Source: Prorocentrum cordatum
Lineage: Eukaryota; Sar; Dinophyceae; Prorocentrales; Prorocentraceae
Assembly: GCA_963575745.1 (NCBI GenBank)
Contig: CAUYUJ010017804.1
Location: forward strand, 696,839 to 760,838
Reading direction: 5' to 3'
Length of the DNA: 64,000 bases
How positions within the stretch are numbered: the stretch's first letter is position 1; every line of letters starts with the position of its first letter. The position numbers and the translations under genes were made by a program. This document shows positions 1-64,000 of the stretch, piece after piece. The notes beneath the pieces were generated by a model. It saw only the letters and a program-made list of their open reading frames with translations. It was not told the origin of the DNA and did not search any database.

Positions 1-2390
1 GGATAACGAGGCCAGGGGCCCTGGATGCCAATGCAAGCTCGCGAAGAGCTTTCGGCAGTGCAGCGAAGATGTCATGTGCGACCACGCCCTGGTCATCAGC
101 GAAGACCAGGATATCAGAGAGGTCGTGCTTCAAACAGTTCAGCACATATCTGTTGATGCAGTCTGCGGCGACGGCAAGAATGACACCTGACATAGGGCAG
201 CCCTGTTTCACACCACTTGAAAGCTCAAAGCATTGGTCCTGGCAACCTCGGAACCGAACGCGAATCCGAATGCCGGCGCACAGGCTTCCGACAGCGTGGA
301 CGTACCAGGGTGGAAACCGGGCTGCCTCAAGCGCTGCGAATATCCATTCATGAGAAATGCTCGGGAACGCGGCTTTCACGTCCAGGAATGCTGCTCCAGA
401 GTCATGGCACCCATCAAGTACAGACCACATGAACAGCTGCGCGTCAAGGTGAAACGCGCTGTCCAACAACTGACGGCCTCTGGCGACGCAAGGCAAGACG
501 CAATGATCTTGCAATCCGTGTTTGACACAGCAAGGGGCCGGGCAGCTTCAGGAACGCGAGTTTGTTGAAGTTGGCCCCCCATGTCACCCTTGGGCAGGGG
601 CGCAGCAAGACTTTAGACAAACTCAACGGGGGCCGAATTCCCCTCGCAAACAAAAAGGTACATGTCGTAAAGCGCAAGCTGGGCAAGATCACCTCCATTC
701 TGCCATGCGCTGCACGGGGCCCCATCTCCTCCTGGCGATGAATCACGGCAGCGCAAGGGCAGCTCAAGGAATGCCGCGAACGGGATCTGCCAATGGATAG
801 CATCAGCGGCCTTCTGCGCATACCTGAGATATGGAGAAAAAACGCTCGTGTGCAACTGGTTGGCGCGCAGAAACCTCGCCCCAATACTTAGCTAGAATAC
901 GTGCGCATACTTCGGAATCGCGATGTTGTGCGCCATATTGATCAGAATTTGTTTGTAGAGTGATACGTTTGTGCTTCGGGGCCCACGCAGCTGCAAGATC
1001 GCGAATTCGGGCAGTCCGCCCATCGCGAACACTGAAAGGGACGCGCTCCCGCTGCACCTCGGCTTTCATTTTCTCGTAGCGAGCGGTATAAAAGGAAGCA
1101 AGATGCCGGCGAAGCCCGCCCCTATCAATCCGCTTCCACGATTCAGCGGAGAAAAAATCTTCAACACCTGATGCGCAGCCTCCGCCCTCTGGACAAGACG
1201 AGTCTGGCCGTGTCGAACCCCGCGAACCAGCGCCAAACACCAACTAATTTTCTCCAGATCGGTCTCGGGCCCCAGGATCTCCTTCTTCCGCTGGGTCTTC
1301 TTGGAAACAGAAAACATCGATGTTTTGACCTCCGCCAGACGGGCCGGCGGGCGCGAGAAAGCCCCACTTCTCGCAGCTCAGCCCCCAGCCACGTGGCAAC
1401 CCGAGGCGACTGGCTCACCCGCGATGGTATTCTGGGAGCAGCTCTAACTCCTGGATGCCGCAACGCACAGAATACTGGGGCATGATCGCTCGGCAGGTTC
1501 CCGTCGAACGCGCAGCGCCGACACCTGCCAGCGGACATAAGTCGAGGAGCTCCTCGGCAGACAGGGGGCAATATTTCTCATCGAGCCTAGCCACAGAGTC
1601 AATTCGCCCCTGACAGTAGGTCCTATGAGTCGGATCAGTTTGGGACAGTTCGGTGTATCCAGGAAATTGTTCAGCAAAAAAACCGAGCCTGTCCAGGGTG
1701 GTTTTTAACAGTCTTGCCATCGGGCCTCTGCCGGACCTCACCAACTTCCGCAAAGTTGAAACCGCCCAAGATAAAACTCGCACGCTGAGAAAGAGGAAGA
1801 AGACAACGGTTCAGATGTTGTAGGGAAGCCTCCATGTGCGAGAAGGGGATAGTAGGATCGAGGTGAACACTTGCAACTGCCATAGCCTGCCCCTGCTTTC
1901 GCAGGTGCACAATCGCGAGCCTGCCAGGAATCACGTCCTCCAACCAGATCTGCTCAAACTGGTTGCAGACCCCCTCGCGCGCGATCGTTAGACAGCCACT
2001 AGCAGCAGCACTCGGATTGTAGGAAGCGAAGACACGATGGCAGGGTAGCTTACGCATGAGGGTATTGGTATCAGTTTCATCACCATGAGATTTCTTGTAT
2101 AACCACTATAGCATAGTGTTTAACAAGCCTGTGTAACTGCTTAAACCTGCTAGAAATAATCCTGCGCTAGCCGCGCGCGCTGCCGACAAGAGCCCGGGCA
2201 TTCCAGGTCGCAAATGAAAGAGAAGAGGAGGGGGCAAAAGGGGCAGGCTGGGGAGAACACACATGCCTGTCACTGCTGGCCTCAGGACTACTCGAAGCCG
2301 AGGGCGAGGCCGCCGCCGAGGAGGAAGGAGTAGGGCACCGCGTCGAGCTCCCCGTAGCCCAGGACGCGGCGCCCTGGCCAAAATGGCCGC
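1..2390 (-). pseudogene. LINE ORF2: endonuclease and reverse transcriptase, frameshifted, 3' end beyond window
   Basis: A Ser/Ala/Pro-rich linker (about 2390-2215) leads into the endonuclease start LSFATWNARALVG. Further on are ASVHLDPTIPF, FILGGFNFAEVGE (family consensus has GDFN, so the metal-binding Asp looks replaced by Gly) and SDHAPVFCAL near 1490, the catalytic Ser-Asp-His end of exonuclease-endonuclease-phosphatase domains. The reverse transcriptase follows: SSPGGDGAPCSAW (about 700-740), RPLAVSNTDCKIIASCLA (about 500-550), motif A FLDVKAAFPSISHEWIF (about 350-385), motif B SGVKQGCPMSG (about 185-215) and motif C VFADDQGVV (about 80-105). These pieces lie in all three minus frames, so at least five indels have accumulated. 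From about 409 to base 1 the frame is clean and encodes an uninterrupted palm domain. Confidence 0.85.
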
Positions 2391-3350
2391 GATGATCTTC
2401 TGTAGTGCGATGCTCAGCAGCAGCCCCTTTCTGATACCAAAAAGCCGCGGGTCCTTCGCCACCGCAGCAAGCATCTCTTCTACCTTGGAGCTTGGAATAC
2501 CCCACGCCTCAAGGTTCTGGATGTTGGGGCCGAAGCTGAAACCGACTTGCTCATTGCCACGGATGGAGAATAATTCCCATACTTCACTGTCAGCATATAC
2601 ATTGATGAGGCCCTGGCCGCCGTTGACGCCAAGACGACAGCTGCTCAGCGCTGTACCATGAGGGCCATTCTTCAAGAACTCGAGTGTCTTCACATAGATC
2701 GTCGACGCCGCTCGCTGTTTGGCTCGTGCATCCAATGGAAGATCGGATATGCTTCTAATGTTGTGTGACACTCTTGTGCGCTTGTCAATCCAATCGATGT
2801 CGGCGCTGGCGATTAGATTATGGAACCTCTTTGCCAGGAGCTCGCTGGTGAAGATCAGCTGGTAACTCTTCGCCGAGCCGGTGAACTGAGCGTTGCATCA
2901 GTCGATCTCTCCTCGCGGCAGGTGTGGTAGTACTTTTGTCCGCCAGTGATCTTCCATTTCTTTTCCGAGCAACGTCCTCGGGAATGTGCCAATGAGTCTC
3001 TTGCATGGGTCACTCTGTCGAGCTTTTCCACGTCTCATCTTGCCGTCTCCGCCAGCCATCCGCGTGTAGCTAGCCGTGGAGCCAACACTCGATGGAGCAT
3101 ATGTACTTGCTGCCGTCCGACTCTCATTGACCTGGGACTGGGGCGACGCGAAAGAGGCGCCAAACTCCGCGACTTTCTTGTCGAATTTGTTCTTCATCTG
3201 CTGCACGTCGCTCTCCAGGCTCGCCTGTATCCTCGTGAGATTGTCTTACTTCGCATCCGTGTCCGCCTTGGCGGAGTCCATCTTGGCTCCTAAATCCTGC
3301 TGCGTACTCAATAGCAGCGCCTTCAGCTCATCGCCAATGATAGACGCCAT
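2390..3350 (-). pseudogene. LINE ORF1-like protein, two internal stops
   Basis: The first ATG after the leader is at 3350. The frame starts MASIIGDELKALLLSTQQDL, hits TAA near 3251, continues in the same frame through LESDVQQMKNKFDKKVAEFG (coiled-coil-like, polar), hits TGA at about 2898, and again continues in the same frame with AKSYQLIFTSELLAKRF and a folded-looking stretch to about 2390, where coding appears to shift frame. About 320 codons in all. No RNA-binding motif or zinc knuckle was recognised, so the role as ORF1 nucleic-acid-binding protein rests only on position upstream of the endonuclease. Two stops in one frame without frameshift suggest point mutation of an old copy. Confidence 0.5.
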
Positions 3351-3480
3351 CGCGAAGATCTGTCCTGTCAGCAGTGCCGCTGCGCTGAACGAGGGGGCAC
3401 AGGCCGGGCACCTTCCTGGCAAACCCTCGGGCCTCCCTGTCGGCTGCGACCAAACCTCTAGCTCCGGGGCAAGTTAAAAC

Positions 3481-3501
3481 CTTGAGCCAACATGGCTACG
3501 G
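3481..3501 (-). other. relict dinoflagellate spliced-leader sequence at LINE 5' end
   Basis: The minus strand reads CCGTAGCCAT, then G, then TTGGCTCAAG, followed by G. The canonical dinoflagellate spliced leader has T in place of that single G and otherwise matches at all 21 positions compared. It sits 131 bases upstream of the ORF1 ATG, exactly where a trans-spliced leader would be in an mRNA. The reading is that the LINE RNA was trans-spliced and then copied back into DNA. Confidence 0.8.
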
Positions 3502-3506
3502 GAGTG

Positions 3507-3536
3507 ATGATGACGATGATGATGATGATGCTGATC

Positions 3537-3572
<36 letters not shown>

Positions 3573-3587
3573 GATGAGTTGGTGATG
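3507..3587. repeat. (GAT)n microsatellite
   Basis: Mostly GATGAT repeats with a few interruptions, immediately abutting the 5' end of the LINE. Confidence 0.9.
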
Positions 3588-3592
3588 CTGTA

Positions 3593-4189
3593 GGTGTGTT
3601 ATGGTTATGGTTCCTGCGCGGGGTATCGAGAGAACACAAGAAACCCAGTTTGGATGTGGGGAAAACTGATGCTATGTTTTAGCGTGTCCAAGCAAGTTTT
3701 GAGCCTGTTCAAATCCGTGCATGGCATGTTCCTTTCTCCTTGCGAATCCCAGTCGTCTTCTTTATGCAAGTTTGCTTTTCTGTGTCCGTCGCTGGTGACT
3801 CGTCGTGGAAGCCCGCCCTCCCCTGCTACCCCCCATTCAGTGATGGACCGGTGTCAGAATGATTTGTTTGCGTTTTCAAGTCTCCGCGCATGAACGGGTT
3901 TGAGCCCCCCTCGCGTACGCAACTCATGGATCAAGTTCAGATCTACTACTGGTAGATATGTTTGGTTACATACACCCGGTATCTTCATTTAGTGTGTTCC
4001 AACGCCCAAAGAAGAAATCAGAGGAGGATCAGGGGAGGCGGGAGAGGAGAGAATCTGCTTCAGCAGCCATATCAGTTCTTCTGCACCAGATCAAACGAAG
4101 CTCAGCGCTGGGGCCTAAGAACTGTCTGCTTCTAGCGACACCGAACACGCTAGATCGGCGCTCCAGTGGCTACGATCGTACGAATGACG
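3593..4189. other. no gene recognised
   Basis: Only short unrelated open frames. No homology, repeat or RNA gene recognised. Confidence 0.5.
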
Positions 4190-4495
4190 ATTTATCTTTG
4201 GACCCTCGCAAATTACGCTGGATGGGCTACCCAATCCACATCCCTTGGCAGTTACGCTAGATCCGCGCTCTCAGCGCCACGATCCCTTGACAATTACGCT
4301 GGAAGCACGTCCCGCTTGACAATACATTATACTGGGTCCACGCTCCCAGGATCACGACCTCTGGTAAATTGGAGGGGGTCCGCGCTACCAGGGCCGCGAT
4401 CCATGTTTAACTGCAAGGGGTCCCTGCTCCCAGGGTTGCAATCTCTTGGAGAGAACGCTGGGAGTGCGCTCCCCTGGCCGTCCTTGTGAAACCGT
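4190..4495. repeat. degenerate 45-55 bp tandem repeat
   Basis: Five to six diverged units built around ACGCTGG or GGGTCC, GCGCTCCCAGG and CACGATCCCTTG. In one plus frame they read as repeats of GSALPGPRS. No function is implied. Confidence 0.65.
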
Positions 4496-5870
4496 AATGG
4501 CTCCGCGCGCATAGGGCGAGAATCCCTTGTAATATGTTCCGAACTGATCTCCAATGGATTCTGCGCGACCCAAGATCCTGCAAGAGGGCCGAGCACTGCT
4601 CGTCATGAGGGGGCTCCGGGAGGCTCCAAAGGAGAAGCAAGAAGGCCGAGACATTGACTGAGTTCGCCACATCCGCCGACCCTGCCGACGTGTGTGAGAA
4701 GCTTCCGTTTGAGTCGTCGTCGTCGCCGTCGTCGTCGTTGCCGCTCCCCTCCCTTGACGCTTCTCCGTTTGAGTAATCGTCGTCGTCGCCGTCGCCACTG
4801 CCCCCCTGTCCTTGGGCCCTTCTCCTTCAACGTTCCAGCCAAAGGCTACTCCGATGGATTTCCACCCACATCGTCCACACATCCAGGGCAAAGTCGCAAT
4901 CGAGTCGAAAGGAAAACCCCCCTCCCTTTGATCCCTCCTCCGCGGGGGGGGGTCGTCCAGGGGGGGGGGGCAGTTGGGAAGTGTCCAGGGATCACCTTCC
5001 TCCTAAACCTCGCCCTCAACCAAACCTCCCAAACCTCCAGCGCCGGCTCCGACGGCACCCCGCTGGGTGCTGAGAGCCAGCGCCAGGCGGCCCCTCGGCC
5101 GCTGCCCTTCCCTTCTGCCCTCCTGCTCCTCTTCTCCAGCCGCCCTCCAGGCACTCGACCCTCGGTGGCACGAGGGCGCCCTCGGCTCACAACTACAGAA
5201 CGCATAGCGCCAGCGGCACGCGCACTTTCCCCCGGAGCTTCGCAGACATGTCGCCGCAAGTCCACGGGTCTCGGCGAAGCACTGGCGGCCGCCCTGCGGG
5301 CGGATCCGCGTGTCCGGCATGCAGCTCCTCAGGCGCCTTCTATTCCTCTGGCTGCGACGGGCGCTGTCCCCGCATGGTCAATGGTTCCTCCTGGGAGTTT
5401 CCAGCCGGCCTCTGCCGTGCTGAGTCCCAGTTGTGAGCGGATGCTGAAGCCAGGAACAGCTGAAAGAGGCTCCTTGTTTGGTGCCAACAGTGGATGCGCA
5501 GGCGACGCACTTCTGGAAGCTGCCTGGCGCCACGCCGACAGTGCTGCTGCAAGGCACCAGCGCCGCTGCTGCCGTGCATGTCGCGATGGACCCGGAGAGC
5601 CGCCCGCGGTGGGGGCCGCCGCGGTCGAGGAGGCCCTTTCGCCCGCAGTGCCGGAGGCGGAGAACGTCGCGCAGGGTTGGGGCGGCCACAGCGTGCTGCA
5701 GTCCTCAGACAGGCCCGAGACGGCAAAGGAGGCAGCGACTCGGAGAGCAGTCGATGCTGCGGCCACGGACCTCGCGCGCGTATCGCTCGACTGATGCGGC
5801 TTTGGTGCTCCGGGCTGAGCATGGCCATGACCCGCGAGGCAAGTAAGGTAGACGTGATATTTGTTTATTA
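4496..5870. other. no gene recognised; short local duplication
   Basis: A roughly 60-bp stretch with CCGTTTGAGT and CGTCGTCGCC runs occurs twice at about 4705-4810. A 366-codon open frame covers 4694-5794, but GC-rich DNA stays open by chance, its sequence is low-complexity Arg/Pro/Ala, and the other strand and frames are equally open, so I do not call it. Confidence 0.5.
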
Positions 5871-5871
5871 T

Positions 5872-5882
5872 CTATATATATG

Positions 5883-5921
<39 letters not shown>
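5872..5921. repeat. (TA)n tract
   Basis: Alternating TA with a few G interruptions. Confidence 0.9.
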
Positions 5922-5926
<5 letters not shown>

Positions 5927-7160
5927 GGTGAACTGGTGGGTGAACTGGTTGTGCATGTTCCAATGTCCGCTTCGCTCCTCCAGTGTGTAGTTCGTGACAC
6001 TCTTAGCTGATGGTACCCAGGCCTGCTTCCAGTGGAAGGCTTCTTGTGATATCTCAGTGGAGAAGTCTTTCTGTCTTTCACGTTGCCAATGGAATCCTGC
6101 ATTGCCGCATCTGTTCCGTAGAAGTGTCTTGCGATTTCCCGTCGTGGGCCTTCGAACATGTCCCATGGATTCCTTGCGCAACGCCTTCTTGTATTGGCAA
6201 CATACTCTCACGCTTTCTTTACATCGCTCCCTTTTCCATTGCTTCCGCCAGCCCGCGCCCCAACACCCCTCCCTGCCTGGCGGGCCCGTTTTCCAACGGC
6301 AGGCCACGGGATCACAGCGGGGCGCCTCTCCTCACTCCGAGAGGCTGCGGTCGGAACAAGAAATGCGCGCGTTGCCCTGTCTCACGGGCTATGTGTTTTT
6401 CTTGTCGTTCGATGTGTTTGGCGCTAGAACCGCCGCAATGCTGGAGCCAACACCACCCTCCCTCACACTCCCCCATTTTCCCTTCCCGCTTGTCGACGAG
6501 TTCTTGAGCTCTCGCCCCGCTGCTGAATGCACCACGTCCAGATTCCGAAAGCACCCTGCTCCCGCCCCGTCATCCTTCACCTCCTCCTGGGGCCTCACCC
6601 TTCCCCGCCAGCCCAGAAACGTCTGTCGCTCCTGGCCGCTGGGTCTGGACTTTGTGACGCTGCAGCACGTGGACCACATGAGCCCACGGCTTAGCGCAGG
6701 CTGCGCGGCCGTGGAGGCCGAGCGGGGGGGGGAGACAGGCGGGGTTCTTGCGGCGACAGGACGAGGCCGAATAGAAGAACAATGAACGTTCAATGTATTT
6801 GTTCCGCATCCCCCTTCCCACTCCTCCGCATCGGATGACGCCATCAATGCACTGACACCAACCCTGCCCAGGCCCATCCTGGGCCCAAGGTCGGTGTGTA
6901 TGTCATCCCGGCCTGGCAATGAACACATGTACATCGATCGCGGATCCAGGGCTGGCCAGGCACGGATCGATGTTGGCACATAGCTGGCGTTCCCCTAAGC
7001 TGCCACCTGGGAGCCCAAACAAGGATTACGCCCGATCGCTCGCCCGAGATGGGCAGAGGGTGGGGGAAAGGAGGAACACGACCAAGAGGATGACCAACGC
7101 CCGCAACGTCTGGTCTGCCCTACCACCACGTATGTTGGTGCGACGACGACGATTTTTTCA
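5922..7160. other. no gene recognised
   Basis: A plus-strand open frame of 263 codons (5994-6785) has mixed composition but no recognisable domain and competing frames on both strands. No repeat structure. Confidence 0.4.
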
Positions 7161-7440
7161 GGGTGAAGGAGGAGGGGGAGGAGGGGCATGAGGAGGAGGA
7201 GGATGAGGAGGAGGAGGAGGAGGAGGAGGAGGAGAAGGAGGAGGAGGGGGAGGGGGAGGGGGAGGAGGAAAGGAGAGCCTGGTGATTAGAACGAGGAGAA
7301 AAGGGGAAGGGAAATAGAAGTTATAATCGTAGGAGGAGGAGGAGGAGGAGGATGAGAATGAGGAGGAGGAGGAGGAGGAGGAGAGGAGGGGAGGATGAGG
7401 AGGAGGAGGAGGAGGAGGCGAGGGAGGGCCCAGGCCAGTC
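7161..7440. repeat. (GGA)n-rich tract
   Basis: Purine-rich GGA/GAG repeats interrupted at about 7270-7330. A complementary (TCC)n block lies at 7641-7703, so the two could pair as a stem around about 200 bases. Confidence 0.9.
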
Positions 7441-7640
7441 AGTTCGCCGCGAGGAGAGGAGGGGGAGGGGGGGGGAGAGGGCGAAGGCCGCAGGCGGCGG
7501 CGGCGGCGCTGCGGGCGAGTCCGCCCTCGAGCCACGCCGGGCGCGCGAGCCCAGGCATCGGGCATCCTAGGCCTCACCTCCTGCCTCCCCCCGCCTGCCT
7601 CCCGCACCCCTCCTCCCCACTCCTCCCACTCCTCCCACTC

Positions 7641-7703
7641 CTCCTCCTCCTCCTCCTCCTCCTCCTCCTCCTCCTCCTCCTCCTCCTCCTCCTCCTCCTC
7701 CTC
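7641..7703. repeat. (TCC)n microsatellite
   Basis: Near-perfect CTC/TCC repeat, opposite in sense to the GGA tract upstream. Confidence 0.95.
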
Positions 7704-8355
7704 TTTTCGTCGCTGTCGTCGCAGCGCTCGAGGGGCAACTGGAGTGCAGAGAAACGGCGTGGAGCTCCGTGGCCCGAGTGTCTGGAGGGGGGCGGAGGGA
7801 CCGGAGGGAGGAGCGGGGAGGCGGGAGGCAAGGGAAGGGGAGCTACGGAGCTACGGGTATGGCGAATGTGTCGGCTACGATGGGGAAGCAGGCTGAACCC
7901 TGCTGCTTCCTGGCTCTTCTGGCCTGCTCCCGCTTGCTATAGACCTTCGGCCACAGGCCCTGGAGAATACGCTTGCGAGAACCGAGTCGATTACCATCGA
8001 GGCGTCTGCTGCGTTCCTTGCCGAGCTGTGCAAGCTGTTCTGCTGCAGAAGTCACGCAACACTTGCAACACCACAAGCCAAGCCCCATGTGAAACCTTGA
8101 GAATGCAACCCCGAGGAAAGACGGTGATGAGGGAAGGGGAGGAGGAAGGAAGCTGGAAGAGAGTCGCTCCTGTTCCAGGCCGCCCCCCCCTCCCCCGGAC
8201 TCCTCTCTGGTCGCCAGGAAAGAACAAATTCATGAGGAAAACGGTTCCTTCGATTCTCCTCCGCTCTCAAGATTCGGGCGCTCCCTCACAGGCACCTGGT
8301 CCGTCAAACACCTACTCATGATGAAAGGAGGCCCCGGAGTCCAGGATCCGCTTCC
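7704..8355. other. no gene recognised
   Basis: Open frames exist but none shows a domain or repeat. Confidence 0.4.
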
Positions 8356-8357
8356 CT

Positions 8358-8409
8358 CGATGACGATGACGATGACGATGATGACGAAATCGTCATCGTC
8401 ATCGTCATC
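8358..8409. repeat. fold-back GATGAC/GTCATC microsatellite
   Basis: CGATGACGATGACGATGAC is followed after GATGATGACGAAAT by its reverse complement CGTCATCGTCATCGTCATC. The tract is a near-perfect hairpin with a loop of only a few bases. Confidence 0.85.
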
Positions 8410-8534
8410 ACTCACGGACACGGCTCCTGCACGGTAACTTGGAGTGCACGGCGGCGGGCGCCGCCACAGCCACGCACGCATGGCGCGATGCCCTCGAGGC
8501 GGCGGCCATCGTGTCCCCATTCGCTCTGCTCCTC

Positions 8535-9180
8535 CTCCCCCCCTGCCTCTCCTCCTCCTCCTCCTCCGCCTCCTCCTCCTCCTCCTGCTCCTGCTCCTGC
8601 TCCAGCTCCTCCTCCTCCTCCTCCTCCTCCTCCTCCTCCTCCTCTCCTCATAGTCCTCGTTGTCGTCATTACCCCTGTGCTAATCCCATGATGTTTTTTG
8701 TTCTGCACATCCTCCCTCCCCTAGTTTCTCTTCTCCGCCCTCCACATTGCCTTCTTCCGCCGCGATGCCTCTATCTCCTCCGAATCCCTCTCCCCCTTTC
8801 CCTCCTCAATTCCGTCCTCATCCCTCCTCCTACCTACCTCCCGCCTTCCGCCTTCCACTTCCAACTTGCCTTCTCCCTCCCCCCTGTCATCCTGCCTCCT
8901 CCATCCTCCTGCTTCTCCTGTCTCCCCCTCGTTCTCCATATCTTCCTGCTCCTGCCCTGGGTCCTCCTGCTCACTCCTCCCTCCCTGTCTGCCTCGTCCG
9001 CTTCCACGTGAATTTCCTCTTCTGCGTCCTCGCCGTCATTCTCGTTCGAGTCCTCCTCATTCGCCTCCTCCTGATCCTGCACGTCCTCCCTCTTACCTCT
9101 GACATCATCCCCCCTCCTCCCGCCGAAGGTCTAACCACCCTCCCGTGGACGTCTGACAGTATCCCTCCCGCAGTCGTGCC
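8535..9180. repeat. polypyrimidine tract with embedded (TCC)n
   Basis: About 650 bases almost entirely C and T on the plus strand. The densest part is (TCC)n/(CTC)n at 8541-8643. Proline/serine- or leucine-rich open frames across it are artefacts of composition. Confidence 0.9.
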
Positions 9181-10169
9181 CTGAAGAAAGGAAGGAAGAT
9201 GAAGGACTAGGAAGAGCACGGACATGGAGGGGGAAGAGGAGAAGAAAGTGACGGGAAACGAACGGAGAGAACAGGCATGACGATACAGATGGGACGGAGT
9301 TGTAGTTAGTTGACCCCTCGGCGCGATGAAGCCTGGACCCCTTTCGTTCATCCGTTCTCCGTCATTCTTCATTCGCTTCCCTCCCACATCCCTCCCAGAC
9401 CCAGATCCCTTTGCCTCCCCGCACTGCGCCGCACTGCCCCCCCAAGAGGGCCTCAGGCAGACATGACCGATCCAACCCGAGAAGAAACCAGATGAGCAGA
9501 CAGACCAGTTAATAAGACAAAGTGGATATACCAGGTGAGCAGTACTGACAGAACAGACAAACAAGCAAACAAGCCGAACAGGAAACACAAGGCAAGCAAG
9601 CCAGACATACCATTCATACCTGGCGTACACACCAGACAGGTCCAGCAGCTGACAGAACTGACAGATCACGCAAAAAGAAAGATCAAATCAAGTACTTCCC
9701 CAGCCGACCATCCTCCGACTAATTACTGTGCGTCGGCTCTCTGTGTTGCTGTTTTGCTGGAAAGTGGGGCACACAGCTTCGTCATGGCAATGCCCCGTAT
9801 GACCTCTGTAAAACGCGACTCCGGCGACATTCTTCCTGACGGTACCCATCGATGGTCATCCGATTGCTTGACGTCGGGATCAACAGTACCACTCATAATA
9901 TACCAGCGTGAGGTAAAGATGGCAGTCAGCAAATGCGAAAGAGTAATTATCCACCATCTCAATCTACCAGGAGCGTGGCAACAACGACGAGTGCCATGAC
10001 TTTCTTCGGCTGGCGGAAAGCTCGCCTCGGAGGAAGACCAGTTGCGACAACGGCGGCTCTCTCGCCAAGCGCAAATCCGCTGAGAATCGGTCCCTGGACC
10101 CCTCATGGGATCCCTCCAAACTATTTTTCAATGCGGATCCAGCCGTGGCGGCGAGAAGCCTTCAGGAGG
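9181..10169. other. no gene recognised
   Basis: Includes a short run of ACAGACAAACAAGCAAACAAG-like sequence at about 9545-9600. No coding signal that I can defend. Confidence 0.45.
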
Positions 10170-10335
10170 CCCAGAAAACAAGGGCTCCCAACTTCGCGCT
10201 TCGCGCTGCGAGAAGCGCGAAGTGCGAATAACTTCGCGCTCTCGCGCCGCCTCCCGGGGGAGAAGAGGATGAGGAGGAGTCGGAGCCGAACCGCGAAGCG
10301 CGAAGAGCTTCGCGCCCTCGAGGGCGCCTTGGGAA
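10170..10335. repeat. TTCGCGC-rich fold-back repeat
   Basis: CTTCGCGC and its complement GCGCGAAG recur in both senses. A related stretch with GGGAGCCCAA and CTTCGCGCTTCGCG occurs at 11640-11690, so this is a dispersed repeat. Confidence 0.55.
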
Positions 10336-10390
10336 AAGATGAGAAACGCCAGGGAGACCGCCGCTGTCTCCACTGGCACCCCTCCGATCG

Positions 10391-10899
10391 TCAATCCCGC
10401 AGGTGAGCTCGAACCTCTGCCAGGGCCCCCGCCGCGCCAGCTGGAGCCCGCGCCCCGCGCCAGTTCCGTCCTCCGTCGCACTCCATCCTGCCGTACTCCA
10501 AGATGCCGGTCCGTCCTGTCTCGGGAGGCCGCCCAGATGACGACGAGCTCCTCCCGAACCCAAGCTGCTCCTTCTGTGGAGGGCAAGAGAGAGGGGGCCA
10601 CGACACCGAGATGGAACGCGGAAACGTCGCGTCGAGCTTGATCACCGTCGCTCGTGGTCAACGTCATTTCGTGGACCTTCCTCGCGAATCGGCGACGGCC
10701 CGCGTGGACCATGACCAAGATCGGCATCGACAAGATCCCGCGACATCTCGGTCATGGCCGCCTCCGTCCTTCTTCCCTCCATTATTTCAGCGTCCTGACT
10801 GTGGGTCCAGGCGATGCCGACCTCGGGGATGGACAGACCCCCCTTCAGTAAAACGTGGCTTAGTGAAAACGACGCGGGGCCCAAACCTGTCCGGCTCAA
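10391..10899 (-). CDS. two-exon coding fragment of unknown function, split by an introner
   Basis: Upstream exon about 10899-10762 ends ...GIAWTHSQDAEIMEGRRTE at a codon boundary and an AG|GC donor. The next exon begins at 10573 after a TTGCCCTCCACAG acceptor and reads KEQLGFGRSSSSSG..., open to 10391. Both junctions are phase 0. I recognise no domain. What supports coding is the splice-site match at both ends of the intervening inverted-repeat element and the absence of stops. The gene is clearly partial and its start and end are not defined. Confidence 0.3.
10574..10761 (-). mobile_element. introner B copy 1 (inverted-repeat element acting as intron)
   Basis: Terminal inverted repeats: GGCCACGACACCGAGATG at 10597 and its complement-like CATCTCGGTCATGGCC ending at 10759. 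On the minus strand the element starts just after AG|GC and ends in a C/T-rich tract with CCACAG. It is about 80 percent alike to the copy at 51128-51309, including GAACGCGGAAACGTCG and GATCCCGCGACATCT. Confidence 0.65.
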
Positions 10900-12552
10900 G
10901 CCTGGAAGATAACGGCCACGGCGCCCTCTCGAGAACCGAAAACGGACAATTCACTCATCGACGCGTCACTGCTGGGGGTTCTGTCCACCCTCGACGACCC
11001 TAGTAGTCCATCCGCTCGAACCGCAGCCTCCGGGCCCGGTCCCGCACCGAGGCGTCGGGCCAGACGTCCCGCGCGCTCGCGAGGCCGGCGTGCTGCTCCA
11101 CGCCCCGGCGGACGTGCTGCACGAAGCCATTCCAGCGGCGCTCGTCCACGAGCCCCTGCGCGGAGGGGCAAGGGCAAGGGGGGACTGGCACAGGGGGGGG
11201 GAAGGGGGCGTCGACCTGGAATCGGCGGTACATTGTCGAATGGTCGGCAGCGGGCCCCCGACGGCAAATCCGCGGGTGCCTGGGCACGGTGGGGCCATCG
11301 GGCCCCTCTCGGCGATGCGTGGACGTGTGGGGGTCAATGCATCCCCTCCCCCTGAACCTATCTCCCCCCACCGTTGCCCCTGATGCTCGGGGGGCGGGGG
11401 GGGGGCGGCAAGGGTGCGGGGTGAATGGGTTTGCTCACCAAAATTCTTCGATACTAATACGCCGCATGCGGTGTGATGAGGGCCGACACGGGCTGTGCGC
11501 TACCGGTGAAGCTGACTGGGGTAAGCACAAACATACATTGGGCTAACGCGCTTCCTCGAGATCATCCAATCGAGCGTGCCTGCCAGGACGCCTCCTCGGG
11601 GCGCCCCAAGGCACTCGCCATGACGCCTTTTTGGGGCGCCTGGGAGCCCAAGTCGCCTCACTTCGCGCTTCGCGCTTCGCGCCCCGCGATGCGCGATTAC
11701 CCTCGAGCCGCCCGTGGAGACGACCACCTTTGCGGCCCCGGTTGTGCGGCGCGAGACGCCGCCATCCTGGGGCGCCCCTGCCGGTGACCCAGGGGGGGTC
11801 CAGGACGTGGGGGAGGGAGGGAGGGGAGAAGAGGGGCCAAAGGGAGAGGTGGGGGGGGAAAGGGCGTGAGGGGGAAAAGAGGGGTAAAGGGAGAGGCAGG
11901 AAGTGAGGGGAAAAGGAAAAGGAGGAAAGGCAGGGACGCGAGGGGAAATGGAAGGGAGAGGTGGGCGGGGAAAGAGGAGCAACGGGAAAGGAAGAGGAGA
12001 GGAAGGATGCGCGGGGGGAAAAGCGAAGCAAAGGAGATCGCAACAAATTCGGGCGGAGTGTCCGTCCGGGCGCGCGGGGTACTAGCGCCCGCGGTGCCCA
12101 CCTGTTGTAGCGGGAGGATCCGCCTATGCAAAGTAGGGGTGGGGGGTTCCTATCCCCGTGGCGCGGTCTGTGAGGACCACGACAGGGGAACAAAGACAGG
12201 ATGTGGTGATAAGGGCGAGGCTCGCCCCTTCTGCGCGCCCGAGCACAGAGAGGCACTGGTTCACACGCGCTCTGGCATGTGTGATTCGGCGCCCGCGACA
12301 GAGAAGGCGCCACCTTGGGGCATCCCCCACGGGGGCCCAGTGCTAGGGCCACGATACAGTTGCCACTGGTCACGCAGCGCACTCAGACACGGAGAAGTAA
12401 TACAGCACTGATGTGTTATCGGTGAGCATCGAAGTGCGCCTGTGGCTTACCTATGGGGGAGGCTCCGAAGCGGCGATCGGTCCTTCTGAAGGTCCATCAA
12501 GGCGGTCTGTGCTCTTCGGAGCCTGTGAAAACGGAGTCCTGACTGTTCCTGG
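10900..12552. other. no gene recognised; purine-rich tract
   Basis: 11590-11720 carries the TTCGCGC dispersed repeat. 11795-12040 is a G/A-rich tract (GGGAGGGAGGGG type) with complementary C/T composition on the other strand. The rest has only composition-driven open frames. Confidence 0.5.
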
Positions 12553-12826
12553 GCGGTACGTTTGAACGGCTTATGGTGCCCATCGGTTCCCACCCCGTCA
12601 CGCCCACAGGGACTTCGCACTCCCCCCCTGCGGTGGGAAAGTGGATGGGCGGGCCGCCCCCCCCTGGCGTCGCACGTACTACGCCAGGGTTAGTGGGGAT
12701 TTTGGAAGCGGCGACCCTTCCTTCCCCATCCCTCCCACGTAGCTCAACGTTCCCACCCCCAGGTCATAGACTCAAATAGTGTTGGTATGCTCCATGTCGC
12801 CGTGGTGCTGTCGCCCCAATCGTGAT
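12553..12826 (-). repeat. terminal direct repeat of E1 (3' on element strand)
   Basis: Aligns with 13753-14042 over its length apart from small indels. Confidence 0.75.
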
Positions 12827-13752
12827 GGTAACGCCCGTGCTGCTACGCGCACTCGTACTGCACAGCGCCGCGTTGCTAGCCCCAATCGTGCTGACAACAG
12901 TGGTATCAATGGTGATGTTGGTTCCAACACGTGGTGCTGTTTGCACCCGCGCTGTTCAACGAGGGAACGCTGGCCCAAGTCGTGCTTGTCACTATGGTCG
13001 CCGTCCTCCAGGTCGCCGTGTTGTTGCTGGTTCGGTTGAAGCCCATGAGTTGCACGAGTCCTTCCCGTCCGCCCTCACCCCACACGGTCGCCAGTGGAAG
13101 CCCGATGGTGGCCTCCAGCGCGGTCGGGTGACGTCGCCATGAGGTGGCTGTTGCCCCCGGCCCGCTGCCGAGCCCTATGGTGGCTCTGGTCCCGATCCCT
13201 CTCACCCCCTCCAACGGGGGCCCAGGCAGAAGGAGCGGGGGGGTCCACAGGCAGGAAGTCACACCGCAGCTGCCATCACCTCGCGGCGTCACGCCCCCCT
13301 GGAGCACCTCGCTCCTACTCCCCCGGATAAGCACTTCAAACGGCATCACCGATCCCTTGGACGCGCCGCCTCCCCGTGGCTCAAAGCCTCCACCCCCCAA
13401 GTGGCACAGCGCCCCCAACCTCCAACTTGTCGCGTTGCATCCAGAAGGGTCGCACGGGTAATGCTCACCGACGCGCTGCTAGTCCTAGTCGTGCTGGTAA
13501 GACCCGCGCCGCGGCTCGCAACCGTACTGCCCACCAACTTACTCTGGTAGCGCCCGCGATGCTGCTCATGCAGTTCCATCAGTTCACTGAAACCTATGCA
13601 GGGGTGCTGGACGGCCAGCAAGGGATACAAGTCCCGATCCCGGCCCATGCCGGAGAGAGGTTGAAATGTCAAGCTGAAAAGTCCACTGCATAACGAATGA
13701 AGTCGTACAAGGTGGAGGACATATGGTGTACCTCCGCTGGTTGCGACAAGCC

Positions 13753-14042
13753 TGCGGTACCGACATCTGGTGTTTGAAATGCCTGTGGCGCCCACCGGTT
13801 CCCACCCCGTCCTGCCCACAGGGACTTCGCACCCCCCCCTGTGGTGGGGAAGTGGGTGGGCGGGCCGCCCCCTCCTGGCGTCGCACGCGCTACGCCGGGG
13901 GTGGTGGAGATGTTGGACAGGCGGCCCCTCCTTCCCCATCCCTCCCACGTGGCTCAAAATTTCCCCCCGCAAGTTATAGACAAATTTCCCCCCGCAAGTT
14001 GATATGCTCCATGTAGCCGTGGTGCTGCCGCCCCTGTCGTGA
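13753..14042 (-). repeat. terminal direct repeat of E1 (5' on element strand)
   Basis: Aligns with 12553-12826. It contains a small internal duplication of AATTTCCCCCCGCAAGTT at about 13960-14000. Confidence 0.75.
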
Positions 14043-14059
14043 CCCTTCCTTCCCCCTCG

Positions 14060-14338
14060 TCAGTGCAGCCCCTTTCTTTCCCCTCGTCCGCCTTCCCCTG
14101 GTCCTCCTGCTCCTCCTCCTGCTCCTCCTGCTCCTCCCTGCTCCTCCTGAGATTCCTGATCCTGCTGCTGCTACTCCTCCTTCCTCGTCGGCTTCCTCCT
14201 GCTCATCCACCTCCTCCTCCTTCTCCTCCTCCTCCTCCTCATCCTCCCCCTCCTTCTCCTCCTCCTCCTCCTCCTCATCCTCCCCCTCCTTCTCCTCCCT
14301 CCCTCCTCCTCTTCCTCCTCATCTCCTCCTCCTCCTCC
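14060..14338. repeat. (CTC)n/(TCC)n tract
   Basis: CTCCTC repeats with a longer internal duplication of CATCCTCCCCCTCCTTCTCC. It directly follows E1. Confidence 0.9.
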
Positions 14339-15750
14339 GATGTACAAAGCCAAACTCAGTCAGATCGCGCATCACACGACGGATGGGGTCACTTGCGGGA
14401 TCCATGTCCACAGAATTCGACGAAACGAGAAGAGATCCGTTCTCTCGAACGCCCCACCACCTGCGCCGTGCGCCAGCGCATCAAGTTGCACTCCGCTGCA
14501 AGGAGCGCCAACTGGAACGGCGGCTCTGGGGGCTCCCACGAATCCTGCGGCTGTCCGTGAATCTGGGCCGTGACGACCCAATCCTCCATCATGCGGCAGC
14601 CGCAGTCCTGGGGGAATCGACAGAAGCGTTGCCGCCCCACCGCGCCTGCCCACCGCCCCCCTCCTCATTTCCCTGCCCCCTTCCTACTCCTCTTTCTCTG
14701 TCTTCCTCCTCGCCTTCACCTTGCCCCCTCCCCTATCTCTGCCCCTTATGGATAACTCCTCCCTGTCGCACCCCGATGCGTGTTAATAGGGCGGGCCGGC
14801 GGTTCGTCTGAAACTTCCTCATCACTTATGACCCTGAAGCTTGAAGTGTAAAACAAGTACACCGATATATATATATACATATATATAGAGAGCTGGGTTA
14901 TTTCAGAGAGGGGCTCTCGTCTTGGGAGAGTGTTGAACATTCGGATGCTTTTCAAAATTGGCCCTCGCTTTAATCCCACGCGCATTTGCAGTCTAATTTT
15001 CGCAGCAAATGCACGGGCGGGGGGGGGAGCTTTCAAAATGGGGCTCTCGCCTTGGTTCCGCACGCATTCCTCTACAAAGCTTGCAACGCTTGCAAGGATG
15101 GAGGGGGGTTGTGTTCAACATGGGGGCCTTAGCGCCTGAAGGCGGTGTCCTTCCTGTTCGCCTTCCTACTCAACCTCCCAATCCTCCTCCTGCTTGTCCT
15201 TACCTTGCTTGGTTGCGTTTCCATGGGATGGTCCGCCCTACACCAATGGACAACCGAAGGTAGTACCTCAACCCGTAAAGCACCGCCGTTCGCAAACAAC
15301 TGCTGCCTCCTGCGTACTGCGACAACCACCACTTGTCTGACGACTGCCTCATCCCCAAAGGTGGGCTAAGGACCCTTGACCCTTGGAGCCTGCAGCGAAG
15401 TTGGTACGTCATCCCCCCTTGCCCTTCCGAGCCCTTCTTTCGGGGGGGCGCGAAGGTGGGGCAGGGGCAGAGGTGGGGCTGGAAAACAACACACCCTCAA
15501 CGGCCTCTGGAAGCAGGAAGCGCGCGCATCCAGCCGCGCTCGTATTCTGGCTTCACCTTGAGAAGGCCCTCTCCTCCATGAACCCCCGACTCTTGCCCAT
15601 CTTCCCCGTTCCCAACGAAGGATTCCCCCCGCCCCCCCGATGTGGTTCGAATGTGCGCCCACCCCTGAGGCTGCCCCCCCGAAATTGGTAACCCTCCCCC
15701 TACCCCGTCGTGCCCCTCTTGCTCCTCTTGCTCCTCTTCCCCTTTTCCCC
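14339..15750. other. no gene recognised; dispersed motif
   Basis: CCCTGTCGCACCCC then GCGTGTT at 14763-14790 recurs at 56140-56170, each time downstream of a pyrimidine tract, so it is a dispersed repeat edge. Within 15000-15120 are two GGGGCTCTCG-containing segments, a short degenerate tandem repeat. Confidence 0.45.
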
Positions 15751-15895
15751 AGGGCTGAACCTAAACGGTGTTTTTCGTTTTCGTGTTGTTTTCGTTTTCC
15801 CTCGCTTTTGTCTCGAACCCGCCTTTACCGCAAAACGACATCGAAACGAAGACGGCCCACGAAATCGCACAAAACACCGTTTGGGTCCAGCCCTG
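15751..15895. mobile_element. 145-bp foldback element with 9-bp target duplication (MULE-like MITE)
   Basis: Left end AGGGCTGAACCTAAACGGTG and right end whose complement is CAGGGCTGGACCCAAACGGT form terminal inverted repeats of about 24 bp. The same 9 bases, CTTTTCCCC, occur immediately outside both ends (15742-15750 and 15896-15904). A 9-bp duplication with long inverted repeats is typical of Mutator-type non-autonomous elements. A related right half is at 43576-43636. Confidence 0.75.
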
Positions 15896-15987
15896 CTTTT
15901 CCCCCTGCAAATTCCCCCCCATGCCCCCACCCCTGGTGCTGCTCGACCGTGCGTGCCGCCCCTCTCCGCCAGGGTGTAGCCCGCCCT

Positions 15988-16233
15988 TAGTGGGCCGTGG
16001 AAACGACAGGGCATTTTTTTTACCGGTTCCGTGTTGCCGTTTTGTTGCCGGTTCCGACGCCGTTTTTTTACCGGTTCCGTCGCCGTTATTTGACCGGTTC
16101 CGGCTCCAGTTCCAATCCTGGAGCAGTTTTTTTACCGGTTCCGGTCGCCGTTTTTTTTGCCCTTTCCATTTTCAAGGGACATTTTTGTGGAAACGGTGAA
16201 AAAACGGCCCTGCCGTTTCCGGGGCCCACAAAG
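15988..16233. mobile_element. 246-bp foldback element with 10-bp target duplication (MULE-like MITE)
   Basis: Left end TAGTGGGCCGTGGAAACGAC and right end (complement CTTTGTGGGCCCCGGAAACG) are inverted repeats. AGCCCGCCCT stands directly outside both ends (15978-15987 and 16234-16243). The interior is four to five repeats of TTTTTTTACCGGTTCCG. It has no coding capacity. Confidence 0.75.
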
Positions 16234-16243
16234 AGCCCGCCCT

Positions 16244-16660
16244 CCGTGCGCGCGGGGCCTCGCCCCGTCTTGCCCCGACGACGGGCCACGCGCTGCGCCT
16301 GCCGTGCAGCAGCGCAGTGGGCAGGGGATGGGCGGGAGGGGCACGACGTCAAGCGCGGCACGAACGCGCCAGAGCTTGCCCTTCTCCGTGCCCACCAATC
16401 CTCCACCCCAACCTCCCCCCCCCCTGCACCTTCTCCTGGCCAATCCGTCCATCCTCCTCCTGCCGCTTCCCTCATGTCCTCACCCCGAAGCTCCTCCCTC
16501 CCTGCTGCCCATCACCTCCGTCCTCCTCTCCCCCCTCCCGCGGTACCACACAACCCAGCCCGCACAACCGACATGGGCTCCAAGGCTTGAGGCCCTGGAG
16601 CGCCAAACGGCAATCAAACAGAGCACCCGGAGCAGGACGCCAACCATCCACCCCTCCGTC
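16244..16660. other. no gene recognised
   Basis: C-rich with short open frames only. Confidence 0.4.
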
Positions 16661-16870
16661 CTTCGAGAAATTAGCAAAGGCGATGAGCATAAACTCTCGG
16701 AGACCCGCGCGAATGTCCTGGGTCGTCGCTGTGACCCACCCCCCTTTGGCGCGGCGGAGCGCGCAGGGGGCGGCGCCAGAAGTGACGCCAAGGGGGCCCA
16801 ACGCGGATCCCAGGAATCCGCGCGGAACTCCGAAAGCTTCTGCTCATGACGGTGTTTCTTCTTCGAGCTC
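16661..16870. mobile_element. introner A family copy (diverged)
   Basis: Inverted ends: CTTCGAGAAATTAGC...GAGCATAAACTCTCGGAG on the left, and CTCCGAAAGCTTCTGCTC...TTCTTCTTCGAG on the right. The core ATCCGCGCGGA matches the family. On the minus strand the end TTTCTCGAAG could serve as an acceptor, but the opposite end lacks a GT/GC donor, so splicing is uncertain here. Confidence 0.6.
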
Positions 16871-16925
16871 GTGCAACCTGCCCCTCCCCGCCCCGCCCGC
16901 AGCGTCGGAAAAGGCCGCAGATTGG

Positions 16926-17132
16926 CACGCCCGCGAGGAGTACGGAAAAATGTGGCATGATGCCTGACAGCACATGCTGTCCAAAATCGACGGCGACCGC
17001 TGTTGGCCAGGCGACATCGAGCTTCAAATGGACAAAACCCGCGGCGACACGGACAGCGGATCTGGTTCAGAATAGACACGAGCTGCGGTCGGTTGTCGTG
17101 CCCATTCTCTCCTTGTCCGTTTCTATCGCACG
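16926..17132. mobile_element. inverted-repeat element, family C copy 1 (diverged)
   Basis: Shares TACGGAAAAA, CGGCGACCGCTGTTGG, AATGGACA and GGACAGCG with 51685-51891 in the same order. Ends are weakly complementary (GCACGCCCGCGAGGAGTACG against CCGTTTCTATCGCACGG). Confidence 0.55.
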
Positions 17133-17244
17133 GAACAGACCGGTTCCGACAGTTTATGTTCATGTCGTCTTTTTGTTCGAACCCACCCCCCGCCCGCGCC
17201 GCAGCCGTCGGACGGTGCGCGGCGGAGACCGAAGCCCAGGACAG

Positions 17245-17505
17245 GCGGGGGCAGGCTGGGGAAATTTCGGACGGAAGCCGAACACTCCGTACGGGCCTAC
17301 TCCGTACGGACTCAGCATCCTGTCATGAGGGGCCAAATCTGGACGGGTAATAAGCCCGGACGGAAAAACCGAACACTCCGTACGGACGTACTCAACACGG
17401 ACTCAACATCCGATCAGGGGAAGCTGAGCCTGGACGGAGTAAGCCTCGACGGAAACAGAGCGCTCCGAACGAACTTGCTCCGCATGGGCCTAACATCTTC
17501 CGAAG
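17245..17505. repeat. about 95-bp tandem repeat, three diverged units
   Basis: Each unit carries AACACTCCGTACGG or a variant, ACTCAACATCC and a GGACGG-containing tail. Confidence 0.6.
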
Positions 17506-17514
17506 GACGACCCC

Positions 17515-18089
17515 CTCTTGGCACCCGCGGTCCGGCGACGAGACCACCTCCACGGAACACCTCCCGGCTTTCTCAGCCTGCGCCAGCCGCCACGCCAGCA
17601 GCGGCGCGCCTGGCTTCAGGCCCTGCGTCGCGACGACCCGCGCGTCGCTGGCGAGGACGCCCAGCGCCTCGAGCTTCGGGCCAGCGCCCCGCGAGGACGG
17701 GGGGAGGCGAAGGACGAGCAAGAGGCGGGTGGGCAGGGCTAAGGGGATGTGATGGATGACGAGCGAGGAGGGAGGAAGGGCGAGGAGGGGGAGGAGGAGA
17801 AGGAAGAGACAAGGGACCATTCTTTGGATCATTCCTTGGGGCGCAGGTGCGCGCGTCGCGCTCGCGCTCCCCGACCCATCTCTCCGAGCACGCTCCAGAG
17901 CGCTCCGGCGCGGCACGCGGCCGATCTCAAGCCTCTTGAGGCTCCGCGTCTCCGCGCACGCCGCGGCGTTCACGCCAGCGGCAGGCAACCGCCTTCGCTG
18001 CCCGACCGTGCGCCGCCCAGCGGCCGCGCCCGAACTCCGCCTCCAGCAGACTGCAAGACCCACATTGCCCCGAGGTTGCTGGAGATGGG
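17515..18089 (-). other. coding-like but unassigned stretch
   Basis: One minus frame reads KLEALGVLASDARVVATQGL and PLLAWRLAQAEKAGRC without stops, which looks more like protein than the surrounding low-complexity DNA. No family recognised and no splice sites established. Confidence 0.2.
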
Positions 18090-19790
18090 GGCGCGATGCC
18101 ACCGAGCAGGCCTACTGCAGCAGTAGGCGGATGAACGGGCTCTGCTGGCTGCCCCGCTGGCCCGCGGCCGCCGTGCGCTGCAGCTTGTCTTGCACGTCGG
18201 GCCGCCCAGACTTGGACCTCCTCGCCACGCCCTTCACCTCCTCGCCGCGTCCTTCATCTGGGTATCCAGCTGCTTGCGTCTTTGCTCGCGGGCTCATTGC
18301 TGGCGCTGCATCCTGTCAGTCTTCAGCACTCGCTGCTGCCGCCGCTGTCGCCAGGAGTGCAGTCGCGCTGGCTGTGTCAGTAGATCCATGCCACCACTCG
18401 TCATCTCCTCATCGTTCAGACTGAGTTTGCTGCGATGGTGTTGCTTCAATTTGTGGTTGGGCTGCTGCGGCTCTGGCCTCCTAGTCGCGCAGCGCTGGCG
18501 CCTCGTCAGCAATTGGTCCTCGCATAGCGACAGTTCGCCACCAGCTGGTGTGCTTGCGCCGCCCTGATTTTGCCGCCACCGGCGCCGCCTGGAATTGCCT
18601 GGGCTCTGGCGGCCGCGTGGTTCTGCGCGCTGCTTACCCATGCACGTTGGCATATATCCCCAGCTGTGGCGCGCAGCCTGTCGGTGCGCCCCTCCTACGG
18701 CAGGTGCTCGGTGAGGATGCTGCCTCCCGGTGCCTGCAATGTGCGGAGCACGCGCGGCATGCGCGTTGCCCCCTAGCTCTTCGGTGATCGTCCACTGTCT
18801 GCAGGTAGTGGACCACCTCGCCAAGTCTTCCCACGCACGTTGGAAGTTACTGGCGTTGTCCTGGTCTGGTGCTGGGTCTTGCCTCCAGTTGCGCGCACTC
18901 CCTTTGGCTCAACGGGTTGCGGAAAAGAGAGGGGGGGCTCGCTCGCGCGCGAACGGGGACTGACGCCAGCGCCCGTAGCCTGATCAACTTAAACGACGAT
19001 CCCGCTATTACATACGGGTGTCTGGCTGGACTGACTGTCTGCCAACCCATCGTTGCTCCGTAGCGCGTCCGAGCGGGGCCCGCTCGGGTTGCCCCCCCCG
19101 CCGGTCTGCATCCCGCGCGCTGCGACGTGCGCCTGGGGCGTTCGCCACAGGGGCTTCCCTGTTGGTTCTGTCAAGTTCACCGTGGCGACCCGGTGCCTGT
19201 GGCGTTCGCCTCCAAGGGGGCCCTCTCAGGACTCTGCGCTCTAACGCCGCCACGCTGGTGAAAGGCGCCCGCGTCTCGGGCCCTGGCCCGGGCGCGCTGC
19301 GAGACGAGCTGGGGGGGGGGGGCTCCTGGAGCTACTGCGGCCGCGTGACGTCGCTGCCTGGATCTGCGTCTGGCACGGACGGCACTGGCGAATGCCCCGC
19401 CCTCTCGGCCGCCCGCGCGGCGAGCAGCCTGATGGCGAGGCGCGCCGGGTAATTGACGTCTGCGCCCTCGTTCAGCATGCCGGGCTCCTTCGTGCAGTAG
19501 CTGGCACGTTCCCTGAGCCGGCTCTCGAGGGCCCACTTCGTTTGCGTGACCTGCTGCCGAGCAAGGTCTTCATCTGTGCCCATGGGGATGCGGTTGGTCG
19601 CCGTCCCCGTGAGTGGTTCCTGCGCCTCTCGGTAGAAAGCTGGAGCCTGCGACTTCCTGTTTCTTCGCCAACTCCTGCGGCTCGCTGCCCAGCGTGTACC
19701 GGCGGGGGCCGCATCGGCCGGCAGCCCTCTGTGCTGCTGGAACTTGCAGTTGGGCTGTGTCCTCGCCCAATGCGCGCCCCATCTCGACGC
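18090..19790 (-). pseudogene. decayed coding-like region, possibly a retroelement gag-like ORF
   Basis: Minus-strand pieces in changing frames look protein-like: TDEDLARQQVTQTKWALESR, GMLNEGADVNYPARLAIRLL, then SRAKTQAAGYPDEGRGEEVK-like and QNQGGASTPAGGELSLCEDQ stretches. Polar, Gln/Arg-rich composition resembles the amino-terminal ORFs of dinoflagellate retroelements, but no zinc knuckle, protease or polymerase motif is visible. Frames change at least four times, so it is either decayed or split by introns. The 5' side runs into the GTGTGC repeat. Confidence 0.3.
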
Positions 19791-19795
19791 TAGGG

Positions 19796-20369
19796 GTGTG
19801 TGTGTGTGTGTGCGTGTGTGTGTGTGCGTGTGTGCGTGTGCGTGTGCGTGTGCGTGTGCGTGTGCGTGTGCGTGTGCGTGTGCGTGTGCGTGTGCGTGTG
19901 CGTGTGCGTGTGCGTGTGCGTGTGCGTGTGCGTGTGCGTGTGCGTGTGCGTGTGCGTGTGCGTGTGCGTGTGCGTGTGCGTGTGCGTGTGCGTGTGCGTG
20001 TGCGTGTGCGTGTGCGTGTGCGTGTGTGCGTGTGCGTGTGCGTGTGCGTGTGCGTGTGCGTGTGTGTGTGTGTGCGTGTGCGTGTGCGTGTGCGTGTGCG
20101 TGTGCGTGTGCGTGTGCGTGTGCGTGTGCGTGTGCGTGTGCGTGTGCGTGTGCGTGTGCGTGTGCGTGTGCGTGTGCGTGTGCGTGTGCGTGTGCGTGTG
20201 CGTGTGCGTGTGCGTGGGCGTGTGCGTGTGCTTGTGCGGGTGCGGGTGCGGGTGCGTGTGCGTGTGCGTGTGCGTGTGCGTGTGCGTGCGCGCGTGCGTG
20301 CGTGCGTGCGTGCGTGTGTGTCTGTGTGTCTGTGTGTCTGTGTGTCTGTGTGTCTGTGTGTCTGTGTGT
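19796..20369. repeat. (GTGTGC)n minisatellite ending in (TGTC)n
   Basis: About 570 bases of GTGTGC with few interruptions, then GTGC/GTGTCTGT variants. It runs directly into the assembly gap, so the true length is unknown. Every frame on both strands is open, giving Cys/Val, Arg/Thr or His/Ala dipeptide pseudo-ORFs of up to 400 codons. Confidence 0.98.
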
Positions 20370-20469
20370 NNNNNNNNNNNNNNNNNNNNNNNNNNNNNNN
20401 NNNNNNNNNNNNNNNNNNNNNNNNNNNNNNNNNNNNNNNNNNNNNNNNNNNNNNNNNNNNNNNNNNNNN
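20370..20469. other. assembly gap (100 N)
   Basis: Exactly 100 unknown bases, the usual placeholder for a gap of unknown size, between the GTGTGC repeat and the 90-bp array. Confidence 1.
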
Positions 20470-21008
20470 GTTCGCATGCCTCCCCACCACCAATTTCGGC
20501 ACACCCCTCACACGTTTCGTGGCCCCATAGGGAGCTCCACCGAAGGCCCCAGTGGCAGGGTTCGCTGCCTCCCCACCACCCATCTCGGCACACCCCTCGC
20601 ACGCTTCGTGGCCCCATAGGGAGCTCCACCGAAGGCCCCAGTGGCAGGGTTCGCATGCCTCCCCACCACCCATTTCGGCACACCCCTCACACGCTTCGTG
20701 GCCCCATAGGGAGCCCCACCGAAGGCCCCAGTGGCAGGGTTCGCATGCCTTCCCCACCACCCATCTCGGCACACCCCTCACACGTTTCGTGGCCCCATAG
20801 GGAGCTCCACCGAAGGCCCCAGTGGCAGGGTTCGCATGCCTCCCCACCACCTACACCCCTCACACGTTTCGTGGCCCCATAGGGAGCTCCACCGAAGGCC
20901 AGTGGCAGGGTTCGCATGCCTCCCCACCACCCATCTCGGCACTCCCCAACACCCATTTCGGCACACCCCTCACACGTTTCGTGGCCCCATAGGGATCTCC
21001 ACCGAAGG
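20470..21008 (-). repeat. 90-bp satellite array 1 (about six units)
   Basis: Unit landmarks on the plus strand: GGAGCTCCACCGAAGGCCCC, AGTGGCAGGGTTCGCATGCC, TCCCCACCACCCATTTCGGC, ACACCCCTCACACGTTTCGT, GGCCCCATAG. It is opposite in sense to array 2 and has a different middle third. Because 90 is a multiple of three, all frames stay open through the array. Confidence 0.95.
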
Positions 21009-21039
21009 TCGGGGGGAGCTTGACACTGGTATCCTTGCG

Positions 21040-21300
21040 GTACTCGCAGCTGCATATGGTTGGGTCCTTCGCCAGGCTAATTTTCATGATCTGCATCATC
21101 CTTGTCCTATACGATTTGCATTGCCACCCCTGTTGAAAAATTGTTGCATCCCGGCCGTCGCGCGGGGTCGCGCGCCCGAGGGCGTCGCCCCCGCCGCGCA
21201 CGGCGCGTTATCTCAGCACCGCGCCCGCCCAAAATAATTGCGACAGCTTGTCAAAAAAATGCCCTGGCGATGGACCCAACCATATGCAGTTACGAATGCC
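21040..21300. repeat. spacer between arrays with inverted ends
   Basis: CTGCATATGGTTGGGTCC at 21050 and its complement GGACCCAACCATATGCAG ending at about 21290 are an 18-bp perfect inverted pair. The junction of the two opposed arrays is therefore itself a large palindrome. Confidence 0.8.
21089..21241 (+). repeat. 150-bp dispersed repeat, copy 1
   Basis: Matches 23930-24081: CATCCTTGTCCTATACGATT, CCACCCCTGTTGAAA, CGGCCGTCGCGCGGG, CATCGCCCCCGCCGCGC (copy 2) and GGCGCGTTATCT are shared in order. Confidence 0.85.
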
Positions 21301-21309
21301 GCAAAGCAG

Positions 21310-23283
21310 GTTGAACGAATGGGAGGGGACTTTCTAAGGGGCCACGAAACGTGTGAGAGGTGTGCCGAAATGGGTGCGGTGCCGCCATGCGAACGCAGCC
21401 ACTGGGGCCCTCGGTGGAGCTCCCTATGGGGCCACGAAACGTGTGAGGGGTGTGCCGAAATTGGTGCGGTGCCGCCATGCGAACGCAGCCACGGGGGCCC
21501 TCGGTGGAGCTCCCTATGGGGCCACGAAACGTGTGAAGGGTGTGCCGAAATGAACGCGGTGCCGGCATGCGACACAGCCACTGGAGCCCTCGGTGGAGCT
21601 CCCTATGGGGCCACGAAGCGTGTGAGGGGTGTGCCGAAATGGGCGCGGTGCCGCCATGCGAACGCAGCCATTGAAGCCCTCGGTGGAGCTCCCTGTGAGG
21701 CCACGAAGCGTGTGAAGGGTGTCCCGAAATTGGTGCGGTGCCGCAATGCGAACGCAGCCACTGGGGCCCTCGGTGGAGCTACCTATGTGCCGAAATGGGC
21801 GTGGTGCCGCCATGCGAACGCAGCCACGGGGGCCCTCGGTGGAGCTCCCTCGCCGAAATGGGTGCGGTGCCGCCATGCGAACGCAGCCAGTGGGGGCTTC
21901 GGTGGAGCTCCCTATGGGGCCACGAAACGTGTGAGGGGTGTGCCGACATGGATGCGGTGCCGCCATGCGAACGCAGCCACGGGGGCCCTCGGTGGAGCTC
22001 CCTATGGGGCCACGAAACGTGTGAGGGGTGTGCCAAAATTGGTGCGGTGCCGCCATGCGAACGCAGCCACTGGGGCCCCCGGTGGAGCTCCCTATGGGGC
22101 CACGAAACGTGTGAAGGGTGTGCCGAAATGTGCGCGGTGCCGCCATTCGAACGCAGCCACTGGAGCCCTCGGTGGAGCTCCCTATGGGGCCCACGAAGGC
22201 CACACCCAGTGGGTCCTTGTGCCGAAATGGGCGCGGTGCCGCCATGCGAACGCAGCCATTGGAGCCCTCGGTGGACCTCCTTTGAAGCCACGAAACGTGT
22301 GAGGGGTGTGCCGAAGTAGGCGCGGTGCCGCCATGCGAACGCAGCCACGGGGGCCCTCGGTGGAGCTCCCTATGGGGCCACGAAACGTGTGAGGGGTGTG
22401 CCGAAATGGGTGCGGTGCCGCCATGCGAACGCAGCCACTGGGGCCCTCGGTGGAGCTCCCTATGGGGCCACGAAACGAGTGAGGGGTGTGCCGAAATGGG
22501 TGCGAACGCAGCCACTGGGGCCTTCGGTGGAGCTCCCTATGGGGCCACGAACGTGTGAGGGGTGCGCCGAATGGGTGCGGTGCCGCCATGCAACGCAGCC
22601 ACTGGGGCCCTCGGTGGAGCTCCCTATGGGGCCACGAACGTGTGAGGGGTGTGCCGAAATGGGGCGGGGCCGCCATGCGAACGCAGCCACTGGAGCCCTC
22701 GGCAGAGCTCCTCATGGGGCCACGAAACGTGTGAGGGGTGTGCCCGAAATGGGCGCGGTGCCGCCATTGCGAACCACACGGGGGCGGTGGAGCTCCCTAT
22801 GGGGCCACGAAGCGTGTGAGGGGTGTGCCGAAATGGGTGCGGTGCCGCCATGCGAACGCAGCCACTGGGGCCCTCGGTGGAGCTCCCTATGGGGCCACGA
22901 AACGTGTGAGGGGTGTGCCGAAATGGGTGCGGTGCCGCCATGCGAACGCAGCTGCTGGGGCCCTCGGTGGAGCTCCCTATGGGGCCACGAAGCGTGTATG
23001 GGGTGTACCGAAATGGGTGCGGTGCCGCCATGCGAACGCAGCCACTGGAGCCCTCGGTGGAGCTCCCTATGAGGCCACGAAACGTGTGAGGGGTGTGCCG
23101 ACATGGGTGCGGTACCGCCATGCGAAAGCAGCCAGTGGGGGCTTCGGTGGAGCTCCCTATGGGGCCACGAAACGTGTGAGGGGTGTGCCGAAATGGGTGC
23201 GGTGCCACCATGCGAACGCAGCCACGGGGGCCCTCGGTGGAGCTCCCTATGGGGCCACGAAACGTGTGAGGGGCGTGCCGTGA
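21310..23283 (+). repeat. 90-bp satellite array 2 (about 22 units)
   Basis: Unit landmarks: GGTGGAGCTCCCTATGGGGC, CACGAAACGTGTGAGGGGTG, TGCCGAAATGGGTGCGGTGC, CGCCATGCGAACGCAGCCAC. Several units are shortened (about 21780-21860 and 22490-22560). It gives open frames of 227-358 codons on both strands, made of 30-residue repeats such as PPCERSHWGPRWSSLWGHET. I read these as satellite artefacts because all frames are equally open. Confidence 0.95.
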
Positions 23284-23929
23284 TAGTGGGAGGAGGGAGG
23301 AGGGAGGGGGGAGGAAGGAAGGAAGGAAGGAGTGAACGCGGGGCGCTGTCTCTTCAAAACGAGGACCCAACACCACAGGATGGTTGGGAACAAACAGAAG
23401 CGCAATGGGACCAATAACCAGAACGATAACACAGCTACGAATATGACTACGAATGCGAATGCGACTAATAATATGAAGAGTACCAATAATGACATCAACT
23501 AAACTGAGAAAACTAATAATAATGATAGGAACCATAATACTAACACGAATAAGGATACTAATCATAATCGTAAGAGTGATACGGATATCAATGTTATTCT
23601 GAATAAATCTACGATTAAGAGTAACAATAAGAATATTAATACTCATAATAATAAAGGTAGTAATGGCAATAATAATGATAACAGTAAGGCTACGAGGCAA
23701 AGTAATAATACTAATACAAAAATACTAGTAGGAGTAATACTGATATAACAAACGAATGTAAGAATCACACTCCGAATATTAATACATATACTAATAAGAA
23801 TAACACTCAGACGAATAATACTAATACTAATAAAAACAAGAATGATGCCCGCAATTAGAAAAATTGTGAAAATGAGCATAAGAACCAGACTAATACTCAT
23901 AACAAGCATAAGAAAATAGCTTGGCCTCA
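23284..23929. other. AT-rich AAT/ATA low-complexity island
   Basis: After a GGAA repeat, about 480 bases are rich in AATAAT, ACTAAT and AACAAG. The base composition is far lower in GC than anything around it. No gene. Confidence 0.8.
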
Positions 23930-24081
23930 TCATCATCATCATCCTTGTCCTATACGATTTGTATTACCACCCCTGTTGAAACGTTGTTTTTTCTCCTGGC
24001 CGTCGCGCGGGGCAGTGCATCCGAGGACATCGCCCCCGCCGCGCGCGGCGCGTTATCTTAGGGCCCGCGCCACCAAAATTA
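23930..24081 (+). repeat. 150-bp dispersed repeat, copy 2
   Basis: Second copy of 21089-21241. The two copies bracket satellite array 2 and the AT-rich island. Confidence 0.85.
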
Positions 24082-24559
24082 TTTGTTCTCCATCGTGGGC
24101 ACGGACGGTCCCCTTTCACAGCTGGGCTCTCCCTTGCGCGGGACTTGATATTGTAATTGTTGGTGTTGGCGTTGTTGGCGTTTTTGATGTTGATGTTGTT
24201 ATTGGCCTTGTTGTTCTAGATCTGAAGTTCATTGCTGGCATCATTGTCGTTGTTCGTGCTGGCGGCGTGCCGCAAGGGAGTCTTGAGGAGGAGGAGGAAG
24301 ATTTGTTCTGTTTAGCTCGGCCAAGCCTCTTGACTGAGGCCTCGGCCCTCGGTTTCATCCGCAGTGGCGAATGAGAGCCAAAATGTTGCGAGGATGTCTC
24401 AGGCGGTGTGCTTGTTCCGGCGAGCAGACTCGTCTGCGTTCACATAAAGGTGCGAGGTGCCAGGGTAACGTTTCTGCGGTGCCGGGCGCGCTGCACTTTC
24501 GCCTGAGAGGGGGGGGTCTTAATTGCTCCCCCGGGTTATCACACCGGGCGCCTGCGGCG
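24082..24559. other. no gene recognised
   Basis: A TTGTTGGTGTTGGCGTTG low-complexity run at about 24155-24215. Otherwise unassigned. Confidence 0.45.
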
Positions 24560-25020
24560 GAGTTTGGAGGGCGGAGGGTCTGAACTTAGTTTGAACGAAG
24601 TTCCCAATAATATCTGCGAAACAGAATCGAGCGAACCCAGTCCATTTACGCGAGCGCCACCTATTCTTTTCCCGCCGCCGACGCTCCAGGACAGGCGAGA
24701 GGCGCCCTCGGCCGTTCCCAGGCGGCCACGGAACCGACAAGATGGCCTCCAGAACGCCCATGGCGGCCCCCGAACAGCCGCAAAGGCGCCGAAGGCGGCC
24801 CGAGAGGGCCCCACATACGAGCCGACGACGCATGCCTTCCACTCGAAGAAGGCCCCAGGAAGCACCAAGAGGTGCCCAAAAAGCACCCGAAATTCTTCCC
24901 AGAGGCCAACAACAAGCCCCACGAGGCCCCGAAACAACCCTCAAGAGGCTCCAAATCGGCTTCCAAGGGCGCGCGAGAGGCCCCCGACGAAATCCAAACG
25001 AACATCCGAAAGCCCTCTGA
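24560..25020. repeat. GGCCCCAAGA-type satellite, diverged copy
   Basis: AAGGCGCC, AGAGGCCCC and CCCAAGAGG-like words at irregular spacing, with a leader (CGCTCCAGGACAG after a short AT-richer stretch) resembling the modules at 39-43 kb. Confidence 0.6.
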
Positions 25021-25399
25021 CCCATGACCCAGGCACAATGGATTTTGATTCGGTGTTGCATGCATCCTGTGCTATCGGTGCTCACATCTGGCGTGCGCTC
25101 TGTGTCATCGGTCGTTCGAGGCCTCCCCGAGGCTCACATAACTGCGACCGGCTCCTCTTGCCCGGGCCATTCCCGCGGGGGCGAGGGGTCAGCTGGTCGC
25201 GCTTGCCCCCGTGGCCAGCATCATTCCAAGCGTCTCCCTCGCCCCCCCCCCCCCCCCCATTTCTCAGCGTGGGCCGCGTCGTCATGCTGGAGCTCTTGGT
25301 CAGATTTATCACGACTTTGATTGGCATCGCCTCTGGCCCTGCGTTACCGGCGACGCAGCGCGTCGCGATCGCGCGCCGTAGTCGTCGCTAGCATCAGCA
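25021..25399. other. no gene recognised; poly-C tract
   Basis: A run of C at about 25240-25258. Nothing else supportable. Confidence 0.45.
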
Positions 25400-28300
25400 A
25401 AAGAATCGCCCTCACTCGAATTGTCATCATTCTCAATCTATCATCATCCAGCCCGTCGTCATCACTATGGGGTCCGCCACGCCTAGCGCGTGCGTCGTCG
25501 CAACCGCCGCCTCGCCCATCGCCCCCCCCATCGCGCGCGCTCAGATTCTAGCGCAGGTCGGGCAGCTGCTGCATCGTGCCTGTCTGGTGGCCCAGAACAC
25601 AAGGGCATCTCTCGCAAGCGTCTCGCCCGCGACCCAGGCGCGGCGGCGGGGTGGGCCGCGGGCCGCTAGATAATGGGCAATGGCCCTTGCGCGCCTTCTC
25701 TACCGGGCGCCGCGCGCTGCTGTCGCGCGCCCCCTCTGCTTCGCACTGCTCCGGGCGCCCCCTGGCGACGGGGCCCGCCTCCATCCCGCGGGCCAGCGGG
25801 GCCCCCAGCGCCCAGGGATCGCCGGGGGGGCTCGGCGCCGCCGAGCCGGCCTGCGGGGCGGGGGCATCGCGCGGGTCGCGCCCCGCGCAGGTCGCAGCGA
25901 TTCCGCGGGCTCCAGGCCGTTCGCGCGGACGGACTGCCTGCCTCGGTTAGCATCGTGATTTACTCTCTTTGTCGCTGGCCTATGGTTGTCGCGTCCAGCT
26001 GCCGCTCTTCAACTCGGGCCCACTGGAGTCTATCTCCACCGCGTCGCGCCGCTGGCGCTCCGACTGACGCGTCGCGCTGGCTTCGTGCTTCGCAGATTTT
26101 CGTCGCCAGCTTGATGTCGTCGTTTTTAGACGTCGTCCTCGGGGTCCCGCTGTTATCATTATCGTTCTGCCGCGTCGATCCCGCTGCGCAGCGAGGCTGG
26201 CAATCTGCCTTGCTCGTCTCCTCCGTCTGGCGCCGATCGCGCTGCAGTCTCTGCGACGCGTCCATGCAGCGCGCTTTCGGGCGCGTGTACCTATCGATTT
26301 CGCCCCTTGCATTGCTGGCCCAAGACGTTATCCAAACCGCGGTGGGCCCGCCCAGTCTTCTCTGCGCGCGCTCGCGGCCTCAGCTGAAGGCGTCTCGTCG
26401 AGCGCGTTCGCCCCGGCTTTGGCGGCCCGCCCCCTCGCGCGGGCGTGCCGGCTGCCAGCTGATGCAGGGCAGCGCTGGTCACCCATCACCTGCGGGGATC
26501 TTCAAATCTCTGCGTCCTGCGGCGCCCATCTGTGGCCGGAGACGCCGCCGCCCCGCGCGCCCAGCCCCCGCGCCGCCCGCGCAGGCGACCGGCGTCTCGC
26601 GCGCGGTTGAAGCTCCCGCGCAGCACTAGCGTCTTGCACTCTGTCCTCGATGTCCGAACCGTTGACAATCATGAGCATGAAGCCGCACCCGCGCGCCTGC
26701 GCCCATTCCGTTGGCGCGTGCTTCCCTGGGCCCCCCTCCCCGCGCCCCAAGCGCATCTATTTGCCGTCGGCCCCCTTGTGCATCGTATGGTCCGAGACTG
26801 CTTCCAGCTGCTTGCAGCGCCCAGAGGGCTGACCATGTCCGCCAACTCGACGATCGCGCTGCAGTCTAGGGGGTCCCAGCACTGCCGCGCGCGCTGAAAG
26901 TGCGCCTAGGCATTCGGCGCGCTCTCTCGAGTGATCTCTCTCCGTCGCTCATGGTCTGCGCCTGTGGAGCAATGAGGTCGGTTGCAGTTTCAGCTCCCCG
27001 CTGCGCATTCCCGTCGACGAGCTCGTGACTCGTTGCCTCTGGCGATGGGCATGGGCCGCCGCGCGCGCCCGATGGCAGGTTTCGACGCCCGCATGCGAGT
27101 GGCAGTTGATGGTTCGGACCCCACGTGGCCCTCGTCTCTGGTCGACATGCCCCCCCGCCATCTTTTGCCAGCGCCCGACCGGCAGTCCTCTTGGTCATGA
27201 GACTGCAGGGCCTCTTGCCGCCCGCCGCCATCTGCGAATCGCCGACGATGGCGACGGGGTCGCGCGCGGGCCTCAAGGTCAATCCACCAGCTCCGCCGCT
27301 CCGGTGGTCTGAGGCCAAGTAATCTCTCCGAAGCATCCTGGGGGTGAATCTCTCCGCGGCGCCCTGGTCTTCTTGAGATATCAGCACTGCGCCCAATTCT
27401 GCGCGTGCTGTGCACGTGTCTGATGCGCTAAATGGGCCGCCCGCGAGAGCGAAGGTAGCGCTGGCGGTGCCGATGTCTTGTCCTATTTCTGCCCTGCTAC
27501 TCCCCGCCGCCCAGCGTTCGTCGGTGGCCCTCCCCCCGTGCTGGCGGGGGCCGCGTTGAGCGCGCGTTCTGTGGCAACGCGCCCCTGGCCCAGAAAGTCG
27601 CCCCCGGCGGGAGGTCTCCGACTTCGCTGGCTCTGGGCGCCAGGCCGGCTGCGTATAAAACCGCACGTGCTCTATCACTTGTGCGGCGGGGCACTCGCGC
27701 AGGCGATGGGGCGGCGCGTCGTCGGCCTCCAGCGCGCGTCGCTGGCGCTCTGATTGGGCCTGCCACCCAGCTGCGCGACGTGTCTGGCAGGTCCAAATGG
27801 CAGCGCGCGCTGCGGTCTCCAGTGCCCCTGCTTCCTGGCGTCGCCCAAATTCCTGAACTGTCTAGCGCCGCCGTGGGCCGCGCCGGCAATCGCCTCGAGA
27901 CTGAAACCCTTGCCCTTCATGGTGCCGCTTGGCCTGGCGCGGTAGGCTCACTGCTTCCGCCTCTTGCATACTTCTTCCCAGCTCTGTTAAGTCGGCGCAT
28001 TCCCCGTCGCATGTCCACCAAACATCTCCATGGTGGTTCGTCAACTCGGCGAGCCGAGGGGCTGCCGCGGCGGCAGCGGCTGCCGCCCGCCCGCCTCGGC
28101 GTCGAGCCACCGCTTGCCGCCCGCCTCGGAGGTGGTCGCGCAGATCCTCTCTGGCGCTGGCGCGCCACATCCTTGCTCGCTCTCGCACCTGCCTGATGGC
28201 GTCGGCAGCCCGCGGCTCTTTCACTCCGCGAAATCGCCAGCGGGGCTCATGCCTCGCATCGGTGCCCATGTCGCCTGGTTGCGCTGCTGCTTGGCTCTGA

Positions 28301-28950
28301 TGTCGGCACGTCGCAGGCCGGCTATTACGCGCCCCCATCTTGCAGCTCTGAGGCAGGGCCCACGCGCATATTCCACTGCCTTGCCAAAGCCACGCTCTCG
28401 CAGCGCCCTTCGCCGCCGTCGATCTATCGCCGCGTTGCGCCCCGCGTCTTTCATCGCATCGGCCTGCGTTAGCTTGAGATCGCTTCGCTTTGCAGCGCGG
28501 CCCACCGCCTCCCCGAATGATGGGCGCGACGCAGCGCGGGCCAACTTGCGAGCAATGCGCAGCATGTCGAGCTTGCAGCTTGCGATGATGGTTACGCGCT
28601 CGTTGCCATGTGACCCCCCGACGATGCGACGCGGCCGTTCTGCGCGGGCCTGCACGTCGTCGACGCGCAGGACTGGCCATGCGTCGAGGGCCCGGATGCG
28701 CGCCCAGTCCACGATGCCGCGCCGCATCGCGCCAGCGGGATTGCCGGCGCGGCTGCAAGCCGCGTAAATGCGTTTGCACGGCGCGAGTAGGAGGCCGCGC
28801 GCGCCGATGCCCTGAACGTGCGCGGCGCCGCGTGCATCGACGTGCGCGCGTAGAGCTCAGTTGCAGCGTAGTCCAGCGCCTGCGCCTTGCCTATGAGCTT
28901 CGCGAGGTTGACGATATCTCGGGCGTGCCCCGAATCTGTTTCTCGCGAAG
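25400..28950 (-). pseudogene. large decayed coding-like region, probable old retroelement
   Basis: Minus-strand frames contain protein-like stretches with frequent switches: GKAQALDYAATELYARTSMH (about 28850), VTIIASCKLDMLRIARKLAR (about 28570), AELTNHHGDVWWTCDGECAD (about 28010), DPVAIVGDSQMAAGGKRPCS (about 27240) and GFMLMIVNGSDIEDRVQDAS (about 26670). Amino-acid usage is balanced, unlike the satellite artefacts, but no catalytic motif of reverse transcriptase, endonuclease, integrase or protease could be placed. No splice sites were established. It could be one old LINE-like ORF with many indels or several genes with introns. Confidence 0.3.
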
Positions 28951-28969
28951 TAAGCGGGCTGAGCTGGGC

Positions 28970-29022
28970 TGAACTCAACTCACACTGAACTGAACTGGAC
29001 TGAACGAACTGAACTGAACAGG
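28970..29022. repeat. (ACTGA)n short repeat
   Basis: ACTGAACTGAACTGGACTGA-type pentamers, about ten units with substitutions. Confidence 0.8.
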
Positions 29023-29039
29023 CTGGTCGCACCCGCTAC

Positions 29040-30185
29040 GCGGCGGTTATATTCTCTGCCGCCAAGGGCGCAACGCATGGCGCAATCGCTAGGAGAAGGT
29101 TGTGTTCTCGGCCGCCGAAGGCGCAATCTATGGAACAACCGGTAGCAGGCGGTTGTATTCTCGGCCACCGACGGCACAACCTACGGCGCAACCGATTGGA
29201 AACGGTTTTAGTCTCGGCCGCCGAGGGCGCAACCTGTGGCACAACTGCTAGGAGACAGTTTTGTTCTGGCGCCGAGGGCGCAAACTCTGGCAGAATCGCT
29301 AGGAGGTTGTTTTATTCTCGGCCGCCGGGGGCGCAACCTGCGGCGCGACCGCTCAGAGACGGTTCTTTTCTCGGCCGCCGACGGCGCAACCTATGGAGCA
29401 ACCGATCGGATGAAGTTTTATTCCCGGCCCCCGAGGGCGCAACCTGTGGCGCCACCGATTGGAGGCAATTGTATTCTCGGCCGCCGAGGGCACAACCCAT
29501 GGCGCAACCGATAGGAGAGGGTTTTGTTCTTGGCCGCCAAGGGCGCAACTTATGGCGCAAACGATAGGAGACGGTTTTGTTCTCGGCCGAAAGGGGCCCA
29601 CCCATGGCGCAACCGATTGAAAACTGTTTTATTCTCGGCCGCCGAAGACGCTGCCTATGGCGCAACCGATAGAAGACGGTTTTATTCTCGGCCGCCGAAA
29701 CCGCTACCTATGGCGCAACCGATCGGAAACGGTTTTGTTCTCGGCCGCCGAGGGTGCTACCTACGGTGCAACCAATGGGATACGGATTTATTTTCGGCCG
29801 CCGGGGGCACAACCGACGGCGCAAACGATGAGAGACGGTGTTGTTTTCGGGCGCCGAGGGCGCAGCCTGTGGCGCAACCGATCGGACGAGGGGAGAAAGT
29901 TTTATTATCGGCCGCCGAGGGCGCATGGCGCAACCGACAGGAGACGGTTTTATTCTCGGCCGAAAGGGACCCAACCCATGGCACAACCAATAAGAGACGG
30001 CTTTATTCTCGGCCGAAAGGGACCCAACCTATGGCGCAACCAATAAGAGACGGTTTTATTCTCGGCCGCCGGGGCACAACCGACGGCGCAGACGATTGGA
30101 GACGGTTTTGTTCTCGGCCGCCGAGGGCGCAGCCTGTGGCGCAACCGATCGGACGATGGGAGATGATTTTATGATCGGCCGCCGA
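29040..30185. repeat. 53-bp minisatellite (about 20 units)
   Basis: Unit landmarks TTCTCGGCCGCCGAGGGCGC, AACCTATGGCGCAACCGAT and GGAGACGGTTTTG. Unit length is 53-54, so each unit is read in a different frame from the last and the 60-216 codon frames are not genes. Some units replace GCCGAGGGCGC with AAAGGGACCC. Confidence 0.95.
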
Positions 30186-30479
30186 GGTACCAGGAGAGGA
30201 AGGGTAAGCAGGAGGAGAAGAGGAGAAACGAGGACGAAGTCCTAGATGAGGACGACGAGGAGGAGATGGAGCAGGAGGAAGACGGGGGGGATAAGGACGA
30301 GGAGGACGACGACGACGATCAATATGTGGAGGAAGACGGGGACGAATACGAGTAGTACGAGGACGAAGCATGGGCATTCGAATGCGTGCGGGGCTACGCC
30401 CGATGTAGGTTCGCCGTTTGGGCTGGCGGTGGGGCCCAAGCGGCGAGCTGTCTTGTGATTGTAGGACTTCTCCTGGTCT
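30186..30479. other. GAC/GGA-rich low complexity, no gene
   Basis: GACGAGGAGGA-type repeats at about 30240-30330. Confidence 0.6.
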
Positions 30480-31690
30480 AGGGTTAGGGTAGCCCACGCC
30501 TCGGCATATTGTCCTCTAGCAGCTGGCTCCGTCGGTGGCGGCGAGCGCTCGGCGCCGACCCGTGGCCAGGTCGACGTAGTCGGTCTGCCCATCTGGGCCC
30601 TCGCCCTCCCGCGGTGGACGGGGCACGGGTTGCGATTGGGATGCGCGCGCCAGCTCGCCCTGGAAGTCGAAGGGGCGGGGCCCGCATCAATCAACCCACA
30701 GCGCTGGCTGTGCGGCGATAGCTGCCGCAATTGGTCCTTTTGAAACTATCTGGGCCATGGCCGCTCCATCAGCTGCCCAGATGGGGCATCACCTGGCGGT
30801 GTGCTATTGGGTTTCATCTTCGTGGTCTTGGTCGCGCCACTTGCAGAGTGGCGGCTCGTCCGCCGAGACCTTGGCTCGCGCCTTCCTCTGCTAGATGTGG
30901 TCACCACCGCTGAAGTAACTGTAAAGCAAGCCGCGCCTCCAGGCGGAGCATTTGGTGGCCCCTTTGGTGCGGGCCAACCAGCTAGCGGCGAAGCGGTCGA
31001 CGCCCAGACGGATCGTGCGAAAAAACCCAAGGTCGTGGCGAGCGGCGGCGACGTCCGAAAGAAAGCTGCACATCTGTGACGTTGGGGGCCTTTGTGTGAG
31101 GGCGCCGGAAACTAACGAGACGCAGCCACGACAGCGGCGTGCCAGAGTCGTCGACCAGGGTGCCAAAAGTCGGCCAGGTGCAGTTGAGTTGCTGCAGAGC
31201 TTGCCATAGACGCCCTACGGGTCCCCCCTCTAGCTCCTAGCTGGTACTGGCCCTGGGTCTGTAGCTGGGTGGTTTTCGTAACCAGGGCCGTATCGCGGTT
31301 GCATGGCGGCGAGCCGCGAGAATAACCCCATGTTGGGCGACAGCGCCCACCGCGAGGTCGTGCCCTGGGACGCAAACGGCCGCCAGTGACCAGGAAAGAC
31401 CCCAGCGCCCTCGTTGGACCTGGTCGCCGCACATTGGGTTTGGTTCTAAGCGCCGCGTCGCTCCGGGCTGGGGGCTTGGACATCCGCGCCCGTTACGCAG
31501 ACGCTGGCGGCCAAGGATACCGCTGGTTTGGCCTTGCCTTCCATGCGCGTGGGTAAGCGGCCGATGCGCGGGGGACATGCGCGGGCGCGTCTGACCCCAG
31601 CACCCGCGGTGGTGGTTCCGTTGAGTTCGGCTGGTGCTGAGGCACAAGCCAAGTCGATGCAGCTGCTCACAAACTTCACCTGGTGGACCT
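30480..31690 (-). pseudogene. decayed coding-like region of unknown origin
   Basis: Minus-strand fragments with protein-like composition: FVSSCIDLACASAPAELNG (about 31660), SMASSAATQLHLADFWHPG (about 31190), then CSFLSDVAAARHDLGFFRTI and RFAASWLARTKGATKCSAWR (about 30990-31070). Frames change several times. No family recognised. It is interrupted upstream by AG/AGAC repeats. Confidence 0.3.
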
Positions 31691-31699
31691 TGAGAGTCT

Positions 31700-31706
31700 T
31701 GCAGAA

Positions 31707-31781
<75 letters not shown>

Positions 31782-31925
31782 CACATAAAGACAGAGAGAC
31801 AGGCAGAGAGAGAGAGAGGAAGGAGGGAGGGGGAACGAGAGAGAAAGAGATACTTAAATCAATTAGTAAACAAAGATAGAGACAGAGAGGGAGAGAGGGA
31901 GAGAGAGAGAAGGAGACAACACACA
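31700..31925. repeat. (AG)n, (AGAC)n compound microsatellite
   Basis: AGAGAG 31700-31730, AGAC 31730-31780, then interrupted AG repeats to 31925. Confidence 0.95.
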
Positions 31926-32139
31926 CAACACAGACCAAGGAGCAGGCCCACAAGGGCCCGAAGGGCCCGAAGAGGAGGAGAAGCCTGATGAGGCGGCCGA
32001 AGAGGGGGGCGGAGCGGGCGGAATGGGGAGGTGATCGCCAAGCGCCTCGAGCTGGGCCAGGTCCCGGTGGTACGTGATCTGGCTGTGGTCCATGTACACA
32101 AGGTCGACGGAATGGAGGCCAACCTCAGCAGAGAAGAGG
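31926..32139. other. no gene recognised
   Basis: Nothing seen. Confidence 0.4.
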
Positions 32140-32580
32140 ACTGCACATATATGCGTGCACATTTACACATGCGTGGATACATACATATTCACACACTTAC
32201 GTATGTACAAATATGTAACCGCATGTCCATATGTGTAAAGGTGTACGCAACGATACATGCATCTACGCTAAAAAACGTAGATGTGAAGACGTAAGTACCA
32301 TTATGCGAACCCACAGCCACATACATGTACATCTATGTGTGTGTACATATACGTATACATATACATTTCCATATGCAACTACACATGCATATACATATAC
32401 ATAGTTATATGTAAATGTATGTATATGTACATACATACGCCGAATCCATCTAGATGTGTAAAACTATGTACTTGCATACGTGTGTATATATGCAAGTCTA
32501 CATATATACACATAACATCTACGCGTATGTAGATCTAGCTGTGCCAATACAACGAGTGCCTATACACAAAGAACACTGAT
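32140..32580. repeat. TACATA/TATGTA-rich AT tract
   Basis: Short interleaved ACATATACAT words. Composition contrasts sharply with the GC-rich flanks. Confidence 0.8.
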
Positions 32581-32599
32581 CCGGCTAGACCTTCATCCC

Positions 32600-33115
32600 G
32601 CTGGGAACCGCTGGGTTGCGAGCGCGCCTGGATGGCCCACGAGGGCTCCTGATGGCTTCCGGAGGGCCCCACGCTGGGCCAAGAGGGCTACAAGACGCCC
32701 ACGATGGCCACAAGACAATCCCAGAGGGCCCCTCTTCGCCCCAAGACACCCCAAGAGGCCTCCCAAGGGAGCTCCAAGAGGCCAACATCGCCCTTCGTGA
32801 AACGTACGTCCTCAGCATCAACAACTTCTCGCCTTCCCGACGCTCCAAGACGGCCCAAGACGCCCCCCAGATCGCCCCAAGACGGCCTAAGGGGCACTCA
32901 AGAGGCCCCCACGACAGCCCAAGAGAGCCCCAAGACGGCTCAAGAGGCGCACAAGACGGCCCGAGGGGGCCCCAGGACGGTCCCCGAGAGGCACCAAGGA
33001 CCCCCACAAGAGGCCCCCAACAAGCCCCAGCTCCCCAAGAGGCCCTAAAAAAAACCCAAGAGACTCCCAAACAGACCCCAAGAGGAGCCAAAACTGCTTC
33101 CGAAAAACACCCCTG
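32600..33115. repeat. GGCCCAAGA-type satellite, block 1
   Basis: Words such as CCCCAAGACGG, CCAAGAGGCC and CAAGACGGCCC recur every 12-30 bases. An AT-richer insert (about 32780-32845) ending in CTTCCCGACGCTCCAAGACG matches the module boundary seen in the 39-43 kb block. Confidence 0.8.
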
Positions 33116-33154
33116 CCCTCTGGATTAGTACGGCGACGGTCAGATACTATATAT

Positions 33155-33385
33155 TTATGTATATATATATATATATATATACACTTATGTGTATATGGAT
33201 ATTGGTATTTGATACCGGGATTGAGATGTTGAGTTATTTATATTTTCACATACATACATACATACATACATACATACATACATACATACATACATACATA
33301 CATACATACATACACATCCATCCATCCATCCATCCATCCATCCATGCATGCATGCATGCATGCATGCATGCATGCATGCATACAT
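33155..33385. repeat. compound (TA)n, (CATA)n, (CATC)n, (CATG)n microsatellite
   Basis: CATA at 33247-33312, CCAT at 33313-33345, GCAT at 33346-33380, with TA at 33160-33182. Three tetranucleotides differing by one base each lie end to end. Confidence 0.95.
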
Positions 33386-33399
33386 ATACACATATAAAA

Positions 33400-33548
33400 A
33401 CGAACGTACGCGTCCGCGCGGAACTCTTGGATCGGCGCTGGGCCCCCCCTGGCGCGCGGAGCGCGCCAAGGGGATCAAGCGCAGATCCAGGAAGTCCCCG
33501 CGTATCTCCGGAAGTGTATGCTTATGCAATATTCTTCGTCCTTGAAGC
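33400..33548 (-). mobile_element. introner A copy, 3' end lost in microsatellite
   Basis: Begins on the minus strand at the donor CAG|GCTTCAAGG directly after the methyltransferase-like exon, carries the family core (GGATCTGCGC, GGATCGGCGCTGG complement), and its second inverted repeat ends at CGCGCGGACGCGTACGTTCG before the CATG repeat. The acceptor end is missing. Confidence 0.65.
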
Positions 33549-34444
33549 CTGCTCCACCAGGCGCGGCGCCAGGTCTTCGCACTGCCCGGTCCAGACGTCG
33601 ATCTGCACGCCCGTCGCCGCGAACTCGATCAGGTTCATTGCCAGGCAAGCGACCTCCGGGTCAAGCTCGAAGGTCACGATCCTGGCTCCGGCGCCGAGCA
33701 CTCGCGCCATTCGGATAGCGGAGTAGCCCAGAAACGTGCCATATTCGACCACGTTGCTAGGTCGCCCCCGACGGGGTAGTCGCTGCAAGACGCCGTCGAT
33801 GACCGCGCCCTTCTCGTAGGCGGCCCCGAATTTCAGCCAGCTCCTCCCCGAGAACTCCTCGAGCGCGCGGAGAATGGACTCGGCGTCGCCGAACGATGCC
33901 CTCGCGAGCGCATGGTAGGCCGCCCGCACGTACTTGTGCGATCCAGCGCCGGCGTCCACCAGCCCTGGGAACGGCGGCGCCCCCTCCAGACTGCTGGCCG
34001 AAGCCGGCAGGCGCCCGGCCAGCTGGTAGGTCAGCGGGTTCCACAGCCGCTCGCGGGCCATCTCCCGCAGGACCCCGCGGGCCTGCTCGAGATCGCCCGC
34101 CTGCTGAAGAAGAGAACGCGGCAGGAACATGAACTTTCGACGGCCCGCGCTGATCTCTTGGATCAGCGCTGGGCCCCCGTCCTTTGCGCCTCCCCAGCGC
34201 AGATCCAAGAAATCCGCGCGGACCGTCGAAAGTTCATGTTTGTGCAGCTGCTTCTCCTTCGAGCCTGGGCAAGGCGCATCACCACCACGTTGAGGACACA
34301 TGCCCTGAGCCCGGGGGACTCACACGACAAGGTGGCCATCTCGCGCAGGACGGCCGCCTGCTCTCGGGGCGCCCCGTCGCGCAGCAGCACGGCGTACCCG
34401 TCCCTGCCGAGGAACCCCGCGTCGCGCGCGCCCTGGCGGACGGC
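33549..34444 (-). CDS. catechol O-methyltransferase-like protein, two exons, partial
   Basis: Exon 34444-34265 (60 codons, AVRQGARDAGFLGRDGYAVL to NVVVMRLAQ) and exon 34103-33549 (185 codons) are joined in phase 0 across an introner (34104-34264). The second exon contains a class-I SAM-binding core typical of COMT-like enzymes: VVEYGTFLGYSAIRMARVL (motif I, YG-x-F-x-GYS), IVTFELDPEVACLAMNL (acidic end of strand 2) and VQIDVWTGQCEDLAPRL. In the family this domain transfers a methyl group from SAM to a catechol or similar hydroxyl. Carboxy-terminal metal-binding residues lie on exons not seen. LRALEEFSGRSWLKFGAAYE precedes the core as in COMT. Both exons are exact multiples of three. Upstream exons may include those at 37.2-37.6 and 43.6-44.6 kb (inference). 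Confidence 0.65.
34104..34264 (-). mobile_element. introner A copy serving as a 161-bp intron
   Basis: Perfect inverted repeat AACATGAACTTTCGACGG near both ends, then the core AATCCGCGCGGA/GATCTGCGCTGG. On the coding strand it starts CAG|GCTCGAAGG and ends TCTCTTCTTCAG|CAG. The only sequence between the two inverted repeats is about 25 bases, so the RNA would fold as one long hairpin. Confidence 0.85.
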
Positions 34445-34568
34445 CTCCGTCAAGGATCGGGCAACAGATAATGGCATCAACATAGGAACCTTCCCGGAGG
34501 TCCGCGCGGATGTCTCGCATTGGCGCTCGTGCCCCGGCCAGGGGCGGGGGATCTACTTACCCTGAGTC
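34445..34568 (-). mobile_element. introner A copy, half, split by LTR-like element
   Basis: Acceptor end on the minus strand (TGACGGAG|GCC) plus GGAGGTCCGCGCGGATGTCT core, stopping at the edge of element E2. The other half resumes at 36881-36955. Confidence 0.7.
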
Positions 34569-34882
34569 TGAGCGCCCTTCTCGGTATCCTTCTCCCACTC
34601 CCTTGAGGCCTCGCACCTCTCGCAGCTTCCGTCAGAAGGGCGCTGCGGGGGTCGGACCAAATCCCCACGAACCTGGCACCGTACGTGCAGTGCCAGGGGT
34701 GGCGGCCCGTCTTCGCATCCCACCATCGTAGGAGGATGCGAAGTCCCTGAAGACGGACCGGGGTGGGCACGAGTGGGCATCGTAGCCGGCTCAAAACCAA
34801 AAGAGGCATCATAGCCTCAAACTGATCCATTTACGGAACCAATTCCATTATCCTGTTCATTGGCTTCATTCCATGCGTAGCA
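34569..34882 (+). repeat. left terminal direct repeat of E2
   Basis: Starts TGAGCGCCCTTCTCGG, ends CCATGCGTAGCA. Confidence 0.75.
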
Positions 34883-36499
34883 CGCTTTCCCCAAATGGAA
34901 CGTGAACGGGACTCAGTCCCCTGCCGATCGTCTAGTGCCGCCATCATAGGCATCAAAAGGGCCATCGTAGGCACTTCGCACCCAATCTGGGCCATCACAA
35001 AGGTTCATTTTAGGAAAAATGAGCATCATAGGTCTTCGCAGTCAACCCGTCGAATCCACGGTGAATACAGCCAGAATTTGAAGAAGGATGTCTACACCTT
35101 CGAACAGGTTCAATTGTCCGGCCCCTACGCTCCGGTGTTCGCCACGACCATCAACGAGTTCAAGGTGCCACGATCAGCACGCCATCGAGCAACACGTGCG
35201 GGACTGGCGGCGTGACGCTGTACAGCACGACGAGCTCGAGCGCCCCGACGGGGAACTGTACCCCATCCGTTCTCCCCCCTTCTTCCCCCGTCCCCTCCTC
35301 CTCCTCCTCCTCCTCCTCCTCTGTCTCCTCGGCCCCGCCTCATCGGAGACGCGAGGGAGGCAGCGCAATAAGGATGAACACATCTGGAAACAGCAACTCT
35401 ACGTTGACATCCGCGCGGGGGACAACAGAGATCAGCACGACCGTTACCAGGAGCGGCACGAAAGAAAGCAGCGGCTCCATGTTGGCAACTGCGAGTGGGA
35501 CCAGCATCGCAACTGCAAGCGGAAGCCCTACATTGACAAACGCGAGTGGGACCCACAACACGACGGAGAGAAGCTCGACCAGTGCCAGGTGCAGCGCGAT
35601 AGAGAGCAGCAGCTCCACGTTGACCATGTCACGTGAGGCCTGCAACTCAGCAGGGACAGCCCGTTGGACTTCAGGGACTCCCACATCAACCAGCTCGCCG
35701 ACTCCTTCGTTCTCCCTCCTGCCCTCCTTCGTTCCCCCTTTTCTCTTCTCCTTTGAACCCATGCGGAGCCGCGAGGCAGGCACACAACAGAGATCAACAA
35801 GAAGGAAGCAGCTGCCCTGCATTATCATCCACGAGCGGATAAGCGGGACCAGTAGCACAACAGAGAGGAGCACGACAGGCACTAGGAGCAGCACGACAAA
35901 GAGTATCAGCTCCACGCTGACAACTGCGAGCGTGACCAACAACACAACTCAAAACATCAACCCTGCATTGACATCGGCGAGTAAGACCCGCAGCACAACA
36001 GAGAAGCACGACTAATACCAGGAGCAGTGCAGCACAACCGAAACGGCCGTTCGACATCAAGGACTTCTTCGTGCTCCTTCCATCCTCCTCCGTTTCCCTC
36101 TTCATCCTCCTACTTCCTCCGTCGCCCGTCAGGGGCCAGCACGAGTATTACCAGCACGACGGGATCTGCAGCACCGCGGCAAAGCACGCGTGTTGCCAGG
36201 AGGATTGGGACTACCAGTACGAGTATGTGCAGCAGCACTAGTGTTACCAGCACGACCCCTGGCCGATATTCGATGGTTAATCTTGACCCCAAGCCGTTGC
36301 TTGTTTTTTTGGCGGATTGGGGGGCTCCATGCGCTTTTTCGGAAATGGTGACTTCGGGCCATGTGGGGGGTCCTCTTGAAGGGCTACCCCGGGTGAGTAG
36401 AAGCAGGGTGTTCGACGGGGGCGCAACGCCGCGAGGTGGCGACGGCTGCGGTGTGATTCCTCGATTGTGGAAACCCCACTCCTTTTGATCGATGGTTCT

Positions 36500-36870
36500 T
36501 GAGTGTCCTTCTCGGGTATCCTTCTCCCACTCCCCTCGGTGAGGACCATTGTAGGCCTTACCAGTGACGACCGCCATGAGGCGTCACACCCCTCGCAGCT
36601 TCCATCAGAAGGGCGCTGCGGGGGTCGGACCAAATCCCCACGAACCTGGCACCGTACGTGCAGTGCCAGGGGTGGCGGCCCGCCGTGCCAGGGGTGGCGG
36701 CCCGCCTTCCCATCCCACCATCATAGGAGGATGCGAAACCCCTGAAGACGGACCGGGGTGGGCACGAGTGGGCATCGTAGCCGGCTCAAAACCATAGCCT
36801 CATCACTTTCCAAATTGAACCACTCACGGATCCGTTTTCCTCTTCATTCGCTTTTTTTCCATGCATAACA
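36500..36870 (+). repeat. right terminal direct repeat of E2
   Basis: Starts TGAGTGTCCTTCTCGGG, ends CCATGCATAACA. Internal 22-bp tandem duplication at about 36660-36706. Confidence 0.75.
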
Positions 36871-36880
36871 TGAAAAGGGA

Positions 36881-36955
36881 ACTCCAGCGCCGATCCCAGA
36901 AATCCGCGCGGACCTTCATACTCATGTCATTCTTTGCTGTTGGCTTCTCGAGAAG
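36881..36955 (-). mobile_element. second half of the split introner A copy
   Basis: ACTCCAGCGCCGATCCCAGA, AATCCGCGCGGACC, then TCATGTCATTC and TTCTCGAGAAG: the right half of the family consensus, missing exactly the part present at 34445-34568. Confidence 0.7.
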
Positions 36956-37065
36956 AACCGTCGCCAAATGTTGTCCAAATGTCGTAATGTCGTCCAAATG
37001 TCGACAGAAACCCGACGAAATCCCCCAAGCCGCAAGGAATTGTGGGGGCCCCTGAGACTCCGGTG
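36955..37065 (-). repeat. dispersed repeat, TCGTCCAAATGTCG type, copy 1
   Basis: GTCCAAATGTCG repeats, then a block ending ATCCCCCAAGCCGCA...TGAGACTCCGGTGAA, matching 38060-38215. Confidence 0.65.
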
Positions 37066-37189
37066 AATCGGCGGCGAGGCCGCGGGAAGCCAGCGCGAGA
37101 CGGCCTTTCCAAAGGTGGCGGGGCTTCTCAGAAACCCTCGCGCCCTTCTGAGAAGCTTCCTCTGTCTCCGGGGAGGGTTCGGAACAAAA

Positions 37190-37620
37190 TCCCCTCAAAG
37201 GCCCGAGGACCTCCGAGCCTTCTGAGAAGGCTGGCCGCCAAGTGGAGGACCACACAACACGGACGGCCTCCACCGAGGACGCGTCGCCGGCGTGGGCGAA
37301 CGCCCGCAGCAGCTGCGTAGCCTGCTTCGCCGAGGCGGGCCGCGAGCGCGGCAGGGCGCCCGCGAGGCTCGCGGCCCAGGCCGGCGGGCCGACGGCCGAG
37401 GCGGCCGGCGGGGCCACCTTGGCCAGGCCCCAGGCCAGCCTGGGCAGGTGCGGGCCCGCCAGCGAGGCGGCGCCGCGCCTCTGGAGGAGTTGCTGAGATG
37501 GGCGCTCTCCCAAAGAGCGGTTCCCGGCGACCCCCGATGGCACTCCGAAAGCTGGTGCTCTGGCGCTGCACTCTGGTCGGCTCTGAGGTCTACAGAGGAG
37601 GAGGAGCGAGCGAGCGAGCA
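37190..37620 (-). CDS. helical-repeat-like exon, function unknown
   Basis: A minus frame reads SQQLLQRRGAASLAGPHLPR, LAWGLAKVAPPAAS, WAASLAGALPRSRPASAKQA and TQLLRAFAHAGDASSVEAVR, then RGFCSEPSPETEEASQKG. The L-x2-LAWGLAK and LLRAFAHAG phrases resemble the about 35-residue alpha-helical repeats of organellar RNA-binding proteins in algae and apicomplexans (OPR/HPR type), which are very numerous in dinoflagellates. Exon borders are not determined. It lies on the same strand between the 43.6-44.6 kb exons and the methyltransferase-like exons. Confidence 0.35.
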
Positions 37621-37794
37621 AGCGATGCCTGGGCAGCTCTGGGTTCTCCTGTGGGGCACCTCCTGGGTTCTGCCACGAGGCTTCAGGCGCTGCTGGCGAG
37701 TGCAGGGGAGTATAAAGAGCACGCCTGTGGGACCTGAGTGGCCCAAATGGGCCTGCTGAGGCCCCCTTCAGCTCACGGGCGGGGCCAATGGATG

Positions 37795-37955
37795 AGGAGG
37801 AGGAGGATGAGGAGGAGGAGGAGGAGGAGGAGAGGAATGAGGAGGAGGAGGAGGAGGAGGAGGAGGAGGAGGAGGAGGAGGAGGAGGAGGAAGAGGAGGA
37901 GGAGGAGGAGGAGAAGGAGGAGGAGGAGGAGGAGGAGATGGAGGAGGAGAGGAAT
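37795..37955. repeat. (GGA)n microsatellite
   Basis: GAG/GGA repeats with AAT and AAG interruptions. Confidence 0.95.
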
Positions 37956-38059
37956 GAGCCTTCGTGGGAGACCCTGTGGACCTCCGCGGCCCTATGTCAC
38001 GAACGCGGCCTCGACCGGATGTCGCCCAGAGTTCGTCCAGATTTCGACGAAATGTCGTC

Positions 38060-38215
38060 TAGACTTCGTGCATATCTCGACCACCCCTCTTCACCTTTTC
38101 GTCCGGATTTCGTCCAGACTTCGCCCAGAATTCGTCCAAAAATCGACAAAATCCGTCGACATCCCCCAAACCGCACGGCTTTCTGGGACCATCTGAGGCT
38201 CCCGTGAAGGACTAC
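38060..38215 (-). repeat. dispersed repeat, copy 2
   Basis: TTCGTCCAGACTTCGCCCAG-type repeats followed by GACATCCCCCAAACCGCA and CTGAGGCTCCCGTGAA, alignable with 36955-37065. Confidence 0.65.
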
Positions 38216-38825
38216 GCAAGGCGCCTCGCAACATCCGACGCCAGGCGGTGACCGAGGCCGTGCAGGCCGCCCATCTGCAGCGTGGCTGCAGCCCAGGCGA
38301 GGCTCGCCAGGGATGCGACGGGCAGGCTGGCACAAGGCTCGACCTAAACCGTGGCTTCTTGCAGAACGTACAACCCACCTCCACCTGCAACCAGGACCCC
38401 CACTCCCGACCTGGTGATCCAGAGGGCCCAAAAACCATGCTCGCCCCAGCTAGGACACCCTGGACCACCAGGTCGGGAAGGGGGTCCTGGCTGGGGATGG
38501 GGGTAAGTTATGCTGTCCTGAGTTGTCCGTGCTCGCTTTGTTATTGCCTCTTTTTGTCGACGTTTAGCTGGTGCTGCAATAAGCAAGGTTAACCAACGTG
38601 GACCCCAAACAGTGCTTTTCTACTAGCAATCCGCCGGCTCCCTAGCGGGGCCATCAGGCTGCGAGGCTTAGGCTTGCTGCTCCCTGCTCCAGTTGCAGGG
38701 TCCAGTTCCCATGTTATGATAATTTCACTTACTGCTTCCTACTGCAACCTGGTACAATCCGCGCAATGGGGGGGAGCCCCAAACGACCCGATTAACCACG
38801 CCCTGATCGAGGAAATTGCATGAGA
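38216..38825. other. no gene recognised
   Basis: Unassigned. Confidence 0.4.
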
Positions 38826-39060
38826 CTCGCGCCCCCGAGGCCAGAATCCCTCGTGCATTGAAAAAGGTTCGCGTCCTGGAAGCCATAACCCTTCGTATAT
38901 TTTGCAAATGGTGCGTCCCCGAAGCCACTAACCATCGTATCGTAAACTACAGTACTCGCGTCCCCAGGGCAACACACACTCTCATAACTTACCGTCGCGT
39001 CCCCGAAGCCAAAACCTTAGCAAATTACACCGTCTTCGCATTGCCGAAGCCAAGAGTGCT
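38826..39060. repeat. 57-bp tandem repeat (four to five units)
   Basis: Units start CGCGTCCCCGAAGCCA or a variant and continue with AAACCTTCGTA-like AT-richer sequence. The 57-bp length keeps one plus frame open, giving repeats of TRVPEA. Confidence 0.7.
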
Positions 39061-40464
39061 CCAAGGCGCCCGAAGATTATTTTCAGACGGCCCAAGAGGG
39101 CCCAAAGATGCCCAAAGAGCGCTCCAAGAGGCCTCCCGAGAGAGCCCCAAGAGGCCAAACCCGCAGATTTTACGAAGGTTGTTGAAGCGTTTTGGCCTTC
39201 TCGCATGTTCAGCTTTCCGACGCTTCAAGACGGCTCAAGAAACTCCCAAGACCGCCCCAAGACAGCCCAAGACGCCTCCAAGAGGGCCCCAAGACGGCCC
39301 AAGAGGGCCCCAAGATGGCCCAAGAAGCGCTCAAGACGGCCCAAGAGGGCCCCAAGAGGGGCCCAAGCAGGGGACCACGAGAAGTCCCCAGGAGGCCCGA
39401 AGAGGCCGCCAAGAGGCCCCAAGAGGGCCCAAGAGGCGCCCAAGAGACCTCCAAGAGGCCCAAAAGATACCCCCACGAGTCCTCAAAAGGCACCCAAGAG
39501 GCGCCCAAACCGCCTCCAAAAGGCCCCCGAGAGGCTCCCCACGGCACCCCAGGCGGTGGCGGAATGGGCCGATGGCCACTAGGATCCGCCGCCCCCTGCT
39601 TGCAGGGGTGCACGGCGTGCTGGATGTTTCAGGTTTTGGTTTTGGTTCTTTTTCTAAAAAAACTCCCCAGTGGGCTTCGGCCCGTCCCGCCGGCCACCCG
39701 TAATTTTCCCAAAATCCGTCTGTCAATGCCTTTGTTGCCCCAACTTGGCCCAAGATGGCCTCCAAGACGGCCAAGATGGCCCAAGATGGCCTCCAAGATG
39801 CCTCCCAGACGGCCAAGATGGCCTCCAAGACGGGTAAGATGGCTCCAAGATGCCTCCAAGACGGCCCAAGATGCCCTCCAAGACGGCCAAGATGGCCCCA
39901 AGATGCCTCCAAGATGGCCCAAGAGGCCTCCAAGACGTTCTCCAGGAGAGCCCGAAGAGGCCAAAATCATTGGTTTTCCTTAGGTTTTTGAAGGTTTTTT
40001 GCGTTTTCTTCTTTTCGGCCTTCCGACGGCCCAAGAGGCCCCCAAGATCGCCCAAGAGGCCTCCAAGAAGGCCCTATGACGGCCCAAGGGCCCCCCAAGA
40101 CGGCCCCAAGAGCGCCCCAAGACGGCCCAAGAGGCCTCCAAGACGCCCAACATGGCCTCCAAGACGGCCCTGAAGCGCCCCAAGAGGGCCCCAAGACGGC
40201 CCAGAGAGGCCCCCAAGACGGCTCCAGACGGCGTCAGACGGACCAGGAACGCCCTAAGACGGCCAAAGAGACCCCCAGGAAGCCCCCAAAGGCCCCCAAG
40301 AGGCCCAAGGAGGCCCCCAAGATGCCTCCAAGAGGCCTCGAAGAGGCCCCCAAGAAGCCCCCAACAGACCCCAAGGGTGCCCCAAGAGACTCCTAACAAC
40401 CCTCATCCTCCTACTCTATTTCTTCCTCTTCCTCTTCCTGTTCATAATCATTCTCTCCCATGTG

Positions 40465-40725
40465 TTCCCCGAAAGCTTTCCAAACCGACTCGGGGAACTC
40501 ATGGTCCGATAGCTTGGCCAAGCTCTAGTCCAACTTTCGGCCACATCGGCGTTTCCAAAAAGGCAGGGGGCGGCGGTGATTCGCCGTAGGCGTCTTCGAT
40601 CCGCCGCCCCCTTTTGATTTATCAAAGGGGTGCCCGGCGTGCCGGACTATATGGCTATTGATGTTGGTTCTTTTTCCAAAAGAACTCCCCCTGGGGCTTC
40701 GGCCCGGCCCGCCGGCCACCCGAAG
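40465..40725. repeat. cassette between satellite modules, copy 1
   Basis: Order: GAAAGCTTTCCAAACCGACT, GGTCCGATAGCTTGGC, a hairpin with 13-bp stem CAGGGGGCGGCGG/CCGCCGCCCCCTG-like at 40564-40612, GGTTCTTTTTCCAAAAGAAC, then CTTCGGCCCGGCCCGCCGG. Confidence 0.85.
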
Positions 40726-42766
40726 ACCCGGTTGCCAACGGTGTTCCTGCCCCAGACGGCCCCAAGATGGCCCAAGATGGCTTCCAAGACGGCTAAGATG
40801 GCCCTAACATGCCTCCAAGACGGCCCAAGATGCACCCAAGACGGCCTAAGATAGCCTGAAGATGGCCCAAGACGGCCCAAGAGGCCCCCAAGAGGCATCC
40901 AAGACGGCCCAAGAGGCCTCCAAGAGGTCCTCCAGGAAGGCCCAGAGAGGCCCAAACCACTGATTTGTCTTAGGTTTTTGAAGGATTTTGGCATTCGCGC
41001 CTTTTCGGCTTTCCGGCGGCCCCAGGCGGCCCAAGAGGCTCCCAAGATCGCCTCAGAGGCCTCCAAGAGGGCCCCATGACTGCCCAAGTGGCCTCCAAGA
41101 CGGCCCCAAGAGGGCCCCAAGACGGCCCAAGAGGCCTCCAACACGCCCAAGATGGCTTCCAAGACGCCCAAGATGGCCTCCAAGACGGCCACTAAGCGAC
41201 CCAAGAGGGCCCCAAGTCGGCCCAGAAATGCCCCCAAGACGGCTCAGACGGCGTCAGACGTGCCAGGAACCCACCAAGATGGCTTGCGCCTTGAAGGCCC
41301 CGTCTTTAAACTGTAACCTTTAACCCACCAAGATGGCCCAAATTGGCTCGAAGCTGGCCCAAGACGGCCCAAGAGGCCCCAAAGAGGGCTTCCAGGAAGG
41401 CCAGAAGAGGCCAAAAACATTGATGTTCCTAAGGTGTTTGACCGATTTTGGCATTCGCGTCTTTTCAGTTTCCGACGGCCCTAGGCGGCCCAAGAGGCTC
41501 CCAAGATCGCCTCAGAGGCCTCCAAGAGGGCCCCATGACTGCCCAAGTGGCCTCCAAGACGGCCCCAAGAGGGCCCCAAGACGGCCCAAGAGGCCTCCAA
41601 CACGCCCAAGATGGCTTCCAAGACGCCCAAGATGGCCTCCAAGACGGCCACTAAGCGACCCAAGAGGGCCCCAAGTCGTCCCAGAAAGGCCCCCAAGACG
41701 GCTCAGACGGCGTCAGACGTGCCAGGAACCCACCAAGATGGCCGACATTGGCTCGAAGCTGGCCCAAGACGGCCCAAGAGGCCCCAAAGAGGGCTTTTAG
41801 GAAGGCCAGAAGAGGCCAAAAACATTGATGTTCCTAGGGTTTTTGACCGATTTTGGCATTCGCGCCTTTTCGGTTTCCGACGGCCCTAGGCGGCCCAAGA
41901 GGCTCCCAAGATCGCCCCAAGATCGCCTCAGAGGCCTCCAAGAGGGCCCCATGACTGCCCAAGTGGCCTCCAAGACGGACGGCCCCGAAGCGACCCAAGA
42001 GGGCCCCAAGTCAGCCCAGAAAGGCCCCCAAGACGGCTCAGACGGCGTCAGACGTGCAAGGAACCCACCAAGATGGCCGAAGTTGGCTCGAAGCTGGCCC
42101 AAGACGGCCCAAAAGCATTGATGTTCCTAAGGTTTTTTTACGGATTTTGACATTTGCTTCTTTTCGGCCTTCCGACGGCCCGAGACGGCCCACGAGCTCC
42201 CAAAGATCGCCGAAAGATCGCACAAGAGGCCTCCAAGATGGCCCCAGAACGGCCCAAGAGGGCCCCAAGAGGCCCCCAAGACGGCACAGGAGGCCTTTAA
42301 GACGCCCAAGATGGCCTCCAAGACGGCCCAGGAGCATTCCAAGAGGGCCCCAAGTCGGCCCAGAAAGGCCCCCCAAACGGCTTCCGACGGCGTCAGACGG
42401 ACCAGGAGCCCACCAAGACGGCCGAACATGGCCTAAGATGGCCCAAACGGCCCAAGAGGCCTCCAAAAGGGCCTCCAGGAAGGCCCGGAAAGGCCAAAAT
42501 CTCCCGTGGGTTGTTGAAAGATTGTGGCATTTGCTTTTTGTCTGCCTTCCGACGGCCCGAGACGGCCCAAGCGCCCCCAAAGATTGCCCAAGAGGCCCAA
42601 GACACGGCCCCAAGAGGCCCCCAAGACGGCCCAAGAGGTCTCCAAGACGCTCAAGATGGCCTCCAAGACGGCCCAAGAGCCCTCCAAGACGTCCTCCAAG
42701 AAGGCCCGAAAGGGTCAAAATGGCCTCCAGACGGCCAAGATGACCTTCACGATGCCCACGTGGTCC

Positions 42767-43020
42767 CCGAAGGCTTTCCAAACCGATTCGGGGAACAAAT
42801 GGTCCGATAGCTTGGCAGGTCTGGCCTCAACGTTCGGCCACATAAGCGCTTCCAAAAATGCAGGGGGCGGCGGTGATTCGCCGTAGGCGTCTTCGATCCG
42901 CCGCCCCCTGTCGATTCATCGCAGGGGTGCCTGGCGTGTTAGATTATTTCGGTTTTAGTTTTGGTTCTTTTTCCCCAAGAACTCCCCCTGGTGCTTCGGC
43001 CCGTCCCGCCGGGGTCCCGG
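42767..43020. repeat. cassette between satellite modules, copy 2
   Basis: Same parts in the same order as 40465-40725, with the hairpin at 42861-42910. A partial third copy, without the first part, is at 39580-39702. Confidence 0.85.
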
Positions 43021-43160
43021 GAGGGAGCTCCAGGCGTGCAAACGACCTCCAAGACGGCCAAGATTGCCCAAGATGGCCTCCAAGATGGTCCAAGATGGCC
43101 TCCAAGACCGCCCAAGATGGTCCAAGATGGCCTCCAAGACGGCCTAAGAGAGTCCAGGTA

Positions 43161-43400
43161 GATCAGATTTTCTGTTGAGACAAAATCATATTATGTATAT
43201 GACGTCTACACAACTCTCTCTCTATAGATATATATATACACACCTATAAAACACACATGGGCATGTCTATATCTATGTAGATATAAGGTTCTGTACATAC
43301 ATTATGCATGTCTATATGTCTGCATGCATGCATCTATGTATATATATATATATATATATATACATGCTTACACATACACACACAAGCCGTGCAATTTACG
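43161..43400. repeat. TA-rich microsatellites
   Basis: TATATA at 43222-43240 and 43338-43362 with TGCATG and CACA repeats between and after. Confidence 0.9.
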
Positions 43401-43404
43401 TTGT

Positions 43405-43535
43405 GCACTTTAGGCGGCGACGGGGCGGCGACGGCGAGCACGGAGCCGCCAGACCGACAATCAGGCCCAGACGATGGCCGGCGACGGGGAGGCGACGGCG
43501 AGCACGGAGCCGCCAGACCGACAGTCAGGGCCAGT
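43405..43535. repeat. 63-bp tandem duplication
   Basis: GGCGACGGCGAGCACGGAGC followed by CGCCAGACCGACA and TCAGG occurs twice, 63 bases apart. Confidence 0.85.
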
Positions 43536-43575
43536 TCCTTAAAAGAGAAGAAGGAACCCCGAAGTGCAAGCACTG

Positions 43576-43636
43576 TTTAGGGAATCGAAACGAAAACGGC
43601 CCACGGAATCGCCAAACACCGTTTAGGTCGAACCCT
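43576..43636. mobile_element. MULE-like MITE of the 15751 type, right half
   Basis: ATCGAAACGAAAACGGCCCA, CGGAATCGC and AAACACCGTTTAGGTCGAACC match the right half of 15751-15895. It abuts the end of the coding exon at 43640. Confidence 0.65.
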
Positions 43637-43639
43637 GCT

Positions 43640-43709
43640 GGCAATGGCCTGCTCGTTGAGGGCCAGCGCCCAGCACCGCAACAGCGCCAAGTCCTCCGCC
43701 GCTAGCGTG

Positions 43710-43755
<46 letters not shown>

Positions 43756-44610
43756 AAGGCTTCCGCGATCCTCCACCGCGAGAGTGGCGTGGGCGAACAC
43801 AGCCTCCACGAGGCGCCTGGGCTCCAGCGCGCGCCACGCGGCCGCTGACGTGTCCCCCAGGACCGACAGCAGCGGGCCGTGGAGCACCTTTCGGGAACCA
43901 GACGATGGCGTAAAGATGAACTTTCGGAGGTCCGCGCGGATTTCTCGGATCGGCGCTGACCCCCCTGGCTGCGCCGTAGGCGCCTCCCCTGGCGCGCTCT
44001 GCGCGCCAGGGAGGGAGGGGGGTCCAGCGCTGATCCAAGAAATCTGCGCGGACCCCCGAAAGTTGATGCTTGTGTCATCGCTTGCTCCCCGAACCTTGGC
44101 GCGAGCCAGCGTCGCCGAGGCCTCGACGAGGCTCTGCAGGACCGCCGGCCGCAGCGACGCCGCCACGCGCGCTGGACCGCCCAGCACCGCGGCGAGCTCG
44201 TGGGCACGCAGAGCCCCGCACGGCCCGAGTGGCGCAGGCCTGCCCCTGTCGCGGCCCTCCTGGCGCACGGCGTCGGCCACCGCCCGCGCCGCGGCGGCGA
44301 CGGCGCCGTGGCGGGCCCCGCCCGGCCTCGCGTCGCGCCCGTTGCCCTCGCCGCGCGCACCTGTGCTGGCGAGCGCCGCCGCGCCCGGCGCCTCCGCCGA
44401 GCCGGGGCGCGGCCATGCTCGGCGGCCGGTGGCCGACGCCGCCGACCGGGCGCCGCGCGCGAGGCGGACCCCGCGGGCGCGGAGGCCGCGCCGCATCGGG
44501 CGCGGCGGCCGCGGGCAGGCGGCCCCGCTCGGCCCAGAGGGGCCTCGGGCATGCGCGCATGCGTTTCCTCTTACGCGCCAGTGCCAACAGCCAGCGGGCA
44601 GCAGAAACAA
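43640..44610 (-). CDS. organelle-targeted helical-repeat-like protein, 5' exons
   Basis: Exon 1 is 44610-44095, 172 codons from an ATG. Its first about 70 residues (MFLLPAGCWHWRVRGNACAH...) are rich in Arg and Ala with almost no acidic residues, as in mitochondrial or plastid transit peptides. Then RAHELAAVLGGPARVAASLR and LQSLVEASATLARAK. After an introner (43888-44094), exon 2 continues in phase 0 with VLHGPLLSVLGDTSAAAWRA and LEPRRLVEAVFAHATLAVED. A GTC microsatellite then shifts frame, after which LAAEDLALLRCWALALNEQA continues. The leucine/alanine helical pattern resembles FASTK/HPR-type organellar RNA-binding proteins; this is a pattern call only. The gene may continue to 37 kb and beyond. 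Confidence 0.45.
43708..43755. repeat. (GTC)n microsatellite inside an exon
   Basis: About 15 GTC units. Protein-like sequence on its two sides is in different frames, so either the tract has changed by a non-multiple of three or an exon border lies in it. Confidence 0.9.
43888..44094 (-). mobile_element. introner A copy serving as a 207-bp intron
   Basis: Starts AAG|GTTCGGGGAGCAAGCG, ends GTTCCCGAAAG|GTG on the coding strand. Inverted repeats with AACTTTCGGAGGTCCGCGCG on one side and GCGCGGACCCCCGAAAGTTG on the other. The interior holds an extra palindrome, GGCGCGCTCTGCGCGCC. Confidence 0.85.
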
Positions 44611-45332
44611 AGACGGGATGCACGCTTAGCAAGTTTCAATGACTACCACCCTGGTAGCACTCTCAGAGCTGGTGGACTTGGTAGGAGCCCGAGAGAGACC
44701 TCTAAGCAGCACCTCCTGGCCATCGCTCGGACGTCCATTCCCTGTTTTTTTTTTGCGGTTTCGTGCGCGGTCTTTCCGCAGGATGATCCAGGATGTTCCT
44801 GAATAGTCCCCGCCGAGAAAAAGTGCACACGTCCGAGCGATACCAAGGCACAGGCGGGCGTTGCGCAAACAGGAAGCCATATATGCGCGCACACACAAAC
44901 ACAGACACGCAATCCGCCACCGTGACCCCTGGCCCGTTGATGCGTGGTAACAATGCCGAATGCTATATGGTTGGGTTTCTGCTTTTCTGAAGGACGCCCT
45001 GCCCCCTCCCCCTCCTTTGCCAGCACCCAAAGGGCATGCACCACCCCCTCCTCCCGAGGCTCCCTGGGCGCCCCGACGCTTCCCTGGCGCTTGGGAGGAG
45101 AAATCTGGAGGAGCAGCAGCAGGGACGAGCATAGAGGAGGCAAGAACATGCGAGAACATAAATAGGAAAGAAATACCAGGACGATGGATGGCGAGAAGGA
45201 GGAGGAGGAGGAGGAAGGCCGCTTCTGGGAGCTCTATCCCCCGCACTCGCCCCTTGCGCCGCGCCCCCGCCGCGCGGCCGCCCTTGGAGGAGCCAGCCTC
45301 AGCGAGCCGCCGCGCCATCGGCAGCGGGCGGC
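44611..45332. other. no gene established
   Basis: 45185-45349 (+) opens MDGEKEEEEEEGRFWELYPP and could be an upstream exon of the 45333 gene, but nothing confirms it. Confidence 0.35.
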
Positions 45333-45725
45333 ATGCGCTTCGCCCTGAACACCTTCGTCCACCAGAAAGCGAATGACCACGTGTACATCTTCCTCTGCGT
45401 GTGGGAGAACAACCGCGTCTACAACCCTCTCCACCTAGGAACGATCAACACGGATTACAAGCACTTCGACTCATCGCGGTGCACATCGACGAGAATATCA
45501 TCAAGTCACAAGCTTACGAGACTAACCCACTCTGCCTGGAGATCTACAGGCAACCACGCCGAGACCAAATACGACGAGGACGAGTATCAGGCAGCAGAGA
45601 CGGTAATGGAGGCTGGTTGAACAGATGCCTAAGCAGCACATCAGGTCCAACCCAATCGTGGAACAGAAATACGTGATCATAGAGGTACCTTCCGATGGCG
45701 CAGACGGCCTCCCGAACTAGACCTC
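45333..45725 (+). pseudogene. unrecognised protein gene, frameshifted
   Basis: ATG at 45333: MRFALNTFVHQKANDHVYIF, LCVWENNRVYNPLHLGTINT, DYKHFD. Protein-like sequence then shifts to another frame (LIAVHIDENIIKSQAYETNP, LCLEIYRQ), returns to the first (KYDEDEYQAAETVMEA) and ends in a third with LVEQMPKQHIRSNPIVEQKY and VIIEVPSDGADGLPN before TAG at about 45718. The composition is balanced, with many aromatic and hydrophobic residues, and cannot be a repeat artefact. I know no family for it. Three frame changes in 130 codons mean a pseudogene, sequencing errors, or very short introns. The heptapeptide-repeat gene starts just downstream on the same strand. Confidence 0.45.
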
Positions 45726-45738
45726 CATCCAGTGCTAC

Positions 45739-46840
45739 GATGGCCACCTGGGATGGACTCCAAGACAACGGCTTCCAGAGCTACGACGGTTACGACGGCC
45801 ACCTGGGCTAAGGCCACGAAGGCTACGAAGGCTACAACGGCCGCCTGGGCCACGGCCACGACAGCCACAGTCGCCTCCAGGACTCTGCAGGGCGTCCACA
45901 TCCCAGGCGAGGAAGCGCGAGACTGGCTCTGGTTCGTCCCCCCCTACCTCAGACACGGCGCGGCGATTGTGTGGACGACAACTTCGAGCCACTGGCCGAG
46001 CTACGAGGGCCCACAGCTGAGCGTCGAGACGCTACCAGTCGAACTACGCGGGCCACCTGCAGGGCTACGACGGCAAGAAGCAGAGCTTCGAGGGCCACCA
46101 GCAGAGCTGCGAGTGCCACCAGTTGAACTACGAGGGCCACCAGAAGAGCTACAATGGACAGAAGCAGAGCTTCGAGAGCCACCAGCGCAGCCACGAGGGC
46201 CACCAACAGAGCTTCAAGGGCCATCAGCGGAGCTCCGAGAACCTCCCGCAGCGCTACTACGGCAAGAAGCACAGATTCGGCAACTGGCCGCAGAGCTACC
46301 AAGGCGACCAGCCGAGCTAAGACGACAGGAAGCAGTGCTTCGAGGGCCACCGCCAGCAGAGCAACGAGGGCCACCAGCGCAGCCACGAGGGCCACAAGCT
46401 CAGCTTCGAGGGCCACCAGCAGAGCTTCGCGAACAACCTGCAGAGCTACGAGGGCCGCCAGAAGAGCCATGACGGCAAGAAGCAGAACTCCGAGGGCAGC
46501 CAGAAGAGCTACGAGGGCCACCAAAAGAGCTTCGAGGGCAATTCGATGAGCTTCGAGGGCAACCAGCTGAGCTACGAGAGCCACGGGCAGAGCTTCGAGG
46601 GCCAGACCCACGGGCGGAGCTTCGACGGCAGGGCTACGCAAGAAGCCGCAGACGGAGCGTCGAGCCACTGGCAGAGGTTCGAGAGCCACCAGCGGAGCTT
46701 CGAGAAACTGTCGACCCTGACCCGCCCGACCTCCCGGAGGAGTGGGCTAGCGCGCTGGACACGTCCGGAACAAGGTACTACAGCCTATACGACCACCATT
46801 CGTGGAGGGAGAAAGAACCGATGGCGGTGATGATGACGGT
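45739..46840 (+). pseudogene. heptapeptide-repeat protein with carboxy-terminal WW-like domain, damaged
   Basis: From ATG 45739: MATWDGLQDNGFQSYDGYDG, then TAA at about 45808, then GHEGYEGYNGRLGHGHDSH in the same frame. From about 46030 the same frame runs to TGA at about 46828 with one TAA at 46318, and encodes about 30 tandem heptads of the form S-[FY]-E-G-H-Q-[QKR] (for example SYEGHQKSFEGN). Near 46705 a shift to another plus frame gives DPDPPDLPEEWASALDTSG, TRYYSLYDHHSWREKEP: two Trp 20 residues apart, the central YY pair and a closing Pro, as in WW domains, which bind proline-rich peptides. The Gln/Tyr/Gly heptads suggest a disordered or self-associating scaffold. Function is inferred only from these parts. 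Confidence 0.5.
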
Positions 46841-48290
46841 GCTGGTGATGTTCCATCGAGTGGGCGACGACGAGTGGTGACAATGCTGCGTGGCGATGTG
46901 GTCTCACTGTCGGTCCCACTCGATCGAGCTCACCATCGAGACACCACCAGGGCACGATGAGGCCAAATAAATGCCACCACTACTGTGCTGTGATGGTTGA
47001 TGCTACGTGTGATGGGTGGCTGCTGATGGCAAAGTGATGGCCGCAGTGATGATGAGTGTGGCGGCCACAGCAAAGAAGTAGTGCTGAATACGATTGGAAC
47101 ACCATCGGAACACGATCAGGCCAAATAAAAGCCACCACCACTGCGCTGAGATGGCAATGTGACGATGCGACACCAACGGGACTCCAATCGGGACACTGAC
47201 GGAACATCATTCGCTCAATATGACAGTCGATCCCGTGGCCAGTGATGCTGACATCGAAAACCGTTTGGCGTATCGGGTTCTCTGCGATCCGCCCCCCCAA
47301 GCCTCACTATTGACACCACCAAAACACCATCGAGACACCATCGAAGCACCACCAGGACACCATTAAAACACCCATTGGGACACCAATCGGGACACCATCG
47401 GAGCACCACTCCGGGCACCGATCGGGACACCACCAGGACATCACCGAGACACTATCGAAACGACACCACGACACCATAAGGACACCAATCGGGACACCAA
47501 TCGGGACACCAATCGGGGCACCACTCAGGACACCATCAAGTCACCATCGATCTCACGATTGATCTCAATATCGATATCAATATTGGTGCCGCTATCGGTC
47601 TCACTCGATCGCTCTCACCATCGCTCTCCCTCGATCGATCTCCTTTTTATATCACTCAAAATATCACTGATGATCCCGCTCCCGCTATCGATATCACTAT
47701 CGGTATCACTATCGATCTCAGCGCGGAACAAAACGGGACACCGACAGGACTCCAACGGGACACCGAAGGGACACCCACGGGACACTCGCAGGACACCGAC
47801 GGGACACAGCAGGAGACGATCGGCACACGATCGGGAAACCAATCGATCGCACTTTCGATCCCCCTATCGATCTCACTCGCTCTATATAACTATCGATTTC
47901 ACTCGATCGATCTCACTATCGATAACACTCGATCGATCTCACTACCGATATGACTATCGTTGTCACTACCGATCTCGATATCGACCTCACTATCGGTCTG
48001 ACGGTCGATCTCAACATCGATCTCACCACGGGACACCACAGGACACCGACGGAACTCTCGCGGGACACTGACGGGACACCGACGGGACACCACGGGACAC
48101 CATCGGGGCACCACTCGAACTCACGTTCGATCTCGATCTCACCATGAGTCTTATTATCGATATCGCTCGCTCGATCTCACTATCGAACTCATTCCCGGCT
48201 TCACGATCGACCTCGCCATCGGTCTCACCACGGGACACCGACGGGACACTGACAAGACACTGACGGGACACCCGGGCAGCCAGGATGATG
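46841..48290. repeat. short tandem repeats: GGGACACCATC and ATCGATCTCACT types
   Basis: 46841-47560 and 48020-48270 are rich in CGGGACACCAATCGGGACAC. 47560-48230 is rich in TCGATCTCACTATCGATATC. The two alternate. Units of 9-13 bp are imperfect. No gene. Confidence 0.85.
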
Positions 48291-48866
48291 CCGATGTCAA
48301 CCTTGGTCGAAGCCGAGGTCGGTGAAACTGGTACATTGGCTTGAACTGTTCTGTTCGGGTGGTGCGATGATGCGCTCACAAGACCAGCCAGCACAATCGC
48401 ACACGTACCGAGACACGGCGCTAGCCCAGGATGGAGCCTCGCACCCGTGCCCGACGCGAAGCTGCGGCCAGTGCCTGTGGGGTTGCAATGGGTCGAGGAA
48501 CGTCGTGGCGCTCCTGTGAGCGAGCCGTTCCTCATCGCGGTTGCGCCTTTTGCTATTGCCCTCGCACGCGGACCGGATGACCAAAGCGAGTTGCCAGTTG
48601 GTTTGCGCAACAGCCATAAGCACAGGCAACTCAGGGAGCGGAAGATGGTATCAATGCGGAGGTGAAGGTAAACGCAAATTTGCGTCCACACCGCACTCTT
48701 CGCACGTTCCGTGGATGGCAAACTGGGCTCGCTCCAAGCTCCACTACCAACTAGAATTACGGGGGGGGGAAGCTGCACGAGAGAAATAATGACGCCAATA
48801 AGATGTACGTTGCGGGGCTCTGATTTTCATACAGTAAGTAGATCTGCGTCGACCTTGTAGATTTGA
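48291..48866. other. no gene recognised
   Basis: Open frames on both strands, none with a domain. Confidence 0.4.
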
Positions 48867-48912
48867 GTGAGGAGGAGGAGGAGGAGGAGGAGGAGGAGGA
48901 GGAGGAGGAGGA
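48867..48912. repeat. (GGA)n microsatellite
   Basis: Perfect GAG repeat. Confidence 0.95.
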
Positions 48913-49117
48913 GGCAGAAGAAGAGGTACCGACCCCTCAGGCGGCGAAGGCCGCCTGGGGAGAGTGAGGGCACTCCGAAACCTGCAGTGGCAACTAGAGA
49001 GAGCCGCGCCCGGCCGATTTCGCCGCGCCCTCGCCGGCAACCTGCGCAGGCGGCCGCCCCACCTGCTGGCATGACAGAAGCGGGTCCCGAAGGAAACGGG
49101 TGCTGGACCAAGGGCCT

Positions 49118-49523
49118 TCCCCCAAGGCCAGGTGTTCATCCTGAGCTGTATTTTCTGGCAGTCCCGGGGCCCGTGGAGGGGCCCGAGAAGCGGAAACGCG
49201 GCGACAAGCCTCAGGACCCGTGTCTCGAGGACCTCCGACAGCCGACAGTTTCTGCTTACGTTTTTTGTTGCCCGAGTTTCCCATTTGACCCCGGGGCCCC
49301 TTTTCCTTCATGGCGAGCCTGGCGCTCCAAGCGCGGCGCGGGCTCCCGGTGGCCTGGCGCCTCCGCCCTCCGCCAGCGCAGGCGGCGAAGCGTCACCGAG
49401 ACGCGGCGGCCGGGCGGCAGCGGCGACCCGTCCTGCGGGCGTTCGTGAGGGGGGGGCTGTAAAGGGAAGGAGCCCAAAAAGGTTCCGACCAGCGCCCCGA
49501 GAGGCCGAAACACGGCGACAAGC
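49118..49523 (-). repeat. duplicated exon-like segment, paralogue of 52907-53345
   Basis: Shares with 52907-53345, in order, CAGGT-TTCATCCTGAG, GACAGTCC/GGCAGTCC, CCCGAGAGGCC-like and TTTCCTTCA-GGCGA. The phrase GGCGACAAGCCTCAGGA occurs twice inside it (49199 and 49515), so the segment is itself partly tandem. A scrap of introner A (GACCTCCGACAG...ACAGTTTCTGCTTACG) is at 49229-49258. On the minus strand it reads as Arg-rich possible coding. Confidence 0.5.
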
Positions 49524-49733
49524 CTCAGGAGCACGTTCATGCGGGCATGAATTAAACCTATAATCTGTCGGAGGTCCGCGCGGATTTCTTGGATCGGCGC
49601 TGGACCCCCACTCAGGCGCGCGAAGCGCGCCAGGGGAGGCGCCAGAGGAGCCGCCAGGGGGCTCCAGCGCCGATCCAAGAAATCTGCGCGGACCTCCGAC
49701 AGTTTGTGTTTGTATTTCTGTTTCTCGAGATTC
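49524..49733 (-). mobile_element. introner A copy
   Basis: Inverted halves CTGTCGGAGGTCCGCGCGGA and TCTGCGCGGACCTCCGACAG, both with the GATCGGCGCTGG/CCAGCGCCGATC core. Coding-strand end CTCCTGAG|GCTTGTCG is a usable acceptor; the other end offers only AAGG|GAATC, a GA-type donor. Confidence 0.7.
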
Positions 49734-50259
49734 CCTTAGGGCCGTGGTCGGCGACCGACCCGTCCTGGGATGACCTCAGGGGCCCTAACAGAAACCCTTT
49801 CGGGCTCCCGCAGAGGCCTTGCGGACCGCGGGAATGGGGCGAGAGGGGATCGGGCGAACATGTGTTTTTCCATCCTGGGGAGTACGGTGTGCATGGCGGC
49901 GCCACTTCAAGGTCACGCCTGTGGGGAGGGGGGATCGGGATATATGGTGAGCATCCCCTGCCGCGCGCTTGCTCGCGCCGCGTGCCCGCGCCGCGCCGGG
50001 TGAAGAAAGGGACCCTAAAAGGGGCCCTCGAAAGGCCCTGCAGGGCCCCCAAAGGGGGTCCGAAAGGGCTCCTTTGGAGCCCCGTTCTTCCCCCCCCTTT
50101 GGGTCCCCCTTTAGGTCCCCCCCCCTCATTGACGATCACCCCCTTTACGTAGGTCACCCGTTTGGGTCACCCCTTTCTTCCCCCGCTGCAGGTCACCTCC
50201 CTTTAGGGTCCCTTTCCTCAACCTCCCTTTAGGACCCGCCGTCAGGTGGTCACCCTCCC
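49734..50259. other. no gene recognised
   Basis: CCCCTTT/AAAGGGG-rich at 50010-50250. Confidence 0.45.
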
Positions 50260-51127
50260 TTAACGACCGCCCGAGTCCTGCGGGCTCCAGTGCGGCCCAG
50301 CTTCGATGCCGTGGCGCCAGCGCCAGCGCGCCTCTCCTCGAGGCCTCCCAACTGGGGTTCCAGCCGATGGGGTCAAAGGATCGCGCCGCCTGGAGAAAAT
50401 CTGGCTCCGCATCGGTGATGCATCGCAGGACCTTGCATGGGCGACGTCGGCGTGAAGAAAATCGGGCTCCGCATCGAGCCGCATCGCCGACGCATCGGCG
50501 ATGCGGCGCGATCCTCCGGCCCCAGCCGCTCTGACCCCTACAGGAGGGTTAGGTCTCCCGACAGCACGTACGCCGAGCCGCCCTCCAGGAGCACCGAGCG
50601 CCGCGGGCACTCTGCGAGCCTACGCGCGTCGACGGGCTCGAGGTCCATCACCGCGGCGGCTCCGAGGCTGAAGCCGACGATGACGTCGTCGAAGGTGGCC
50701 CGGTCCACGTGCATCGGTATCAGAAGGACAAAGAAAAGCATAAACATAATCATTCGGGGGTCCGCGCGGACTCCTCGGATCGGCGCTGGGCCCCCTTGGC
50801 GGCGCCTCCGGCGCCGCCCCTGGCGCGCTCCGCTCCGAGAAAGCCACACGGACCTCCGAAAGTTAATGTTCATGTCACTGTTCGCTCCCCGAGGTTAGGG
50901 CGACGGGGTCGATACACATCCCCCGCCGCTGGCCAGGCGCATCCTGAGCCCAGGAGCGGTGCATATGCCAACCTGGCCAAGCCAAAGGGGCCCAGGGTGG
51001 CCCGGCCAGCGGCGGTGAATATGCACACATCTCGTCGCCCCTGAGGTATGCCCTGCCCTGCATCGGCGTAGTTGTTCACGATGGCCTGGTCGAACGCGTA
51101 CCCGCTGGGCACGAGGCCACCGCCCTG
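50260..51127 (-). CDS. AlkB-homologue (ALKBH-type) 2-oxoglutarate/Fe(II) dioxygenase, three 3' exons
   Basis: Exon 51127-51050 (26 codons): YAFDQAIVNNYADAGQG, the strand leading into the active site (family pattern F-x-Q-x-IVN-x-Y-x-x-GQG). Exon 50720-50568 (51 codons): IPMHVDRATFDDVIVGFSLG, with the His-x-Asp iron ligands, then AAVMDLEPVDARRLAECPRR and SVLLEGGSAY. Exon 50331-50260: ARWRWRHGIEAGPHWSPQDS ending TAA; RHGI supplies the distal iron-binding His region. All exons are phase 0. The last intron has GT...AG. The first ends in a TCCCCTCCAG acceptor from an introner B. The middle intron (50721-51049) is flanked by ATACC on both sides instead of GT/AG. The family demethylates or hydroxylates nucleic acid bases; which ALKBH subgroup is unclear. 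Amino-terminal exons are not located; 53460-53572 is a candidate. The arginine pair that binds 2-oxoglutarate was not identified. Confidence 0.7.
50721..50895 (-). mobile_element. introner A copy inside the ALKBH-like gene
   Basis: AAGCATAAACATAATCATTC and its partner AAAGTTAATGTTCATGTCAC, core GGGGTCCGCGCGGACTCCTC and GGATCGGCGCTGG. Its 3' end on the coding strand coincides with the start of the HxD exon, but ends TTCTG rather than AG. Confidence 0.75.
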
Positions 51128-51309
51128 CTGGAGGGGAAGAAAACGGAGACCATGACCAAGGCTGAACGCGGAAACGTCGTTTCGACCTTGGTCACCGTCC
51201 ATCCTGATCAGCGTCAATTCGTGGATCATCTTCGCGAGTGAGCGACGGTCGACGTGGACCATGGCCGATACTGTCACTGGCAAGATCCCGCGACATCTTG
51301 GTCATGGTC
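51128..51309 (-). mobile_element. introner B copy 2, upstream of an ALKBH exon
   Basis: Perfect 13-bp inverted repeat GACCATGACCAAG (51148) and CTTGGTCATGGTC (51297). On the minus strand it ends CCGTTTTCTTCCCCTCCAG|CAG, an ideal acceptor, directly before the YAFDQ exon. The donor may be at the element edge or at GTGAGT near 51341. Confidence 0.7.
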
Positions 51310-51684
51310 CCCGAGGGTACAGAAAGCAACTCACAGAAGCTGTTGGTAATCCCCCCCATGGCGCACCAAATAGCACGCCCAATCGCACGCAAAGCAGACA
51401 TACTGCATCTCCCTCACATGGCGCTGTTGGTCGGGCGCTAGTTGGGCGCTGTTTGAGTGCAATCCGGCGCGGTTGGGCACTATTGGAGCGCCATTCGCCG
51501 ATTTACATTGAAATTCAATCAAGGCGAGCGGAACCTGCCATGTGCTTTACTGCCTGCGTGTTCCTCCCCCCTCTGACCTGCAGCCGCGCGAGCGCCCCCG
51601 CGCAGGCCTCCAGCACGGAGAGCGGCGGCGCGGGTCCGCGCGCCACAGGGGGCTGCGGCGGGCACGCCTCGAAACCATGGCTTT
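51310..51684. other. no gene established
   Basis: Minus strand around 51345 has ACAGCTTCT|GTGAGT, a strong donor that may close another exon of the ALKBH-like gene, but no family residues are readable. Confidence 0.3.
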
Positions 51685-51891
51685 GGACGCCCGAAATGGG
51701 TACGGAAAAAATGGGTACAATGCCCAACAACAAATGTTGTCCCAAACCAACGGCGGCCGCTGTTGGGCAGGCGGCCTTCTGTCTCGAATGGACACAGGCC
51801 GCGGCGGCGTGGACAGCGAATCCTGTTCAAAATGAAGAAGAACTGCTGTTGGGCATTGTACCCACTCTTTTGGTACCTATTTCGAGCGTCC
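51685..51891. mobile_element. inverted-repeat element, family C copy 2
   Basis: About 45-bp terminal inverted repeats: GGACGCCCGAAATGGGTACG ... GGGTACAATGCCCAACA on the left and TGTTGGGCATTGTACCC ... CGAGCGTCC on the right. A possible 5-bp duplication ATGGC lies outside. On the plus strand it would begin G|GACGCC and end GAGCGTCCAG|, so a GA...AG intron is conceivable. Confidence 0.75.
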
Positions 51892-52702
51892 AGAATGGCG
51901 GTGCACGCCGGGGTGCGTCACGACCGGCCGGCCGCTGCTCGGCCGCGCGTCGCCCAGCGCCGCGCCAGCGCCGGCCTCCGCGGCCTCCAGCAGCAGCGCC
52001 GCCTCCTCTCAGCGGACGTACAGGGCAGTCTCTAATACATCGGATTTTTCGAATATGGGATTTTTGATACATGATTAATTGTGAATGAACTTATGCATGA
52101 ACTCATCGTTGTTGTTACTACTAAATCCCTGCATTTTTTTATACATGATCCGCACACGGAGCATGTATTATAAACGGCACTGTAGAAAGGTGTCCACGGG
52201 GCGGCAGGAAAGTTTATCATACCCTCACGGTGGCACGTCGGGGCATCGACTCTCCAGCCGCCCTGGGGCAGGCGCCCCCAGCCAAGGTTTGGTTATACCA
52301 CTATGAGTCCCCTCGGATCTGACGCTGCAGAACATTGCAACATCGCAGAGGATCACCACCCGAGCCCCAGACCCCATCTGTCTGCGTCATTTCTCGAGCC
52401 GGGTCAATCCGCGAGTGTCCAGACACCCGACATCGGGGGAAGACGCCCGGCTTGAAACAGATTGCAACGCCCAAATCTGAGGGTCGGCCACTCCTCGGCG
52501 CCCAGGAAGGCCGGCAGGTACACGAAGCCGTCGACCGGCGACGTGGCCCCCCGAAGCAGGGCGCGGCCCTGGGGCGCTGCACCCACGATCCCCTCGGCGC
52601 CAGCCGCCTCGCGAGCCGCCCGCCCCGTGGCCCGCGGCTCCTCCTCTTTAGCATGAAGGAAGCGGGTCCTGCGGGGGACTGGTCCTGGATCCCAGGGCAT
52701 TC
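51892..52702 (-). other. coding-like stretch after introner, unassigned
   Basis: Just past the acceptor TTTTTCCAG| at 52703 the minus strand stays open in two frames (ECPGIQDQSPAGPASFMLKR or MPWDPGPVPRRTRFLHAKEE, then PVDGFVYLPAFLGAEEWPTL). The frame continuous in phase 0 is the first. No domain. 51892-52300 holds nothing recognisable. Confidence 0.25.
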
Positions 52703-52906
52703 CTGGAAAAAGGCCAAACAGCACCAACATAGACTTAGGAGCTCCGCACTGGTTTCTTGGATCGGCGCTGGGCCCCCCTAGCGGCGCCTCCGGCGCCGCC
52801 CCTCGCGCGCTCCGCGCGCCAGGGAGGGGGGTCCAGCGACGCTCTAAGAAATCTTCGCGGACCTCCGCGGAAAAGTGTTTACGCACTTTGTCGCTCCTCC
52901 ATGGAC
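52703..52906 (-). mobile_element. introner A copy with GT...AG ends
   Basis: Coding-strand donor GACCTTGAG|GTCCATGGAG and acceptor GGCCTTTTTCCAG|GAATG. Core TTCTTGGATCGGCGCTGGG and CCAGCGACGCTCTAAGAAAT; the second arm is more diverged. A nested palindrome GGCGGCGCCTCCGGCGCCGC lies inside. Confidence 0.75.
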
Positions 52907-53345
52907 CTCAAGGTCTTCTCCCAGAACCAGGTCTTCATCCTGAGTCGTATTCTGACAGTCCTGTGGCCTGCCGAGGTCCCCGAGAGGCCAACAACAAAAC
53001 GACAACCCGCTTCCCGTAGGAAGAACGAGGAGGAGGAGGAGGAGGAGGAGGAGGAGGAGGAGGAGGAGGAGGAGGAGGAGGAGGAGGAGGAGGAGGAGGA
53101 GGAGGAGGAGGACGAGGAGGAGCAGGGGTGACGAGGAGAAGGAGGACGAGGCGGCGGAGGACCCGTTTCCTTCACGGCGATCCTCTTCGGGAGCCTCCAG
53201 CGCGTGCTGGCCCTCTGGTGCCGCGCCGCGCGCAACGCTGGGCTGCCTTTCCGCCAACATCGCCGCGCTCGCGCGGGCGCCTGCCAGCGGCACCGCGAAG
53301 GAAACGGCCAGTCACCAGCATGGCACGGGCAGCCTGCCCTCCAAA
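52907..53345 (-). CDS. possible exons of an unrecognised gene, with GGA repeat
   Basis: Minus frame: AVPLAGARASAAMLAERQPS, VARGAAPEGQHALEAPEEDR, REGNGSS, then the GGA/TCC repeat translated as Ser/Leu, then CQNTTQDEDLVLGEDLE up to the introner donor at 52906. The segment is duplicated at 49118-49523. No known domain. A true reading frame through the microsatellite cannot be established. Confidence 0.25.
53030..53115. repeat. (GGA)n microsatellite
   Basis: About 28 GAG units. Confidence 0.97.
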
Positions 53346-53359
53346 TACACGCCCTTGCC

Positions 53360-53435
53360 CTCCACCTCCTCCTCCTCCTCCTCCTCCTCCTCCTCCTCCT
53401 CCTCCTCCTCCTCCTCCTCCTCCTCCTCCTCCTAC
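53360..53435. repeat. (TCC)n microsatellite
   Basis: About 25 CTC units, opposite in sense to 53030-53115 and able to pair with it. Confidence 0.97.
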
Positions 53436-53459
53436 GACCACCGAGCAAGTCTGTCTCTC

Positions 53460-53572
53460 GCTCTACCTACAGGCCACACCCCTGACCTCCGCCACGAGCG
53501 CGGCGAACCGGTAGGGCACCGTGACGAACCGGTAGTCCTCCTTCGCCTCCTGGCCCAGCGCCCAGCTCGCTA
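53460..53572 (-). CDS. possible exon, maybe amino-terminal ALKBH-like
   Basis: Reads GQEAKEDYRFVTVPYRFAAL, VAEVRGVACR and ends at AG|GTAGAGC, a good donor. The spacing and pattern (P-x-x-x-A-A-L-V-A-x-V) could fit the helix before the active site of AlkB homologues, but similarity is weak. It overlaps the 3' end of the LINE fragment. Confidence 0.25.
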
Positions 53573-55502
53573 GCCGGCCAGCTCGGCCGCCAGCGCGGCG
53601 CGGGCCGCGAGCTCCCGCTCCTGGCCGAGGGAGCTGCGCAGCTGACGCGCCGTGGCGCGGTGCAGTGCGCAGCTGAGCTCGGCGCCCCAGCGGCGCGCCA
53701 GCGCGCTCGCGGCCGCTTCAGCCTCGGGGCCGTCGCCGAGGCCCTGCGCGCGGTCCCGCGCCAGCCAGCGCAGGTGGCGCAGCGCCGCTCTGCCCAGCCT
53801 CTCGGCCGTCTCGTGGGCCAGCGGGAGCAGCGGCCAAGGGGCGCGCCGCTCTGGGTAGCGGCGGCGTTTGTCCGCTTCCCCTTCTGCGGCCACTGCGCCG
53901 TCGGCGCCCGCGGCCGCCGCCAGGGCGCGCGCGTCCCCCGGGACGCTGTAACGGACGGTCACGTCCGCCAGCATCCGCGGGCAGTCGCCGCGCTGCGCCT
54001 CGAGGTCCAGGAGCGCCTCCTCGCGCTCGGTCGCGAGCGCCGCGCCGCAGGCGCTGCAGGGGCCGCTCGGCGGGGCGTCCGCGAAGCCGCGCGCGGCGCA
54101 GCCAAGCGCCGTGCAGCGCCAGCGTCAGCGGTCCCAAGCGGGCACGGGGACTTGCCGGGCCGTGCGGAAACCGCACTCCTGGTGAATGCGGCCCCACACG
54201 TCCTCGACATCCCGGCTGCGCGCCTTGGTGCCGCCCCCGCAGGCGCAGCGGAAGGCGTGCCGCGCCTTGCGGCAGATCGGCTGGGCGCAAGCCTGCCCCG
54301 CCCGGTGCGCAGGCGGTTGCAGCAGCTGGCCCCAGCAGGCGCGCAGTCCTGGCCCAGCAGCGCCCGGGCCGTGGCGCAGTAGTCTGGGTCCTCCAGCCGC
54401 TGGCCAGGCCCTCCGCTCGCCAGCTGCCAGGCGCCCGCGCGAGGCTCTGCGCCCAGGAAGCCGCCCAAGCCGCAGGCGCGAGCTCCTCTTGGCTCCGGAA
54501 GCCCCGGCCGCCCAGCCGGAGTGGCAGGCGGCAGCGTGCGCGCTGCTCGAGCGTCAGCGGGTCAAGCCGCGCCAGTCCCTTGTAAGCCTCCAGCAGCGCG
54601 TCGTCGTAGGCGGCCGCGGCGGCCCGGCTGTGCGCTGGCGGGTTGGCGCGCAGCAGGTGCGTCAGCTTGCCCGTGCCGCAGTGCCGGAGGAGGAGCCCGG
54701 CCGCTTGGGTCGCCGGGAGGTGCGGCGAAGCCAGCGTCGGCAGCTGGGCCAGCTTCTGCAGCAGCGCGGCGGCTCTGTCGGCGGTCTCCAAGCAGCGCGC
54801 CGCGGCGTAGTCGGCGCTGCCCAAGTCCAGCCGTCGCCCGTCGCTCTCGTCGGGGAGGTTGCCCGGCGGCAGCGGCCCCCCCAGCGGGGCGCCCAGGAGC
54901 GTCACGCCGTCGGCGCGCCAGCGCTCTTCCAGTCCTGGCGGGCAAGGCGAGCGCGCAGACCAGGCCTGCGTTTTCCGTCGTTGCAGCTCCAGCCCCAGGC
55001 GCCCCAGCGTGGCCTCCGCAGTCGTCTCCACCTCGCCTGCTAGGGGCGGGGGGACGAGCACAACGACGTCGTCCAGGTACGCCAGGACCCAGACGTCTTC
55101 TGCTCGCAGGCCGCAGGCAGCCGCCCTGGCCCTCAGAGCGTTCTCCAGCTCGCGCAAAGGGCAGCGGAGGCCGCAGGCGAAGAGGAGGGGCGCCAGTGGG
55201 TCCCCCTGGTCTACGCCGCCCGCAGAGCCCAGGCGGTGGCAGTCCCCCCCCGAGTCCCAGAAGTAATACTGGGAGCGGCGCCGGCAGAAGAGGTTCGCAA
55301 AAGGGAGGAGCTCTGGCGCCGCCTCCTCCAGCTCGGCCAGGCAGGCCTCTCTGCGCGCGGTCCCGTAGGCGTTCTTCTGGTCTAGCGCCACCAAGACCAG
55401 GTCGGGGCTGGCCTCGGTGAGCGCCCGCGCCGTGTGCGCCAGCAGCTCGGTGCCTGCCTTGGTGCCAATTGCAAATTGGCGCCGGCCGAGCGCGGCCGCG
55501 AG
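53570..55502 (-). mobile_element. 5'-truncated LINE: reverse transcriptase to carboxy terminus, pseudogene
   Basis: Starts abruptly after a TCC microsatellite with LAAALGRRQFAIGTKAGTEL. Motif A VALDQKNAYGTARRE (about 55370), motif B GVDQGDPLAPLLFACGL (about 55195), motif C LAYLDDVVVL (DD at 55068-55073), then LQRRKTQAW and VTLLGAPLGG. The frame shifts near 54435 (QLASGGPGQRLEDPDYCATA) and again near 54330, where a Cys/His-rich stretch CRKARHAFRCACGGGTKARS leads to VPVPAWDR, an in-frame TGA at about 54128, then CTALGCAARGFADAPPSGPC and ADVTVRYSVPGDARAL, ending AALAAELAG at TAG 53570. The reverse transcriptase catalytic residues are intact but the ORF is not. It belongs to a different lineage from the LINE at 1-3501. 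Confidence 0.85.
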
Positions 55503-55560
55503 TTCTTCCTCCTCCTCCTCCTCCTCCTCCTCCTCCTCCTCCTCCTCCTCCTCCTCCAAG
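55503..55560. repeat. (TCC)n microsatellite at LINE truncation point
   Basis: About 18 TCC units exactly at the 5' break of the LINE. Confidence 0.95.
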
Positions 55561-55740
55561 GCACCCCCCGAGTCGAATCGACAAGTCGGATCGGCGATCG
55601 AAATGAACAAGATCGGCGGAAATCGGCAGGCTGGTGGGCCACCATTGAGAAATCGGAGCCCAAATCGGCATCCGAAGTCGAATCCAATCGGAATCGCAAG
55701 CCATCGAATCGAATCGAATCGGAGGAATCGAAATGAGCCC
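55561..55740. repeat. GAATC/ATCGG-rich short repeat
   Basis: CGAATCGAATCGAATCGG at about 55705-55722 and many AATCGG words before it. Confidence 0.75.
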
Positions 55741-56060
55741 TGCCTCCTCCTCCTCCTCCTTCTCCTCCTCCTCGTCCTCACCACCCTCCTCCTCCTCCTC
55801 CTCCTCCTCCTCCCCCTCCTCCTCCTCCTCCTCCTCCTCCTCCTCCTCCTTCCCTCCTCCTCCTCCTCACCCTCCCCATCCCTCCTCCTCCTCCTCCTCC
55901 TCCTCCTCCTCCTCCTCCTCCTCCTCCTCCAACCCCTCCTCCTCCTCCTCCTCCTCCTCCTCCTCCTCCTCCACCTCCTCCTCCCAAGGCACACCCGTGC
56001 CCACCTCCTCCTCACCCTCATCCTTCTCCTCCCTCCTCCTCCTTCTCCTCCTCCTGACCC
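55741..56060. repeat. (TCC)n long microsatellite tract
   Basis: CTCCTC for about 320 bases with interruptions. It supplies the spurious Arg/Gly/Glu-rich start of an 811-codon open frame that runs into the LINE. Confidence 0.97.
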
Positions 56061-56400
56061 TCCTCCTGGGCACACCTTTGCCCACATCCTTCTCACCCTC
56101 CTCCTCTTCCTCCTCCGTCCGTTTGCCTTATGACGAGCTTGTCCCTGTCGCACCCCCAGGCGTGTTGGTAGGGCTCCTGAAGCTTAAAACATGCAACAGC
56201 TTCAACTACGGAGCGCGGGTGTTTTTCGGAATGTGGTTATCGCCTGAACGCTACGCGCATTCGTCTTTAAAGTTTGATTCTGTTTTAAGGATGGAGGGCG
56301 GGTGGTTTGTATGTGTGTTATCGATTTAACGCTGCGCAAATTCGTCTCGCAAATTTGAACCACCTACCAGGACGGAGGGCGGGCCTTGTGCCGTCTCTGG
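56061..56400. repeat. dispersed and tandem repeat around GGATGGAGGGCGGG
   Basis: CGCTACGCGCATTCGTC...TTTTAAGGATGGAGGGCGGG and CGCTGCGCAAATTCGTC...CAGGACGGAGGGCGGG are two about 80-bp units. CCCTGTCGCACCCC at 56140 is shared with 14763. Confidence 0.6.
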
Positions 56401-57000
56401 GCGTCGGGCAACGGAGCAGGCGACCACGCGAAAATCACTTAAAACAACAATAGGGGAGCCCCTCTCGGGGATAAGCTTGAAGCCCTCTTGGTGCGCCTCG
56501 GCGGCTGCCCAAGCCCGCATCGAAGCAATGGTCGGCGTGTTGGGGCCGGTTGGGAGCCCTGCGGGCCTCGTTGAGGGCCCTTGCAATGTGTCTGAGCTCA
56601 TTCGGGGGGCCGCCTGGAGCCCTCTGGGGCGATTTGGGGCGCCTCTTGGGCCGTCTTCGCGCCCTCTTCAAGTGTCTTGGGACCCTCCTGGGCGCCTCTT
56701 GTGCCGTCTCTGGGCGTCGGGCAGCGGAGCAGGCGAACGCGCGAAAATCCTTGGAAAACCTGGCGGAAATCAGTGAGTTTCGCCCCTGGAGCCTCTCCCG
56801 AGGATCAGCTGGAAGATCTCTTGGGGTGTCGTGGAGGCCACGTGAGCCGTTTCGAAGCAATGGTCGGCGTCCTGGGAGCGCTATGGTGCTGTCTGGCCCG
56901 CTTGAGAGCTCCTTGTAATGCCCTCCGGGCCCTTTGAAGGGCCCTGGAGGGTCTTTTGGAGCGCTGAGGCCAGCCGGGTCCCCCATGCCAGCTGGAGGCA
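56401..57000. repeat. GGCCCAAGA-type satellite, opposite sense
   Basis: GGGCCCTTTG, GCCTCTTGGGCC and CTTGGGACC words, with AT-richer joints such as GCGCGAAAATCCTTGGAAAA that correspond to the joints at 39-43 kb on the other strand. Confidence 0.75.
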
Positions 57001-57202
57001 CATATGTTTGCCCCCCAGAGCCTTTGTTGTATGTCTTTCTGTATTTCTTTATTTGTGTCTTTCTTTATTTCATCATTTATTTATTTATTCCCTATCTAGG
57101 CTCTGACTAGAAGGGTTCTTACTCTCTTAGCTTAAAGGGGCCGGGCAGTGGAAATCGCCCCGGGCGGTTCCCCCAGTCCCCGCCCCGCGGTTCCCCCTAG
57201 TC
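57001..57202. other. T-rich stretch then GC-rich, no gene
   Basis: TTTATTTCTTTATTTGTGTC-like at 57040-57095. Confidence 0.6.
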
Positions 57203-57545
57203 CCCTGGGAGCTTTAGCTTTAGCTTTAGCTTTAGCTTAGCTTTAGCTTAGCTTTAGCTTAGCTGTAGCTTAGCTTTAGCTTAGCGTTTCGCTTAGCTTT
57301 TCGCTTAGCGTTTAGCTTAGATTTAGCTTAGCTTTAGCTTAGCTTTAACTGAGCTGTAGCTTAGCTGTAGCTTCGCTTTAGCTTAGCTTTCGCTTAGCTT
57401 TAGCTTAGCTTCAGTTTAGCTGTAGCTTAGCTTTATATTAGCTTTAGCTCAGCTTCAGCTTAGCTTTAGCTTAGCTTTAGCTTAGCTTTAGCTTAGCTTT
57501 AGCTTAGCTGTGGCTTAGCTTTAGTTTAGCTTTAGCTTAGCGTTA
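57203..57545 (+). repeat. TTTAGC / TTAGCTTTAGC tandem repeat
   Basis: Begins as pure hexamer TTTAGC (four units), then mostly an 11-bp TTTAGCTTAGC pattern with substitutions, about 340 bp. Confidence 0.95.
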
Positions 57546-57832
57546 CTGTTACTACTAATGCTGCTTTCCTAGGGGTTCCAACTCCTAGGTAGGGTCGCAC
57601 TGTGATAATTATGTGTTTCTCTCTCCCTCTCTCTATCATACGCACACATATACATACATACATATATATACATATACATATACACATGCATATCTATACA
57701 TACATATACATATGTATTACACACATGCGCACACGCGCGCACACACAAGCACACACACACATCTATGTATGTATACATATATATGTACTAGAACCATCGC
57801 GCGCGCTTCGCGCGCGCTCAAGTTCTAGCTAG
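57546..57832. repeat. CATA/TATG and CACACA microsatellites
   Basis: ACATACATAC at 57640-57715, CACACACA at about 57740-57762, and a GCGCGCGCTTCGCGCGCGC palindrome at about 57799. Confidence 0.85.
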
Positions 57833-58460
57833 GATAATCGTCATCGTCATCATCGCCATCCTCATCACCATCATATCCGGCGTCATCGTCAGCGGCATCG
57901 TCATCATCACCATGACCATCACCAGCATCACAATCGTCACCATCACCACCATCAGCAGCAACATCGTCATCACCATCGTCATCATCGCCATCGTCGTCAT
58001 CATCGTCAATATCGTCACCTGAATTATCAACATAATCATCCTCATCATCGCCATCGTCATCATTATCGTCGTCGTCGTCGTCATCGTCGTCATCGTTATC
58101 GTCATCATCATCGTCATCATCTTCATCATCCGCCCACTCCTGCATCACAAGCACCATAAACAGCATAGCTACCATAATTATCAGCATCGGCGTTATCATC
58201 CTGACCATCAGCAGCATCATCATAATGATCGTCAGCATCACCACCATCATCATCATCACCATCACTCACATCACGATCACCATCATCAACATCATCATCA
58301 TCAGCATCATCATTCCCACTGTCAACATCATCATCATAATCTTATTATTCCTCCTCCTCCTCCTCATCATCATCATCGTCGTCGTCGTCGTCAACTTCAT
58401 AATCGTCGTCATCATCGTCATCATTTTCGTCACCGTCGTCTCCGAAGCTCCCCCGCCGAA
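57833..58460. repeat. (ATC)n long imperfect microsatellite
   Basis: CATCATCGTCATCACCATC words for about 600 bases. Confidence 0.95.
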
Positions 58461-59100
58461 CTCGAGGATATCTCCGCAGCGTCTGTATGCCGCGTGAGCA
58501 GTATTGGGGATTTAGGTTGTGGGCCTGAGGCCGCCCTGCATAATCATCATTGTCATTATCACCAGCGTCTGGAAGCCTTGCGGGGCCCTTTCGGCGCCTT
58601 TTGGAGGCCTCTTGGAGCTTCCTGGGGGCCTCTCGAGGCCTCTTGCGGACTCCTGGGGGCCTCTTGGGAGCTTCTGGTGGGCGAGGGCTCGAAATGTCAG
58701 TTCGTGTTCCCCATCTGGGGCTCCTCTTGGAGTGTTCTGGAAGCTCTTTTGGGCCGTCTTGGAAGCTTCCTGGGCCGTCTTGGGGCCCTCTTGGGCTGTC
58801 TCGGTGGTCTCTTGGGGGCCTCTGGGCTCGTCTTGAGGCGATCTTTCGGGCCTCTTGGGCCGCCTTGGAGCGTCTGGAAGCCGAACTGGGGAGAACGCCC
58901 AAACCCTTCAAAACCAACTAAAAATCAGTGACAATTCCTATTGGGCCCCACCCGAGAGTGCTGTCGGAAACCTGCTGGGACGCTTTGGCAACTTTTAACA
59001 ATCTTGGAGTGCTCCCGGGCCGCTTCGGACCTCTCTTGGACTGTCCTGAGGGCGTCCTGGAGCCATTTTAGAAGGTCCTGGGAGCGTCCTGGCGTCTCTG
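58461..59100. repeat. GGCCCAAGA-type satellite, opposite sense, second block
   Basis: CTTGGGCCGTCTTGG and GGGGCCTCTTGG words 58580-58870, then the AT-richer joint CCCAAACCCTTCAAAACCAA. Confidence 0.75.
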
Positions 59101-59159
59101 GCGGGGGGGTGACCACAGCCACTGGGCAAAGTGAGGCCCCCCCCTGGTCCAGGACCCCC

Positions 59160-59245
59160 CTCCCCATTTATGTATGTATGTATATATATATATATATATA
59201 AATATATATATACATACATACATATACATATACATAGACATATAC

Positions 59246-59277
<32 letters not shown>

Positions 59278-59280
59278 ACT
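59160..59280. repeat. (TA)n and CATA microsatellite
   Basis: TATGTATGTATATATATATA then ACATACATATACATATACAT. Confidence 0.95.
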
Positions 59281-59576
59281 GCAGAGATGATGATCTCACC
59301 CGATGGCTTCTTCTCGAACCATAAGAGCTTTGGCGGGAACGCCCCGCTCCTCTCAGTCCAGCCCTGCACGGGCCTTGCACAGGGGGCCTCTTCGGGCCCA
59401 ATTCATGCTCTAGGGCCTCCACGGGCCCGCCGCTCGCGCCAGGGCCTCTTCGGGCCCTGGCCTACACTCTGGCCGCCTCGGGAGGGGCCGTACACTCACT
59501 GACGCCTGCACGCCCCCACGGCGCCTCGTCGAGGCACATCACCTCGTTCACCTTGCCATAGGCCGCAAGCTCGTTC
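59281..59576. other. region 3' of the copia element, no gene
   Basis: Repeats of GGGCCTCTTCGGGCCC. If the element has a 3' LTR it should lie here or beyond, but no partner copy is in the window to compare. Confidence 0.5.
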
Positions 59577-60584
59577 TCACCCGTGGCTCGCCTCGGGCAG
59601 CACCATGAACCTCGGCGTCGCGTACTTCCACTTGTATGTGCACGGCGATTGACTCGCGTTCTCCTCCGTCATCGGCTTGTCCGTGAACCTTACCTTGTTG
59701 ATCAGCTCCTTGCTCCGATTCGGGGTATTCGTATGCTTGACCAGATTTAGCTTCGTGGAGCTCTTCATCGTCGTCCACTTCTCGCGGCTCCAACACCCGA
59801 GCAGTGCACCTGCCACGAATGTCATCATCAGCGCGCTCAGGATGATCAGTGTCATATGGTCATCGATCCAGTCCTGCAGCTTTGTCACCTCCCAGGGGGC
59901 AACTGCACGCTGGTCGAGCTCTCTCACTGCACATTCGCTTGATGTCGTCGCACCACCGATCACTCCTTGCGCGAGTAGTGTCGCCAGCAACCCCTGCTTA
60001 GCCCAGGCGCTCGTTGTCACCGAGCATGCCTCCAGCTCCTTGTGCTTATCCATCTCGCTGCAGTCGACGATGCCAGCGAGCTCTCGCAAGTACTCGAACC
60101 GCTCTGTGGTGTGCGCTTTGGTTCCCAGGTCGGCCACGTTCTTGGTTCCGCTCTCCTTCTTGATGTTCAGTCCGTGAACCTTCCGCTCCTGCTGGACCCA
60201 CGGCGCCCGGACGTCCAGGTGCTTCACCTTGCCGACGCCCTCGCGGTTAATCATCGCCTTCGCGGCGCTGCTGTCGACCCCGAGCTCCCAGGTCACCTTG
60301 TAGCCCAACCACTCCAGCATGTTCTTCACCAGCTTGCCGCCCATCACCACCGAGGTCGCTCCGTGGAACTCCGCCTCGCCTGAGGATGCACTCTGAACCC
60401 CTTGCCTCCTCGCAAACGCTGCGAAGTGCACCCCGTCCAGCTTTGTGATCCCGCAGGTCATCGCACGCCTCGTCTCCTTGCACGTCGCAAAGTCCGTGTC
60501 CGTGAACAACTGCAGCTTCACCTCTCCAGGCTTGCTCCCAGTTGGCTTCTCCAAAAGTACTCCGAACGTCTTTGCCCCCTTCAA
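59577..60584 (-). pseudogene. copia RNase H and carboxy-terminal extension with membrane segment
   Basis: In a different frame from the polymerase, following it directly: KTFGVLLEKPTGS, then RNase H residues in FTDTDFATCKETRR (about 27-40), SASSGEAEFHGA (Glu about 70-72), ELGVDSSAAKAM (Asp 104) and VKHLDVRAPWVQQ (Asp 124), matching the copia RNase H pattern. After the usual end (about residue 175) there are some 160 more residues, including a 20-residue hydrophobic stretch MTLIILSALMMTFVAGALLG (about 244-263) followed by a basic tail. The frameshift makes it a pseudogene here unless the shift is programmed. The extension is unusual for copia. Confidence 0.85.
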
Positions 60585-63500
60585 GACCGCACCAACTTCA
60601 CCAAGCGCTTCCTGTCAACCTCCGTCGGCTGACTCAGGTTCCTGGTCAGTCGCTGCACGCCCCGCAGGATGTCCGCTCTGTCGGGCGAGATGTAGAGCGC
60701 GATCCCAACTCCTGTGCGAAACTTCGCCCTCTCGATCTCGTCCAAGTCGGGGCTCCATGTCGGGTCCTCCTCAGTCAAGCTTGGCACCTTCGCTGGCTTG
60801 GCCTTCTCCATGCCCATCACGTAAGTCAGGTCGTCGATGTGCATCACGTTCGGCCTCAGCATGATGTTGCCGTTCATGAGCCTCAGCCTGTCGCGCTTCA
60901 AGTGCGAATAGCGCCCCTGCCTGATGACGTCCGTCGCCTTCAGGTCGAACACCCCCCGCGGCCGTTTGACGACCCCGTCCAGGTTGCCGATTGGACCCCC
61001 TCCGTGGAAGTCGTCCATGTGCAACTCGATCAGGATCTCCTTCTCCCTGTGGCAGTAGAACTGCGGCTGACACTCACTCCTGTCGAAGCCCTCTCCCTTC
61101 AGAGTCTTCGCCGCCTTGTCTACCCAGCCAGCGCCTGCCGCACGCTGCCCAGGTAGCATCTTGTCTAGCGCCCAAACAATGTCGGTCGGCTTGCCCATCT
61201 CCGCCAAGATCGCCAGATACTCAGCAGGTGGCTCCACGCAAACCTTCTCCGTCTGGTCCGCTTGGTAGTACGCCGTCACGCAGTCTGCGATGAAGGTCCC
61301 GTGGTTCTCCTCCTCGATGCTGACGAAGTCCACCAGCCTGCTCGTCTGTGCTGACGAACTCGCTGCGAACACGTCGTCGCGCTGCTCCATCCACTTGAAC
61401 TCCTGCGCCACATACCGCCACTTGCAGATACCTCCTCGCATCTGCGGCTCCCAGCGCGCCCTGATATTCTTGAACTCGCCGCTCTCGCTCCTCGGGGTGC
61501 CCCTGTGAACGCCATAGTGCGCCAGCACCTCCAGTGCTTCGCGCTTGCCTTTGAGTTCCACCGCGGGCTCCAGTCCGCTGACCGTCACGTAGCAGTCTGT
61601 GCCCATCCTGTCCAGGATGCTGTAATCGATAGGGTCGTCGAGCGAGACTGCGTCCACGTGCTTCGCGCGCTTGCCTGGTGCGCCGAAGTCCTCGGCGTCG
61701 GCAGGTCTGATCAGCCCTCGGGGTGTCATCGGCACGTCCGCATCCGTCGTGCTCTTCCCCTCTGGCCTTGCCGCCGCTGCCGCTCCAACTCCAGGTCCCG
61801 CAGGTGCTAGCGATGGCTCCGCGCTCGCGGCTGCAGCCGGCCGCGCCCCCTGCTCGGGCGCCCCCTGGGGTGGCGTCGCCTCTCGCGCTGCCTTCTGCGC
61901 CTCAGTCTTCGCCTTCTGCTCCGCCGCCGTCAGAACGATCGCGGGCATCGGCCATTGAATCCTGGGCAGTAGCTCGCCCGGCTCGGCGCTCCTCGCGTCC
62001 CAGGGTAGGGCCTTCACTGCCTTCATCAGCTTGTCGTCTGCTCGCAACGCTGGCTCCAGCCGCCTGCGTGTTCTCGCGCGGTGCCAGCCTGCTGGCGTCA
62101 AGAACAAGTGGTCGTCGCTCTCTTTGTGCTTCCCGACCCAGATGCCCTTCACGAAACTCGACTCGCCCTTGTGCTTCAGAGACGTGGTCGCGATCTGCCT
62201 CGCGTGGGAGACCGGGGTCTTGAAGAGAGCCGTCTCGCCAAAGGGGGGGATCTCTCCGTTGTAGGTCACTCCGCAGGCTGCCCGATGGGATGTCCCCCCA
62301 TCGGCTCGTGGTCTGTACGTGGAGGTAGCCCAGCTAACGTATCGCGTAAGCCAGCACCAAATCGGTGCGTCCGCTGTGATCTTCATGCCATAGCGCTTCT
62401 CCAAGTCGAATTTGTACGTCCTCACCTTCGCCTGAAACCATCTGATCGGAGCCTCGATCGCGCCCATGCTCTGGCTGTCCTTCAGGTTCCCACGCTTCTC
62501 CTCCAGCTTGATGCTCTTGTTCAGCTTCTTCCGCGCCTCCTCCACCAAGTTCACGATCGCGGGCTCGCCATCCGTCTTGATGTCCGCCGTCGTGAGATAC
62601 GTGCCCTCGATGAAGCTGCTCGCGCTGGCTATTGCGTAGTCCGCGACCGCCTTGGTGGGCATCGAGACTGCGTTGAACATCAGCGTGCCCCTGTCCGCCA
62701 CCACGAGCGTCGTCGCGAAGATGTCCGCCCCTGGCGGCTCCACCTCTCCGATCTCCGCCCAGTCGCCGTTGGTCTTCAGGTAGCAGAAGTCCAGGGTGAT
62801 CTGAGCTTTCCCAGTGTCCTTCTGGTCGAATGTGAGGGTCTCGTGCGGCCTGGTCGTCTCGTTCCCTCGCGCGCAGGCTTCGCACCACGGCGCCCTCGTG
62901 AGGTGAAGCAGTTCATGAGCTGCTCGTTCTGCATCCGTGGGCGCTGCTGGCCCTGCTACTTCTTGTGGTGCTATCGAGGGCCCTCCCCGAACGGACTCCT
63001 CGTGCCTGCGCTCCAGCTCCTTCATCTTCATGTGGTGTGCCGTGAGCCTCCGCTCCGCGTCGCTGAGCTTAGCCCGCAGCTCGTCCTTCCTGCCGTGGAT
63101 CGGTTGGCCCATCTCCTTGAGCCTCGCCCGCATGTCCCCCGCGCGGCTCGAAGGGTGCAGGACGATATCCTGCCCTTCGCGTAGTAGCACAGGATGTCGA
63201 GCCAGTCGCTCTCCACCTGCGCCCTCAGCTGCACCATCTCGCGCTGAATCCGATGCAGCAGCCGCAGGTGCAGCCGGCGCCGCCGCCGCCGATCCGCTGC
63301 CCGCAGCCCCGGGCGTCGGCGCGAGCGCCTCCTCCTGCTGCTCATTTGCGTTCACGCTGGCCGCAAACTCCTTCGCCTCCGTCGCTGTCTGGAAAGTCTT
63401 TGCGTTGGAGCCTAACGTGTGGTTCTTCCTGATGAGCGGGGTGCCCTTGCTGAGGCCCCCGCCAGGGTGCATGCACATGCCCGTCTTCGCGCTCAGCAAG

Positions 63501-64000
63501 AACTCGGCACCCTTGTCCATCACCTCCAGCAACGATAGGATCGGCTTCGATACCGTGTCACCCAGCCTGAAGTCCGCCTTCAGCAGCTTCGGCTGATCGC
63601 AGTCGTCGGCAACCGCCATCGGCACCGCCGCAATGGAGTCCATCTTGATCTCCTTCCGCTGCGCATCCAGCAGCCTCGGTCCGCGATCCTCACCTTTCTT
63701 GCAGCCTTCTCCGAAGCAAGTCGGCCCCACGTGGCAGTCGCTCGCCGTGTCCAGCGCGATGAAGGTCGTCTCCTCGAGCTCCATGCCGCAGCACTCCGTT
63801 TCGGGATCCTCCGCCATCATCGCCATGCAGTAGAGCTGGTCGTCGTCGCAGATCTCGCACTCGTACTCCGCGTACTCTATCTTGGCCACCGTCTTCGGGT
63901 CCGCGCTCTCCTGCTCGATCGCTGCATTGCCCTTTGCCTTCTCATCGGCGATCCGCTTCTTGCAGTCCGCCTTCTTGTGGCCTGTCTTGTGGCAATAGTC
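60581..64000 (-). pseudogene. copia gag-pol polyprotein: zinc knuckle, protease, integrase, reverse transcriptase
   Basis: The frame is open from the right edge; the first readable residues DYCHKTGHKKADCKK are the end of a CCHC zinc knuckle (C-x4-H-x4-C), so the apparent start at 63889 (a GTG) is not real. Counting from there: protease FIALDTASDCHVGP (Asp 47), integrase zinc-binding HLTRAPWCEACARG (about 329-342), integrase catalytic D367 (ITLDFCYL), D440 (IKTDGEPAIV) and E479 (SMGAIEAPIRWF), a low-complexity linker (about 660-720), and reverse transcriptase with D869 (FIADCVTAYYQAD) and ELHMDDFHGG (D959, D960; most copia have YVDD). It stops at VDRKRLVKLVRS, 12 or so residues before the normal link to RNase H. 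Copies the element RNA and inserts the DNA. Confidence 0.92.

Follow-up and report, generated by a model that had tools for sequence, protein, structure and literature searches.

Family A, a short inverted-repeat element of Prorocentrum cordatum, probably makes introns whose splice sites come from the duplicated target

Introners with inverted repeats, and introners that recruit both splice sites from the insertion site, have been described: Gozashti et al. (2022, PMC9860276) report co-option of both splice sites in Florenciella, and inverted repeats, a co-opted 5′ site and duplications of 4 bp in Symbiodinium microadriaticum. Dinoflagellate introners, for example those of Polarella glacialis, comprise many transposon-like families that drive intron gain (review PMC11453091). 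The introners of Amoebophrya A25 and A120 are non-canonical and supported by RNA-seq (Farhat et al. 2021, PMC7789003). Introner elements have also been reported in Prorocentrum cordatum, as introns with inverted repeats near both ends; its genome has 59.7% G+C and uses the donors GC (51.4%), GT (24.7%) and GA (23.8%) (PMC10666404). In the same species, formerly P. minimum (PMC10666404), an alkaline phosphatase gene contains an intron with donor TC and acceptor AC, as seen from genomic DNA and cDNA (PMC4548154), which sets a precedent for non-canonical removal in P. cordatum. Introners are thus already known in this organism, and the family described here, family A, is another example. It was analysed in a 64,000-nucleotide stretch of the genome, referred to below as the window.

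The core of family A, GGTCCGCGCGGATTTCTTGG, matches the window 12 times at up to 3 mismatches, against 0.02 matches expected from shuffles. The arms are long and GC-rich, with a consensus of about TCGGAGAACAAAAAATGGCATAAACATAAACTTTCGGAGGTCCGCGCGGATTTCTTGGATCGG. A profile built from seven copies recovered its own sources, as it must by construction, together with the two arms of an eighth copy that an insert separates. The tally is seven copies, one copy split by 2.3 kb, and one weak fragment near 17125-17185 (E 0.014); a profile match at about 49226-49284 was not significant (E 1.6). These counts agree with the preliminary description, which had proposed a single family with a shared core and had rightly suspected a dinoflagellate. 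As far as its sequence goes, family A is in all likelihood a short, non-autonomous, MITE-like DNA transposon with long terminal inverted repeats. The exact core pattern had no match in viral contigs, a near form of it had none in prokaryote genome contigs, and Rfam gave no match over the window at the gathering threshold.

The copies lie in two genes, COMT-like and AlkB-like, whose exon layout was guided by homologues from other dinoflagellates and by short transcript-like contigs. These contigs measure 1.9-2.6 kb for 545-765 aa and 0.9-1.1 kb for 250-345 aa, and are presumably transcripts. The homologue searches aimed at transcripts had length limits, and in two of them scoring was restricted to the 8000 candidates with the most shared words; they yielded no same-species transcripts and, apart from the annotated models P0001, P0020 and P0022, no match above 64% identity. 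The COMT-like gene and its copies of family A are as follows.

11003 to 44205, minus strand: COMT-like gene, 11 exons, 614 aa in frame, N-terminus not defined; drawn from homologues and the annotated protein
43888 to 44094, minus strand: A copy forming COMT intron 1, 207 nt, GT-AG, 5-nt duplication AAGGT; profile match, seamless join 802.4 bits
34101 to 34264, minus strand: A copy forming COMT intron 6, 164 nt, GC-AG, 5-nt duplication CAGGC; profile match, donor shared with P0001
33396 to 33549, minus strand: A copy at the donor of COMT intron 7; its 5′ end is the donor CAG/GC (the slash marks the junction), its 3′ end runs into microsatellite DNA
34456 to 36951, minus strand: split A copy with arms 36951-36876 and 34541-34456, inside COMT intron 5 (37267-34445)
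16661 to 16869, minus strand: A copy in COMT intron 9 (17532-14608), not at the intron edges

The predicted protein has an O-methyltransferase domain (Pfam Methyltransf_3, E 5.3e-8, in an early hand-joined version), the only domain found in initial read-through Pfam scans; one PPR-like match falls below the Pfam cut-off. P0001, an annotated but unnamed O-methyltransferase-like protein of P. cordatum, matches the gene in pieces, with identity at or close to 100% except at the exon joins. Introns of the two genes run up to 14 kb, and the insert in the split copy, about 2.3 kb long, contains direct repeats of about 300 nt that are 80% identical.

A single A copy and its 5-nt duplication account for all of COMT intron 1, and another copy with its duplication for all of COMT intron 6; on neither side is any intron sequence left over. 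The repeats AAGGT (intron 1) and CAGGC (intron 6) span both splice sites, supplying donor AG/GY and acceptor AG/, and the splice signals therefore lie in the duplicated target. This refines the proposal that the ends of the element are the splice sites: the signals reside mainly in the target duplication and not in the element's own ends. Terminal inverted repeats as good as those of the two introns were found in none of 500 shuffles. Borders were tested at 16 introns by taking GT/GC/GA-AG pairs near each border that stay in frame and introduce no stop codon, and by scoring the resulting protein against a homologue profile. The GT-AG pair of intron 1 and the GC-AG pair of intron 6 came top of 105 and 132 canonical candidates, respectively, and equalled the seamless join. 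In the alignment to homologues, the canonical join restores the homologous protein at both introns. The intron 1 join (RAK/VLHG) is free of gaps in the 12 alignment rows covering it (P0016, not aligned there, was left out), and the segment past the intron 6 join is kept in 14 of 15 rows, P0015 being without part of it. Both introns are probably spliced.

The borders given previously for the intron 1 copy, AAG/GT at 44094 and AAAG/GTG at 43888, were reproduced exactly. For the intron 6 copy, previously listed at 34104, the donor stood (34264, CAG/GC, as in P0001) and the acceptor moved by 3 nt. Position 34101 scores 802.4 bits, against 798.3 for 34104, and is preferred, the second CAG being part of the target duplication. 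P0001 has donors at 34264 and 33548, but its intron 6 acceptor lies 51 nt downstream and costs 17 residues kept by 14 of 15 homologues; we therefore regard this acceptor as a model error or an alternative. At intron 7 (33548-32124), the P0001 exon ends at 33549, at the border of the third copy. As judged from exon lengths, all three A junctions in the COMT-like gene fall between codons, in line with the phase 0 previously noted. The accompanying statement that exons are multiples of three is not general, as exons of 101, 211, 106, 104, 163 and 59 nt occur.

These features suggest how the family would make an intron. Insertion of an A element would duplicate 5 nt of target; where the target is AGG followed by a pyrimidine, as in CAGGC and AAGGT, the upstream duplicate would serve as donor AG/GY and the downstream one as acceptor AG/. 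Whichever way the element is oriented, its purine-rich outer arm would yield a tract rich in pyrimidines at the 3′ end, and splicing out the element would restore the transcript exactly. We consider it very probable that insertion of family A makes introns in this way, with splice sites taken from the duplicated target. From the pattern we infer that an unseen transposase moved the elements, that the introns are actually spliced and that they were gained in this lineage.

At 13 of the 16 introns, a canonical pair gives exactly the seamless protein. Another canonical pair scores slightly above the seamless join at COMT intron 5 (803.1 versus 802.4 bits) and AlkB intron 3 (216.4 versus 214.6). 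COMT intron 3 had been a candidate for a non-canonical intron and was rejected, the GC-AG pair 43648/38338 scoring the same 802.4 bits. At AlkB intron 2, which may be non-canonical, the best canonical pair falls below the seamless join by 5.6 bits with a 3-homologue profile and by 2.0 bits with an 8-homologue profile and a wider search; in the latter case, its extra residues fall in a variable loop. Direct repeats at the borders average 6.7 nt in the 13 canonical seamless introns, against 3.6 nt for mismatched intron ends (permutation p 2e-5), and 7.4 against 3.7 nt without COMT introns 1, 6 and 7 (p 2e-5). Over all 16 introns the values are 6.5 and 2.6 nt (p 5e-5), with the joins at three of them placed by the repeat itself.

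Inverted repeats located no farther than 60 nt from each intron end were better than all 500 shuffles at COMT introns 1, 3 and 6 and AlkB introns 2 and 5, weaker at AlkB intron 6 (p 0.008) and borderline at COMT intron 5 (p 0.050), in mononucleotide-shuffle tests uncorrected for the 16 comparisons. They were not significant in this test at the other nine introns, including AlkB intron 4, where the reason is that its two ends belong to different hairpins. Family A is thus one of several intron-associated inverted-repeat families in the two genes. Predicted RNA hairpins have z-scores of -12.8 for COMT intron 6, -14.4 for COMT intron 1 and -8.6 for AlkB intron 4, with 0 of 200, 0 of 200 and 0 of 100 shuffles folding as well.

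The second gene carries the copy that departs most from this scheme.

49376 to 52541, minus strand: AlkB-like (2OG-Fe(II) oxygenase) gene with 7 exons coding for 205 aa in frame; neither end is defined
50894 to 51049, minus strand: another hairpin element, B, which makes up the 5′ half of AlkB intron 4
50720 to 50893, minus strand: A copy that makes up the 3′ half of AlkB intron 4 (51049-50721); profile match, previously listed at 50721
49542 to 49725, minus strand: A copy in AlkB intron 6 (50277-49433), not at the intron edges; previously listed at 49524

An early hand-joined version of the protein matches Pfam 2OG-FeII_Oxy_2 (E 5.4e-12). The annotation divides the locus into P0022 and P0020, two P. 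cordatum models whose pieces likewise agree with the window at or close to 100% except at the exon joins. Two annotated models begin inside A copies, P0001 at 34483 and P0020 at 50873. At intron 4, ATACC stands before B, AACC at the B-A joint and ATACC after A, a pattern that two insertions at one target would leave. Copy 50721 interrupts the gene, but none of 309 canonical (GT/GC/GA-AG), in-frame, stop-free pairs gives the uninterrupted protein, and all six seamless joins are non-canonical (AT-TG, TA-GA, AC-AT, CC-TA, CT-AC and TC-CC). From sequence, intron 4 would be removed non-canonically, or add a stretch to the protein, or mark a dead copy.

It is quite possible that the insertions of B and A have disrupted the AlkB-like gene, which would then be a dead or allelic copy, given that no canonical pair yields the uninterrupted AlkB protein and that the annotation breaks the locus in two. 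Against this, all seven exons are open and conserved, and the frame is open despite intron 4. In a simulation of 1500 copies per level with substitutions only, the frame survived in 51% of copies at a substitution level of 5%, in 23% at 10% and in 7% at 20%, and the open frame is therefore only weak evidence of function. The arms of copy 50721 diverge from the family consensus by 0.21-0.22, compared with 0.16-0.27 for COMT introns 1 and 6, so that this copy does not look younger.

Removal of intron 4 by a GA-AG or GC-AG pair, leaving element-coded residues in the protein, is unlikely. Introners that add codons are known (PMC9860276), and the best of the 309 pairs reaches 228.3 bits; the seamless join, however, reaches 247.0 bits. 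The best 6 of the 309 pairs would add 21 to 53 residues. These include element-coded ones and a hydrophobic stretch immediately ahead of the H-x-D motif, a position at which none of the ten aligned AlkB homologues has an insertion.

Non-canonical removal, the remaining reading, we put forward tentatively. P. cordatum might excise hairpin elements from transcripts whether or not the site supplies GY-AG; intron 4 would then be two different hairpins inserted at the same ATACC target, and a non-canonical route guided by structure would remove both, precisely at the duplication. In the predicted fold, two hairpins stand next to each other, so that the exon ends would come to lie close together. 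Copy 50721 may thus belong to the rarer non-canonical introner type known from Amoebophrya.

A further copy lies at the upstream side of the AlkB-like gene, within a different repeat, C.

52704 to 52901, minus strand: A copy nested in repeat C (about 52651-52988); lies between two annotated P0022 exons, upstream of the first AlkB exon with homology support
49069 to 49191, minus strand: related copy of repeat C without an A insertion, an empty relative of the 52703 site

The 5′ flank of the inserted copy matches 49191-49113 (76%, E 1e-10) and its 3′ flank matches 49120-49069 (77%, E 5e-6). Since these flank matches are contiguous, the copy is nested in another repeat, and the idea that it sits at exon edges, as an intron with borders GAG/GT...CCAG, is rejected. 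A gapped alignment of both whole C regions scored 116, a narrow margin over the largest of 200 shuffles (107). The AlkB homologues P0019 and P0021 had no tblastn match in the 52703 region, and the copy is located in an intron by annotation only. A duplication of about 8 nt is suggested here, versus 5 nt in three other copies.

Over the eight copies, the 5-nt target duplication is clear in three (AAGGT, CAGGC and ATACC). Two copies form a whole intron and one more supplies a splice site on one side; the borders of the remaining five are without usable splice sites. The earlier suggestion that the family creates introns on insertion thus fits COMT introns 1 and 6 and the donor side of intron 7, applies to copy 50721 in altered form only, and does not extend to 52703. 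All eight copies lie within gene spans, which make up about 58% of the window; the chance of this is about 0.01 by hand arithmetic, with spans picked post hoc and the AlkB-like gene taken by its annotated span, and gives a weak hint of intron enrichment of family A inside the window. That the copies are ordinary MITEs sitting mostly in pre-existing large introns, with COMT introns 1 and 6 being old introns taken over, is improbable: five of eight copies do lie inside introns or another repeat without making a whole intron, and introns of the two genes reach 14 kb, but at COMT introns 1 and 6 element plus duplication account for the entire intron, with no remnant of older intron sequence.

Intron gain by family A, with splice sites from the duplicated target, would provide a base-resolved example of a transposon making a harmless intron, and it indicates a gap in the annotation of dinoflagellate genes that can be tested. 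Should AlkB intron 4 indeed be excised without GY-AG, non-canonical introner removal as reported with RNA-seq in Amoebophrya would extend to a free-living core dinoflagellate. Gene prediction confined to GT/GC/GA-AG would in that case split genes wherever such introns occur, as at the AlkB locus, and this might explain some of the broken gene models in large dinoflagellate genomes.

In the part of the literature on introners in dinoflagellates and Prorocentrum that we covered, we found no description of family A, although one may exist in print. The existing survey of P. cordatum is, as described, a pattern search inside annotated introns (PMC10666404), whereas here annotated models begin inside A copies and the AlkB-like gene is annotated as two. 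By description, the families of Polarella glacialis resemble family A as transposon-like introners (PMC11453091). Euglenid nonconventional introns are similar in that a stable structure draws the intron ends together and borders vary; they belong to another phylum, and the likeness carries no evidence of shared origin. AlkB intron 4 is like the introners of Amoebophrya, in which a hairpin joins the exon ends, with direct repeats of 3-5 nt and borders without GT-AG (PMC7789003). Amoebophrya is of another lineage and its introners have RNA-seq support, whereas removal here is deduced from sequence and most borders fit GT/GC/GA-AG. Like the introners of PMC9860276, family A combines inverted repeats, a short target duplication and co-opted splice sites with an mRNA that would remain unchanged; it differs from those described there by its 5-nt duplication and long GC-rich arms, and by its occurrence in P. 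cordatum.

The single AlkB-like 2OG-Fe(II) oxygenase gene is represented by two annotated P. cordatum proteins, P0022 and P0020. The start of P0020 (50873), like that of P0001 (34483), the annotated protein matching the COMT-like O-methyltransferase gene, lies on the minus strand within a copy of family A, the short inverted-repeat, MITE-like introner element. The tail of P0022 is frame-shifted. AlkB intron 2 (51899-51682) is a further hairpin element with the duplication GCCAT, where a GC-AG join, CACC|GC...AAAG|CC, produces a frame shift: P0022 appears to reflect this join. By eye, sequence near 16915-17145 seems to resemble the intron 2 element.

COMT intron 3 (43636-38326, 5.3 kb) carries the terminal repeats GGTTCGACCTAAACGGTG and GGCTCGACCTAAACCGTG, and a similar pair was seen by eye near 15751-15893. 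Within this intron, degenerate short repeats resembling CCAAGACGGCC extend over several kilobases (39100-43150). At the window end lies a copia-like retrotransposon: a 1139-codon open frame on the minus strand (60584-64000, running to the last nucleotide) whose product matches the reverse transcriptase family RVT_2 at E 8e-11.

Exact direct repeats bound three introns: 37267-34445 (COMT intron 5), 32045-17668 and 50277-49433 (AlkB intron 6). At 12, 13 and 11 nt, respectively, these border repeats are longer than the 5-nt target duplications of family A.
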